Assembly: GCA_904066235.2 (NCBI GenBank)
Contig: CAJFCV020000006.1
Location: forward strand, 9,610,001-9,674,000
DNA length: 64,000 bases
Direction: 5' to 3'
DNA from: Bursaphelenchus xylophilus
Lineage: Eukaryota > Nematoda > Chromadorea > Rhabditida > Aphelenchoididae
Positions 1 through 64,000 of this stretch are shown here, piece by piece. The notes under the pieces were generated by a model. It was not told the origin of the DNA, ran no database searches, and was given only the letters and a program-made list of their open reading frames with translations. Position 1 is the first letter of the stretch; every line of letters starts with the position of its first letter. A program made the translations under genes and the position numbers.

Positions 1-372
1 TTTGGTTAGTCGCACAGTTCAAAGACCGAAAGTTAAAATTTTTATCGCACAGTGCGGTGGGTATAGATTTTTCGCGATTTCAGCGACGTGCAAATAAAAA
101 GTTGAGTCGAAAAAATAGTAGTGCGAAAGAGTATGAAGCTGTCTATCAACTAGGCTATATTTTTTTTATTTTTACAAATCGCACAGTGAAAAAAATCAAA
201 ATCAAAATTTTTATCGCACAGTGCGATGGATTTAGAGATTTTCGATTTCTGCAGCGGGAAAATAAAAAATTGAGTTAAAAATAATAGTAGTGTATAATAT
301 TATGAAGCTGTCTATCAACTAGACCATATTTTTTTTATTTTTGCAAATCGCACAGCGAAAAAAATTAAAATC
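1..372. repeat. 168-bp tandem duplication carrying GCACNGTGC sites
   Basis: Two imperfect copies of a unit of about 168 bp start near 36 and 204, and a third partial copy begins near 372. Each carries a GCACAGTGC site or a decayed version of it, followed by the phrase GAAGCTGTCTATCAACTAG and a T-rich stretch. Intact sites are at about 48 and 215, with further ones near 385 and 413. No credible gene is seen here; the 73-residue reading frame across it is a by-product of the repeat. Confidence 0.7.
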
Positions 373-442
373 AAAATTTGATCTGCACTGTGCAGTGGAG
401 ATAAGTTTGTACTGCACAGTGCCGTGGAAAAAAGTTAAAAAA

Positions 443-614
443 TCAAAACAAAAAATCACACCACGACAAGCTGATAATCAACGAGCGACTTCCTGACCCT
501 TGTCGATTCGCCGTGCCGCCCAACAGCTCCAGGAGGAGCGGAGAATCGGCCGAGACCACATGATGATGGTGATGCTCTACATGCTCCGCCGACATTCTCC
601 CATTCTCTGCGGGC
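443..614 (-). CDS. Candidate last (or late) exon of the - strand multi-exon gene
   Basis: A GC-rich island in AT-rich DNA. On the - strand it follows an acceptor reading TTATTGCAG (exon starts at 614) and stays open in a frame entered with one leftover base, which is the phase left by the exon at 14924-15082. The peptide begins PAENGRMSAEHVEHHHHH, continues VVSADSPLLLELLGG, and reaches a TGA at 443-445. Alternatively the exon ends at 498 on a weak GTCAGG donor and the gene continues. AATAAA occurs on the - strand near 165. The implied intron from 14924 is 14.3 kb, so membership in the same gene is inferred from phase and composition only. A second reading frame is also open here, which lowers confidence. 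Function unknown. Confidence 0.4.
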
Positions 615-1470
615 CTGCAATAACCTTGGAGGGCATCAAACACGCCCGACCTTCGACTCCCTTCAACCCCCCTCCGGAACGAAGCTAATAAGACCCGCAG
701 GGCATCAAGCCAAAAATGGGAAGGGGACGGGGCGAAAATAAACTTTTTTGGGCATAAAATTGTACAAGTGAACTAAGTGCGTTATTCATACAAAGGAATG
801 CGCGACTCGGACATGCCCTCAGGGCTTTTGGAAGGCTTTTTTCTGTCGAGACGTAAACATTTTTTTGGAAAAAAGGGGAAATTGGAGAGAATACTCAAAA
901 ATTCTCGAAAAAATGGTAAATTAAGGTGATGTAATGCAAAAAATTTTTGAGTAGCTAAAATTTTTATGATGTGACTGCCCTATTTCACAATGTTTTCCAA
1001 AAAAATTTTTGATTTTTTGAGTGAAATTTTCAAAATCGAGAAAAATTAAAAATTCCAATTTTTTCCACAAAAAAATAAAAAATTTTCCTTCAATTTCAAT
1101 TATAAAAACTTGCTAATACTCTAAAATTTATTGTACATTTGATTTTTTTGTTCCAAATTTAAAAAAATTTTCAAAGAATCCCGTTTCAAATTTCAAAAAA
1201 TCCCAAAATCCCTCTCCCTAATCTTCCAATTGTGCCAACTCGCCCAAACAATCTTCGTTTACAATTGGCCCAACCAGCTCGCCTTCTCATTAAGCCGCTG
1301 GAAACGCGCTTTTAATTGACAGGTGAGTTTGGGTTCCATGACAGGTGACAATAACCCGCCCAAAGTCGCTAATTAATCATCAGCACACGACAAATAAACA
1401 CAAGAGGCATGTAGTACAACTCAAGCACAGCCGTAAAATACGAAATTTCAAGTTTGTATTTTTTCGGAAA
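615..1470. other. AT-rich non-coding stretch, no gene seen
   Basis: Holds poly-A/T runs and a short GC-richer remnant (1200-1350) with a donor-like CAGGTGAGTT at about 1319 on the + strand, but no convincing exon in front of it. If the - strand gene runs from 14924 to 614, this is its downstream flank or intron. Confidence 0.5.
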
Positions 1471-2055
1471 TTGCACTGTGCAAAAAATGTTTTGTTGAGT
1501 TTTTGCACGGTGCGGAGAAAAAATCTCTGTTTCGCACAGCGCGGGATTTTTTTTGGGAAAATTCGCACTGTGCAGAATTTTTTTTGCATTGCACTGTGCG
1601 AAAAATCTTTTATTGAGTTTTTGCACGGTGCGGAGAAAAAAGTCTGGGTTTCGCACAGTGCGAGAATTTTTTGGGAAAATTCGCACAGTGCGGAATTTTT
1701 TTTCGAAAAATTGCACAGTGCAAAAGTTCTTTTTGAATTGCACTGTGCGAAAAATCTTTTATTGGGTTTTGCACAGTGCGAAGAAAAAAATTGAATTTCG
1801 CACAGTGCGAGAATTTTTTGGGAAAATTCGCACAGTGCAAAAAATTTTTTTTGAAGCTGCACTGTGCAAAAAAAATTTTTTTGCGCTGAACTGTGTGAAA
1901 AATATTTTATTGAGTTGATGCACGGTGCGGAGAAAAAACTTTGAATTTCGAAATCGCACTGTGCAAAAGCTTTTTGGGAAAATTCGCACTGTGCAAAAAG
2001 TTTTCTAAATCTGCACAGTGCAAAAAAATTTTTTTTGAAGCTGCACTGTGCGAAA
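1471..2055. repeat. YGCACNGTGCR palindrome array (about 18 sites)
   Basis: Intact sites recur every 27-33 bp, with centres A, T and G, separated by A/T-rich spacers such as AAAAATTTTTTGGGAAAATT. A spacer phrase ending in GAGTTTTTGCACGGTGCGGAG recurs at about 1500, 1620 and 1917. Overlapping reading frames on both strands are open only because the motif has no stop codons. Confidence 0.9.
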
Positions 2056-2170
2056 AAATTTTATTAAAAATTTATTAAAAATTTTTTGCGAAGTGAAAAA
2101 TTTTGATTGTAAAATAGCCAAATATCATCTATCGATTTTTTCAGCCCAAATAACCACCAATTTCCCCTAC

Positions 2171-3915
2171 AAATCCCCAAAAATCACCTGATCCAGCTGT
2201 CCGAGGGGACCGCATTATGCGTTGTGTAGCGGATTTCCCTTCGATGAGTCATGATAAGCCAGGAATACAACTGTTAGAGCATTATAACCAGAATCTGTCT
2301 TTAGTTTTCATCCAAGCTTGGGATTTTTTCCATATCAGATGGGTAGTGTAATATAATTTTTGAGTAATAACTAGTTTTAAATCAGTCGTAATAAGCTGAC
2401 AAGTTGTGATATGGCGTTAACACTGCCCTTCTCAGTAGGAAATACTGGATTTATGGCAAAAATCAGTCAAATTTTGCCAAGTACAATATATGATCTAGTA
2501 TAATATAGGGTAAAAAGCTCGATTTTTGAGGGTAGTCCGGATAGATAAGGGTGTGTTTAGGCTCAAAATAGCCTAGGCAAGTGTTTTGGCAGTAGAAATC
2601 CACCAAAAATCGGCAAAATTTGCCTAGTGCAATATGTCACCTAGTATAATATTGGGCAAAAATGTAGATTTTTAAAGGCAATTTAGGTAGATAATGGTGT
2701 TATTTTCTCCAAAATAGCTCACACAAGCCTTGAGATGGCCTAAATCCACCAAAAATCGGGTAATTTCTCCAAATTCCACCTAGCACAATGTAGCCGCTAG
2801 TATAATATAAACCGAAACTTGAGTGCTAGTGTTAAGGAATAGTCGAAACCGAGTAGTCCCGAAGCGTGCCCGAAGCGCAGGTCCCGGAAGACTCTCCGGT
2901 TTCTCGAAAAACACGCCGCCGAACTTCGTCGAACCGTAACCGAGACCCCCCAACAAACGTCTTCCTTCGGCACGCCGTGTGGGGCTCTCGGCCGCCGCTG
3001 ATAATCGCATTCGACGGGCCCACTATCTGCTTATCAAGCGGCGGTAAGTAAATTTCAATGCTACTTAGTACTTTTCTTTTTCCGTACTTTCGCGGGTCTC
3101 CAGAGAAATGCGCAAAAAATGCGGTCCGCCGGCGATATTTGCAAGTTATGGGGAAGGAAAAAACGCCATTTCAAAATGATGACAACGTGCTATATGTAAG
3201 AGAAAATTTGGCGGGATCAGAAATCTCTTTTGTCGGGAAAAATTCAAGTCATTTTAAGGAAGTTTCTATATTGCACTAGGTGAATTTGGATGATTTTTTT
3301 GAGTAATTAGACGGTACTAACAAAGTCGTGGGCACTTGAAAAGAGCTAGTTAGCCTCTAGGCATGATTATCGTACAATTTCCTAATTGGGAATCACAAAT
3401 TTTTCTCAGATATTGAGCAAGAAATTATATTGTACTAGCCAAATTTTGATCATTTTTGGCGATTTCCGGTACCATAAAATGACACAAGAGCGCGAAAATG
3501 GCCTAATAAGCCTTCAGAAAAGACTATTTTAAAATCCTTCAGCTCAAAAGTTTACCCCATATTGAGCTAGACATTATATTGCACTAGGTAAACTTTGATC
3601 ATTTTTTAAGTAATTAAACGTAAAAACATCATGGGCACTTTAAAACAACTAATTAGCCTTATAATACCATCACATCACATTTTGTCAGCTTATTACGAGT
3701 GACTTAAAATTAGCTATTACACAAAAATTATATTACACTACCCATCTGATACGGAAAAAATCTCAAATTTGGGTCAAAACTAATGGAATATTTTAGTTAT
3801 GATGCTCTAACAATAATTTTCTGGACGTATCATGACTCATTGAAGGGAATTCCGCTACACAACGCATAATGCGGTCCCGTCGGACAGCTGGATCAGATGA
3901 GATTTTTGGGGATTT
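2171..3915. mobile_element. Foldback element, 1.75 kb, with arms of about 245 bp
   Basis: The sequence 2171-2415 reappears inverted at about 3667-3915. Shared blocks include GATCCAGCTGTCCGA, GCATTATGCGTTGTGTAGCG, GAGTCATGAT and CAGATGGGTAGTGTAATATA. Inside each arm are divergent subrepeats with CTAGTATAATAT or CTAGTGCAATAT every 135-160 bp. No transposase is visible, so it is probably a non-autonomous foldback transposon. The centre holds the GC-rich island at 2866-3043. Confidence 0.8.
2866..3043 (+). other. GC-rich open stretch with a consensus splice donor, inside the foldback
   Basis: About 180 bp of GC-rich, stop-free sequence in the middle of an AT-rich foldback. On the + strand it ends in GGCG|GTAAGTAAAT, a very good donor, and reads VPEDSPVSRKTRRRTSSN and onward. 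No good acceptor or ATG precedes it. It could be a captured exon fragment or chance. No protein family recognised. Confidence 0.25.
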
Positions 3916-4864
3916 ATAAGGAAAAATTATGACTATTGAGTTCAAAAAACAACATATAAGACGTATATAAGCGTTACGTATTTTAAAATAGAAAGTTTTA
4001 AATTTTCAAAAATTTTGTGTTTTGTTGCACAGTGCAATTCAAAACGAATTTTTTTCGCACTGTGCATTGATTATTTGTGCCAAAGCATGGGCTAAACGTT
4101 CCGTATTTTAAAAAATATTTGTGCTGTTCCAGCGAAATTTAATTTTTTGGAAATTATATCGCACTATGCGGAAAAAATTATATTTACGTCACACACACCA
4201 AAAGACAACAAACGAACGACAAAAACGATGTAAAACACGTTGATACACCATAATTTACCTTTAAATTTATATTCTAACCGAATTGCCTCAGGGCGAATTT
4301 AATTTCCGTTTTCATAATTTTTAATTTTATGCAAATTTCAATGATTTTTTGAAGTTTTTTTACCACAAAGGGCATTTAGATGGATAAAAAAGTCTTTTTT
4401 TTTTGTCGCCAGAAAGATTAATTTTTGGCGTCAAAAAATCCCGTTTTTAAAAAAAATTTATTCTTGATTTTTTCACCGAATTTTTATTCCTTACCCATCT
4501 TTCATAGTCTTCTCAAGATCCGACACGCTCAGAATCCATACGCTCATTAGTACGGAAGCCAGATCCCAGCAGAAACAACAACCTTATTCATGCGGGGTTT
4601 TGTTCTCAAAACCGCATTACATTTACTGCAATAAAGAGTATCGTCAAAAAAATACAACAGAAAATCTCGTCTTGGGCCAAGCCGCGATTCCCACGCACAT
4701 CCGGCTTAAGACGACGCCGCAAATTGGAGGAGATAACTGGTGATAAAGTATTAATTAGATGAGAGCGGAATAAATTTTAGAGCCTAGACGACGTGATTTA
4801 TGGGATAAGACGGTAAAAAGGAGAGTAATATGGGAGAAATTACAGTATTTGAGTATTCGGAGAT
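3916..4864. other. Intergenic or intronic DNA with two palindrome sites
   Basis: AT-rich sequence with GCACNGTGC sites near 4028 and 4057 and a decayed one near 4150 (GCACTATGC). A GC-richer remnant at 4500-4740 shows no splice-bounded reading frame. Confidence 0.5.
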
Positions 4865-5915
4865 CACCGCACCGTGCGGAGGAAAAATAAAAGAACTGCA
4901 CCGTGCGGAAGTAAAAATATCTTTGATGCACAGTGCGGAATAAAAAAGAAAGCGAAAGATTGCACCGTGCAAAAGCTGCGACAAATTCTTTTGATTGCAC
5001 TGTGCAGAAGAAGGAAAGGAAGGTCTTTGCGTCTTTGCACAGTGCAGAAATTAAAAATGTCGCTGTCGCACAGTGCAACGGGATAACTTGGTAACTGCAC
5101 GGTGCGGAAATAAAAATGTCTCTGATGCACAGTGCGGAAGAAAAAAGAAGGCAAAAGATTGCACTGTGCAAAACTTGCGACAAATTCGTTTGAGCGCACA
5201 GTGCAGAAGGAAAAAAGGAAACTCTTTGCACAGTGCAGAAATTTAAAATGTCGCTGCTGCACTGTGCAAATAAAGAAACTGGGTAAATGCACTGTGCGAA
5301 AGTTGCGACAAATCCTTTTGATTGCACTGTGCATCAAAGCAAATTGGAAATTCCTGCAAATCGCAGAAATCAAAACATCTTTGACGCACGGTGCAGAGGG
5401 AAAAGGAAAGAAATTTATTGCACCGCGCGACAGTTGCGACAAACTTTTTCAATCGCCGCAGTGCAGTGAAATTATCAGTCTGGCCGAAAAAGAACCGGCC
5501 CCCCTCGCGCATCGAAATCGCAACCCCGAAATTGAATGTTTGTGCGATGCATCGCAAAAGTGCGCGCGACATCGAAAGATCGCTGAATTTGTGGGAATTT
5601 TGTTGATTGCACAGTGCGAAACAGCAGAAAAATGCCGTTTGCACTATGCAAAACCCCCATTTATCGCTGGCGATGCGTCGTTTTTGCTCTTTTCTTCGGC
5701 GACGTCCTCCAAATTTCTGCGCGGTGCAAATTGGGGTTTGGAGTGAGTGCGACGGAAGGGTTCGGGGAGGCCGGTTCTTTTTCGGCCAGACTGATAGCGA
5801 ATTTCCTGCACAGTGCAGTCAATAAAAACTGCTTTCGTTGCACAGTGCATAAAATTGAAAAGACTGCACGGTGCAGAGAGAGTTTTAAAAATTTGTTTTT
5901 CTGCACTGTGCAATT
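4865..5915. repeat. YGCACNGTGCR array, interrupted by a MITE
   Basis: About 22 intact sites. Those in 4870-5390 alternate with spacers containing GCGACAAATTC and AGAAATTAAAAATGTCGCTG. A 324-bp TIR element (5473-5796) interrupts the array, and sites resume at about 5809, 5841, 5866 and 5903. Degenerate copies (GCACCGCGC at 5420, GCACTATGC at 5641) show decay by substitution. Confidence 0.9.
5473..5796. mobile_element. MITE with perfect 28-bp terminal inverted repeats
   Basis: The left end begins TATCAGTCTGGCCGAAAAAG (5473-5500) and is repeated exactly in inverse at 5769-5796. The interior is GC-richer than the surroundings and has no transposase. The CAGTCTG terminus and flanking TA resemble the CAGTCTGTCGGG family at 40-46 kb, suggesting a common mariner/Tc1-type mobiliser (inference). 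Confidence 0.8.
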
Positions 5916-6320
5916 ACCAAATCGTAAACGTTGAAAGGCCGAGGATTTCAAGAAAAGGTTTGGAAATCTTTAAGCCCTGCGGCTACGTCGACGTCAAAAG
6001 ACGTGAAAACGGAAAAGAGTATTTTTTGCAGTTTTTCGACATTTTTTCCAATTCTTTGGGCCGAGGAATATCCAAGTAGAGGGGGGTTTCCACACCAGGC
6101 AACCGATTCCTCGCCCGAAAGACTCAAGAAGTAAGCTCATAAAATGAAGATTTAGAGCCTCCTTTACGGTTTCCGGAGCCGGCCAAATCCGCCCCGAAGA
6201 AATTGGCCAAGCTCGTAATTAGGCGTAATAAACAGTTCAGAAGTAGTCGAAAGCAGTGCTGAATTGTTGGAAAAGGTTGAAATCCCCATAATTTAGAGAG
6301 CATTTATTTATTATATACAA
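5916..6320. other. GC-mixed stretch, no gene supported
   Basis: Contains short open frames and a TTTTTTGCAG acceptor-like site at about 6030, but no donor-bounded exon in either strand that I can defend. Confidence 0.4.
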
Positions 6321-7010
6321 GGAATGCACCGTGCGAAAGACGAAAACTCGTCTTGTGCACGGTGCGGTAAACGAAATTGTGAAGAAAGATGGAGAGGCAC
6401 AGGTAATTAGCAACTCAAATCTATAATTATGAAGGCGAGGAGGGGTAAATAGTGTGTTAACATCAAGGTTTTTCGATATCTTGGGAACTGCACAGTGCAG
6501 AAGGAAAAAACGAAAACTGCACTGTGCGGAGAGAAAAGATGACAAAAAATCGCAGTTACCGGATGGACAGTAAAAAGAAAAGAGTGTTTGTTACCAAAGA
6601 GTGTAAAAAGACACCTATAAAAAAAGCATTTATAAAAGTTTGACCAAATTGCGCACTGTGCGAAAAGATTTAGAATCTGCACAGTGCAATGGACAGAAAT
6701 TGAAAAATATTTATACTCTGCGGTTGCAAAATTAAAATTCGTTTTGCTAGTATATCTACAACCTATTACCATCAAAAAAATACAGGACAAAAAATTCCTG
6801 CCCACTTCTGCACCGTGCACTAGGTTATAATATAAACTGCACAGTGCAATGGAAATAAAGAGAGTATCTCTGTACTGTGCGGCCGCAAAAAAATAAAATT
6901 AATGTAAGTGGTGTAGTCACTGTCCGCTTATTACAAAAATAAAGAAATTCAGAATTTTTTGACTATTTACTGCACAGTGCGCCCTCTTCAAAAAACCGCA
7001 CTGTGCAATA
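6320..7010. repeat. Sparse YGCACNGTGCR cluster (about 10 sites)
   Basis: Pairs of sites 25-35 bp apart (6325/6356, 6488/6518, 6653/6679, 6810/6838, 6973/6999) are separated by about 100-130 bp of ordinary AT-rich DNA. The pairing differs from the even spacing of the dense arrays. Confidence 0.8.
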
Positions 7011-7484
7011 AAACTTCCGACGTAATTAGATAGCTCTTGGACTAGTTTCGGAGTAAAAAATGCGTGGTAAGATCCTTCAAATGTAGTCTAAACGCTAACA
7101 AAAACTTTAAACTTTAAAAAAGGATCAAAATATTTCAATTTGGACTTCTTTTTGAAAATGTTTTACGGTTTCCCCCATCTGTCGACATATTTTGTTGACT
7201 TTTTTTGCTCGCAATAAAATTTGTCGCAGACACTAAAAATCACCAACCAAAAACTGCTTGGAACAGGCTTTAGAAATTCTGGAAGGCCCAGTGATGAGGA
7301 AGAATTTGTGTCAAAGGTGGAAAAGATTGCTAATAAATAATGAGGAGAGCGAGAAAAGCGTGGAGACAATGATGTAAGGGGTATTTTAGGAAGGATGGAT
7401 TCTCAGTAGGGCATTTAGGGGGAAATTTAGAATCTTAAAAGCGATATTTTTGAAGAGAATTTTGGGATTTTTAAGTTTTTGAGA
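7011..7484. other. AT-rich DNA, no gene seen
   Basis: No splice-bounded reading frame and no repeat family recognised. Confidence 0.4.
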
Positions 7485-8215
7485 ATGCACGGTGCAGAAT
7501 AAAAGTTTTTGCACAGTGCATTTTTAATTTTCTGAAATTTTTTTGCACTGTGCAGTCGTCATATTTCTTTTTTAGAACGCACAGTGCAAAAATAAAATTA
7601 TTTTTTTTTCTGCACCGTGCAGTCAAAATAATTCAAATTGCACGGTGCGAAAAATTATAAAACTTTTGCACTGTGCAATCAAAAGAATTTTGTTCGAAAC
7701 GCACAGTGCAAAAATAAAATTATTTTTTTTTCTGCACCGTGCAGTCAAAATAACTCAAATTGCACGGTGCAAAATAAAAATAAAAATTTTGCACTGTGCA
7801 GTTTAAAAAATCATTTCAGAACGCACAGTGCAAAAATAAAATTACTTTTTTTCTGCACGGTGCAGTTAAAAAAATTCGCATTGCACGGTGCGAAAAATAT
7901 AAAATTATTGCACAGTGCAATCAAATGATTTTTTTTCATAACGCACAGTGCAAAAATTTCTAGCTATTTTTTCTGCACCGTGCAATCAAAAAACTCAAAT
8001 CGCACGGTGCGAAAAATATAAAATCTTTGCACTGTGCGGCTTAAAAAATTCGTGTTTTACAGTGCAAAATAAAGATAAAAATTTTGCACTGTGCAGTTAA
8101 AATAATGTTTTCAGAACGCACAGTGCAAAATAAAGTCATTTTTTTTGCACAGTGCAAAAATTTTTAGGTATTTTTTCGCACCGTGCAAAAAACAAAAATA
8201 ATTTTCCGCACCGTG
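7485..8215. repeat. Dense YGCACNGTGCR array with 121-bp higher-order unit
   Basis: About 24 sites. The phrase GAACGCACAGTGCAAAAATA recurs at about 7577, 7698, 7819 and 7940, giving a 121-bp unit that contains four palindromes with centres in the order A, C, G, then T or A. A further copy of the phrase near 8115 falls off the period. Confidence 0.9.
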
Positions 8216-8764
8216 CAGTCCCAAAACTTGAAAAACCATCGGCCAAATTTCCCCCAAAATCCCCTGCGAACAAATTGTTTTCGCGCGTCGAGACAAAAAC
8301 AAATGAAAATCTTGATTTTTCACCAGATTTGCGAGTGGGGCTTTCTCGGATTCATCTTCTTTTCTTTTTTTCTTCTTCCCTTTTTAATGTCCTTCCTGTT
8401 TCCGTTCCCTTGCGCTCGAGGCGGCCCGAAAAGTCGGGGGCCGAGGACGAAGAAATTTGTGGGCCGAAAAATAAAGATGTCATCGGGAATTACCATGGCA
8501 AATATAATCAAACTTTTCACTTGGATTATTATGACATTTGCACCTTTGATGGGAAGATAAGGGCAAAGTCAATTTTTTTGTTTTTTGGACATAAGAATAT
8601 AGTATTTTGACCCAAAAAAATTAATTAAAAAACTTTTTCGGTAAAATTCAAGTTTTATACAAAAATCGTTTTTTTACCACGAACACAAGGTAAGGTGTTT
8701 TTCTATGTTTTACAAAATTTTATTTTTACTCTATGCCAATTTTCATCAAATTCTGAGCAACTTT
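8216..8764. other. Non-coding, GC-mixed to AT-rich
   Basis: A GC-richer patch at 8390-8470 lacks splice-bounded frames. No gene seen. Confidence 0.4.
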
Positions 8765-9450
8765 TGGGTCCCACCACGAAAACCCTGAAAATCAGGGAAG
8801 GTCCTGAAAAACCGCTAAAATGTAAAATTACTGCTCCGAAGTGCATAGTAAACAGTTTAAAGAGCAGATTAGAAAAAAATGTCTACCTAAAAATCTCAAA
8901 AAATGCCGTTTTCCGCCACTATCTTTCTTTGTCATCAAAAATTTTCAAGTTCAAAAAAATTCCTCCAGCCAAGTCAAAAAGTCAAAATTCACGAAACTGC
9001 AACCCCCAAAAAGGACTTTGGTCAAGTCTCGCCCCAAAAATACTCTCCAAGAAAATGTGGCGAAAAGAAAACAGAGAAATGCATCTCCTTATTTTGTAAG
9101 ACCACCTACGGCCGCTTTGGAAGCGTGAGAGTCCCCGCGAAATCCCCACTGAATCCTTGATTGGGACCACATATCGAATAAACACCATAATAGGATATGC
9201 TTCCGTCTTTTCAGCCGACCGAGAGGGGCATTTTTGATTACACGGAGATCTAGGGATAATAGACTTGTACTTGCAGTGACGAGAAAAGAAATTGAGGGAA
9301 AAATAGGATTTTTTGGAATTTTTTTTTGCAAAAAACATTGTAATTTCGGTCTGTCAGACGTTTAGAGGTCGCTATAAACAATCAATTTTAATTTCTGGAC
9401 TTTTTGATGACTTTCCCTGATTCTCAGGGTTTTCGTGGTGGGACCCAAAT
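8765..9450. mobile_element. 685-bp element bounded by GGTCCCACCACGAAA inverted repeats
   Basis: GGGTCCCACCACGAAAACCC followed by TGAAAATCAGGG at the left (8767-8800) is present inverted at the right (about 9414-9449), giving TIRs of about 35 bp that themselves contain the small palindrome CCCTGAAAATCAGGG. The same end sequence occurs alone at 17693, 17829, 17953 and 19502. No transposase is visible inside; probably a non-autonomous DNA transposon. Confidence 0.65.
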
Positions 9451-9470
9451 CGAAAGTTCTGAAAAGGCTC

Positions 9471-10645
9471 ACAAGGGAATGGTCCCAACGATCCGTGGGA
9501 TCCACAAATGAAACCTAGATATTCTGAAAGAGCAGGTAAAATTTAGTAGGAATCCGTTTTTTCTACTTGCCGAATAAGTCTGTGCGACGAGAAATATCGT
9601 CGAAAAGATCCGACCAAAAAATCGAAAGAGAGAAAAGACGAACCGAAAGGCCTTGGAAGGCGTCACCAAATAGTCTAGTGGAAAAAGTTCCACGCACAAA
9701 TCTTTTGGGGGAGGGAGGCCTTGGAGGTTCGAGTCCACCCGGAGCCGGACATCTCCGGATTTGAACGTACGTGTTCATTACTGTATTCTACAGTTATACA
9801 AAAAAAAATTTTTTTTGTTTAACCTGTTTTACAAGGTTGTTTGCATCCAAAGGCGTGGCAATCACTGGTCATTACCTCTTTTTATGATGCCGCCAGGTCC
9901 GAAGTTCCAAAGAAGACAAATTTATGCAAATTTATACCTTCTGGGCAGAATTTGACAAAAATAATTTGGGCATTTGTTAAACACATGTCCACGGCCATTT
10001 TAAACCAAAAAACTCAAAATAGATTTTTTCGTAAATATTCACGGGGTCTACTGCACGCTGATGCAAGGACCCAAAAATTCTCTTTTCAACTTTTCTTGCA
10101 AAATTTTATGAAAAGGTGAGATTTTGGCAACATCCTTTTTGGGAAACCGAAAAAGATCTGCAAGATCCTACACAACCTTCCAGAATCAGTAGAAGTGTCT
10201 TGAAAATACCACTATGTCGACATCGGGCTTATCAAAAATATTGCCGAAGTGTCAGCTTTTCTTAAAATTTTGCAACAAACCTTGCAAAACAGGTAAATAA
10301 ACAAAAAAATTTTTTTTGTATAAATGTAGAATACAGTAATGAACACGTAGGTTCAAATCCGGAGATATCCGCTCCGGGTGGACTCGAACTTCCAAAGCCT
10401 CCCTCCCCCAAAAGATTTGTGCGTGGAACTTTTTCCACTAGACTATTTGGTGACGCCTTCCAAGGCCTTTCGGTTCGTCTTTTCTCTCTTTCGATTTTTT
10501 GGTCGGATCTTTTCGACGATATTTCTCGTCGCACAGACTTATTCGGCAAGTAGAAAAAACGGATTCCTACTAAATTTTACCTGCTCTTTCAGAATATCTA
10601 GGTTTCATTTGTGGATCCCACGGATCGTTGGGACCATTCCCTTGT
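9471..10645. mobile_element. Foldback with arms of about 375 bp carrying tRNA-like sequence
   Basis: The left arm 9471-9845 and right arm 10271-10645 are inverted copies, highly similar by eye, around a spacer of about 425 bp. Each arm contains GCGACGAGAAATATCGTCG (itself a palindrome), AAAAAATCGAAAGAGAGAAA, and a tRNA-like block with pol III-type boxes. The structure is either two head-to-head copies of a tRNA-derived SINE or a foldback that captured one. Confidence 0.75.
9664..9746 (+). ncRNA. tRNA-like sequence with A and B boxes (SINE head or tRNA relic)
   Basis: TAGTCTAGTGG at 9671-9681 fits the pol III A box and GGTTCGAGTCC at 9726-9736 matches the B box, 55 bp apart, as in a long-variable-arm tRNA. 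The T arm forms GGAGG/CCACC with one mismatch. The expected acceptor strands (CACCAAA and CGGAGCC) do not pair, so this is not a functional tRNA. A second, inverted copy lies at about 10378-10455 with AGTTCGAGTCC in place of the B box. Confidence 0.5.
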
Positions 10646-11515
10646 CAGACTTGAATGAAGCTTGGCACAGACTTGGATTACCCCGTAGAACTAAGTTTTA
10701 GAGCACTTCAGACATAGTAAGACCAGAAAAATATTTAATATCACCAAAAATTGTCATGGATAATATAATTGATGCACAAAAAAGCAGTAAAACTGGGAAA
10801 ATTGATGCTGCCCACAGCAAATTAGTACCTCATAGGTTGCAAAAAGAGTATTGATGATATTTGTAACAGCCACATAATACAAAAAAATCAAGATATTGGC
10901 CAATCTTGTCATGGATAATATAAATTGTCTCTTAAAAAACAAAAAATAGACAGAAAACTATTTCTAATGACTAAAAAAAGGCATGAAAAAAGATTTTAAG
11001 TGATTCCAGAGATGTAGTGACTATAAAACACCCAAATTTATATCTATTTCGTCAAGAACACCATTCGCAACCCTCTGAAACGTGAATTTCTGGCCTACAG
11101 ACCCCTTCTTGACCCCAGAAACTCATTCAAAAATACGACAAAAAGCCCTCGGGGCGTCGACAATTATGCATGAACACAAGGTGTCTTTCTTTCGGGCCCC
11201 CATTTTTTTGGAAGAAATAATTTTCCGGCCGAAAACGTGGCGGCCGAACGTTTTGTGACAACTTTTTCCTGTCAAAAACCGTCGACTTTAAATTGGAGAA
11301 TTCTCCCCTCCCTTCTTGAAATGGCCATTTTTTTTGAAATTTTGGGGCGGGGGAAATGAGCTGGATATTTCGCGAGGGATAATTACGGAAAATAAAGGAA
11401 GAAACGGGTGTGCCAACAAGTTCCTGGAATCCCAAATGGCATAAATAATCACATAATGATGAGCTGCGATGAGGAGGAGCCGCGCTATAGAAGAGAAGTC
11501 AATTATTTCGTTTTT
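10646..11515. other. Non-coding, no gene seen
   Basis: ATGGATAATATAA occurs twice (about 10756 and 10910) and again at about 19376, an unassigned dispersed phrase. GC-mixed sequence at 11130-11440 has an open - frame of 102 codons without splice sites or recognisable content. Confidence 0.4.
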
Positions 11516-12612
11516 TCACTGTGCAATGAAAACAAAGTTTGCGCACAGTGCAAAGATTTTTTATAAAAATTTGAAGTGCACGGTGCGGAAATCTAGGAAA
11601 AAAGATTTGCACTGTGCAACAAAAAAAATTTCTTTGAACATTGCACAGTGCAGAAAAATTTTTTTTTTGTTGCACTGTGCAAATAATTGGAAAAAGACTT
11701 TCATTGCACTGTGCAAGAAAATTATACTTTGTCATCCGCACAGTGCAAAGAAAGAATCGGAAAATCTCAAAAATGCACTGTGCAAAAAATTAAAAAACTG
11801 AATCTGCACTGTGCAATGGGAAAATACAAAAATATCTCACGGTCTCAAATTTTGTTACGAAATATCTTACTTTTGCACGGTGCACGGCAATCCGAAATAA
11901 AAGAAAAATGTTTCCCGCCCACTTTTGAGTTTCGTCCAAACGAAGTGTCAAAATTGAAAAAATAAATAAAATAATTCCGAGAAAAAGATTTTTCGGTCGG
12001 AAAACCCCACGAAAAATTCTTTTGTGACATTTCGTTTGATTTTAACCGATGCAAAATCTGCGAACTGTCGAAAGGAGCCAGGAAACACTTCGGGTTGCCG
12101 TGCGGTGCAAAAAAGTTCCCATTTCAGGACACTGCAGAACAACAAAAAACCTTTTTTCAATTTCTGCACGGTGCAAAACAAAAAATTTTTTTATTGCACA
12201 GTGCAATTTCAAACAAATTTTATAGTAAGTCCAAACGTCACTCCAAAAGTTTGTTTTGTCCCAGTAAACCTTGGATTAATCCCGTCTCACTGCTTTAATT
12301 TTCATTACTACTATTTTCATAAAGTGCATGGACATTTATCAGGTCCCGCACCGTGCACGAAAAACTCCAATTTTCATGCACAGTGCGTTTCCCTTGTTTT
12401 TGGTTTTGCACTGTGCATCGAAATATCGCTGCGACATAAGCTTTTTCCAACTTCGTCGCCGCGGTTTCACTTCAAAATTTGCACAGTGCAAACGCTTTTT
12501 TTGAGGGCATAAAGCGAAAAAATGCACTGTGCGTCGGCGACAAGAGGTGGGAAAAAATTCAAAATGCACTGTGCGAAAGCGAAAAAATGCCCATGCACTT
12601 TATGAAAATACT
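11516..12612. repeat. YGCACNGTGCR cluster (about 19 sites)
   Basis: Sites about every 30 bp at 11543-11810, then sparser to 12565. The distal part, 12311-12612, is bounded by an inverted repeat (TATTTTCATAAAGTGCATGG on the left, its complement near 12590-12612), so part of the cluster sits inside a TIR-bounded unit of about 300 bp. Confidence 0.85.
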
Positions 12613-13944
12613 AATACCCCGAAATATTCTATCCGTTGTGTTCCCCGAATGATTAATATACAGAAAGTTCCAGGCATCATGTGAATTATTAATTGCGGGG
12701 TGGATAAATTATACACTTGATAACTCTTTACTGGCTTGTCATTTATCCGAAACGTGCCACTTCGGCCTTCTGGCAAGACGCGTTTTCGAGGGTCCGACTT
12801 CTGAGCCTAATAAATGACGTTTTTCGTAATTTTTAGAAAAAATAATAATAAATTCTGAGAGGAGAAACTAAGGATTGAAGGATTATATGATCTTATAGAC
12901 ATGTCTAGAGTACAATTTGTGACTGTGGTTGGGAAAAAATCTGCATTTTTGAGTAAAATCAAAAATTATTTTTTGAAAAAATGTCAAAAATAAATTTCGA
13001 TTTTCAAAGCCTTGCAGAGCTGCCAATTGATCAAGATTTTTTGACGTTATTCGACATGCCCTTAGGTCACAAAAAACGTAAATAACATGAAGACGTCTGC
13101 ATTAGCTGCTCTTAGGGGTCAATTTTTGGCAAAACTTCCAAGTTCTTCCCAATCTGTCAAGAACTCAAAAAATCATGAAAAATACAGTAACCTATGGCTA
13201 GGACTATGTCTGTATCGGATCTACAAGACCTCTTATTTCATTAAAAATACAAATGTATCAAAGAACTAGGACATTTCAGCCAAAAACAGGCCGAAAAAGA
13301 CAAGACTTCCAGAAAATACTCGAAAATTGCCAAAACCCCTAAAATTACAGTAAGCCACACCCCAAAATATTACTAAAAACTCGCAACAAGATGTCTAGTC
13401 CCCCGCAAAACACGTTTCCATCAAAATACCAACATGTTTTGGCCGGAGACGGGCCAAGAAAAGCGCCGACTTTCCCCCATGCCACCTGAACCTTCAACTC
13501 GCAGAGATTATGACAGCTCGGAACAAGCGGGCCGAAAGAAAGAGCGCCGCACGGAACAGTGAACAAGTGTTTTCGCCCCGCTCCTACTTGGCTTCTCTGT
13601 GGTCGCCGTTAATTTGACAACAAATAAACGAGGAATAACATTCGATCAATCTTCTGGCCGATTTTCATCAATTCTGCTGGGAAAAACAGGATGTTTTTGG
13701 AAGGCATGGTCGAAAAGATATTGGAAAATACGATTTTCGTGCGAGTGATGCTCCAGACACCCTAAGGGCACATTGATTTGGTGGTCAGAAACTCAAAATT
13801 TTTCTCAAATATCGAATTTCTGTCAAATCTGGCGACAATCCGTAAAATCGCCTGAGGCAAAAGGTCGCAAAAATCGGCCAGGCCTCATATCCAATTACAT
13901 AACACCTCAATACACACCTCACTGGTTGATTTTTGACCAAACGG
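12613..13944. other. Non-coding stretch, no supported gene
   Basis: A GC-mixed segment at 13340-13610 has open frames on both strands (73 codons on -, a short ATG frame on +) but no matching splice sites. Confidence 0.4.
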
Positions 13945-14455
13945 TTGCACTGTGCCAAAGAGTTTCGAAAGTGCATCGAGTTTTCGGAAATGCACAGTGC
14001 AAAGAGAAAAAAGTTAGCACAGTGCGGTCGCGATAATGCTTCGCACTGTGCAGTCGCGACAAAATTTGCACCGTGCAGTCGCAAAAAAATTTTGCACTGT
14101 GCAGTTGCGACAAAACTTCGCACTGTGCGGTTGCGACAAAACTTTGACTGTGCAGTCGCGACAATATTTCGCACAGTGCAATTGCGACAAAATTTGCACC
14201 GTGCAGTCGCAAAAAAATTTCGCACTGTGCAGTTGCGACAAAACTTCGCACTGTGCAGTTGCGACAAAATTTGCACCGTGCAGTCGCAAAAAAATTTCGC
14301 ACTGTGCATTTGCGACAAAATTTCGCACTGTGCAGTCGAGGCAATATTCCGCACGGTGCATTAAATGAAAAAATGAACTTTTTGAATCCTTGCACCGTGC
14401 GAACAATGGACCTCTCCGCACTGTGCACTCTCCCCCAATTCCTGCACAGTGCATT
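13945..14455. repeat. Very regular YGCACNGTGCR array, period about 25 bp
   Basis: About 18 sites, 15 of them at 24-27 bp spacing, separated by GTCGCAAAAAAATTTC or TTGCGACAAAACTTC, so the spacers form a second short palindromic theme (TTGCGAC / GTCGCAA). TTTGCACCGTGCAGTCGC recurs at about 14066, 14194 and 14271. The shortest-period array in the window, with little decay. Confidence 0.92.
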
Positions 14456-14923
14456 ACGATTAAGTTTGCTTAAAATTGAATTTTCGGGACAAAGAAATCT
14501 CTCTAAATATCCGAAAAATCACAGCTTGACTCCATTTATCCACCAAATTCCACAACAACAGAAAAGGGGAAATTGGGAAACGGTGAAAAGTTTGAAAATA
14601 AACAGGCTAAAGGGCAAAATGACAGATTTTTGTAGAACTGGCGGAAAAATTTTTAGATTTTTTATTTTGGAGATGTAAAATACGGTTGTTGACGTTTTTG
14701 AAGAAAGTGAAAATTAAAAAAAAATCGAAAATTTGAATTTTTAAAATTAAAAAAAAATATTTTTTTTTTGAAATTTAACATGTTTAAAATATTTTTAGCT
14801 ATATTTTCGACCCCTTTTCTTCCATTTTTCCCATTTTTTACCCAAAAAATCTCAAAAAATAAACTTTAAATTTTCGTATTTTACCCCCATGTTTTCTCGC
14901 ACTTCTAATTACCGCTGACTTAC
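14456..14923. other. AT-rich DNA between array and exon
   Basis: Poly-A/T rich. TGTAAAATACGG (14675) and CGTATTTTACCC (14874) are copies of the dispersed GTAAAATACG word. Lies downstream of the 14924 donor, so intronic if the - strand gene continues. Confidence 0.5.
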
Positions 14924-17441
14924 GGCTCGGTGATCAGGATGGTGTCCATTTCGAGGAGGGTGGCGAGGAGGAAGTCGAGGCTCAGCCGAATCCCCAACAG
15001 CTTGGAAGCGGCGCCCGAAACCCGGAGGAAAGTGGGGAGAAATGGTGGGCCCAATCTCTTGGAATTGACAAAAAATTCTCTTCTGGCGCGCTCGTTAGCG
15101 TCTATATGTGTAGATTGTAAATTGGGGGCTTTATCTTTTCTTTGCGTTCGCTTCAAAGAAAGTTTTTCACAATAGAAATCATTTTTGCCGGATTTTCTTT
15201 TCGATTTCAAGAAATTTGAGAGGGGTTTTTTGGGGGAGGAGCTTATGTGTAGGGAGAGAGAGATAGAGTAGTTTAAAGCTATAGAAAGGTCAGAAAAGAT
15301 CAAAAAACAAGAAAAAATCAAGATTTTTTGGATAAAAATCTGTATGTTAGTGGAGAAAAGTTAATTTATCCCTATTTTAAGAGTAGAAAAATTAAAAAAA
15401 ATTTTTGTAGTCATAGTATAGGACAGTTTCAGTAACGGTACATCCCAATTTTCAAAGAAATCAGGGAAATTTTGAGATTTTTTTGAATTACAGAATGAAG
15501 AACCCGTATTTTACCCGCCAAAAAAACAGCAAATTTGATATGAAATTCTTCCATCAAATACACTTATTCACACAAAAAATCCCTTTTCTGCTCAAAAAAA
15601 ATCTCAAATTTTCAAAGAAATTTTAAATTTTATCGACCGGTCGATTCCCTAAAAATCGAAAAATCCCAAAAGTTCACGCCCCATAAAGTCGAAAAGTGCT
15701 AAAAGGCAGGCTGAACTTCCGGCGTCTCATCCGTCTTCTTTAGGGCCATCTATTCTGGGACCACTTCCTGAACACATCGGCTAGTTAAAGCCCTCTTTTT
15801 ATTAGCTCGGCATTCTTCGGATCCGATTCTTTTGCGGGCAAAGTAAAGTTTAGATGGCTAGTAAAGCCGTCAGAAGTATCTAGAAGCTATTTTGGGTTGA
15901 TATCGACAATGAAATAACAAGTTATGAGACAAATTATATTGCACTGGATATCAGATGGAGCTTCAGAGAAAAGTCGCAAATTTGATGGTAAATCATTTTA
16001 CCAAGAGGCTATGCAATATCTCAAGTGTAGCTTCCGGACAACACTGTCATTTTTACACTAAAAAATTAGCGATATTTTATAAGAATGCCCTTGTTTTATA
16101 TATCTTTATATTTTTTTGTAAAATTTTGCTATTTTGAGCAAATTATGGTATACAACGCCAAACATTTTTCACAGAACACATCGCTAAGGCTCGAATAATC
16201 CACAAACTATTCAACAAACACATCTCCACACCAAACACAACATTAAATCATCAAAAATACAGTTTCTCTTTTTAAACTTTTTCTCATGTACAATATAAAA
16301 TGTACCCAGAAACCCACCCGATGAGGCTCTCCAGACTCGCCATCCCGTCTAATGGAAGATTATGGTCGTGAAAACGCGCCAGTTCGTCGACTTGGTTGCC
16401 GCTCCCGTCTAGGCGCGGGAAGTGCGGCCGTTGGTCGAGCGGTTGGCGTGCAGCTGCCGCGGCGGCTGCGGCGCTAGCAAGAGCGCGAAAGCTGAAAAAA
16501 TTGTCGTTATATAATCGACTGGTTGTAACCTTCTTTTATTACAATATTTTTGCGCCATGCAGCCTGCGCCCTGGCTTTTCTATTTTCGCAGGCTGCGCCC
16601 TATGCAACACAAAACATCTCAAGATTATCAAAAAAATGTGTAAAAATGTGTATAAGCTCATAAAAAGTCATATTCTAGCATTTCCGGTCCACTTTACCCA
16701 TGCAGTCTGCGCCCAACCAACCTTCCAAATCCGCAGGCTGCGCCCTAGCTTGTCCCCCCAAAAAACTCACCAATGAGGTCCCTTGAAGCAAGATTTGAGA
16801 TCAGGCAGGCCCTGTGAGTTTGTTGGCAGTCGGTCGACGAACTCGTCCAAGGATTCGCTGGAGCCGGCGCCGAAACGCCGGCTAGCGGCGGCGGCCGCCG
16901 AAGCGGCCGAATTCGCCGCTCGCGCCGCACCGGTGCTGACGCTTGGCGGCGGCTGGCGGAATAAACGGTCAGGGGAGAATTCTGAAACAAAAAATTATAT
17001 TATTGAAAGAATAGCTTGAAAGTTTTATTTTGGCCAGCTGCGCCCTGACCAATGAAGGGAAGCGAACGGTAATCGCTGAATTTTTTGGATTTAAAATACG
17101 TTGATCTCAGAGTAAGTTTAAAAAATTCTTTGGCTGTTTATGATTAGATTTATTTTGATTTGCTCGGGCGCAGCTCGCCAAATAAAAGTTCCGTCGCAGC
17201 CGGTTAAACAGCGTTCTCACCGTCTTCCGGTTGGTCAAGCCGTCGTTGTGGTGCTTGCCACGCGTCTTGACCGTGATTGAAGTCGACGGGACTGGGTTGG
17301 GGCGCTGTCGAGGCCCGTCTCCACTCTTCTTCGGGGTCTTCGGGCTCGCCGCGCAGCCAGGAGGAGTCGGATGTGGAAGGTTGCGGCTGATCGAACCCGC
17401 TACTCTCGGGCTTCTCGTCCGACGTGCGATGGGTGGGCTTT
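14924..17441 (-). CDS. Core exons of an unidentified - strand gene (large Ala/Ser/Pro-rich protein)
   Basis: Four - strand exons, in coding order 17221-17441, 16771-16981, 16318-16491 and 14924-15082, join without a frame break (exon end phases 1, 2, 2, 2). Acceptors read CCGTTGCAG, TTGTTTCAG, TTTTTTCAG and a weaker GCGCGCCAG; donors read GTGAGA, GTGAGT, GTGGGT and GTAAGT. The three upstream exons are the strongest. The peptide runs KPTHRTSDEKPESSGFDQ, a Pro/Ser/acidic stretch, two Ala runs (one of eight Ala), FHDHNLPLDGMASLESLIG, then the hydrophobic KLLGIRLSLDFLLATLLEMD. It is open at both ends, about 255 residues. High GC (codons such as GCC and GCG) contrasts with the AT-rich introns. I do not recognise the family: mostly low-complexity linker plus one conserved-looking helix-rich segment. 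The 14924-15082 exon could instead start at 15055. Confidence 0.72.
16556..16747. repeat. Two small GCAGCCTGCG hairpins in an intron
   Basis: GCAGCCTGCGCCC with, about 25 bp later, GCAGGCTGCGCCC forms an inverted pair at 16556-16604; a second copy (GCAGTCTGCGCCC with GCAGGCTGCGCCC) is at 16698-16746. Related single ends (AGCTGCGCCC, GGGCGCAGCT) lie at 17036 and 17166. All fall within introns of the - strand gene. Confidence 0.6.
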
Positions 17442-19964
17442 CTGCAACGGAGAGAATTGGGATTTAGAAATAAATGAAGAGTTGAAAAATGCGGTGTTAA
17501 TGGAGGTATGGTAAAATACGAAAAAGAAAATGGATGATTTTTAAATATCTTAATATCTTAAAAGGAAAATTTTATAAATTGCTGGCCAACGAACGATAAC
17601 TTCCGAAAGCTAAAATAAACGTATTTTACAATGGTCAAGTCCTATTTTAGTTAGCAATCCCCCTCCTTTTCCAAGTTCATGGTTGAATCCGGGTCCCACC
17701 ACGAAAGTTTCCAAATCAGAGACAGATGTTTCAAAAAGGTCAGAAATAATGGTAAGCCATTTAAGGACTAGAAAGACCCACATAAATAACTTTCAATTTC
17801 ATAACAAAGTTTTTGTTTCAAAATTTAGGTCCCACCACGAAAATATGAAATTCGTTAAAATTGATTGGAAATAGCAGCAAATGATTTTTCAACCTCATGT
17901 TTTTTCTTTCAGCGTATTTTAAAATTCCACTGCATCATTGCCGCTCTAAATTTGGTCCCACCACGATAACCCTGAAAATCAAGGATACCGTTTAAAAATC
18001 TCAAAAAAGTTGTAAGATCATGGCAAATCCACAAAACACCTCCAGCAAATCTCGCTCGGGCATCCCATGGCATGTCGTGCGCTTCAAAAAACATGCAAAT
18101 TAATGCAGCGGCCGAACAATGGCCGCGTGGCCCCAACGACTTTTGATTAAGTTAAGTGCCGTCTTAGCGCGGTCTCGGCCGCGCTCTTTATGAATATCCT
18201 GATGAATATACATTAGGGGTGATGAGGGAGCGAGTCTCGATTACATTTTCCGATATTATTTTAGATACTGGAAAGCTTTAGAGATGGAATTTTGGGAGAG
18301 AGGTGAGAAGGAACGAAAAAAAAGGTATAGGCATTGTAAAATACGATCGCTGTAATCATGCAATATTTATTTTATGAAATTTTACAGTCAGAAAAAACAC
18401 GATGACTTTGGATTTAAGGCAAAAAAAATTCAAATTTCGGCACGAAAACAGAAGTATACAAAAGCATCTACATACTACAGAAATACCGCAAAACTAGCTG
18501 GAGCACTCTATAGTAATGATGGCCATAGCTGACAATCCAATTTACGCCTTCGAACCGTTTTTTTTCAAAATTATCCGCTTTTTTCGAAAGAAAGATTAGA
18601 AAAAGTAAAAAAAAAAATGTAACAAAAAAAAATTCTAATTTTTTTATATTTCTCTGTTAACCAAGGATGCTCAGTCGTATTTTACAACCCTGAAGTAGAC
18701 GTATCTTCAACCTAAAAGCCAGTTTTGACCTTATACTTGACATCTACCTAGTATTTTATCGAATTTTCGTCAAAAACCTCTGTCTTCAACTGTAAAATAT
18801 AGTTTAAAGAAAGAACCCATGAATACCAAGCAATTCTACCCTACTTGCACCAATATTTTAGACAAGGTTTTGCTGAAATCAAGTCCAGAATCGAGATTTT
18901 TTCTCTGATCTCATCCTTAATGTATCGTAAAAACCTTTGAATTTTTGATCACATACGAGGCGTCATATCACAAATGCCTGTAAAACGACTTGAAACTCCA
19001 TTTACGCATCAGTCCCAAACCTAAAAGCCCCTCAGGCTTCGAATTTAATGGGAACGCCGGATTCGGAATTAGCCCATGTCCGGCACGGGGTTATGTGACA
19101 AACAATGGGGTTAATATATCCAAACCCGGCTAATTAGATATTTGCCAAAAGCTTTTGAGTCCATAACACACAAAAAATGGGAGAAAAGACCTAAAAATAG
19201 GGGTAATACGCAAAAATCTCGGATTTTTCGGGGAAAATCACTGGTTTTAATAAAATGCGATGCTACAGTAGGTAGTAAACTGTCTGAAAATTGACAGGCT
19301 TTGGTATTGTAGCTAAAGTTTAGGTGTAACAAGCATAAAAATTCAAAAAATTAACATTTTTTGACCAGAAATGTCATGGATAATATAAAAATTTTTTATT
19401 TTATGAAAAAATCCATTCAGAATTTACTCAAAAAATATAAAAACTAAGTTACGGCTACTGAAAACAGGCCAACTGAGCAAAATTACGTAAATTTACAATT
19501 TAGGGTCCCACCACGAAAACCCTGAAAATCAGGGAAACCCTCTAAAAATCGTCAAAATGACGCGTCAATATTGCCTACGAACTATCGGAACCATTTACAA
19601 GCATATTTTCGTAAATACCAACACCCCACTCTTTCGACAAACCCATCTCCACAACCCCTGCGGGCTTTTGTCTCTTCGTTTTCTCCGCAGCCTAATAAAT
19701 GCTTAACTAAGCGCCGGAACGCATATACGACCCCATTTTCGGGGATGGCAAGAGAAAAAGTTTGGGCACGCCGCGCTCTTTTGGATGACTTCCTTGGACC
19801 TCAAGTGCAATTAATTTTTTAACACAAATTCTTTGACAGGCGCCGGAAAAGAAGAACGACATTGAAGGAGACCCAACAGACAGTTGAAGGCTAATAAAAT
19901 ATAATTAAAAATGTTTTTTCATAAAGGCCAAATGCGGCTTTGGGAAAACAGTGACGAGAATTCT
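17442..19964. other. Presumed intron with dispersed GGTCCCACCACGAAA copies
   Basis: Nothing coding found. The GGTCCCACCACGAAA end sequence occurs at 17693, 17829, 17953 (with CGATAACCCTGAAAATCA) and 19502. GTAAAATACG or its complement occurs near 17512, 17622, 18341 and 18677. There is no palindrome array here, making this (with 14.5-17.4 kb) the longest motif-free stretch apart from 40-47 kb. Confidence 0.5.
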
Positions 19965-20720
19965 TGAATGCACTGTGCAGGGGAAAGTTAAAAGTTGAAT
20001 TTGCACAGTGCGAATGCGACAAAAATAAAGAAGGTCTTTTTGCACTGTGCAAGGGAAAGAAAGTAGAAAAATAAATTTGCACAGTGCGAAAGCGACAAAA
20101 ACAAAGAAGATCTCTTTGCACTGTGCAAGGAAAAAAATGAATAAGTTGAATATGCACTGTGCGGATGCGACAAAAATGAAAAAGATCTTTTTGCACTGTG
20201 CAAAGAAAAGAAAGTGGAAAAGTTGAATTTGCACACTGCGGATGCGACAAAAATAAGAAAAGTCTTTTTGCACTGTGCAAAGAAAAAAAAATGAAAAAGT
20301 TAGATTTGCACAGTGCGAATGCGACAAAAATGAAAAAGATCTTTTTGCACTGTGCAAAGAAAAAAAAATGAAAAAGTTAGATTTGCACAGTGCGAATGCG
20401 ACAAAAATGAAAAAGATCTTTTTGCACTGTGCAAAGATAAAAAAGTGGTGTTCGCACAGTGCAAAAACAAAGTTTTATTTTATTTTATCGCACTGTGCAG
20501 CATAAAAAAATTCTGCACCGTGCAAGCCAAAAAATAATGAAAAGTGCGAACGCGACAAAAATAAGAAAAGTCTTTTCGCACAGTGCAAAAATAAAAAAGC
20601 GGTGTTCGCACAGTGCAAAAACAAAGTTTTATTTTATTTTTTCGCACTGTGCAACATAAAAAAATTCTGCACCGTGCAAGCTAAAAAAATAATGTAAAAA
20701 AGCGCTTGCGCAGTGCAGGA
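19965..20720. repeat. YGCACNGTGCR array with 77-bp unit
   Basis: About 19 sites. A unit of roughly 77 bp, TTTGCACAGTGCGAATGCGA, then CAAAAATGAAAAAGATC and a GCACTGTGC site, repeats from about 20000 to 20440, nearly unchanged in the last three copies. A second subfamily (TTCGCACAGTGCAAAAACAA) repeats at 20451 and 20606. Confidence 0.9.
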
Positions 20721-21059
20721 AATTTAAAAATCAATAAAATGAAAGACAAAAAAAAAGAAAAAAATTGTAAAATGTGTACTAAATGAGGTCCAAAAAGGTT
20801 CATAAAATTTTAAAAACAAAACATTTCAAACAAATCTATACGTAACCCAGTAAAATGCGGCCAATTATGTCGAAAAAAGTAATAAAGTAGTATTACAAAA
20901 GACAATTGCGTGCCAAAAACATTTTTTTATAGAAATAACATTACCATCTAAAGTGTCCAAGGTACAGATTAGCAAATGTAAAGTCCAAAAAACAAGTGGG
21001 ATGAAGAAATTTTTTAAGTTTTTTGTTATTTCAGAGTGCGAAAATTTCTTTGACAAATT
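20721..21059. other. AT-rich DNA, nothing seen
   Basis: No splice-bounded frame or recognised repeat. Confidence 0.4.
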
Positions 21060-22060
21060 TTGCACTGTGCAGAAATAAATATTTTTTATATTGCACAGTG
21101 CAAAAATAATTTTTTTTATTTTTTTATTTTTTTATTTTTTTGAATTTTGACACATTTTTTTACCATGTTCAGAAAATGTCAACTGCACAGTGCAATCATA
21201 AAAAAAAAATTTTTCGCACTGTGCAAAAACCAAACACCTTTTATTATACTTTTAAAAACCACATTTTAAAATTTCAATCCAACCTTGCGGATGTCACGAA
21301 AAAAGTTACGAATGAACTCCGTGTACGTCGAAAAGACGACGACTTTTCGGCTCAATATTTGCCCCCCAAAAGAAATCCATCGCTTTTCGGGATATCAAAT
21401 AACCTTCTCCTTCAAGACCAAAGTGAAATGCAGCAAGTTGACGGGAAAATATGGATAAAGGAAGGGAGGGAAAAAGTATTATCCGCTTTGGATGACAATC
21501 TTGATATAACAAATAAAAAAATTTTTTTTGAAGCCAGAAAACAACTTTTATCGATATTTTTGAGGACTTCGAGGAATAAACGAAATTGTTTTGCACAGTT
21601 GACATAAATATTTTGAAAAATTTTTTTGGCACAGTGCAAAATTTTGACAGTTTTTTTGCACTGTGCATTTTAAAAAAAATTTTTTTTTGCACAGTGCATA
21701 AAATCGAAAAAAAAAATTTTTTTTGCACTGTGCAATCAAAAAAAAAATTTTCAAAAATTCGCACTGTGCAAGATTTTTTTGACTGCACTGTGCATTTTAA
21801 AAAAAAAAATTTTTTTCTTGCACAGTGCAGAAAATCGAAAAAAAATTTGCACTGTGCGGCCCCCAAAAAAACTTCCAAAAATTCGCACTGTGCAAGATTT
21901 TTTTGACTGCACTGTGCAATTGATTTCAAAAAAAATTTCGCACCGTGCAAAAAAATCAAAATTTTGTTTTATTTTTTCGCACTGTGCGCTCTAAATTTCC
22001 ACTCCAAAAAATCTCTCGCACCGTGCAAAAAAAATTTTTGTTTCTGCACGGTGCAGAAGC
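21060..22060. repeat. YGCACNGTGCR cluster (about 18 sites), two blocks
   Basis: Sites at 21061, 21094, 21184 and 21217, then a 400-bp gap, then sites every 23-40 bp from 21631 to 22045. GCAAGATTTTTTTGACTGCA recurs at about 21768 and 21891, showing a 123-bp unit. The gap (21250-21600) is an open + frame of unclear status. Confidence 0.88.
21275..21607 (+). other. Open reading stretch between two array blocks, doubtful
   Basis: About 110 codons without a palindrome site stay open to a TGA at 21605-21607, reading ADVTKKVTNELRVRRKDDDF and onward with mixed, protein-like composition. There is no clear acceptor, own ATG or polyadenylation signal, and AT-rich codons dominate. Could be chance or an exon of an unseen gene. 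Confidence 0.2.
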
Positions 22061-22635
22061 TCAAGCGCAGAATTCGTAAGCCGATCCTCAGAAATGCGTC
22101 GAAGGAAGGAGAAAAAGAGACTTTGCAGAGCTCCTCGAAGTGACACTTGGAACGTTTTAAAAACCGAAACCCTTAGGGCTTGAGGTCGCGCGTTTTTTTG
22201 ACGTCAAAATATTGGGGCCGAAAACTCGTGGGAAAATCTTTGAAAAAAAAATTATCAAAAAATAAAAAAGTCTGTAGTCTGTATACAGCTGTAGAGAAAA
22301 TTTTGAGCTCTTGAGAGATTTTTTATACAGCCAATAAAACCAAAAAAAAAATTTTTTGAAAAATTTCAAAAAATTTTTTTTTTAAACTCATGCTGTACTT
22401 GGACAAAAAATAGAAGAAAGGCTTTCAGACCAAAAAAAAGTGGAATGAATTAGAGAAAACTCAAGTTGGACGTAAATTTGGGCACATCGGTCGAGTGCAC
22501 CTCAAAAAAACAAGTTTTTCTTGTGAAATCTCTAACGACTCTTGATTGTTTGATGGTTTATAAAGTTTAATGCATTGAAAAAATACGCGTATTTTAGAAA
22601 AGAGGTCAAATTTACGATTTAAACTTATTTTTTAA
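22061..22635. other. Non-coding, nothing recognised
   Basis: Ordinary AT-rich sequence with one GC-richer patch (22060-22200); no splice-bounded frame. Confidence 0.4.
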
Positions 22636-23010
22636 ACCTGCACTGTGCAAAAGAAAAATTTGGGATTGCACCGTGCAGAAAAAGTTTGAATCAAAATATT
22701 GCACTGTGCAGGAAAAATTGTAGAGGAAATTTTGCACAGTGCGGCAGGAAATTGTAATAAAAAGTCCGCACAGTGCATTTGTAAACACACTAAAATTTTT
22801 TGCACCGTGCGTTTCAAAAAAGTAAAATTTTGCACAGTGCAATCCAAAAATTTGGAAATTGCACGGTGCAGTAAATCAGTCGATAAAAAAATACAAAAAA
22901 TTAGTTTTTGCACAGTGCAGACCGAACTATTCAATTTGTAAAAAATTTAAACTCGCAAGGTGCAGTCAAGTTCAAGAAAAAAAGAAAATTTTAAATTTTT
23001 TGCACAGTGC
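22636..23010. repeat. YGCACNGTGCR array (10 sites)
   Basis: Sites about every 32 bp from 22640 to 22909, plus one at 23001. Centres A, T, C and G all occur. A near-miss (CGCAAGGTGCAG) is at about 22955. Confidence 0.85.
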
Positions 23011-23913
23011 AAAAAATGAAAAATTTCATGGCCAAGAAATTCAATTTCAGGCCTCCCTCCAAAATTTATTTTTGTTTTCAAAATCTCCTACCACGGTGGC
23101 TATTACAAATCATTTCCGCCGACATGCCCCAAGCAAATAAAATTTGGCCGAAAATAATGGCCATACTTGACATTCCGCAAAAGAGTAATGACTGGAGTGC
23201 ATTATTTGGACAACGCGCAAGCCCCGCCGAAGCGAGTGGGGAGATAAGGAAGCCCAGACGGTTATAAATTTATGGCGGAGTTCGGAAAAATCGGCCCAAA
23301 AGCGGCCGAAAGTGACGGTCCGACTCTTCTCTTCGTTTGGTTGTCGGGGCGATGATTCTGACTTCTTTCGCGGGCCCTGTATGGCGTGTCTGTTTATTAT
23401 TCAGAAACCTGTTTCAGCGGGGGGACGCCGCACGGCGCATCCGACCACATTAAAAAACTTCGGCCCTCCGGATATATTATATACACGATGAATGAATGGG
23501 GATGGGAGGACGTCGAAAAAGGACTTTTTTTGAGGGTTTGATGGGAAAAAAGAATGTGGAGAATAGTCAGAGATGATGGATAAGGTCGTATTTTACATAG
23601 TTAATACAAAAAATTGAAAAAAATCTGCACTGTGCAGAAAGTTGAAGCTAAAAAGTGACCTTGCGAAAACTTGAATTTACGAATGCGGTAAAAATTTACT
23701 ACGGTAATTTTGGTACTTAAAAAATTCCTTGAGCCACCCTGAGCATTTCTGTAAAAAAATTTGGAAAAATATGTCATCATGACATATTTATGACAAATTT
23801 ATTTTGTCAACAAAAATCAGTGATTACTTCCGTAACGTTCAAATCAAAGCACTGAAATCTTTTTTAAAATACGTTTAACCATAAGTCCACCAATTTTTCT
23901 GTTGACGCCGACC
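23011..23913. other. GC-rich remnant and AT-rich DNA
   Basis: 23190-23480 is GC-rich (GCGGCCGAAAG, GGGACGCCGCACGGCGC) without splice sites that frame an exon. A lone GCACTGTGC site is near 23626 and the palindrome TATGTCATCATGACATA at about 23770. Confidence 0.4.
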
Positions 23914-24340
23914 TCTCAGGATTACTGTAACATGGTGATTTCCTAACTGCACATATCAAGAATTGCAAAAATCGTAGTTTTCGACACAATTTTATAGATT
24001 TCCACAAAATTTCTTTTCGTATTCGGAATCACATGGCAATTTTAAATCGGATAAAGTACCGCAGATAGTATTTTGGTGCAATTTTCGCAGCAGAATTTGC
24101 ATATTTTTGCACAGCCCCTCTGCGTGAGTTCAGACAAACGGCCGTTCGAGCGTAAAATGCGCGGTAAAAAACGTCCAAAAAGTTTTATTACGGAGCATAA
24201 GTAATGCAGAACTACATTTCATGGAACGGGGTGTTATATGGCTGTAACATAAACCCTGCTTTTTCAGCAGAAGAATAATCAAAAACTTGGATTTCCCGAA
24301 CGTTTTCACAAAAAAATCGATGTGTTACAGTAATCCTGAG
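23914..24340. mobile_element. 427-bp MITE with 18-bp TIR
   Basis: CTCAGGATTACTGTAACA at 23914 is present inverted at 24323-24340 (TGTTACAGTAATCCTGAG). No transposase inside. GTTACAGTAATCCTCC and GATTACTGTAA at the ends of the 43.0-44.5 kb foldback share part of this end. Confidence 0.65.
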
Positions 24341-25775
24341 GAGACAAGAAAATAGCGATAATTACACCAAATATATTTGCAATGGTTTCATAATGTCTCA
24401 ACTGCAGATACGAACGTTGTAACCGGATTTTGCTGTCGCTAACAATAAGACATAATTTCCAAAAAAATCTTTCGTAAAATGGTTCTAAATGGCTGTAACA
24501 ATTAACCAGTTCATTTTCTGACAAACTGTGTTTAATTTTGCACGATAAGAGCTAATTTTCAAGTGGCGTATCTTACAACTATCAATTTCAAAGCTTCAAA
24601 AAAAGGAACAAATTCGCACTGTGCGAAAAATTTTTTGAAAATAAACTTTCAAGTGTTATAAATCCTAATAGCCGACTTTGTGGTGGCAAAAAAAATTTTG
24701 CAGTGTCACAAAAAAAACTTCGTCAGTCAAAGAAACGAGACTGATTTTCCCGAAAAATACAACAATTTTTTCAAAAATCTCTCCGCACGGTGCGGTAAAG
24801 AGAAACATACAGGCAAAATCAAGCGCAATTTTCATCGCCTCGTCTCAACTTCGGCTTCATTACGAGTAACAGATCCAATTCGTCACAAATCTACAAAATT
24901 TGGCCAATGCTTGGCCCTAGTCGCCGCACTGTGCAATTTTCAAAATTTTTACTGCACTGTGCATAAACAGATACAAAATAAGGTGAAAACGACCGGAATT
25001 GTTACTATAGTAAAAAACAAATGTCGTAGAACATTTTACACCATAGAAGAGATGCCAGTACGTATTTTAACTCCCCTATTCGCTTCATTTTCCCACCGCA
25101 CTGTGCGATTTTCCAAAATTTCTGTGCACCGTGCGGAGACCCGTATGTTTTGCCAAATGGTCGCCAACCGACCCCAAAAACTGATTGCAGACAGTCGAGG
25201 CGGTTGATTATATACCGTAAACAGCGGAGCCGTGGGAAATTAGATTTTTCGTCCGTAAATTTTTCGTTTTTTGGTTAAGTTTGTTTAAAAGAACCGCCGA
25301 AAATTTCGTGCAATTTAAACCAACCAAGAAAGACCGAAGAGAGTTTGTTTTTGAAACCTCGTTTACTGAAATTGCCTTCTAGGTACAAATTTACAATTTG
25401 GTCGGCGGAGAAAACGAACGAAAATAGGAAGAGAAAATTGAACAAAATTTGCGAGATTATGTGGAAAATTGAGTGAAAAATAGACGAAAAAGATGCTGCG
25501 ATCATAGTTTAGACATTGGAGAGCCATGTTTATCACCTTTACAGGTCGAAAAATTTTTGAAAATATAATTTTTGATAATTTAAAAAACAATTTTTTCCCG
25601 CACTGTGCAAAAAAACTTCAATAATTTACGCACAGTGCAGCAAGAAGTAGTTTTTTCGTCTGCACAGTGCAAAAAGAAAAGCGACGCAAATCTTTTCGTT
25701 TGCACAGTGCAGAAAAAGATTTCGTAAAAATCGCACAGTGCAAACTGAAAATCGAAATTTTCGCACAGTGCGTTA
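24341..25775. repeat. Scattered then clustered YGCACNGTGCR sites
   Basis: Isolated sites near 24615, 24784, 24925, 24953, 25099 and 25123, then a compact six-site cluster (25599-25765). The 175-codon + frame at 24680-25207 runs through several sites and is discounted. The rest holds no gene I can support. Confidence 0.75.
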
Positions 25776-26285
25776 AGAAAAAATAAAAAAAATATGTAAA
25801 ATAAAGGCTGGTTGGTAGGTTTAAAATACGGTGTATGGAGTCATCAAGGACGAACATTTTCCATTCTAAAAAGAATTTTTTTTTTCCAAAAAAATCAAAA
25901 ATCAAAAAAAATGTTGCGTCAAAAAAACTTCCTCCCGCAATTTCCAATATATACTCGTAATTGCAGGCCAAAAAACTTTCTGACGGCCGCAAATAATAAA
26001 CGCCTCTAATCCCCGCGGCCCCGAACTTTCATCACCCGGAGCGCAGTTCCAAAACGGGGATCAGCTGTCAGCTTTGCAATAAACAAAACTTTCAATTTCT
26101 CGGTTGTCGGAAGCTGGGCTAAAATTCAAGTCGAGAAGCGGCCGAAAGACGGCCGTTTTACAATTAAGAAAAGAAGAGGGAAAACATACAAATTGACGGG
26201 CAAAGAGTGACGTGTTTTCACTGCCAAGCAAAAGAAACCTGTACAAAAATACAAAATAGGCAGTTGTTTACAGATTTTAAGCAAT

Positions 26286-26609
26286 GGGGACATTTTATAC
26301 GAAAAAAATATATTTGATTTTTTTCGTATAAAAAGTACCCCAAAGTAAAAAAACAGAGCAGAAAATTTACGATCTATATCTTAGCTTCTTACAATTCTTA
26401 AAAAAAATTTCACTAGGAGACATTTTATACGATAAAATAACTTTTTTATTCTTTTTTGTTTTCGTGTAAAATGTGTACAGAAATAAAGATGCTAAAACGT
26501 AAAATTTGCTAAATTGTATCACTAATGTTTTTATACCGCCTCCATGTGACATTTTACACGATAAAAATACATTTTTTTCAAAACCTTCAATTCATCGTAT
26601 AAAATGTCT
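26286..26609. repeat. Three GACATTTTATACGA hairpins
   Basis: GGACATTTTATACGAA...TTCGTATAAAAAGTACC (26286-26340), GGAGACATTTTATACGAT...CGTGTAAAATGT (26417-26475) and GTGACATTTTACACGAT...ATCGTATAAAATGTC (26546-26609) are short inverted pairs with 20-30 bp loops. The same family recurs at 31877, 46476, 54007, 54142, 54300 and 56015. Confidence 0.7.
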
Positions 26610-27039
26610 CCCATTGATCAAAAATATGAACGGCTAGTATTTACTCAACAATTTCACCAGTTTCCATAACAAAACAACTGAAAACCTCCAAGAATTTAGA
26701 ATTTTTGATTTATTTTGGGTTGTAAAAGTCGTTAAAAGCGGCCGAAAAAGTTCGAAAAACCTCAAACAGGTGGCCAATAAATGGGTATGTGTTTTTTGAG
26801 AGGCCGCTTGTGATCAAACGGATATTAAGGATGTTTTTAGGGGCGGGGGAATCACTCATTTACGAAGTTTATGGCCAGCTTATGAGATCGTTAGGGAGAA
26901 GAAAGAGCTAATAAAAAGAATAGGAAAGGGGTAGGATGAGGTCAGAGGAGGGCTAAAATGAGCTAAAATATTTTTTTTATTATTGAAAGTTTTGAAATTT
27001 CAAAAATAATCTTGCCCGATGGGGCACGAAAATCTAAAT
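26610..27039. other. Non-coding, nothing seen
   Basis: No splice-bounded frame or recognised repeat. Confidence 0.35.
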
Positions 27040-27410
27040 TTCCGCACTGTGCAGTCAAAGAATCAGTTTTCACACAGTGCAAAAACAGCGATAAATCCAT
27101 TGCATTTCACTGCACTGTGCGGCAAGCAAATCTAGATTTCCGCACTGTGAAGTCAAAAAAAAATTTTTCGCACGGTGCAAAAACAGCAAGAACTCGATTG
27201 CATTTCAATGCACTGTGCAATCAAGAAACAATTTTGCAAAAGCAGCGATAAATCCATTACATTTCACTGCACTGTGCGGCAAACAAATCTAGATTTCCGC
27301 ACTGTGCAATCAAAAAACAATTTTTCGCACAGTGCAAAAGCAGCGACACACTCTCTGCTTCTGACCGCACAGTGCAATCCAAGCAATACTAAACTTCCGC
27401 ACTGTGCAAT
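27040..27410. repeat. YGCACNGTGCR array (about 9 sites)
   Basis: A unit with GCAAAAACAGCGATAAATCC, ATTGCATTTCACTGCACTG and CAAATCTAGATTTCCGCACTG repeats about every 150 bp (27075 and 27240), with some sites mutated (CACACAGTGC at 27071, GCACTGTGA at 27142). Confidence 0.85.
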
Positions 27411-27850
27411 AAATCCCAATAAATTATCGATCAAAAAATGGCAAAAATATAAAAATAACTGTCGAAAATGTCTTGGCCATTGATCCAGTAGCATTTTCCG
27501 CTTTTTTGCCTGAGGCACTTTTTTATTTTTTTTATTTTTTGAGGTGAGAAGATGAACGAGAATTGATTGGAACTGGCAGCCGTCTAACAAGCCGTTAGCT
27601 TTCAATCGCAATGATGTCATAAACCGACAAAAACCTCTTGTCGAAAAACGTAAAGAATTTCGACAAGATACGGGAACTTTTGTGGCATTTTGGTCCAAAA
27701 ATTGATAGTGTAATAGCACTTTTTCTTTAAAAAATTCTGAAAATTTTGCTTCTAGTAGGTCTATTGAATCAAAAAGGCTAAATTGAATCAAATTTCGGGC
27801 ATCAAAGACCGAAAATCAGGCTAAAATTGGGCCAATTGTTCATCCTGATG

Positions 27851-28310
27851 CCTACTATATACAATATAATTTTTTGCTTTTGACCCTGGAATTTTACAGT
27901 AAATTTCATGCCTTTTGCCTCAGGGGTTTATAAAATAGGGCCCTTAAGTCAAGAAAGGCCCCAAAATGGCAAAATATCAATAGTTTTTTGATCAAGATGT
28001 CTACTACAATATAATTTTTTGCTTCAAATCCCAAAATTTTGCAGTAAATTCCATGCATTTCGCCTCAGGGATTGGTAAAATACAGTTTTTCAACCAAGAA
28101 AAGCCCAAAAATGACTTTCAATCAACAGATTTTTGATCAAGACCAACTACAATATAATTTTTTACTTCAAACCCGAAAACTTTGAATTTAAGTATACTCT
28201 ATTGGTCTCTAACGCTTACAAAACAAGAGTTTGACTCCAAAGACAGTTAAAAAAGCAATCAAATCAAAACTTTTTTGATCCAGCTACCTACTACAATATA
28301 ATCTCCCCCA
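27851..28310. repeat. Divergent tandem repeat, unit about 143 bp, four copies
   Basis: ACAATATAAT begins at 27861, 28006, 28148 and 28293, each followed by similar text (TTTTTTGCTT, a GTAAATTCCATGC-like phrase, GCCTCAGGG). The copies have drifted noticeably. The CTAGTRCAATAT phrases in the 2.2-3.9 kb foldback look related. Confidence 0.7.
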
Positions 28311-29218
28311 AAACCCGTTCAGCCCTCCCTTCCCTCGTGCTCCAAAAACCTCAAAACTCCCCATTCTCGTTTCTTGATATAGTATAGAGAGCAAGAGTGC
28401 AGTAAATAAATCCACGTAGCTTCTTCCTCCCTCGTTTTTCGGGACAATTGGAGGAAATCTTTATGGAAAACAAGTCGAATAAAAAGAAAACAAAAACACA
28501 CGGGCAGGGGGAACGCTGCCCGCTCTCGATTCGCGAACCCATTAGGTTCGGCGGGGTCGGGAAGTCTTCGGTTGAGTGGAGTTTTTTGAATAAAAATTGG
28601 GGAAACCCAAGAGTTTTGTCGTAAATAATGGGTAAAAAAGGTAGAACGGATGTTACAGTACTACCCAAGATTTCTTAAAGACGTCTAAAAACATTGTAGG
28701 AGGTCTTATGGAGCTGAAAACTTAAAAAAATTTGAATTTTTTGGTTTCCCGCCATTTTTGGCATTCTGTTTCAAGCGGTGAAAATTGTAAAAAATGACAG
28801 TAAATGAGTTAGAAAGTATCTAAAAACAATTGGCAATATAAATTTCATAGTTATTTTTCAGAAATTGCTGATTTTTTATCGGAAATCGAGCCCTTTTTTG
28901 AGAATCCTGGCATTCCGTTTCAAGTGGAGAAAGCTCCAAAATAGCTTCAGAAAAGCCAAAAATGGCCAAAGACAATAAACAAATACGAGAAGCCATGCCT
29001 TTTCCAAGGAACCGGTGATTTCTTACAAGAAAATTTGAATTCCCGCGATTACTTCTGTTTTGACAAGTTCAAACGGTCCAAAAAAGAAGTTTTCTAGAAA
29101 AGAGAAACTCAGAACATCGCTTTAAATCAATTAAGGAGATAAAAACAATTAAGGAGGAACGTGAAATCGCCTTTGGAAGCTTCATAGACGGTAAAAAATC
29201 CGATTTGGCGTCCAAAAT
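28311..29218. other. Non-coding, no gene seen
   Basis: A GC-richer patch at 28500-28580 contains the small palindrome CCGAACC-GGTTCGG type sequence (GCGAACCCATTAGGTTCGG) but no tRNA fold or exon. Confidence 0.35.
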
Positions 29219-29712
29219 CAGCAAAAAATATTGTTTTTGAAATAAAACTGAAGTTACAGTAATTAAACGCATGCAGAGTAGGCTTTCTGGTTTTTTATAG
29301 CAACCGAAAAGCGTATCCTACAAAACTGAAGGGGTATTGCCTCCAGTCAATAGCCAAGCTCGCCTTCATATACCTCAAGTACAATATCCGAAAAGCCCAT
29401 CTTATAAGTTAAAGTCTTCAAATTTTGCATCAGCTTGATGATAAATACCAATAATCACCCTAATAGAGTATTTTAGAAGCCAAAAGCCTTAGGGTATTTA
29501 TCGTTATGAGCGAAAAAAATGATTTTTATCACGAAACCCCCCAAAAAATCTTATTTTCGAAATAAAATTAAATTACAGTAACCCACAAGGCCCCAAATAA
29601 CTCTCTGGCTGGCCTCAGGCAACGGAGAAGCCTGCGGCACCATGCCACGTAGGTAAAGTCACCAGTCAATAGTCGAATCCGCCCTCCACGGCCGCCCAAG
29701 TACAATATGCGT
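29219..29712. repeat. Dispersed direct repeat, two copies of about 165 bp
   Basis: 29235-29400 and 29560-29710 share AAATAAAA, TTACAGTAA, CCAGTCAATAG, CGCC and CAAGTACAATAT in the same order. The two copies diverge in between, one GC-rich, one AT-rich. A CAAGTACAATAT end suggests kinship with the 27.9-28.3 kb repeats. Unclassified. Confidence 0.5.
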
Positions 29713-30222
29713 TTTGTCGGCAGAAGAAACTTTTTGCGGCGTTTTTTCCCACATTTCCTGCGGCCCTTCAGTTTTTCATATTTTCGTCCGTCTTCCGTCC
29801 CCCCGGCCCCTCGCACGGCGGCGGCCTGTCCCCACCGGAATTTTCGCCGTAGATCTTTTTTTTGTGTGTGTGTTTCGTTCGGGTTTTGCGCGAAAAAACG
29901 TTAAGAAGTGTGCCAAAATCTCATCGGGGCAGCCGGAGGGGAGAAGACGAAAACGCCGCTCTTCCCCCCTTCTCCTTCCTCCTCCTCCACGGCCAATCTT
30001 TTTTTTACAATCCTCATCTCATACTTGACGAAAAACCGCGCCGAAACAAATACCCGATTCCGAAAATGAGCCAAATCTCCGAGGTTTTCGGGAATTTTTG
30101 AGCTGAACAAGTTGTGTGAAGCTCTTGGAAAGGCTCGGATTGGGGAGAGGAGAGCTGTAACGTTAATTTAGAGAGTTAGTTTCAAAATTTCGAATTTTTT
30201 TAAAATACGATATTGAGAGATA
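29713..30222. other. GC-rich stretch without a defensible exon
   Basis: 29700-30000 is GC-rich with pyrimidine-rich + strand text (CTTCCGTCCCCCCGGCCCC) and open frames on both strands, but no donor and acceptor pair bounds a frame. Confidence 0.35.
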
Positions 30223-30867
30223 GGTTTGAAAATAAACATTGCTAACGATAAGACAAAATGGATGGGAACCTGCGTAACTCCATTTAACATGTCACTACAA
30301 GGGGTACCAATCGAGAAGGTTGAGCGTTTTGTTTATCTTGGGCAAGTAATCCAATTAAGTAGGAATCATACCTCAGAGATCTCCAAAGGAATATCTTCCG
30401 CTTGGAACTCTTATCGCAAAGTCGGTGCCCTGTTAACACATCGACTTACGGATATGAGTCTAAAAAGAAAAGTTTTCCACATGTGCATCCTGCCGATTTT
30501 GTTGTATGGCTGTGAAGCTTGGTGTCTCACTAAAGAAGCACAGTCTAAGCTAATGCGCTGTCAGCGATCGATGGAACGGAGAATGCTAGGAATATGTTTG
30601 AGAGATCATGTAAGGCATGAGGACATCCGCGCGAGGACTGGTTTAAAGGATGTATGCAAGGAGGCAAAGAAGCGGAAATGGAAGTACATGGAGAAAATGC
30701 AGCTAAGACGCGAGGAAGGAAGATGGGATCAACGACTGATGGATTGGACGCCGCCCTACAAACGACCGCTTGGACGCCCCAGACTCAGATGGACCGACGA
30801 TTTTCGAAAGCACCATGGCCTGAGATGGAGAGACCTTACACTGACCAGACAATGGAATCCCGACTGA
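30223..30867 (+). pseudogene. 5'-truncated RTE-type non-LTR retrotransposon, C-terminal end of reverse transcriptase ORF
   Basis: An open stretch of about 215 codons reads GLKINIANDKTKWM, FVYLGQVI, ILPILLYGCEAWCLT, RRMLGICLRDHVRHEDIRAR and GRPRLRWTDDF before a TGA at 30865-30867. These are the thumb and C-terminal landmarks of RTE-clade endonuclease/reverse transcriptase proteins (established family knowledge). The endonuclease, fingers and catalytic YADD region are missing upstream, where sequence becomes AT-rich at about 30220, as expected for 5' truncation during target-primed reverse transcription. No internal stops or frameshifts are seen, so the insertion looks recent. The 3' tail (30890-30930, ATAAATTGAATTGAAAAAAT) resembles the short repeats ending RTE elements. 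It lies in the presumed 16 kb intron of the - strand gene. Confidence 0.9.
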
Positions 30868-33733
30868 TACACTCCATGATTTTACATGTGATTAGTGTGA
30901 ATAAATTGAATTGAAAAAATTGAAAATTGAGATGATTTTTTTATAATATCGCACGGTACGAAAAACTTTAATGGAAAATTGTGGCCAGGTTGTAAAATAA
31001 AAACATTCACATGCTTGCAAGAAAATCTACATGAGCCTAGAAATTGGTTTGAAGCGTATTTTACAAATTTCAGCTTTCTATTGACTCAATCAAGAGTCTA
31101 CTTGACAATGCACAGTGCAAAAAAAATTTGATCAAAAAATAGTTCCCAATTGTGTATGATGCAAGCTTACTGTGTTTAATATAAATTAACAAACATGAAA
31201 AAGCGTATTTTAAACATCTACCTACTTTCCGAGCCACAAAATTATCAATTTCAAGCATTTATTTCAACTGCACAGTGCAGATTTTGAAACCCAAAACTTG
31301 CACTGTGCATGAAATGGAAAAGTCGAAAATGACGTCATAAATGGAGTTGAAGTCAAGGAGCATCATATAAAAACTTTTTTTCACATTCAATACATTGTGT
31401 TATTGCACTATGCAACTCTCCGAGAAATCTGCACTGTGCAAAAAACGAAATTTTTCTTGCACGGTGCAAGAGAGCTAAAATACAAAAGCAAGAAGGGGCC
31501 AAAAAGTTTTTATCAAATGTAAAATACGCTCTTTAGAAGACTTGACATTGATTTAAAAAAATTTATAACAGAGTAAATTCGTGACTTTTTTAAAATATTG
31601 CACAGTGCGGTGGGAAAAAACTTTTGAAAGACTACGAAGATGACAAGTGCTCTAGAAAGAGCTTTGAGGTTTGACCAAAACAAGCGACATAATGAGTAGG
31701 ATGGGCGAAAACGGGTAAAAATGATGCTAACGGGTGGTCTATGAGGCGAGACTTTAATTTAGGAGAGTTAATTTGGATTTTTTGATCATAAAAAATTTTA
31801 TTTTCAGTTAAGAAATCTGTAAAAAGCATTTTTTAACTTCAATTCTTGAGAGAGTCGTATTTTACAAAAAAATGGAACTGGTGACATTTTATACGAAAAT
31901 TTTTTTGCCAATTTTTTTTTTATGAAATTCCAAAACTTCCGTGTTAGAGATCACTGAGTTCGTACCTCATTGCCTTTTCGCTCATCTTACAGCCGTTCGG
32001 ACCGTGAACGAGCTACTCAAAAACTCATAATATTAAAATACCCTCCTTCTGCTCTCTTTTCCCCCAAAATTCCTCTAACTCGTTTATCCGAAACCCTTTA
32101 AAATCGAAGTCAACAGGCCGGAAAAGACTTCAAAAATCGAAAAAATACTAAAATACGACTATAAATTTATAAAAATTAAAAAAATCCCAAAAAATCATCA
32201 AAAAACCCAATTTTTCGCTTCAAATTAGCCTGCAAGAAATCATATGCCCTGCGGGCTTGCGGAAAAAAGGAGTTTAAACGCTCCGACGCCAATTGTTATT
32301 TATTTGAAACGCGGAGGATTCCTGGACGCGCATTTCGGCCGCCGCCGGCCGTTCGCGGCCTCCGGGGAATTCCGTGTTTCGCGGGGCCCGAGGACGGCAA
32401 TCTTTTTTTTTTGGTTTTCGGGATTCCGCCTTTTTTTATTTTTTTTATTCCGGCTAAGGGGAATTAGCACATAAAGCCACTTAATTCGACTGAAACAATA
32501 TTGTCGCCAAAGTTTGCCGCGGCCGAAAAGAGGCTTCTTTCTTTAATTTGAGAGTGAGTTGAGGGTGTGTTTGGAATAAAAAAACATTAAAATGAAAAAA
32601 TAAAAAGAAAATAAACAGTATTTATACGAAAACTAATCCGTATTTTAGCAATTTTAAGGCGTATTTTGGAATTTTCAAGCCCTTTTTATGTTTAAAAACT
32701 GGATTTTACAATTTTAAATCTGGGTCTTCCACTTTCCGGAGCGTATTTTACAAATTTGAATTCGGATTTTAGAAAATTTAATTTGCGTTTTTTAATAATT
32801 TCAAGCCGTATCTTAGGATTCGTACTTTAGAAATAACCCATGTTTCAGGATTTTTGGTATCTTCATTAAAAAATTCTCGAATTGATATATCGTATTTTAC
32901 CTTTTAGAACATACTTTTTGAATTTTTTTGTTTAAAAATCAAAGTTTATTTCTATCTGATCGTATAACACGTCACCAAATGCAGCCAGATGGGCGAGCAG
33001 TCTGAAACGTCTACGTCTTGAGACCCCTTTAGGCCATAGCCTATCTTATTCGGTCCCAAAAGTCGGAGTGCTTTGCTCAGGCAAAACAAAAATTGGGAAT
33101 CCGCGGAAAAAATACAACTTAGAATTTTTTGAGCGATTTTTAGTGTGATTTTGAAAAAAGAAGGCAAAAAAGCAAAGAAAAAAAGGTAAAAACAAAAATT
33201 ATAACTTTCCAAGGGTTCTGAAACGTCTAAAAGATACGTTTTTTCGGGCTAACGAAGACTTATATTTACGTTCAAAAATGGCAGAAATTCGATAGTTTTT
33301 GAAATTTTATGATTAAAAAACTCAAATCCATGTAGAATTAATCCAAAAATTGGCTAAAATTGTAAAATACGAATGAACCAAGTACATATCTAAGGCCTTT
33401 GCATATCGCTGATCAAACGTCAGAAACATTATTGTGAAAAATCGGAAAATTTATCCCAAAACATCCTTTCCTCAGACACCTTTCAAACTCTTTGAGATTT
33501 TTTTGTCAAATGGATTTTTCGCCGCGAAAGAAATCGTTAAATCATCTTTTTGATGTGGCCCCACGTTCGACACCTTGAAACTTGCCAAGGAGAGAAAAAT
33601 AAAAAACAAAAAAGAAAAAAGAATTCTTTATGAAACGGTCAAATTTCTTGTGTTCGTATTTTACCAAAAAATATTTTAATTCTTTTTTTATTGTGTGCTT
33701 AGATTCATATATTATAAAAAAAAGTAAACTTAC
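30868..33733. other. Presumed intron, scattered palindrome sites
   Basis: YGCACNGTGCR sites at 31109, 31269, 31299, 31428, 31457 and 31600, a GACATTTTATACGAA end at 31877, and GTAAAATACG words near 31059, 31519, 31857, 33361 and 33655. A GC-rich patch at 32290-32460 has no exon boundaries. A 26-nt splice-bounded segment at about 32973-32998 (-) breaks the phase and is rejected. Confidence 0.45.
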
Positions 33734-33825
33734 AATGACTTGAAGAGGACTCGCGAAACAATCCAGCCCGCCAGTGTGTCAACCTGCTGACCGTGGAGAT
33801 GGCTACAGAAGAGAGGACGGGAGGG
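33734..33825 (-). CDS. Outlying exon, probably of the same - strand gene
   Basis: 92 nt bounded by a strong acceptor (GGCGTCTTTCAG) and strong donor (ATT|GTAAGTTTAC). One frame reads PSRPLFCSHLHGQQVDTLAG, then WIVSRVLFKS, and leaves two bases (TT). That phase fits the exon at 17221-17441, which begins with one base, giving Leu at the junction. The other open frame is Ser-rich and would not fit. The implied intron is 16.3 kb, so the link is inferred from phase and orientation. Further 5' exons are expected beyond 33825 but I could not find them. No family recognised. Confidence 0.55.
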
Positions 33826-33913
33826 CTGAAAGACGCCGTCTTGGATGGAAAACGGGAAGAATGGAGGAAAGTCTGGAAAAAATCAGTACTTTAATCCGCA
33901 AAAAAATAAAAAA

Positions 33914-34055
<142 letters not shown>

Positions 34056-34149
34056 TTATGAAAAATGACGTTTAAATACGGCAATTGCATGGTCGCTTTC
34101 AAAAAATTACATTTCGAAAATTCAAAAAAAAAAAAAAAAAATTCACAAA

Positions 34150-34575
34150 AAAATCCGCATTGTGCAGCCAAACGTGAGCCCCAACTTCGACTGCACAGTG
34201 CAAAAAATCAAACTGCATTGCACTGTGCAAAAACAAAAGGAATCCGGCCTTTACTGCACTGTGCAAACTTTTAAAAACGCCTCTTCATTCCGCGACGGCT
34301 GCACAGTGCAAAAAAGGAAAACAAAATTGAAATTTCATTGCACTGTGCGTACAGAAAAGAGTCTGGAAAATTAATGCACAGTGCAGATTTTTCAAATTTG
34401 ACCGCACAGTGCAAAATTTGGAAAAATTCTTGGTGCGACATTTTTTTTTAAATTGCACAGTGCAAAAAAAGTAAACAATAAAACATCCTTTGCACTGTGC
34501 GGTCCAAAATAATTCCAAAACAAAACTGCACAGTGCAAAAATTTCAAACTTTTTCGAATTTTCCTGCACAGTGCA
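34150..34575. repeat. YGCACNGTGCR array (11 sites)
   Basis: Sites every 25-50 bp, nearly all with A or T centres, from 34195 to 34565, plus a GCATTGTGC variant at 34158. Confidence 0.9.
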
Positions 34576-34957
34576 AAGTTATTTTTGACTCGGAACCTTA
34601 TTTAAACCCCAAAAAGACCCTGAATTCCACGAAAAAGTAGAGAAAAATTACTAGTAACACATTCGCAGTTGGAAGTTTGAAAAAGCGTAATGTTTTTTAT
34701 GGAAAATTGAATGAATACCTCTCTATTAACCAGTCAAAACGCCATGGAATATTCACACAGGTGCTAATTGAGCGAAAAATCTCTCAAAAGATTAACGCCC
34801 CCAGGGCTGGAAGTTGTTCCGTCGTTTGCATCATGAGCCGGAAAGGCGGAAAAATACAGGGGGATTAAGCGGCAAAAAATGGGTTTGTATTTGGGGATGG
34901 CCGTGCTTAAAAACCCTAAAAATTAAGTTTCGGTTTTTTTTTTTGAAAAAAAGATTT
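34576..34957. other. Spacer, nothing coding
   Basis: AT-rich with a GC-mixed patch (34795-34880), no splice-bounded frame. Confidence 0.35.
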
Positions 34958-35325
34958 CTGCACAGTGCAAAAAATCAAAAAATTGCACTGTGCATTCTGG
35001 AAAAATTCATTGCACCGTGCGGTCAAAAAATTAAATAAGAAAAGTCGCACAGTGCAAGGCAAAAAAGTTGTCGCATTGTGCACAGTGCGGAACCGACAAA
35101 AAAGTCAACAACCAAAATTTCATTGCACTGTGCGAAAATTGTCGCCCTCCGCACAGTGCAATATTTCCATATCTGCCGCACGGTGCAAAACTCATAAACC
35201 GACTGCACTGTGCAAGATAAGCGACAAAAAAGCAACAACCATGATCCACTGCACCGTGCAAAGACCAAAATTTCATTGCACTGTGCAAAACTTATCGCCC
35301 TCCGCACAGTGCAATATTTCCATAT
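34958..35325. repeat. YGCACNGTGCR array, higher-order unit block 1
   Basis: About 12 sites. The unit TCCGCACAGTGCAATATTTC, CATATCTGCCGCACGGTGC, AAAACTCATAAACCGACTG begins at about 35150 and partly again at 35298. It is shared with the block at 35950-36335. Confidence 0.9.
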
Positions 35326-35949
35326 CTGCCGCGCACGTCAAGAAATTGCGGGCATTGCAAAGGTTCTCACAGCGAAAAAAAAATTCATAAAACCTGTCAT
35401 CCAAATTGCACATAACAACAATTTTTAACCTAATTTTTTTTATGGGAACTCTAGGGAGTACTACTAGTCGTACACAACTGTTTTTTATACCGCTGGTACA
35501 TTCTAAATGGGTGTCATCGTGACGCATTTTCTGAACATGGTTCGAGCTAGGCTAAAAATAGTGCAAATTTCAAGGCCAACTATCAAAAAAACTGTCCCAT
35601 CAAGCGGGACGGGACCGGTGTAGATACTCGAAGAACAGTTTAAGGATTTTTTTGACGTGGAGCCTATACCTCCTTCCAGTGCTCTCTGACTCGGTATCGT
35701 CGATACAAACTTTTATTTAGACGTTGTATTCTTCGCCATGGAAAACTGTCAAAATACTACGATTATGGGTATATTTTGGTTCTATTAGCTTAAGCAGCCC
35801 TCGAGCTTTCTATTGGTATCAATATCTTGTGATTTACTATTAATCTTTATGTCAAAATATTGCAAACCATTTGGACAAAAACGGATTTGCACAGGGCAGA
35901 ATGCCAAAAAAAATTCTAGGCTTTTTCATTGGGCGCCCGTTTTTCTTTT
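35326..35949. other. Spacer between two blocks of the same array
   Basis: About 620 bp without intact sites (one relic, GCACAGGGC, near 35889), inserted between array blocks that share the same unit. No TIRs recognised and no gene. Confidence 0.4.
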
Positions 35950-36335
35950 ATTTTTTCTTGACGTGCCGCGCGGTGCAAAACTTATAAACTGACTGCACTG
36001 TGCAAAACAAGCGATGAAAAAATTCCGCACTGTGCAAAAATCAAAATTCCATTGCACTGTGCAATAGTGCGAGAATTGTCGCCCATCCGCACAGTGCGAT
36101 TTTTCCATATCTGTCGCACGGTGCAAAACTCTTACACCGACTGCACTGTGCAAGATAACCGATAAAAAATCCGCACTGTGCAAAAATCAAAATTCCATTG
36201 CACTGTGCAATAGTGCGAAAATTGTCGCCCATCCGCACAGTGCAATATTTCCATATCTGCCGCACGGTGCAAAACTCATAAACCGACTGCACTGTGCAAG
36301 ATAAGCGACAAAAAACCCCGCACTGTGCAATCGCC
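35950..36335. repeat. YGCACNGTGCR array, 146-bp higher-order unit block 2
   Basis: About 12 sites. CATTGCACTGTGCAATAGTG starts at about 36050 and 36196 (146 bp), and CCGCACAGTGCRATNTTTCC at about 36087 and 36233. The copies differ by a few bases, so duplication is recent. Confidence 0.92.
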
Positions 36336-36854
36336 CTCAAAACTTGCATGAACTTTCCAAAATACCCCCAAAATTCCACAGCCTCCCAACCAGTTGCGTC
36401 GTCATCAGTCCCTTTGCGCAAACCACGAGGAGCGGGAAAAAACCCAGCGGCAAGAACGATAATCTCTCCATCGGGAACGGGCGCCCACCCCGAAAAGTAC
36501 CCAAAACATCAGAAGACGCGCCCGATTCAACAGTCCCGAAGAGATTAGTGTGGACACTTCTGGAGCGGAGACTTTTTCTGTTTCGCCTGCGGCAATAAAA
36601 GCGGGAACAATGTAACGAGCTCGGAGAGTTTTTTCCGAGGATTGATTACCATTCTTTTTTGTACCGAATTTCGGGATTTTTAGTCGGAAAAATTTTGAAA
36701 GTTGACTTGAGGATTTAAAATTGAGATTTTTGCAGGAAAGGGAAAAAAAATTTGGTTTTTGGATAAAAATTGTTTCGAAAATTTTAAAAAAATGTTTTTT
36801 TTTTTTGTTTTATGGGAACGAATTATTTTTCTACTAGTCTCTTTGGCTTTTGTA
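36336..36854. other. GC-rich open stretch, then AT-rich DNA
   Basis: 36370-36600 is GC-rich with two overlapping open + frames; one ends at a TAA within CAATAAAAG (36593). No acceptor or ATG supports a gene. Confidence 0.3.
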
Positions 36855-37900
36855 CTGTGCGAAAAAAGAGACCCTAAAAAGCCTATTGCACGGTGCAAAA
36901 AAGCAAAAAATTGCACAGTGCAAAGAAAACTCCTGTTTTTGCACACTGCGTGTCGCCGATTTCAGTCCGGCGACTTTGCGGAAGGGTTAGAAAAGAGCCC
37001 TTTTCTTTGCACTGTGCAATTTTATGGTTTTTGCACCGTGCAATGTGTTTTTTTCATTGCACAGTGCAGAAATTTTTGAGAAATTTCGAAAAAATGCGGT
37101 GGTCAAATGTGATAAGACTTTGCCCAAACTTCATTAAAACGCTTTACAGACCCCAGAAAAATTATATTACGGCAAAAAATCCCAAAAAATCCAAACAATT
37201 TACGTTTTTGGTACTATGAAAATTCACAAAGTGAACATTACCAATCAGCAAGTGATTTACATACTTGTAAGGCTCTTGAAAACTAGTAAAAAACCAATTT
37301 CATGTTCTTACAGATTACCTTTCCGCCATTACTACTGTAATTTACGCGTTTTCGAAATTTGTATGAGCATACAAAAGCAGGAAATGCAAGTAAAGAAGAT
37401 GATTTTTGTTGGCAAGCCGTGCTGAAAAACAATTCTAAGACCCACCTAGTGCTAATACGTACCATTTTGATTTTGAAATAAAACTGTTTGTGTTATCACA
37501 GAGGAAATTTTGTAATTTTTGTAATTACTTCATGGGAAAATCAACCGTTTATAACTTTCGACCCTACGGCGCTTTGCTAAAATAGAATGTAGTGTCTGTA
37601 CTAGTTTTTGAGAGCTTTCCAACGGTGTATAGAATACGTCATTTGGTGATTGTCAGTTTGCACACAAAACGAAAAAATGCACGGTGCAGTTAGAAAATCA
37701 AAATTGAAAAGAAAATGCACGATGCGGTCAAAAAAACTTCCAAAATTTCAGAATACACCGTGTTAGAGCTAAATTTTCTCTAGAGTATTTGCACATAGCA
37801 CATTTCCGCGCTATGCAAACTTAAATCCAGAAACAAAAATTCCATCCGCACAGTGCAAAAAAACGTCAAATCAAACAAATCCGCACAGTGCACCCAAACA
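36855..37900. repeat. Small YGCACNGTGCR clusters
   Basis: Intact sites near 36888, 36912, 37008, 37032 and 37061, then single sites at 37680, 37849 and 37883, with decayed ones (GCACACTGC at 36944, GCACGATGC at 37715). Otherwise AT-rich and non-coding. Confidence 0.75.
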
Positions 37901-38297
37901 AAAAATATTTTTCTCACCACAAATCAAAATTCGCGGCCGAAAATAACACCTTTCCGAAAAACAATGGCCAATGTCACAAACCAACCGCGAAAATGATTGA
38001 TAAATAATCAACTTTTCCAAACTTTGGACTCGAATCGTCTCCGAAAAATTGAGGAAAAAGGTTTTTTGCGTAGAAAAAGGATTACGCCCGATGACTTATA
38101 ACTGCCAAAAGATTATCGGGAAATGTGTTTATGGACTCTTTGGAAGTTGAAATGTACTGAAATTCAAGTGTAACTCGAATGGGCACGATGGAAATGAGAC
38201 TGATGTAGAGTGTAAAAAAGAAGATTCTGAAGTAAAGATACGAGGGAATCAAAGAAAAAATGCAGTAAAAAATCTGCAACGATGTAAATAAAAACAC
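37901..38297. other. Non-coding, nothing recognised
   Basis: No splice-bounded frame or repeat family seen. Confidence 0.35.
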
Positions 38298-38765
38298 AAT
38301 CGCACTGTGCAAAAAAACCTGTGTCTGCACCGTGCAAAAAAAATAGAAAAAATTTTGTCGCCAATTTTGCACAGTGGCTTCAATTTTTTGCCTGCACTGT
38401 GCAATACAAATTTTTACGTAGTGTCGCACTGTGCAAGAAAAAAACAAAGTTTGTCGCTAACCTTGCACGGTGCAATGGTATGAGTTTTCAGTTGCACTGT
38501 GCGTTTTTTCAAGTCTGGGTTGCACTGTGCAGAGAAAGCAAAAAGATTTGTCGCTGCCTTTGCACAGTGCAATGACATCAAATTGGACTTGCACAGTGCG
38601 AACAAACAATTTGTCGCTGATTTTGCACAGTGCAATGTTTTGATTTCTTAATTGCACTGTGCGTTTTTTCGAGGCCGTGTTGCACTGTGCGAAAAAACCA
38701 AATAAGTTTGTCGCCACTTTTGCGCAGTGCAATAACTTGATTTTTTGCCAGCACTGTGCAAATGG
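38298..38765. repeat. YGCACNGTGCR array (about 13 sites), unit about 162 bp
   Basis: GCAATGGTATGAGTTTTCAG at 38470 and GCAATGTTTTGATTTCTTAA at 38632 head units that then share TTGCACTGTGCGTTTTTTC and TTTGTCGC. Spacers repeat TTTGTCGCTGA-like text, as in the 13.9 kb array. Confidence 0.88.
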
Positions 38766-39269
38766 CATTTATGGGAGGGCATAAAATTTCAAAATTTTGA
38801 AAAAATTAAAAAAATTTTTTTTTAAATTATTTTCCTAAAAAGCCCAGATATCTCCAAAAAAGCACGTTTTTCTCAGTAGCTCTTCAAAAATTTTACTTTC
38901 AACCCGGAGGGCATGACAACGCAACATCCTTGAAATAATTCTCAACTAACCAACTCAGCCATTTAATATTACCTTTTTAAAAGCCCGGCGGCAATGTTTT
39001 TCTTCCCCGCCGTTTTCTTGGCCTCAGCCTTTCTTGGCCGACGAGAGAGGGCCGGAAGTGCGCTCGCCTAGATTTTTCGAATCTTCACCGGCTTCATTTG
39101 CGTTTTCTGGAGGACCCTCCGCAGAGAATCGGATCTCGAATGTAGGTCATTAGATTTGTGACCTCAAAGTAGTAATATAAAATACTATATAGTCTATTTT
39201 GTGTCGTTATAGAGAGGTTTTGTTGAAGAATTACTTTTTTGTGTTCGTTAAATGAAACAAAAATTTTTC
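38766..39269. other. Spacer with GC patch, no gene
   Basis: A GC-rich patch at 38985-39140 lacks exon boundaries. Confidence 0.35.
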
Positions 39270-39670
39270 TAATTTGCACTGTGCAAAAACACAAAAAAAT
39301 ATTTGCACAGTGCAACAACAATTTCTTCAAACTGCACTGTGCAAAATTTATTTTTTGGAATTGAACAGTGCAAAAAACGGAATTTAAAAATTCCGCACGG
39401 TGCGTTTTTATTTTTGAGGAAATGCACAGTGCGAACGAAAAAATTCGTCATTATTTCTTGCACAGTGCACCGACAGGTTTTTTCAAACTGCACTGTGCAA
39501 ACGAAAGAATTTGTCGCGACATGTCATTTGCACCGTGCAAAATTCATTGTTGAAATTGCACAGTGCAAAAAAAGGGAAATTAAAAATTCCGCACGGTGCG
39601 TTTTTTATTTTTGAGAAAATGCACGGTGCGAACAAAACAATTTCTAATTGCCTCTTGCAAAGTGCAAAAA
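39270..39670. repeat. YGCACNGTGCR array (11 sites), unit near 195 bp
   Basis: AAAAATTCCGCACGGTGCGT followed by TTTTATTTTTGAG occurs at about 39386 and 39582, and GCAAAATTYATT at 39340 and 39536, so a unit of about 196 bp with five sites is duplicated. Confidence 0.88.
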
Positions 39671-40410
39671 CAACCAAAATGAGTTGAATAGCTCAAAACA
39701 AAACAAAAAAACGTTAAAATTCTCGATTAAAATGTCGAAAAAGTCGACACACCGAAAAACGGCTGTAAATGGGTATTTATTTATTCGCCGCGCCCTGAGG
39801 CGTTGACGCGGAAGGGCCCAAACAACATTACGTTGAACCACTCAAAAAAGTGCCGCCAAAAGTTGGGCCCGAAAACGGGGTTTGAGGATGGGAAGTCGAA
39901 TTTGGGTAATAATTTTATTACTTTTTAATCGGAATTGTTAGGTATTTTTGGAATGCCGACAGAAAGGGCTTGTTATGTGAAAAATAAACGAATTTTTGAT
40001 AAGCAATAAACAGTTTTGAATGTTCTTTTTGTTTTTAAAATACGTTTTTTTCACAGTCGAGAAAAGATTCATTCCGAAAGACTTGTAAAGTTGCGTAACC
40101 TTTTCCGTAAAAAATCGCTTGTAAAGGACAAGAATGTACGGGTTTTTTGTCGTCCGATGATCCCCCCTTCTCCGTATTTCCACTCGATTATTCCGTTTGA
40201 TCCGCAGCTGGTTTCACAATTCCCTTTTCATCGGAATAATCCAGCCAAAATGACTCGCTTCTGGCTTTTTATTACACGAGTTTTACAATCGCAGAAACAA
40301 AACGATGCGTGGAAAACGGCTGGGATTTTTTTGGGATGAAAATGGCAATGGGGCATCCAGAAATTGCATTCCGTTTCATTTTTCATAAGCATTTTGAGCA
40401 GTTTTTATAT

Positions 40411-40558
40411 CAGTCTGTCGGGAAAATAATGAGCACTCTGTCGCATCGAAAATAGGATCGCCGAAAATGAATTGTGCGGCGGTAAAATCGAATTGCTTTT
40501 TACTTCAGTGACATGATCGGCGCAGTGGCATTATGCTCATTATTTTCCCGACAAAAAG
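40411..40558. mobile_element. MITE copy, CAGTCTGTCGGGAAAAT family
   Basis: Begins CAGTCTGTCGGGAAAATAAT after TAT and ends ATTATTTTCCCGACA. 148 bp with a GC-mixed interior containing CTGTCGC and GCGGCG. The right end is slightly truncated relative to the other copies. Confidence 0.75.
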
Positions 40559-40569
40559 CTTTGCAAAAT

Positions 40570-40915
40570 TTTGCGGCCCGGGCCGGGCCGACTAATTTCT
40601 CGGCCCGTCTCCGGGCTTCGATTTTTAGGCCCGGCCCGGTTTTTTTTGAAATCTGCGTTTTGCCCGGAAAAAAGGAAAAATTTTCGACAGAATTTTTCAT
40701 TTTTTCGAACACACTGCTGATAGCGAACGTAAAGTGACCTTATGTACCTAGGTTTTGCTAAATTTTTCTTTACATTTTGCGAAAATTTGCCATAATTTTC
40801 CTTTCATTTCCCGCTTTCTTTCTTTCCAACCTGGTATAAAAATTTTCCGGGCCGAACCGGGCCGGGCTTTCCAAATTTTCGAAGCCCGGGCCCGGGCCGG
40901 CCTGCCCCGGTTTGC
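40570..40915. repeat. GC-rich CCCGGGC inverted-repeat patches
   Basis: GCGGCCCGGGCCGGGCCGAC (about 40571) and GGCCCGGCCCGG (40628) face GGGCCGAACCGGGCCGGGC (40850) and CCCGGGCCCGGGCCGG (40884). Isolated nearly pure G/C runs in AT-rich DNA, arranged inverted around AT-rich text. Class unknown. Confidence 0.6.
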
Positions 40916-41019
40916 AGCCATGGTTACGATAGACATGAATGTAGCAGGGCTAATTTTTTTATGGCCAAATTTGAGGCCCAAGGGTTTGGCTTAGGCCCCA
41001 GGCACTTTGTTAATACTGA

Positions 41020-41150
41020 CAAGGCAAGGCTTACAAGTGCGATGCTCAGACTTTCTTTACGCTTTGCGCACCCGTCTACCATAGGCCACATACCAATTCC
41101 TGAAAATTTTAGCTCGCGCTTTGCCATTGCGGCCGAGATATAAAAAATGT
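41020..41150. repeat. Dispersed relic shared with 44985-45095
   Basis: Both places share GCGAYGCTCAGA, CGCGC/CGCTTTG, CAATYCCTRAAAATTTTAG and CGGCCGAGATAT or CGCCGAGATAT in order. This argues against reading the 41029-41105 segment, which has splice-like edges, as an exon. Confidence 0.5.
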
Positions 41151-42250
41151 CAAATTTAGGCCAACTCTAAGCCTAAAAATCTCGATAGTTTTTGCAAAGC
41201 GATAGCTGGGAGTCTCATGTAAATTCCAGAAAAAATTATATATTTGAAATTGCCCAACTTTCATCAAACTCTAAGCCTCGCACTTGGGTATCTCCATTTT
41301 TTTTTATTTTTTGCGCTGTGCAAACTTATCCAGCATGCATCGTATTTTAATATGTATATTTGATTTTCCAGATTTGTAATTCCAGATTTTTCCCCCTTCA
41401 AAAAAACCGGTAAGTCCCCCCTCTTCAAAAAAATTTCTTTTCGTTTCCTCTTCAAAATTCCAAATTAATTTTCCATTTGCCTCAAAAAAGCCGGGTATTA
41501 TGTGTTTTTTTTTTGGGGAACGGTCTCTTCTTCTCTCAACTCGCGCTGTTTGTTTTTTCCATTCAATTTTTACTTTTTTCCTGTTTTCACGTCAAATTCG
41601 GTCCCGTAATCCATTGAATGTGGAGTGTTCAGTTTATAAATTCAAGGTTGTTGGGGAAGAAGGGTGAAAATTGGGTGGTTAGTGTGTGGAAATTTATAAA
41701 AATTTTTTGGAGAACTTATGAAAGAAAATAAAAATTTTTTTTGCAAATTTTGAGATTTTTTTAAAAAATTGTAGATTTGAAAAAAAGATTTTGTTAAAAT
41801 TTAGTACTAATTTTTTTATGACATGTGCAAGATTTTTGGCTTGCATTTTGTAGAAAAAATGAGTTTTTTTGTCCAAAAGTTGGTGGAAATTCAACAATTT
41901 TATGTGAAAAATACAAATTTTAGCATGAAAAAATTTTAGTAACAGATTTTTCCACCGGATTTGTAAATATTTCTACAAAAAAAAATCACCTTTTTTCCAT
42001 GCAAAATTGGCAAAGATACGACAAAAAAAATTTTTTTCTCTGATTACCCTCCAAATTTTGCTCACTCTCTCGCCAATGACCGTTTAATATCTTTTTAGCA
42101 TTTTTCGACTTATAAAAAAATGTTTTAGTGTTTAAATCTTACTTCTCAGTATCTCAAAAAAAATAATTTTTTATTCAATTTTCTTTTCTGCACTGTGTAT
42201 CCCACTTTTCGTTATTTTTTCGACCGCACTGTGCAAAAACAAAAGGCGCT
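41151..42250. other. Very AT-rich spacer
   Basis: Poly-T/A runs, no coding signal, one intact palindrome site near 42225. Confidence 0.45.
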
Positions 42251-42254
42251 ACGA

Positions 42255-42850
42255 CATTTCGGGTCAGGGACACCTCGGGTCAACGACGTTTCGGGTCAAC
42301 GATACCGTTTAATATTTTCGCTTCGGGACTGGGAAAAAAGAATTTTTTGGTGAATTTAAACAAAATTTTGAAATCTTTTCGCTTCGGGACTTGGGAAAAA
42401 AGTGTGCCTGACTGAATATAAACTGTGGTGCCGTCAGCACTAAAATTTTGTCTAAAACCGATAGTACCACCTGGTACTATATAGTACCAAGTGTTAAAAC
42501 CGTGTTTTTGGGCTCTACTAAGCACCAAATCAACACCATTACCGTCTTACGGCCAAATTTTAAACTCGTACTAAATAGTACCAGGTATATAGTACTATTT
42601 AGTACCTAGTGTTAAAATGTGTTTTTGAAAGCAGTACTAGGCACAAAAACAAAACCATTAACGTCTAAAAGAAGTCGAAAAAATTTCAATTTCAAAAATC
42701 CTTTCTCCCAAGTCCGAGCGAAAACATTTCAAAATTTTTTCAAATTCACCAAACAATTCTGTTTTCCCAGTCCCGAAGCGAAAATATTAAACGGTATCGT
42801 TGACCCGAAGTGTCGCGACCCGAGTTGTCCCTGACCCGAAATGTCGGGAC
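42255..42850. mobile_element. Foldback element of about 600 bp with CGGGTCA ends
   Basis: The left end (CGACATTTCGGGTCAGGGAC and GGGTCAACGATACCGTTTAA, 42255-42420) is inverted at 42690-42850. The left end carries TTTCGGGTCA or CTCGGGTCA three times. The interior is a direct duplication of about 130 bp headed by GTACCAAGTGTTAAAAC (42487) and GTACCTAGTGTTAAAAT (42602), with runs of TAGTAC. No transposase. Confidence 0.75.
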
Positions 42851-43035
42851 GCGAAACAAAATATTTCTTTGCACAGTGAAGTGAGACTAAAAATCAATAT
42901 TTCCGTGTTAAAACGCGTTTCACTACATTTTGAAGCTTAGCCTAACGGAGGCCGGACATTGTTAAAATCGATGACTCAGAATTAAACCAAAATTGGACAA
43001 CTTAATCATCCCTAGGCATAGAATATTCGCTTTCT

Positions 43036-44545
43036 TTGTTTTTGCCCAAAGTTACCATATGACCGATTACTGTAAGATTTTTTCTCAAAAAAGATGTGAT
43101 CTAATCGAGAAAACGGAACGATATTTCAGCGCGAATCGAGTTCAGGTTTATGTTTTCGACCGCGCAGAACATTTTTGTAGTTATGACCAAAAACTAAAAA
43201 TTACATCTACGCGATGTTTTACCTGTGGTAACATACCATTTCGGACATAAAACGGGCTATTGTAACCAGTAGCACTTTTAAATACGCTAAAAAGAAACTT
43301 CAACCTGTATCCAATAAACCGTAGAAATTTCAAAAAAATCAAATATATAAGTTTTGAGATACAGGGAATTCAATATCTCATGTACAAGGTCATCAGGGTC
43401 CCAAAAAAAGCTGGCATTCTTGGGGTTTCAACGCGTAGCGCTTTTTCAATGGTTTTTATACATTCTTGACCTTTGTAATGACGATACAGAAAGTTTCAGG
43501 AGAAAAAAATGTATAAGTTTTGAGAAAATCGCTAAAATACCTTATTTTAGGTCATCAGAACCCCCCAAAAAATGACGTTTTTGCGTTTTTCCTCTAAAAC
43601 TTGCTATATCCCTGCAAAAATTGATAATAACGCATTATAAACCTCGAAAATCTGCGTCAAGCCAAAACCCCAAGAATATCAGGTTTTTCCGGGTTCTGAT
43701 GACCTAAAGTAAGGTATTTTGGTCGCTTTATTAAAAACTTATACATTTTTTTTACCTGAAGCCTGTCGTATCGTTCTAAAAAGTGACAAAAGTGTATCGG
43801 AAGCTTTCAAAATCTGCGCCAAGCCAAAAACCCAAGAATGCCAGCTTTTTTTGGGGTTCTGATGACCTAAAATAAGGTATTTTGCCCATTTTCTCAAAAC
43901 TTATACATTTTTTCTCCTGAAACTTGCTGTATCGTCATTACAAAGGTCAAGAATGTATAAAAACCATTGAAAAAGTGCTACGCGTTGAAACCCCAAGAAT
44001 GCCAGCTTTTCTTGGGGTTCTGATGACCTAAAATAAGGTATTTTAGCGATTTTCTCAAAACTTATACATTTTTTTCTCCTGAAACTTTCTGTATCATTGT
44101 TACAAAGGTCAAGAATGTATAAAAACCATTGAAAAAGTGCTACGCGTTGAAACCCCAAGAATGCCAGCTTTTTTTGGGACCCTGATGACCTTGTACATGA
44201 GATATTGAATTCCCTGTATCTCAAAACTTATATATTTGATTTTTTTGAAATTTCTACGGTTTATTGGATACAGGTTGAAGTTTCTTTTTAGCGTATTTAA
44301 AAGTGCTATTGGTTACAATAGCCCATTTTATGTCCAATATGGTATGTTACCGCAGGTAAAACATCGCTTAGATGTAATTTTTACTTTTTGGTCATAACTA
44401 CAAAAATGTTGTGCGTGGTCGAAAACATATCGTGGTGGATCAATCCGACTAAAATACGGCTTTATCTTTGCAAAAAATGCAATCCATTTCTCAGAAAGAA
44501 AGTTACAGTAATCCTCCATATAACGACTATGGGCAAAAAAAATTC
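43036..44545. mobile_element. Foldback element, 1.5 kb, arms of about 520 bp
   Basis: 43036-43560 is repeated inverted at about 44010-44545: TTTTTGCCCA, ATTACTGTAA, CATCTAMGCGATGTTTTACC, CCTGTATCCAATAAACCGTA, GATACAGGGAATTCAATATC and CGCGTAGCGCTTTTTCAATG all recur. The inner part also holds tandem copies of an approximately 170-bp module (CTTATACATTTTTT...GGTCAAGAATGTATAAAAAC). It gives near-identical 73 and 107-codon frames on opposite strands, which are by-products. No transposase. Confidence 0.85.
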
Positions 44546-45258
44546 ACGTGATTGTTTCATACCGATTGGTGATTCGGTTGACCAAATTTGGTTTGATTCT
44601 GAGACATCGACTCAACAATGTCCGGGCCAATCTACGATTTGTAGTAAAACGCGTTTTAAAAAAAATTTTCCAGGAAAGTAAAATTTCTAAATGGTAGTAC
44701 GATCTGAGTCACATTACTTGTTCCTCACAACTCAAGTGCAGTTTTCAATTTACAAAAGAACTCCGGACCGCTCTTTTTTCCTCTGATTCAGAGCCTCAAA
44801 AACTGTCAGTCGAGGTGATTTCGAAAGGGAAATGACAAATTATATTAGTATAGCTGTCTTTGCAAATTTTACTCATTTTTTAGTGGGAAAAAACGAATCG
44901 TAGTGGGGGTAATTGTAGTTTTTTAGAAGGGGGAATTTGGAAATTTTTAAGATGAAAGTTTTGGCAAGTGAAGTGTCTATCTGCGACGCTCAGAAATTTC
45001 AAATTTTGAAAAAATTTTGTTCGCGCATTGGAAACAGTCCTCATTTCAATCCCTAAAAATTTTAGTTTGGCATTAGCAATTTCCGCCGAGATATTCAACA
45101 ATCTTTTTCGACAAGATAGTACGTGAAAGGGGAGTCAGAGAGAAACCCGCCTTTTGCCCGGTTCTCTGCCAATTTCGCGGGGAAAACTTTGATTTTTTCG
45201 TTGAAAACATAGCAATTTAGGGGAGAAATCAATTTGAAATTTTTTATGGATATAGTAT

Positions 45259-45408
45259 CAGTCTGTCGGGAAAATAATGTGGATCTATCGCAGAAAAAAT
45301 ATCTCGCCTTGTCATAGTTGCGCACCAAATCTCCAGCAGCGAATTTCCGTCGCAAAGCGATGAAGGGCGATTCTAAGGCTTGATCCACATTATTTTCCCG
45401 ACAAACTG
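45259..45408. mobile_element. MITE copy, CAGTCTGTCGGGAAAAT family
   Basis: 150 bp. The left end TATCAGTCTGTCGGGAAAAT and right end ATTTTCCCGACAAACTGATA are near-perfect inverse copies, with TA at both outer edges. AATGTGGATC next to the left TIR is also repeated inverted (GATCCACATT). Confidence 0.85.
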
Positions 45409-45706
45409 ATATATCAACATGTAAGTGTATACTAAAGAAAGTGTCAAGTTTTGATCAACTTTTGGACAAAAAAATTCGTTTTCTGTAAAGTGGACACTAC
45501 AAATTTTGCATATGATTTTGAGCAAATTAATCCAATTTTCGCCACTTTTCTTTCAAGATTTCAGAAACATATTCTTATCAAATTAAGCTTTTAATTTTTT
45601 TCATAAACAATGTACCTTCAACTTCGTATTTTACCATTTTACGCAATTTCAGCATCCTCAAAGAATGTCACAACAACTAAACTCGATTTTTTTTTTAATT
45701 TTCTGC

Positions 45707-45862
45707 CAGTCTGTCGGGAAAATAATGAGCACAATGTCGCTGCGCCGACCACGTCGCTGAAATGAAAAGAAATTTCAGTTTGCCGCGACAAAATTCATTT
45801 TCTCGGCGGCCATGCGATATTCGCGGCGATCATTAGTTTCTCATTATTTTCCCGACAGACTT
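45707..45862. mobile_element. MITE copy, CAGTCTGTCGGGAAAAT family
   Basis: 156 bp between CAGTCTGTCGGGAAAATAAT and ATTATTTTCCCGACAGACTT. The interior contains TGCCGCGACA and TTTCTCGGCGG, shared with the 46328 copy. Confidence 0.85.
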
Positions 45863-46327
45863 GTTCATAATTTTCCCTCAAAAAATCCCAAAATCCATTT
45901 AAAAAAAGGTTTCAAAATAAGCCCCTTTAAAATCCATAAAAACTAAAAACTGACGTCATTCTGCCGGTGAATTCCAAGTATTTCCCCCTACCTTTTTTTT
46001 ATTTACCACGCATTTCATTCCGCGAATTCCGTGGTAAATATTGCTTGGTTACGTACGCGTCCGCTCCTCTTTTGATCTTTTTTCGAAAGACATAACTCTG
46101 GTTTGGATTCGATTAGTATTGCCCTTGAAGGTCACTGCGACGGCGATTTACATTGATTACAAGGGGTTTGATCAACATTTTACGTGGGTTCCGATGTGCT
46201 TTTCAAGTTTTTTTTCGAATTCCCTCTCGATTTGGTTATTTAAAAACGTTCCTGGTAAGGTTGAGGGCGTTATTTGGTGAATGAGGGCATGCAGATTGAA
46301 GGAGCGGACATTTGGGCTGGTTTCTGT

Positions 46328-46449
46328 CAGTCTGTCGGGAAAATATTGAGCGGAATGCCGCTGAAAAAAAGAAATTTGATTTTGCCGCGACACGATTTAT
46401 TTTCTCGCTGACGATGCGATTTTATGCTCAGTATTTTCCCGACAGATTG
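46328..46449. mobile_element. MITE copy, CAGTCTGTCGGGAAAAT family
   Basis: 122 bp between CAGTCTGTCGGGAAAATATT and AGTATTTTCCCGACAGATTG. The interior shares GATTTTGCCGCGACACGATT and TATTTTCTCGCTGACGATGC style text with the 45.7 kb copy. A GACATTTTATACGAT hairpin follows at 46476-46550. Confidence 0.85.
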
Positions 46450-46549
46450 ATACAGTAAAAATTTTAAATCAGGTAGGTGACATTTTATACGATGAAAAGT
46501 CTTCAAAGTCAAGACGCATTCAGTCATCGTATAAACTGTTTCATTGGTA

Positions 46550-47249
46550 GTGTTTTTGTTCAAAAATTGTTTTTTTGCTGTTTAAAATACGTTACACCTT
46601 GTATGACCTCATTTTTTGCTTTTTGACAGCCATGCAACAGAATGCCAAATTTGGCGGGAATTCAAATTTTAATCCTTTTAAACGCCTCGGAACAGCGTAA
46701 TCTTCAAATTTATAAAGATTTGAGTGAATTTTGAGCTATAATTTTTTTTATTTTTTTCGTATTTTACCAAAAAATCCCAAAAAAAATTTTTTCCAATATC
46801 AATAAATTTCCATTCCAAACCACTTTTTTATGCCCTGCGGTGAGGAATGCAAGCAAAATCTCCCCTCTCCCCTCAAGTCTATTATTGCTTGAGGGCTTTT
46901 TTTATGATAAAGTCCCCTTTTCTCTCCGTTTTTTCGGCCCTCAGGCGCGTCTCCATGAGGCTTTTGCAGGAGGGAAAAAGAATTTGATATTCGATATCGT
47001 CGCAAGCGTTCACATGCTCGTACGTTCCGTGAAATCGGATAGTGTAAAGCGATTGCCAAGTTTCAAAGTTGTTTTGTTGGGATTATTTTTTGGGATTTTT
47101 TCGAAATTTGCGGCCTGTTCAGGTCACGTTTGCCATGCAATTTGGGACGAAACAGCTTTAGGGTTGCTTAAGGTTTATTGTAATTTAATATTTGGCAAGT
47201 TGACATGTGTTTTTGCGGCTCAAACCTATGATTTTTAAGATTTTTTCGG
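46550..47249. other. Non-coding, nothing recognised
   Basis: Contains TGCCCTGCGG and CCCTCAGGCG phrases common in this window, but no exon. Confidence 0.35.
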
Positions 47250-47645
47250 TTTTGCACAGTGCAGAAGAATCTGATGGATAATTTGGTATTTTAGAGTAGT
47301 ATAGAGATGACAAATTTGATTTAAATCTGTCATCGATGAGCTGTTTTTTTATAATAAATAATTTGAATTGAAATTTTTTGATTGCACGGTGCAAAAACCG
47401 AATGTTTTTTGACTGCACTGTGCAGTCGGATTTTGATGTCTTTTGCACTGTGCAACGATGATTTTTAGCTAATTTCTTTGTTGAGTCTTATTTTTCAACC
47501 TTGTGCAGTCATGCCTGTAATCTTTTACTACCAATTTATTGTTCAAGACAGTGATTCATGTCGATCTTTCCCGACTGCACAGTGCAAATTCATTTTTTTG
47601 CTTACTGCACTGTGCGACAAACTTTTTTGTAAATTTTTTTTGGGA
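47250..47645. repeat. Sparse YGCACNGTGCR cluster (6 sites)
   Basis: Sites near 47255, 47384, 47413, 47443, 47577 and 47607, ending 20 bp before the mariner insertion. Confidence 0.8.
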
Positions 47646-47665
47646 TAACGATTTTTAAACCTTTA

Positions 47666-48960
47666 CAGGGTGACAAAAAAAAAATGCAACTCATATTTAT
47701 GGCCATATTTTGTCTAAAACACCAAACTTAACCAAAGTAACGGTGAATATCAGTAACATAGAGCATTGTTAATAGTATGCTCGGCCAGTTTTAAGGTGGC
47801 TGTTCTTGGCCCCGAGATAGAGCTCAAAACGTGACTTTAAATTTTGGCCGATTCGCCGAAGCTTTTTTTGGGGAAATCGGTTCCGTTCTTACCGCAGCGA
47901 TCAATTAGCGGCTCCAAACTTTTTTGGCGTGAACTAGAGGTCCTGGCTTCTAACTAAACAAAAAACATAGTCCACCGGATTCAGATCCAGCGAGTAGACG
48001 GCCATTTCGCAGACCACATAAAATCGGGAAAACAGGTCCTTTCCTGGTTTTGCGTCTTTTTTGCTCTATGGATGATGGCGGAATCCTGCTACGGTGTCCG
48101 TTTTGAACCGCCAAAGTGCTACTGAGCCCACGGAATCACGATGGTGTACAAAATGTCGCTGGTAGACTTACCGGTTTGGTTCTGACCCCTTTATCCAAGA
48201 AAACCAAGGAAAACCAAGGATATCACGCCGCTGGCGCAAGACTTTGCTCCAGGCAAGAGAGGTCGGATTTTTACTGGGTTCAAAAATGGCGGATGGTTTT
48301 TGACTCTCAACAGTCCAACTCCTGCAATTCTGGTGGTTGTAGGCCTGCTCGGTGTTGAAATATTTCTCATCCGCGAACAGGACCTTCTCTCATCGCTGAG
48401 CTGCGGCGCGACGGTTGAGTTTTCGACATTTTTTGAGCCGTATTTGCTTGTAGTGTTCCGTGAGGCGCTAAGCTTTTTGGAGCTTGTAAGACTCGCTCTA
48501 CGGTACATTGATCACCATTCGTCAATCCGTTGTTCCCTTGATGCCGGTCTTCCGGGCAATTTTCTCCATGGACACCATCAGATTTTGCTTCACTCGCTTT
48601 CTGATGATCTCAAGGTTGGCAGAAGTCTTCAAGATGCGCTTCCTTCTAATTCCTGGACGCTTACCACCATGGCCAATCTCGTTGAGTCGTTTGGTGGCTT
48701 TTGGCACAGCAGATTTTCCCACACCGAGCAATTTAGCAATCTTACACGTTTCTTTTTCCTCCCGAAACAGGTTTAAAATCGGGGTCCCTCTGTTTGAGAC
48801 TCGAAACAAACATGTTAATCAACCTATATGGGTATGAAAATTGAGAGGGTAGGACAAGAAAACACGGAGAATTTAATGGTATGAACAATATTTTCCTAAA
48901 CCTAAAAGTTTCCGCGGCAGGACCCATGAAAAAAAGTTGCATTTTTTATTTGTCACCCTG
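47666..48960 (-). mobile_element. Decayed mariner-type element with TIRs and TA duplication, transposase on - strand
   Basis: 1295 bp between two TA dinucleotides (47664-47665 and 48961-48962). The ends read CAGGGTGACAAA inward from both sides, with AAAAATGCAACT shared after that. The transposase remnant starts at ATG 48809 on the - strand. Its first 95 residues are open and show an HTH-like region (KIAKLLGVGKSAVPKATKRL, then the GHGGKRPGIRRKR linker and SMEKIARKTGI), as in mariner/Tc1 proteins of nematodes. Beyond 48522 the frame is broken by several stops and shifts. Later blocks survive in other frames: an SLVFLDKGV block near 48180 and SLDLNPVDY near 47965-47995, which is the usual site of the third catalytic Asp. 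It cannot make a full transposase. Confidence 0.9.
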
Positions 48961-49824
48961 TATATCGCTGCCTTCAAAAATTCAGCCTTCTTCCTGCCGT
49001 TTGAATACAAAAAAATCCCAAAATTTGACGACTGCACAGTGCAATTTTTTGTTTTTACCTTTTTTTTTATTTTAAATCGTATTTTCCGACCTTCAGAAGG
49101 CAAAATTCGTTAATTTCCTCTGTCTAGACGCTGTGAAAAGTACTGTGATGTTGTTCTTTACCTTCTACTCAACCAATATTTTTCACAAATTTAATTGTGA
49201 CGTCAAAGCAACACATCTTACATTTTCGCCTGAAGTGATGTAAATTTTGTATTTTATTGCTCTCTGAAGCTCTCATTAAGCATCTTGAGGCCGTGTACTG
49301 CATTTTCTAAAAAATTTTTGAGTGACTAGGCCAAGTTTTTTTGTATTAAATTTGCCAAAAAATCTCAAAAATTTGATGAAAATTTTAAAAAATCTCAAAG
49401 TTCCAGGATTGTTGCGAACAAATTTTTGGTCAAAAAAGGGTAACTATCGATTGAACTATCACTTTGTCGCAAAAAATTAGTGCATTCGTACATTTTCTAG
49501 TTACTACAAGCTGTTTTGTCATCAAAAAATCTCCTTTTCCTCCGCCCAAATGTCAAGCCGCTACGTTCTCCGCCTCATTTTCCCCTCAATTAGCCTAATA
49601 CTCATGGCTTCTCGGAAGGCCGGGTCCACATTCGTCCGTGGGAAGGTTTAATTCGATTCTCGGTATGCCGCAATGTGTAACGGGCTTCGAGATTTTTTGA
49701 AATGTAATTCAATTTCGTGACGGGTAATTGTAGTTAATTCGGGCTGAATAGGTTATTCAGTCAGGTGAGTTGGGGGGAAACGGGAAACGTTTTACTGTTT
49801 TTGCGGGAGTTTAAAGTTTGTTTC
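48961..49824. other. Non-coding with one palindrome site
   Basis: One GCACAGTGC at 49034. A GC-mixed patch at 49540-49780 ends in a donor-like GTCAGGTGAGTT but has no framed exon. Confidence 0.4.
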
Positions 49825-50835
49825 ATCATGCACGGTGCGATGTTTGGCTCATTGCACTGTGCGGCGAAAGGTTTTCGCTTGCACAGTGCGGGAAATCGGT
49901 CTATCCAAAAAAAAATCATGTTTATTGAAGCCCTCAGGATGTTTGAAAATTTTTAGACAGTTTTTTAATTTTTCAACTTCCTCAATTGCACAGTGCGAGT
50001 GCTAGAAAATCGCACTGTGCAATAATGAATTTTCAATTTAACTGTGCAATCGGATGCAAGATGGAAAATTTTCAGAAGCGAAGTAGAACCATCAAGACGT
50101 ATGAAAAGTATTCAGTCAACTTTTTTTTACTTTCCATTGTTTTGAAACACACACTGCGATTTTTGAAATTTCGCACAGTGCAATTCAACTTTTTTTCTGC
50201 ACTGTGCTAAAATGGCTATTTGAATTAAATTTATGAGTGTTATAGAATATTGTATGTATTTATAGGTGCTTACGTTTATATGTTTTCTCTGTTTGGCGCA
50301 GTGCTATGCTTGTAAAGCGGAAAAAACTTTCCTTTCCAGATTGCACAGTGCAGTTGTTTCTTTCCCTCCATATCGCACAGTGCAATAGATTAAAAGCCCG
50401 TCATTTTTGTCTAGACCATTCCTACTGACCTCTTCAATCAACTGGTGTTCCAATTGTCTCACATTTTTCCGTTTGCACCGTGCTAAAAGTTGATTATTGT
50501 CTCTTGCCCCGTGCAACCATATTTTCTTCAAATTTACCATAGACATACACTTCATTCGACAAATTTTCTATTCTCCTACAATCTTGCTTCAATTTAACCT
50601 TCATTTTTTTAATTATCGTCACTTTTCCTTTGACGCACAGTGCAAGAAATTATTCATAAGTTTTGCACGGTGCAGCCGGATTTCCAGCCAATTTCCAGGT
50701 GAAACCCGGCGGCTCATGACCTATTCAACTTGCGAAACTTTGAAACAAACTATTTAAACCCCATTCTCAAATAGTACACCACATTCTAGCTCTCTGCACT
50801 GTGCAACTCACTTCTTCTTTTTCAGCGCACTGTGC
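49825..50835. repeat. Loose YGCACNGTGCR cluster (about 13 sites)
   Basis: Sites at 49829, 49853, 49880, 49986 and 50011, then every 30-170 bp to 50826. Several are damaged (AACTGTGC, GCACTGTGCT, GCCCCGTGC), suggesting an older cluster. Confidence 0.75.
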
Positions 50836-52084
50836 GGTGGCTTAAAACGGCCAAATAAATGTTATTTTCTTTTTATTCCATTTCCCATGAGGCTGTCTGC
50901 GTCAGTTGAGGTCATAATGTCGTAGATAGGGCGCTTTAGGAATTCCAGGGGCATTTTTAATTGCAGTGCGCATAAAAAACGTCGGGCCTTTACCACTTTT
51001 AATTGTATTACTGCAGGGCTTCGGAGAGAAAAGGGATTGCGTTTTTTGTAGGTTATTAGTCATTATTTTGTCTAATCTCGGAGGAAAGAGTCGAAATTTT
51101 GGGGTTTTTAGCGGAATTCCAGAAAACATGTCATGATGACGAGTTTAATTGGCCAACATTGCATGAATTTTTTTGTAAAAGCGTTCTGTACGTTTAGCCA
51201 GGAGCTGATAAAAAATGTTACGCAAAAATTTGCTGATTTTTCCAAAAAATCTGTCATGATGACATAATAATCCGTTTTCAAATTGCCGCAGCTCTTGTCT
51301 TCTTAGTATGAAAGACGAAAAATAGTGGCCATAAAAAATATTTAGATCATAAATCCCAAAAAAATCTCCAATTTTACGTGGTCATATTGACAGATTTTCT
51401 GGAAATTTCCAAAAATTAGTATTGTGATTTCAAAATGAAAGATGACATTACTAATGGCCTTGTAAGGCGTTTAGTCGTCACGTGGTTACAACCTTCCTCC
51501 CCCTGCATTAGTCTGACGTCTTTTTTCGGCCGTCTCTTCGGCCCCGCTTGCAAAGGCGGAACGACGAACGCTCTCTTCTCGGAATTCGGTTAAATTTCGC
51601 GGAATTAGCCAGACTACAGAGGGCTTATCTTGCACATAGAACACTTCGTAGGCATTTTTGATTTCAAACAAATTTTGATTTTTTTTTTGTGTCTTTATGG
51701 TATTACCATTTTTTTAAATGTCAAATTTTTTTGAAGTAAGCGTATTTTACCATTTTTTGAGGCTTTTAGAGCCCAAAAAATTTGAAAAATAAAAAAAAAA
51801 TTTTTTTACTTTTTTTTGCAAAAGTACTATTAGTGTATTCTATTAGTACCAAAAGACTTTTTTTTCTCTAAAACTGCATGCCTTTCTGATCTTCGACGTA
51901 ATCTTATCCATTTTTTGACAAGAAAGTGCAATTATTAAACAACTTTTTTTGTATTACATTTCCTTCCCAAGTTGTCAAAAACCAGTTCAAAGTGCTCATA
52001 AACTCCCAAAAAAGTACAAGAATTGATTTTACTGCCATGTCATGTGGGCATTTTGTGTAAATTTCCATTTTTGTTTGAAGCTTG
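50836..52084. other. Spacer with TGTCATGATGAC palindromes
   Basis: ATGTCATGATGACGAG (51128), TGTCATGATGACAT (51252) and a decayed GGTCATATTGACAGATTTTC (51382). A - strand frame of 61 codons at 51486-51671 (EIKNAYEVFYVQDKPS...) looks protein-like but has no splice or start context, so I leave it uncalled. Confidence 0.4.
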
Positions 52085-52470
52085 GCACGCACAGTGCGGT
52101 CTGAAAAAAGTTTTGTCCGCACGGTGCAGACGTTTTTCACGATTTTTAATTTGCACAGTGCAAAAAAAAAACATTTGGAAGGAACGTCGCGAACTTTATT
52201 TGCTGTCGCACCGTGCAAAAAAATGTGTAAAATCGACTGCACCGTGCAGATTTTTAGAAAGTTTTTGCACTGTGCGCAGTTTTGCAAAAGCTTTGTATAG
52301 CGAAGCCTGTTTATAGTAAAAAAAAATTTTTGATAGCTGATGTTTGTTGTAGAAAGGTCTATTTTAATTTCTGTTTATCTTTACAGTCCAAAAATATCTC
52401 GTTTTTGCACAGTGCATTTTTTAATTTTTTCACTGCACTGTGCAATTTTTGTCCAATTTGCTGCACAGTG
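52085..52470. repeat. YGCACNGTGCR cluster (9 sites)
   Basis: Two runs, 52089-52266 and 52406-52463, spaced 28-55 bp, separated by 130 bp of AT-rich DNA. Confidence 0.85.
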
Positions 52471-53044
52471 CAAACAAAAAAAATTTTTTTTGAAATAACC
52501 TGAATTCAAAGCCAAGTATTTTTTGTAACAAGTGGTATGATAGTAGTTAAAAAGAAACTTCCTTTCCATCAACAAAAAAATAAAAAGATTTTTTAAACTT
52601 TTTCCTCCCGAACGTTTGGAACGCTGTGTAATGAAAGGCCAATCGATTCCACAGATGGTTTCTCCCTTCACCTATAATTACCAGCGTTTTCTGGGGGTTC
52701 AAAAGTCTCCTTTCCGGATCAACAGGCAATTATTTTCCATGTGGAAGGCAATTTTCCTCTACTTTCCTGAGATTTTCTACTAAAAAGCCTTTTTTCTACA
52801 AAAAAAAATTTTTTTCTTCCAAAAAAACAGTTATCATTATGATTTGATATCAAATCTCATCATTCTCATGTTTTTTTTGGACTTTCGACCTTCCAAAGCG
52901 GATATCTCTATGAAAATTGATGTTCCGCATGTTTCTGCTGCCCCCACAAGCGTTCCATTCGTATAAAAGAGCCGTTCCGTGATGGTTTTATTCAATTTTT
53001 GACATTCCTTTGGGTTTCTTGCACTTTTAAAATTTTTAAATTTT

Positions 53045-53580
53045 CGAAACGCACGGTGCAATTTCAAAATTTTGCACGGTGCAGTTCTTTGGATTGAAAT
53101 TTTGCACGGTGCAGAAATAAAATTTTGGATTGCACAGTGCATTCAGGAAAATTTTATTTTTTGGTCTTTTTGCACGGTGCGAACGCTTTTTTTTGTTCTG
53201 CGACAAGCCTTTGCACCGTGCGCCAATTTCTTATTCAATTGCACAGTGCAATTGGTTATGTTCTTAATCCGTCGTTTTTGTTTTTTTGCACGGTGCGTTT
53301 TCTTTTTTAATCTGCGACAATTTTTTTTGCACCGTGCATTTTTTGGTATTTCGCGACAACTTCTCTCTGCACGGTGCAGCAGTTTCCTTTTCAATTGCAC
53401 AGTGCAATCCGTCGATGTTCTTTTTTTGGCACAGTGCATTTTGTTCCCAACTCTGCGACAATTTCTTGCACCGTGCTTTTTTTGTATTTCGCGACAACTC
53501 TTTGCACTGTGCCATCCAAAAAAAAACTGATTGCACAGTACAAAAGCCGGAGATTTCAACAGACTCCTTCGCACAGTGCG
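53045..53580. repeat. YGCACNGTGCR array (about 13 sites)
   Basis: Sites every 25-45 bp, many with G or C centres, separated by CTGCGACAA or TTTCGCGACAACT spacers as in the 13.9 kb array. A unit beginning TCTGCGACAA recurs near 53196, 53311 and 53452. Confidence 0.9.
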
Positions 53581-54629
53581 GACCTTTGCTCTATCCCTCT
53601 TTTCTCCCATCCGTGTAAACGCCTTAGGGTTTCGAGAATAGGACATAAGCCGCGGTTTCAATGAATCTGTTTACACGCGGATTTGGACGCCGACTTTTCC
53701 CGGAACGCCGTTTGTTTTTGCAGCCATTGTAGCGGCCGGATTAGCGGCCGATGGGATTCACGGTAAAACGGCATTACCGTCGCGGCTTCCCCGAATCTTC
53801 GTGGGGGCAATGAGGAGTTTTTGCGGCTTATCCGCGGGGTGACTTACATTTTGGATGGGCTTGATTGGAGTTATGGTGCGAATTTGCAATTTTAATTATA
53901 AATTTTATGCCATTCGGATTAATCGAAGAGTCCAATCGGATTTTGCGAGATTTGTGACGACCAATAGGGCAAAAGGAATATGATTGGGCGTAGTTAGGGG
54001 ACGGGCGACATTTTATACGAAGACTCCAAAATTTTAAATTTTTCGTATAAAATGGTCCCTTTATGCTTAACTATTGGCAACTTGTTTTATGTAGCTCTCA
54101 GCTCTGTTTGAACTCAGCTTATAATCTGCTTTTATTAAAGGCGACATTTTATACGAAAGATTCGAGCTTACACTTTTATCGTATAAAATGTCTTCCTGAC
54201 TAACCTGAGTAATTTCACTCCTTCTAAAGCTCGCTAAATTTGCTCGTTAGGCCATATACCACGCATCAGTACATCAGTTATCGGCTTTTCTGTCAAGGGG
54301 ACATGTTATACGAAAAATTTCAAATTTGCTTTTCTTCAAAAAAAAACGTTCCGAATTTAGCCCATAACCCTCTCACCCTCAAAAACACATGAAAAATGCT
54401 CCTCCCCGCCCTTTTAACCATATATCGAACATCAACACATCCATTACCAGCACTTTGTAGCCCCAAATTCGCCCAGTCCATAAATCTTCCCAATCCTTGT
54501 TCCTCGCCCCTTACGTGGAAAACAAACCAATTTGGTGGCCCTCGACGTCGGGTGTAATACAAAAGCCGTCCGTTCCGACCATTTATGGGTTACACATGGG
54601 AGCTGTTCGGGGAATAAGTCGGTCGGGAA
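53581..54629. other. GC-mixed DNA with GACATTTTATACGA hairpins
   Basis: Hairpins: 54007-54052 (GACATTTTATACGAAG...TTTCGTATAAAATGG), 54142-54190 (GACATTTTATACGAAA...ATCGTATAAAATGTC), and a single end at 54300. The GC-rich patch 53640-53860 has no framed exon. Confidence 0.5.
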
Positions 54630-55310
54630 AAGATCGCACCGTGCAGCCAATTTTAACACACCATTTCGTGTAGAGGCTGGGTTAAAAGGCCTTTGTTGTT
54701 GGGTTCTACCTTGCCATTTTAGTTTTTGGACGATTGTCGAACAACTTTCTTTTGTGTTTTTGCACAGTGCGGGCGAGTTTTTAATAATCGAAGGAATTGC
54801 ACTGTGCAGAAGTTTAAAATACGATTTGCATAGCATTTTGCCGGCTTTGAGATGGACGAAATCTTTGGTAAATGTAACAAAGCACGTAGTTTACAAAGAC
54901 ATAAAAAAAAATTATTTTTCCGCACAGTGCGTCCGAGTTTTTAATAATCGAAAAAATGCACAGTGCAGAAGTTTAAAATACGATTTGCATAGCATTTTGC
55001 AGGCTTTGAAGGTGAAAGAATGATTTTTTGATTTTAACAGGCAACGTATTTTACTATGTCTCAAAAAACTTTATTTTTCCGCACAGTGCGACCACTATTG
55101 CACCTTTTTGTAAACTGCACTGTGCAAAGATAACTTAAAGGTAGTCTGCACAGCGCGGACTTTGGAATTTAAATTGCCGTTTGTAAAATACGTATTTTGA
55201 AATTCCTATGTAAAAATTTGTTTTCTGCACTGTGCATCCCACTTTTTTCACTATTCTTTAGACTGCACCGTGCGAAATTTTAAAAATCGTTTGCACAGTG
55301 CAGTAGGACT
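54630..55310. repeat. YGCACNGTGCR cluster with a 161-bp direct duplication
   Basis: About 10 sites. GAGTTTTTAATAATCGA, GCAGAAGTTTAAAATACGAT and TTGCATAGCATTTTGC occur at 54774-54842 and again at 54933-55001, each copy with two palindromes about 35 bp apart. Confidence 0.88.
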
Positions 55311-55473
55311 AAAATTTGTTTTTGTTGTTGTAAATAAATTTTTTAGGCTCTTCTGGGTAATTTTTTGATCAAATTTTTCCAACTTCTCTGGTTTTGAAGC
55401 CAATTTTTAAAAATTTTTTCGATTTTTTTTCATTTTTTGGCATTTTATTAGCTTGCTCTGAGCATTTAGATAA

Positions 55474-55931
55474 ATCAATGAATCGTATTTTACACTACCA
55501 TTTAAAATTTTTACTGCTATTTGTAAACCTAACATTACTTTTTCCCCTCCTTTACAGTACTTTATCACCAAAATAAATCTCCCAAATTTCCTCAAGATTA
55601 ATGGGCTTAACTCCAAATGGCCGAAAAAAAACTTATTCTCAGAAGCGAATAGGATTTTTTTCGCCTAATGCCCCAAGGCGTTTTTCTCATCATTTCACGC
55701 CGATCAATGAATCGTATTTTACACTACCGGTTACAATTTTTTACTGTTATTTGTAAACCTAACATTACTTTTTCCCCCTCCTTTACAGTACTTTATCACC
55801 AAAATAAATCTCCCAAATTTCCTCAAGATTAATGGGCTTAACTCCAAATGGCCAAAAAAAAACTTATTCTGAGAAGCGAATAGGATTTTTTTGCCTAATG
55901 CCCCAAGGCGTTTTTCTCATCATTTCACGCC
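55474..55931. repeat. 229-bp tandem duplication
   Basis: ATCAATGAATCGTATTTTAC begins at 55474 and again at 55703. The two copies agree almost base for base through CTCAAGATTAATGGGCTTAA and GCCCCAAGGCG, so duplication is recent. Each copy contains TTTACAGTACTTTATCACC, AAATAAATC and a CGTATTTTAC word. No coding frame is conserved. Confidence 0.9.
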
Positions 55932-56919
55932 CTACGGCGCTTTTCTTCCCAAAAAAGTTATTGGTTTCGTTTAGGGCCGCAAGTAATACGATGTCTTCGC
56001 CCCAGGAATGTTGGGTGACATTTTATACGAAAAAAAGTTTTTCGGGTTCAACTTCATAAAGCCGGCGTTCCGAGTATTCTGGTAATTGGCAAATTGTGGG
56101 CTTACTAATAGTAGTGTCAACGGGACGACTTTCAAAGAGAGACTACTTTTTTCGCGCTCTCTATACGAATTTTTTACTTTTTTGAGGGGGGAAATTCGCG
56201 GAAAATGCTAAAATAATATTGTGAATGGCATTTTTGAGGTATAAAAGGGGGCTTATTGGATGGAATGTAGGAGTCTACTAGTTGTTTTCGCCGTAATTTC
56301 TGGAAAACTGTCTAGAACTTTGTTTTTTTTGGAGATTTCAAAAAATATGTCATGATGACGTATTTAAATTAGCTGTAAAAGACAATTTGGAATGGCACAA
56401 TTATTTTCATAAGCTATTAGCCGGCCTCTGAAAAATTTTGGAATAATTTTTTCATCTAATTTTGACAAATTAAAAATGTCATCATGACGGATTTTATAGA
56501 ATTTGACGCTGAAACCGCCAAATATTTTTTACAAATTGTTACAGAGCTCCCCGAAGAAATTTATGAGTGAAATTACTCCAATATCCCTGTAATCGACCAT
56601 GTCATCATGACGGATTTTCTAGAAATTTCCTCGAAATTCCGAAATTGATGAACTTTTCTCTGTTTTAATGTCTAGTACAATGTTTTATTCATCGTAAATC
56701 CAAGAATTTTCTTTTTTTTCGTATCCCTTTGTCCTTTATTCCCTGAGGGCCAAATCCCATAACTTTTGATATGAAAACGATTGTGTTTTCTCTTTTATTT
56801 CTTCGAATTCTCAAGATTGAATCCATCAAAACTTGACAAATATCCCATGTTTTCTGGTGGGTAATATAATAAAAAAAAATGTTTCGGGAAAAAAATTTTT
56901 AGTTCGGAAAGCTTTTATG
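55932..56919. other. Spacer with TGTCATSATGAC palindromes
   Basis: GACATTTTATACGAAA at 56018. TATGTCATGATGACGTATTT (56346), ATGTCATCATGACGGATTTT (56476) and CATGTCATCATGACGGATTT (56608), about 130 bp apart, form a small tandem family. No gene. Confidence 0.5.
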
Positions 56920-57810
56920 CCGCACTGTGCGAGAATTTTGGAGTTGGTCGCACAGTGCAGTCCGAAAATTAGTTCTGCACGGTGCATAGTTTTTGAAAAT
57001 TTTTTGCACTGTGCAGTCAAAAAAAACTTGCACTGTGCAAATAATTTTTTTTTATTTTTGCACTGCTCGGAAATTTCTCGACACTTTCTGCACTGTGCAA
57101 TTCATTTTTTTTTAAATTTCTGCACCGTGCAAGACTCTCCCAAAATTGACCGCACTGTGCAATTTTTCAAAAAATTATCGCACATTTTCCGCACTGTGCA
57201 GTCATAAATTGCACTGTGCAATCAAAACTTTTCTATTTTTGCACCGTGCAGAAATTTCTCGCCACTTTTTGCACAGTGCAATCAATTTTTCATTCGTTTG
57301 CACCGTGCAAAACTTTCCCAAATTCGATCGCACTGTGCAATTCTTCAAAAAATTTATCGCACAGTGCAGTTCAAAAAAAAAATTTTTTTGCACCGTGCAG
57401 AAAACTTGTTTTTTAATTTTCTGCACTGTGCAGAACCTTCTCCAAATCGATCGCACTGTGCAATTTTTCAAAAATTTATCGCACATTTTCCGCACAGTGC
57501 AGTCAAAAAATTGCACTGTGCAATCAATTTTTTCTATTTTTGCACCGTGCAGAAATTTCTCGTCACTTTTTTGCACTGTGCAATCAAAACTTTTCTATTT
57601 TTGCACCGTGCAAAACTTTCCCAAATTCGATCGCACTGTGCAATTTTTCAAAAAATTTACTGCACAGTGCAGTTCAAAAAAAAAAAAAAATTTTGCACCG
57701 TGCAAAAAAAAATAAAAATTTTTTATTTTCTGCACTGTGCAAAATTTCCCAAAATCTACCGCACCGTGCGGTTTTCCAAACATTTTTTTGCACCGTGCAA
57801 TCTTTGCTAC
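56920..57810. repeat. Densest YGCACNGTGCR array (about 29 sites)
   Basis: Sites every 20-40 bp. A unit with TCGCACTGTGCAATTTTTCA, TTGCACCGTGCAGAAATTTC and CAAAACTTTCCCAAATTCG is repeated with variations from 57150 to 57760. T and C centres predominate on the + strand here. The array ends about 300 bp upstream of the phosphatase start. Confidence 0.93.
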
Positions 57811-58106
57811 ATCCAATTTAGCTTGTAAAACTTATTTTTTCCCTTCATAAACAAACATATCGCATTACTTACCACCATTTACCTTGTTAGTAACTGAAAC
57901 CACATCATTTTTCGTATGAAATATTTAGACGCCACTCTTTTTTCAGCTGCTTTTAGTGTAAAGTAATATCGCCAAAAATAAATTCCACCTTCAGTCCCTT
58001 TATAAAGTTGTTTTTCGTCGAATTTAAGGTTGCTGATATGGATCTCTTTTCAATTTTTTGCGTTTTTACAATTTTTTTAACAAAATATTTTTACAAAATT
58101 GATGAA

Positions 58107-58118
58107 GTTTGGTTGCAG
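58107..58118 (+). promoter_or_regulatory. Possible trans-splice acceptor in front of the phosphatase start
   Basis: GTTTGGTTGCAG directly abuts the ATG at 58119, as spliced-leader acceptors often do in nematodes. A TATA-like TTTATAAAG lies at 57999. If no splicing occurs, an in-frame ATG at 58038 would add a hydrophobic 27-residue N terminus. Confidence 0.35.
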
Positions 58119-61100
58119 ATGTCGCTAAAAAGGACAAACAGATTGTCGTTGGACAGTCGGATGCCTTCACATCGGCCGAGCACATCGAGATGGAGGTAAG
58201 TCAAAGTCTAGAAGTCAAAATTTTTGATTTTTTTTTTAAAAATCTCTTTTTTTCAAAAAAAAAACACCTTTCAATATGGACAAAAGCTGGCCAAAATTTA
58301 GATCTCAGTTTTTCAAAGGCTTTTTAAACCCATTTTTTTAGAAATTTCGGAAATTTTTAGGTCAAAAAGTTCAGAAAACCAAAAAAAACTTCGACTTTTA
58401 CGTCGAAAAATAAGAATTTTATTTCACGTTGAGAGTGGAGAAAATATTTCCACAAAAATCAATCTTTTCGGACTAAAATTTTAATAAAAAACTCAAGAGT
58501 TTCCGCGCACAGTGCGAAACGTCAGCAAAATTTCGCACAGTGCAAAATTTTTTTGCCCCCACTGTGCAATTTGAGACTAAATTTGCACTGTGCACGAAAT
58601 TTTTTTTGCGCCGCAACCGTGTTGTTATTGCACTGTGAAACTTCCAAAAAATTGCACGGTGCCAAAAAATGTTTTTCTTTATTTTTTTAAACTTTTGCAC
58701 GTTGTAAAATTTTTCCTATCGCATTATAAAATTTACAAAAAAATTTGCACAGTGCAATCTTTTTTAGACCGCACCGTGCAATTTGAGCCTAAATTTGCAC
58801 TGTGCGCTAAACATTTTTCATTGCACCGTGCAATCGAGTTTCAAAAAAAAAATTTTTTGCACTGTGCAAATCAAATTTTTTTGGTACTTTTGCACTGTGC
58901 GATTTACACAAAAAAAAATTTTTACTACATAAAATTTTACAAGGTGCAAAAGTTTCAAAAAATAAAGAAAAACATTTTTTGGCACCGTGCAATTTTTTGG
59001 AAGTTTCACAGTGCAATAACAACACGGTTGCGACGCAAAAAAAATTTCGTGCACAGTGCAAATATAGGGTCAAATTGCACAGTGCGGGCAAAAAAATTTT
59101 GCACTGTGCGAAATTTTGCTGACCTTTCGCACTGTGCGCGGAAACTCTTGAGTTTTTTATAAAAATTTTAGTCCGAAAAGATCGATTTTTGTGGAAATAT
59201 TTTCTCCACTCTCAACATCAAATAAAATTCTTATTTTTCGAAAAATTTTTGTTGCACTGTGCAAAACAAATTTTTTTGGAAATTTTGCACAGTGCGAAGA
59301 AACTTTTTCTCAAATTTTTTTCAATTTTTTTATTTTTTTAATCTTTTATCACTTTCAGTTCCCACGAGCCCCAATTATCTCCGGAACAGCGTCAAACTCT
59401 CCGCCGCTTCTCCCGCAACGTAATCGAGGCCGGGATCACCCAACTTTGCAAGGAATTCGCCCAAATCCAGCATCTGGACACGGCTCCCGACTGTTCCAAT
59501 GCCGTCCCCAGCAACCTGAATCGCTGCCGCTACAGAGATGTGGTCTGTTGGGACCACACTCGAGTGCGGTTGAACAACTTGAACAATGATTTTATTCATG
59601 CAAACTTGGTGAAGCATTCCACACTGCCCAATGAATTTATTTGCTGCCAAGGCCCGTTGGATTCGACGGCCGCCGATTTCTGGGAGATGGTGTGGCAAGA
59701 GAGGACCAAATTGATCATCATGTTGTGCCAGACGGTGGAGGAGAAGAGGAATAAATGCGCACAGGTAAGGATTTTTTGTTTTTTTTGTGGGAAAAATTAT
59801 GGGAATTTTGGTCAAAAAAAATTTTTTTTGTAAAATACGGTATTTCGATGTCGACATTTTTTTGTGACACACTTGAGATCAGCTGAAATTACATTATTAA
59901 TAGTTTATCAGCCAGTAAATTCCTCAAATAAACAATAATTTTGAAAAAACTTGATTTTTTGGTCAAAAGTAAAATCGATTTTTCAATACCAAATTGAAGT
60001 GACATCTAGAAGGAACTTATATTATTTGGAAGACTAAAGACTGTAGCTACTATGCTGTGAATATCAAATTCTCAGCGATTAAAATTTCGGAGTTATGACC
60101 AGTCAAAGTTAGGGTACTTTTTAACAAAAAAACTCAAACTTTTGAATAAAAATGTGTTCAAATCAGGATTATTAGGTAAAATACGCCTGCCTCAGTGCAT
60201 TTGTTTCACCCTACAATACCTGTATTTTCAGTATTGGCCCAAATATCCCGGTGAATCCCGGCAATATGGCCCATTTTTGGTCCGGAATGAGATGGTCGAC
60301 CAGACCGAGCCGGGTCTCAAACGAACCCATCTGATTATCCGCTACAATAACGATGAACACAGTGTGCAACATTGCCAATGGTCGGCGTGGAAGGACCGCA
60401 AAGCTCCGAAGGGCTGTACAATGGCGTTCCGATTGCTGGCGATGGCCAGGAAACGCGCGGATTGGCCAACAATTGTGCACTGTTCGGCGGGCGTTGGCCG
60501 GACTGGAACGCTGGTGCTGCTGGCGATGCTTAGAGGGTAAGGGTTGGTTATTTTTGGGTAAAATATGGGTAGAAATTTAATTTTTAGAAAAAAAAAATTT
60601 TCTGCACGGTGCAAAAATTTTTTTGTCTGCACTGTGCAAAGCCAAAAAATAAACTTTTGTAAAATACGCGCTATAAACCGACAAGCTTTTTTAAGTATTA
60701 GTAATGTTGAGACCATTTTTTTATAATACCAAAGTTTAAAAAAAAATTTGCATAAATTTGCATAAAAACTAATTTTTTAAAAAATTTTAAAAAACCAATT
60801 AAAAATAGACTTTTTTATTTCGTCAAAGTAAAAATATCACTCAAAAATTATTGCATGATGTTTTTTAAAAAAGCAAAAAATTTTTGAAAAAATATTTTTT
60901 TTTCATTTTCCCAATTTTAGCGCCATTTTATCCCCAACAATGGAGAATGTCAGCACGCTAAAGTTGCTTCGTGACCTCCGAACGCAACGCGGGCAATGTA
61001 TTCAGACTGAAGACCAGTATTTATACGTCCATTTGGCCATGTTACAGTATGCCGTCAAGTCGAGAGCGGTGACAATTGAGGAGGTGGCAGGTGAGAGATA

Positions 61101-61518
61101 TAAAATTTAAAGGATTTTTGTAAAATACGCGAATTCGTCCTAGGCAAAAAAAATAATTATTTTTTTTCCAAAAAAAAAGTTTTTTTTCCAAAAAAATCAA
61201 AAATTTCATCAAATTTCCCTCAAAAAATCCCATTTCTCCCTCAAAATTCCCTTTCTAATTCCCTCTCCTCCTTCAGGCTTCGTGCACGACTACGAGAACT
61301 ACCTGTATCACGGCGAGAAGCCGCGGCGAGCGATGATTTCGCCGGTGATTCTGATGTCGCCCACCGAGAACCGGAAGACGGACTCGGAGTTGGATGAGCG
61401 GAATAAGGTACGGGCCGGCTTCAGAGTCTGAAATTTCGTTCAGAGTTTCCGCGTCAGCTTCCACACCGTCCCCATGCATCGGCTCATGGCCAACTTGTCG
61501 CCCTTTCGGTCGCGATGA
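58119..61518 (+). CDS. Protein-tyrosine phosphatase, single catalytic domain, 387 residues
   Basis: Exons 58119-58195, 59359-59764, 60232-60536, 60921-61090, 61277-61407 and 61444-61518 join in frame and all introns are GT-AG. The domain follows a basic, Ser-rich N terminus. Visible landmarks: NRCRYRDV (residues 80-87), DFIHAN (about 103), FICCQGPL, DFWEMVWQERTKLIIMLC, KCAQYWP, a WPD-loop equivalent reading WKD (214-216, Asp kept, Pro replaced by Lys), the signature HCSAGVGRTG (244-253; nucleophile Cys245, Arg251), and the Q-loop QCIQT with Gln291. It should therefore hydrolyse phosphotyrosine in the cytosol. Classical PTP domains are about 250-280 residues, so this one is complete. Nematodes have many such single-domain PTPs, several germline-enriched; I cannot assign an orthologue. 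Intron 1 holds an 838-bp palindrome. The last intron is only 36 nt; if retained, the protein ends after RNKVRAGFRV. Confidence 0.93.
58403..59240. repeat. 838-bp near-perfect palindrome in phosphatase intron 1, built with GCACNGTGC sites
   Basis: From CGAAAAATAAGAATTTTATT at 58403 to AATAAAATTCTTATTTTTCG ending at 59240 the two halves are inverse copies, centre near 58820. Shared blocks include GTGGAAATATTTTCTCCAC, AACTCTTGAG next to GCGGAAAC, GAAATTTTGCTGAC and GTTGTTATTGCAC. About 15 palindrome sites are placed symmetrically in the arms. A transcript could fold into a hairpin of about 400 bp. Confidence 0.9.
60600..60645. repeat. Isolated pair of GCACNGTGC sites in phosphatase intron 3
   Basis: GCACGGTGC at 60603 and GCACTGTGC at 60629. 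The intron also has GTAAAATACG at 60659; introns 2 and 4 carry the same word (59830, 60177, 61118). Confidence 0.7.
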
Positions 61519-61731
61519 CGTCATTTTTAAGAGTTTTAAAAATGTCAGCATTTTTTGAAATTTTGAAAAAAAAAATTTTAAAGTTTTTTACTTCAAAAAA
61601 TGATGAGATTTTTTCAAAATATGACGTCATTTTTGAATGTCGAAAGATTAGTTGAAAACTCCTGGTGATATTACTTTAATTGTTCGGTGATCAGAGTGAT
61701 TAGAAGATGTAATTACTGCGTATGTGTGTGT

Positions 61732-61737
61732 AATAAA
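61732..61737 (+). terminator. Polyadenylation signal, phosphatase gene
   Basis: AATAAA within TAATAAATAAATATT, 214 bp after the TGA, a reasonable 3' UTR length. Confidence 0.55.
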
Positions 61738-62023
61738 TAAATATTATATATTTGCGGAGCGTATTTTATTCGAAAATAATTCTTCGTCATATTTTGTTTG
61801 TTTATTTATAGACGCTGTTTTCTGCGGAAAAGTTAAGGATCACAGTAGTCTCCTTTAACTTTTTACTCCTTGTCTTGTGCTGGCAGCAACGTATTTTACC
61901 TAACCCTCCCGACTTTACAGAGGAAGAACTGCAAAGTTTCATTGCCTATTTCCACCGTAGACGGTAATGTTTCCACAAAAAATCAAATTTTCTCCACACG
62001 GACCTGGCAAAGATATATGCGAC

Positions 62024-62052
62024 ATTGTGCTGATTATTTTCCCGACAGACTG
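62024..62052. mobile_element. Single end of a CAGTCTGTCGGGAAAAT family MITE
   Basis: ATTATTTTCCCGACAGACTG at 62033-62052, followed by ATACAG. I find no matching left end, so the copy is truncated. Confidence 0.6.
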
Positions 62053-62084
62053 ATACAGTGGCGGACCTGATCCAGGGGCAAAAA

Positions 62085-62285
62085 AACGTACCATTTTGCA
62101 TCCGGGAAGTATCAAAAAATGTGGCCAAATACCTCCCTTTCCAAGTGAAAGAATTCCGGTTCCAAAAGCGCGCCCGCTCTTTTTGTAAGGGCTCTTCAAA
62201 ACGGACGCATTCTATTAGTTGGCGATGGAGGCATTTTGCTACATTTTTTGAGACTTCCCGGATGCAAAATGGTACGTTTCTTGAA
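62085..62285. mobile_element. 200-bp inverted-repeat element
   Basis: ACGTACCATTTTGCATCCGG then GAAGTATCAAAAAATGTGGC at 62088-62128 is inverted at about 62238-62280 (GCTACATTTTTTGAGACTTC, CCGGATGCAAAATGGTACGT). The interior has GGTTCCAAAAGCGCGCCCGC. The 91-codon frame across it (62058-62333) is a by-product. Confidence 0.7.
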
Positions 62286-62414
62286 AGAGAAGCTCAGTTC
62301 CTCGTCTACACGATCAGACACCGGGTCTCCTGATAAGCTGTCCTAGACAAGCTTCCTCAAACTCTAACAACAAGCGTTAACCTCGTTTATCCACCCAAAT
62401 AACACGATACAAGA

Positions 62415-62746
62415 TGGCCATAATACACACAGTAGGTTCCAAACCTTCTAGCGCGAGTAGCCGAACCGCTCACTCCGCTGCTTCTTCACCAATTGCTCTT
62501 CCTTCCTTTCAAATCCACGTTTCGGTCGATTTCGACGGAGTGCGAATGTCCTTTCGGGTTTCGTGGCGGGACGCAGCGGCGGGTCAAATGTCGTTGCCGG
62601 GCCTTGGCTTCACTCTTGCCACTGGATCAGGTCAGCGACTGTTGTCCATTTATCAGCAAAAATTGAGGGTTTACTCAGATAAGAAGGCCCTGTCATCTAC
62701 TGCAACCACGCTGAAATTATTATATTTTTACCATGTTATTGCATAA
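62415..62746 (+). CDS. Hypothetical 110-residue reading frame
   Basis: From ATG 62415 to TAA 62744-62746, reading MAIIHTVGSKPSSASSRTAH, a Ser/Ala-rich start, then SFQIHVSVDFDGVRMSFRVS and a C terminus LKLLYFYHVIA. Composition in the first 70 codons is GC-richer than the surroundings. No introns, no clear polyadenylation signal, no family recognised. Could equally be a leftover of a decayed gene. Confidence 0.3.
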
Positions 62747-63225
62747 TCATCTTTTCCTCCACTCCACCGTGCATTCCCTTCCCTCCCCCATTTCCCAGGC
62801 CGTCTAAAAATTGCTGATTATTTACCATGTCTTTTTACTGCAAAAAACCGCATTTCCGACAGGTATTCCCACTGCCGTGACGTTCCTGTTGACGGACCGA
62901 AAATAGTAATTTCCAAACATTTCCGTGATGTGGGTAGGAAGTTCGGGTTGCGTGACCAGTTCAAATTTTGTTGACCTAAAAATTGAGTTGGTCTCACTTT
63001 GCCGGTATTCCACTTGAAACTTGAGTTCATTACTTCCTAAAATTTTACTTTTTACTAATTTTTGGGCTTAATTAGTAATTGTAAATTACTAAATTACTTC
63101 TATTTCTTTGCTACTTAAAGACTGATTAACGTATTTTACTAACTACTACAGCTGTTATTTATCGATTTTTGTGACGATTCCACCGATTTTCTCGTCGAAT
63201 TTTGTGAAATTCGATTTTTCAAAAA

Positions 63226-63462
63226 ATGGATTTTTTGAAATTTTTTCGAACATTTACGCTATTTTTGATGCTCATGAACAACATCGACGCTATTCATCAA
63301 TTCCGATCGCTTCTGTATATTCCAAAAGAGGAGCAGCGACTCAAAGGGATCCGCAATTTATTTGGATATAACCCAAATAATCGGAAATTTAACCCGACAA
63401 AGGTGAAAGACTACGGTAGGACTTACCATAGCATCTTGTGGAAACATCTGAAGTTGATTTGA
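63226..63462 (+). CDS. Candidate small secreted peptide, 78 residues
   Basis: An intronless frame from ATG 63226 to TGA 63460-63462. The first 22 residues (MDFLKFFRTFTLFLMLMNN, then IDA) form a short charged start plus hydrophobic core ending in a small residue, as in a signal peptide. The mature part is basic and aromatic (HQFRSLLYIPKEEQRLKGIR, NLFGYNPNNRKFNPTKV, YHSILWKHLKLI) and lacks cysteines. AATAAA lies 96 bp after the stop. There is no homologue I recognise and no dibasic pattern typical of neuropeptide precursors. Being single-exon and short, it might be chance; the signal-peptide look and nearby AATAAA favour a real gene. Confidence 0.45.
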   Translation: MDFLKFFRTFTLFLMLMNNIDAIHQFRSLLYIPKEEQRLKGIRNLFGYNPNNRKFNPTKVKDYGRTYHSILWKHLKLI

Positions 63463-63557
63463 ATTTTTCTTAGAAATGTTTTTGCGTTGTTATTAGTTAT
63501 TTATTCAATATTTGGTCCATATCGTACTAATTGTTACTGCAATATTATTTTTTTGAC

Positions 63558-63563
63558 AATAAA
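63558..63563 (+). terminator. Possible polyadenylation signal for the 63226 frame
   Basis: AATAAA in GACAATAAAGTGATA, 96 bp after the stop codon. Confidence 0.4.
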
Positions 63564-63615
63564 GTGATATTTTCTTACAATTTTTGGACTATTTTTGACT
63601 GGTAGCAGTATTTTA

Positions 63616-64000
63616 CAGGGTGTCCCAAAAAAAATGCATGTTTTTTTCCATTGGTCCTGACGCGAAAATGTTTAGGTCAGGCCAAAAGATTTTTGTACCA
63701 CTAAAATCTCCGTTTTTTTCTGTCCTAGACATTTCAGTTTCGTGTTCATATTGATTAACTAACGTGGTTTTTTAAAATGTCAAACAAAGGAACTGCAATT
63801 CTGTCACTATTTTTGAGCCGTTCAAGTTGTAAATCTGCCCAGTATAGAAAGGACGTTGTGTCAAAAGTAATCACGCGATGTAGGGAGCTTGACAACGATA
63901 GTAAGCGTCCAGGACGTAAAAGAAAACGCACCGCCAGCGGTTCTGTCAACCGGGAGATCACCAACAGCAAAACGCTATTTTCAAGAAAAAATTGGCTGTG
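63616..64000 (+). mobile_element. Left end of a Tc1/mariner-type element, cut by the window edge
   Basis: TA at 63614-63615 precedes CAGGGTGTCCCAAAAAAAATG, the usual end of this superfamily in nematodes. ATG at 63777 starts a frame open to the edge (about 74 codons): MSNKGTAILSLFLSRSSC, then SAQYRKDVVSKVITRCRELD and the basic linker SKRPGRKRKRTAS, matching the HTH and GRPR-type linker of Tc1-like transposases (family knowledge). No stop codon so far, so it may be less decayed than the 47.7 kb element. The ends differ (CAGGGTGTCCC versus CAGGGTGACAAA), so they are separate families. Confidence 0.75.

Follow-up and report, generated by a model that had tools for sequence, protein, structure and literature searches.

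The CENP-B box is a short protein-binding motif that is kept in diverging alpha satellite units of nucleosome length, and the CENP-B protein is itself derived from a transposase. The step from a transposon recognition site to chromosome structure is familiar mainly from this system. MITEs with TA targets represent a Tc1/mariner-type class. In C. elegans, meiotic pairing centers contain 12-base motifs bound by the zinc-finger proteins HIM-8 and ZIM-1/2/3; these motifs are enriched at one end of each chromosome and different proteins serve different chromosomes (PMC9071541). A report on Arabidopsis thaliana describes short interrupted repeat cassettes (SIRC) as MITE-enriched short repeats with diverse spacers, and proposes that they originate from MITE interiors after loss of the terminal repeats (PMC10342631). 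The 3,050 SIRC sequences reported there comprise 2-8 units, their repeats differ widely by locus, and approximately 57% are without a palindrome (PMC10342631).

We analyzed a 64-kb stretch of the Bursaphelenchus xylophilus genome, hereafter the window, for the interrupted palindrome YGCACNGTGCR; a protein match of 99% identifies the species. Like the CENP-B box, this motif is kept while the surrounding repeat diverges (4/432 changes at fixed bases against 270/2865 in spacers, counted over overlapping pairs of copies). Unlike the box, it is an exact palindrome that occurs in many sequence backgrounds and several chromosome regions. The elements that carry it resemble TA-target MITEs in being short, in having TIRs with TA at both ends, and in occurring on all six chromosomes; they differ in that several TIR families have a common internal palindrome, in arrays of variable length. 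As with the pairing-center motifs, the motif is short and clustered in nematode chromosomes, but a single motif is found on all chromosomes and towards both ends in five of six. With SIRC, as outlined above, the arrays have in common short repeats split by diverse spacers and an association with MITEs, whereas they are built on one 11-bp dyad over tens of thousands of sites, with absolute spacing and measured conservation. We consider them similar to SIRC and not members, because one dyad is used throughout and the repeat does not vary widely between loci.

A further repeat, at C3:20-3736, has CCGG every 160 bp and is presumably the MspI 160-bp satellite of B. xylophilus. It matches the palindrome pairs listed below in its 160-bp period, but the unit that was read lacks GCAC and GTGC, so the motif does not stem from this satellite as it stands. 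No published account of the motif was found in the open-licence literature, with the motif letters included as queries.

Abundance and form of the palindrome

The sequence GCACNGTGC occurs 361 times in the window, compared with a mean of 0.49 and a maximum of 3 in 100 dinucleotide shuffles. A left-hand Y and a right-hand R flank 349 of these sites, giving YGCACNGTGCR. Over all 361 sites, each of the four bases is used at the center (T in 142, A in 128, C in 47, and G in 44). When a 300-bp gap rule is applied to the intact YGCACNGTGCR sites, they fall into 34 clusters between positions 46 and 60638. The first-pass annotation had counted about 350 sites in about 30 clusters by hand, with the same flanks and free center, and these figures agree closely with it. 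The information profile is symmetric and extends beyond the motif given there, to WYYGCACNGTGCRRW. One-mismatch sites number 50 in the window, where a first-order chain expects 2.2, and two-mismatch sites number 35 (36.8 expected). Isolated sites include 33 intact copies and about 9 with one mismatch above background, while sites with at least three neighbors include 289 and 33, respectively; the difference is modest. The features of the window are as follows.

46..394, sparse cluster, 3 intact YGCACNGTGCR, 169-bp steps
1472..2052, dense array of 18 palindromes in units of about 30 bp
4868..5395, dense array, 16 palindromes; TIRs not found, and the rest of the genome has no complete copy
5473..5796, MITE-like element, 32-nt TIRs (97%; TCAGTCTGGCCG...), TA-flanked, 1 internal palindrome
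5807..5912, short array, 4 palindromes
6325..7007, five palindrome pairs, 157-164 bp steps; neighboring units resemble each other no more than unrelated units do
7486..8217, dense array, 24 palindromes, 122-bp higher-order unit; weak TIR score
11542..11884, array, 10 palindromes
12306..12616, MITE, TIR ...TATTTTCATAAAGTGCATGGACATTT, 6 palindromes; at each end the outermost one lies about 10 bp within the TIR core
13991..14453, regular array, 16 palindromes, 25-26 bp units, GTCGCGAC-type spacers
19969..20678, array, 19 palindromes, higher-order units of 77 and 154 bp
21061..21225, two pairs (4 palindromes)
21657..22055, array, 13 palindromes, 124-bp higher-order unit
22639..23011, array, 10 palindromes
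24615..25135, sparse cluster, 6 palindromes, 141-172 bp steps
25599..25772, array, 6 palindromes
27043..27408, array, 9 palindromes, higher-order units of 98 and 157 bp
31109..31609, sparse cluster, 6 palindromes, about 160-bp steps
34192..34575, array, 11 palindromes
34959..35313, array, 12 palindromes, partial homology to the array at 35994..36329
35994..36329, array, 12 palindromes, 146-bp higher-order unit
36887..37068, 5 palindromes; one-sided TIR-core match at 36961, minus strand
38301..38691, array, 12 palindromes
39275..39630, array, 11 palindromes
47253..47616, sparse cluster, 6 palindromes
49829..50836, 12 palindromes; between 50474 and 50836, pairs in steps of about 160 bp (one pair with mismatched sites)
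52088..52472, array, 9 palindromes
53050..53580, array, 12 palindromes
54635..55302, 10 palindromes, arranged in pairs with steps of 159-160 bp; one unit pair 85% alike
56921..57799, dense array, 29 palindromes, 301-bp higher-order unit
58506..59296, 15 palindromes, mostly within a large inverted repeat (arms 58403-58713 and 58931-59241, 96%)
60603..60638, final palindrome pair, on the immediate 3' side of an open frame that encodes a tyrosine-phosphatase domain

The earlier statement that the palindrome organises the window exceeds these data, although the pairs repeating near 160 bp are an ordering that it had not seen. It had also named near-chance counts in the rest of the genome as grounds against its reading; instead, YGCACNGTGCR occurs 39,685 times in 78.25 Mb, compared with 44 occurrences of the reversed pattern. 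At 5.45 sites per kb, the window is a dense spot in a genome that averages 0.51 per kb. Half-site spacing is absolute at 1 bp. Spacings of 0, 1, and 2 bp are found 64, 39,685, and 68 times across the genome, and 225, 44, and 54 times for the controls. A spurious reading frame of one array, used to look for the array in other species, had no match among proteins, a result that is uninformative.

Carrier elements and conservation

Several MITE families flanked by TA have a terminal core in common, and close to half of their ends carry the palindrome about 10 bp inside it. The unplaced contig L016 contains twelve TIR elements with palindromes; at their 24 ends, the palindrome follows a 16-base core after 10-11 bp in 10 cases, 1 bp in 4, 39 bp in 5, and elsewhere in 5. 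Of 576 terminal cores (control 6), 247 have a palindrome within 7-13 bp (control 0), and ten MITE-sized intervals between such ends hold 5-19 palindromes each. The TIRs are exact or near-exact at 12306-12616, at 5473-5796, and in the twelve L016 elements. Most L016 elements, and likewise a 198-bp family, are bordered by TA at either end, TA flanks having been a requirement of the TIR-element scan. This 198-bp family yielded at least 105 match rows, from the 40 scored of 1,223 first-look candidates, with identities of at least 94% on each of the six chromosomes and copies of 100% on C3 and C5. With its TIRs, TA flanks, and many near-identical short copies, the TIR-bearing fraction is classed as MITEs on sequence features.

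Around the window arrays, terminal repeats were mostly not found in 90-bp flanks of clusters of two or more palindromes. Such TIRs are clear at 12347-12575 only and weak at 7486-8217, and the cluster at 58746-58901 lies within the larger inverted repeat. No autonomous partner was recognized among eight DDE_3 matches, four of them alike. Two of these four and one distant copy were read as mariner candidates for this partner and rejected, as their ends differ and they have no internal palindrome. Among the 11 frames listed for four long intervals bounded by matching ends, 6 were scanned and matched no Pfam family.

Homologous copies in the window and L016 differ by 9.4% in their spacers and by 0.9% in the eight fixed bases. 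These values refer to clean pairs, which leave out BLAST rows with spacer divergence above 15% and shorter alignments and exclude a tandem on C1. A broader BLAST table, in which the center base varied strongly, was re-counted with these stricter rows because it joins unrelated AT-rich spacers. Within the window, changes affect 4/256 fixed and 105/1036 spacer bases (p = 6e-7), with 10 of 42 palindrome comparisons gapped and omitted from the count; within L016 and between L016 and the window taken together, they affect 0/176 fixed and 165/1829 spacer bases. The pooled counts amount to approximately tenfold less change at the fixed bases (p = 1e-12), in pairs that overlap and are not independent. 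Among MITE copies, variants found in at least two copies fall in 1/24 fixed columns and 43/165 others (p = 0.01). Singletons gave no sign of site protection after MITE insertion, with 5 in 24 fixed columns and 24 in 165 others (p = 0.56). A palindrome that is mostly intact amid drifting DNA points to a putative DNA-binding protein, for which a forty-thousand-copy motif with one exact spacing and measurable conservation is direct bait.

Origin and role of the palindrome

The explanation that we favor, held at about even confidence, is that the palindrome is a recognition site for a putative dimeric protein serving a superfamily of TA-target MITEs, most likely a transposase that an unseen autonomous partner would encode, or a domesticated derivative of it. 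MITE transposition would seed the palindrome, and tandem duplication of multi-unit blocks would enlarge the arrays, whose terminal repeats would have been lost or never there. The arrays would retain their palindromes because the putative protein still uses them. A continuing chromatin role would be a likely second step, since element-level selection alone appears insufficient for so many kept array sites. The motif also provides a natural setting in which to test how recognition sites of transposons become satellite arrays and perhaps chromosome structure. A stronger form of this proposal, which we judge fairly improbable, is that a putative transposase-derived dimeric chromosomal protein of Bursaphelenchus reads palindrome pairs spaced by about 30 bp at every nucleosome length. 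On the arms, purifying selection would then maintain the sites, in their tens of thousands, together with their phase, as a sequence-encoded, genome-wide chromatin scaffold evolved from MITE ends.

It is possible, if doubtful, that the sites belong instead to a putative host architectural protein, CENP-B-like and perhaps a domesticated transposase, that would bind the arm arrays, in places with one site pair per nucleosome-length unit, and for which MITEs would be merely carriers. Its role could be, for example, heterochromatin nucleation, arm anchoring, or kinetochore marking. The fixed bases kept in window array copies (4/256 against 105/1036) agree with such a protein. So does the spacing of consecutive palindrome pairs in the window and its neighbors, which is 155-172 bp in 15/22 cases though most adjacent 160-bp units show no greater similarity than unrelated units; the steps on C1 are 159 and 160 bp. 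A Rayleigh optimum lies near 161-164 bp over 52 pair distances, which are not independent and were set against a crude uniform baseline. However, most sites belong to 30-bp arrays rather than to 160-bp pairs, and outside C6 three such consecutive pairs were seen, two of them in range. The 160-bp units probably go back to old tandem repeats, as those on C1, compared by eye, still have a few words in common.

Neighboring sites are mostly 24-41 bp apart, with a mode of 29-30 bp. The arrays could be read as a plain minisatellite, produced by slippage and unequal exchange with no binding partner and intact because it is young, but we disfavor this as unlikely. Higher-order tandem duplications are clear in the window arrays, and L095 is a young array of 51 sites in near-identical units. 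Spacers are more alike than shuffled spacers, with a weak residual similarity in seven arrays (0.43-0.60 against 0.32-0.40) and a greater one in L095 (0.80 against 0.40), so the array units descend from one another. What a plain minisatellite does not account for is that the same seven arrays, with far diverged spacers, contain 155 intact sites and 10 with one mismatch. Nor does it fit the conservation of eight bases between homologous copies around a free center base, or the presence of the same palindrome at preferred places in the ends of different MITE families.

The behavior of the center base bears on mutational self-maintenance, in which palindrome-directed template switching or micro-conversion restores the arms and redraws the center; we find this quite unlikely. 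In clean pairs without the C1 tandem, the center base outpaces the spacers (18/54 changed against 270/2865), nine of the 18 changes being A-T exchanges, and three center columns of the MITE copies hold 4 singletons. The flanking Y and R are not turned into complementary pairs, contrary to what template switching would lead one to expect. Moreover, the center changes in 0/10 cases in the C1 tandem and is T in 48/51 L095 units, and singletons of the MITE copies do fall in the arms.

The first-pass annotation had raised a role like that of the C. elegans pairing centers, which now appears very improbable. The nematode host, the short clustered motif, and its scarcity in chromosome centers suit such a role, as did a similarity search with one array, whose matches lay mostly towards one end per chromosome. 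This one-ended pattern was dropped because array triples sit towards both ends of five chromosomes; only C2 is one-ended, with triples in its right half, and 3 of the 34 array places are in the middle 40% of chromosomes. In addition, one motif is common to all six chromosomes, mostly on their arms, and is in part dispersed by MITEs. The pairing-center part of the earlier reading is not supported. Its other parts are supported: a selected or copied unit resembling a dimeric binding site, given the symmetric dyad, absolute spacing, and conservation between diverged copies, and spreading, via MITEs and tandem duplication.

An RNA hairpin or small-RNA signal with a 4-bp stem and 3-nt loop is exceedingly improbable: the sequence is palindromic, but the C..A flanks that break the outer pair are at chance frequency in the window (no departure from independence, p = 0.72), C..G is below independence in 937 sites (51 against about 70 expected, p = 0.002) so that hairpin-type covariation is absent there, and the window has no match to Rfam families.

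Rows from Tandem Repeats Finder touch 14 of the 34 window clusters. The 11-bp site alone is often well shared, so this program covers few of the clusters and the motif is easily overlooked.

Abundance and chromosomal distribution

The sequence GCACNGTGC occurs 361 times in the window, against a mean of 0.49 in shuffles. The Y..R flanks are present on 349 of these sites, which bears out the claim of the first-pass annotation that about 350 intact sites are present, far above chance. Near misses are scarce (50 sites with one mismatch and 35 with two, the latter at background level), and the symmetry of the profile reaches the third flanking base. Tandem Repeats Finder returned 48 rows for the window, which overlap 14 of the 34 palindrome clusters by hand count. 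A scan of the whole assembly, as the same annotation had proposed, showed that the abundance is genome-wide: in 78.25 Mb, made up of six chromosomes (12-15 Mb each) plus two small contigs, YGCACNGTGCR was found 39,685 times and the reversed control pattern 44 times. Within this assembly the window corresponds to G000:C6:9610001-9674000, and a C6 protein has a 99% match, spanning 85% of the query, to a protein from Bursaphelenchus xylophilus. With one mismatch allowed, the counts are 52,001 and 2,407. Changing the half-site spacing reduces the count to 68 (control 54) at spacing 2 and to 64 (control 225) at spacing 0.

The sites are unevenly distributed. Samples of 10 kb taken at 5.0 Mb on each of the six chromosomes contain one palindrome in 60 kb. 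The leading 10 kb of the six chromosomes, again 60 kb in total, contain none; the genome mean would give about 30 in each sample set. A subsample pattern matched 147 sites genome-wide; the first 100 matches cover chromosomes C1-C3 completely, where 11 of 90 sites lie within the middle 40% (hand count). A triple-array pattern marks 34 places that represent all six chromosomes, three of them inside the middle 40% (p=6e-5, binomial); on C2, they are confined to the region from 7.25 Mb to the right. Nematode repeats are usually biased to chromosome arms, and the arm bias of the palindrome says little about its function. The pairing-centre-like role that had been hypothesized is not borne out, given that array places lie towards both ends of five chromosomes; the palindrome arrays do not share the one-endedness of pairing centres (PMC9071541).

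Among the left chromosome ends read, long TTAGGC arrays are found on C1 and C4. At the left end of C6 (G000:C6:1-10000) lies a satellite array whose ~170 bp units are ~98% alike and contain no palindrome. On C3, the left end carries a 160-bp CCGG satellite, which we take to be the MspI satellite; it differs from the palindrome arrays in that the half-site is absent from the unit read.

Palindrome settings and spacing

Start-to-start distances were surveyed for 531 sites from the window and 14 sampled loci. None is below 20; the distribution rises steeply at 24, has its mode at 29-30, ends its tail by 41 and shows a minor peak at 51. A single overlapping pair, 7 bp apart, was seen outside this survey, in locus L078. 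Palindromes occur in three settings: dense arrays, pairs repeated near 160 bp, and MITEs.

Higher-order duplications, 77-301 bp in size, are common in dense arrays. In seven arrays the spacers resemble one another weakly (0.43-0.60 versus 0.32-0.40 shuffled), and those of a young array of 51 sites (L095) reach 0.80 versus 0.40. No other place in the genome has a full copy of the window array at 4840-5460; its partial matches are scattered over the arms, the longer ones 65-70% alike and the shorter ones up to 90%.

In the paired setting, two palindromes about 30 bp apart recur near 160 bp. Consecutive pairs are 155-172 bp apart in 15 of 22 cases in the window and its neighbours, and in two of three elsewhere. 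Neighbouring units mostly resemble each other no more than unrelated ones do: with hand-set unit borders and a background identity of 0.72 (sd 0.05, 99th percentile 0.82), two of 29 comparisons exceed the 99th percentile and one equals it. The units of a C1 example still have a few words in common, so the pairs are likely to descend from old tandem units.

The first 10 kb of a 14.5-kb unplaced contig (L016, G000:C8) contain twelve TIR elements with palindromes, flanked in most cases by TA. Their outer tips differ, but they share a related core near AAAGTSCNNGGAMATT. The distance from the core to the start of the closest palindrome, measured at 24 ends, is 10-11 bp in 10, 1 bp in four, 39 bp in five and another value in five. 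Genome-wide, the core occurs 576 times (control 6); an intact palindrome follows 7-13 bp further on in 247 cases (control 0). Ten MITE-sized intervals hold 5-19 palindromes each in 343-801 bases, mostly in steps of 21-41 bp or multiples; MITEs thus contain arrays whose length varies between copies, and the window element at 12306-12616 is one such MITE. For the most part, L016:1-10000 is built of nested, TA-flanked MITE-like elements from several families, with inverted repeats of GGGGACAAAA type at 6146-7354. Among the places listed on C1, two core variants look regional: AAAGTGCATGG lies towards the chromosome ends and AAAGTGCCTGG chiefly around 9.4-12.4 Mb.

Other features in and near the window are:
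window 9464-10652: inverted repeat with arms of 282 nt that are 99% complementary; no palindrome
window 43149-44429: large inverted repeat, 423-nt arms, 96%, around a 162-bp tandem repeat; no palindrome
window 59342-60540: two open frames matching parts of the protein-tyrosine phosphatase domain (PF00102), palindromes on both sides
G000:C6:9674001-9684000 (L024), reverse strand: 926-codon open frame with threonine-/glutamate-rich repeats (TTELPTEGTTEPVTEQ), mucin-like by eye

Conservation of the fixed bases

Twenty alignments of at least 150 columns and 1-15% spacer divergence were compared, excluding twelve palindrome comparisons with a gap (ten of them among 42 in the window). Changes affect 4/256 fixed, 10/32 centre and 105/1036 spacer positions in four within-window alignments; 0/176, 8/22 and 165/1829 in ten alignments with L016; and 0/80, 0/10 and 1561/13161 in six that pair overlapping segments of a tandem repeat on C1. 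With C1 excluded, 4/432 fixed bases changed versus 270/2865 spacer bases (p=1e-12), although p-values of these counts are too small because the alignments overlap. A second set of hand-cut neighbours gave 2/496 versus 183/1761. The free centre base outpaces spacers in some copy sets, with A-T exchanges making up half of the changes; this fast change is absent from the C1 tandem repeat and the young array.

A 198-bp MITE family has copies of at least 94% identity on all six chromosomes, and of 100% on C3 and C5, in a sample biased to close copies (40 of 1,223 first-look candidates scored). In 41 copies, variants present in at least two copies hit 1/24 fixed columns versus 43/165 others. Singletons do not avoid fixed columns (five in 24 versus 24 in 165). 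We read the MITE site as conserved in the replicating lineage, whereas individual dead copies do not conserve it. In contrast, arrays in the window seem to be conserved where they stand.

Candidate mechanism and related systems

The palindrome is an exact dyad with a free centre base and absolute spacing, and its flanks show no pairing covariation. These properties fit a protein dimer that reads two YGCAC half-sites, the dimeric binding site proposed at first pass, rather than a hairpin. The favoured place of the palindrome by MITE ends would suit a transposase or transposase helper. Block duplication is observed within arrays. A protein may still act on arrays without TIRs. Neither the binding protein nor a partner transposon was found among the DDE_3 elements read or in four long intervals, where six of 11 listed frames were scanned against Pfam. 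The closest published kind found is the SIRC of Arabidopsis, which differs in that SIRC repeat sequences vary widely (PMC10342631).

A 1.3-kb mariner-like element was rejected as the autonomous partner of the palindrome MITEs, as its ends are unlike theirs. Two copies (L069:1541-2838 and L070:1580-2877) are 98.8% alike and have an open DDE_3 frame and 31-nt terminal repeats, with similar matches at C5:10281280 and C4:11449998. This element is a recently active transposon.
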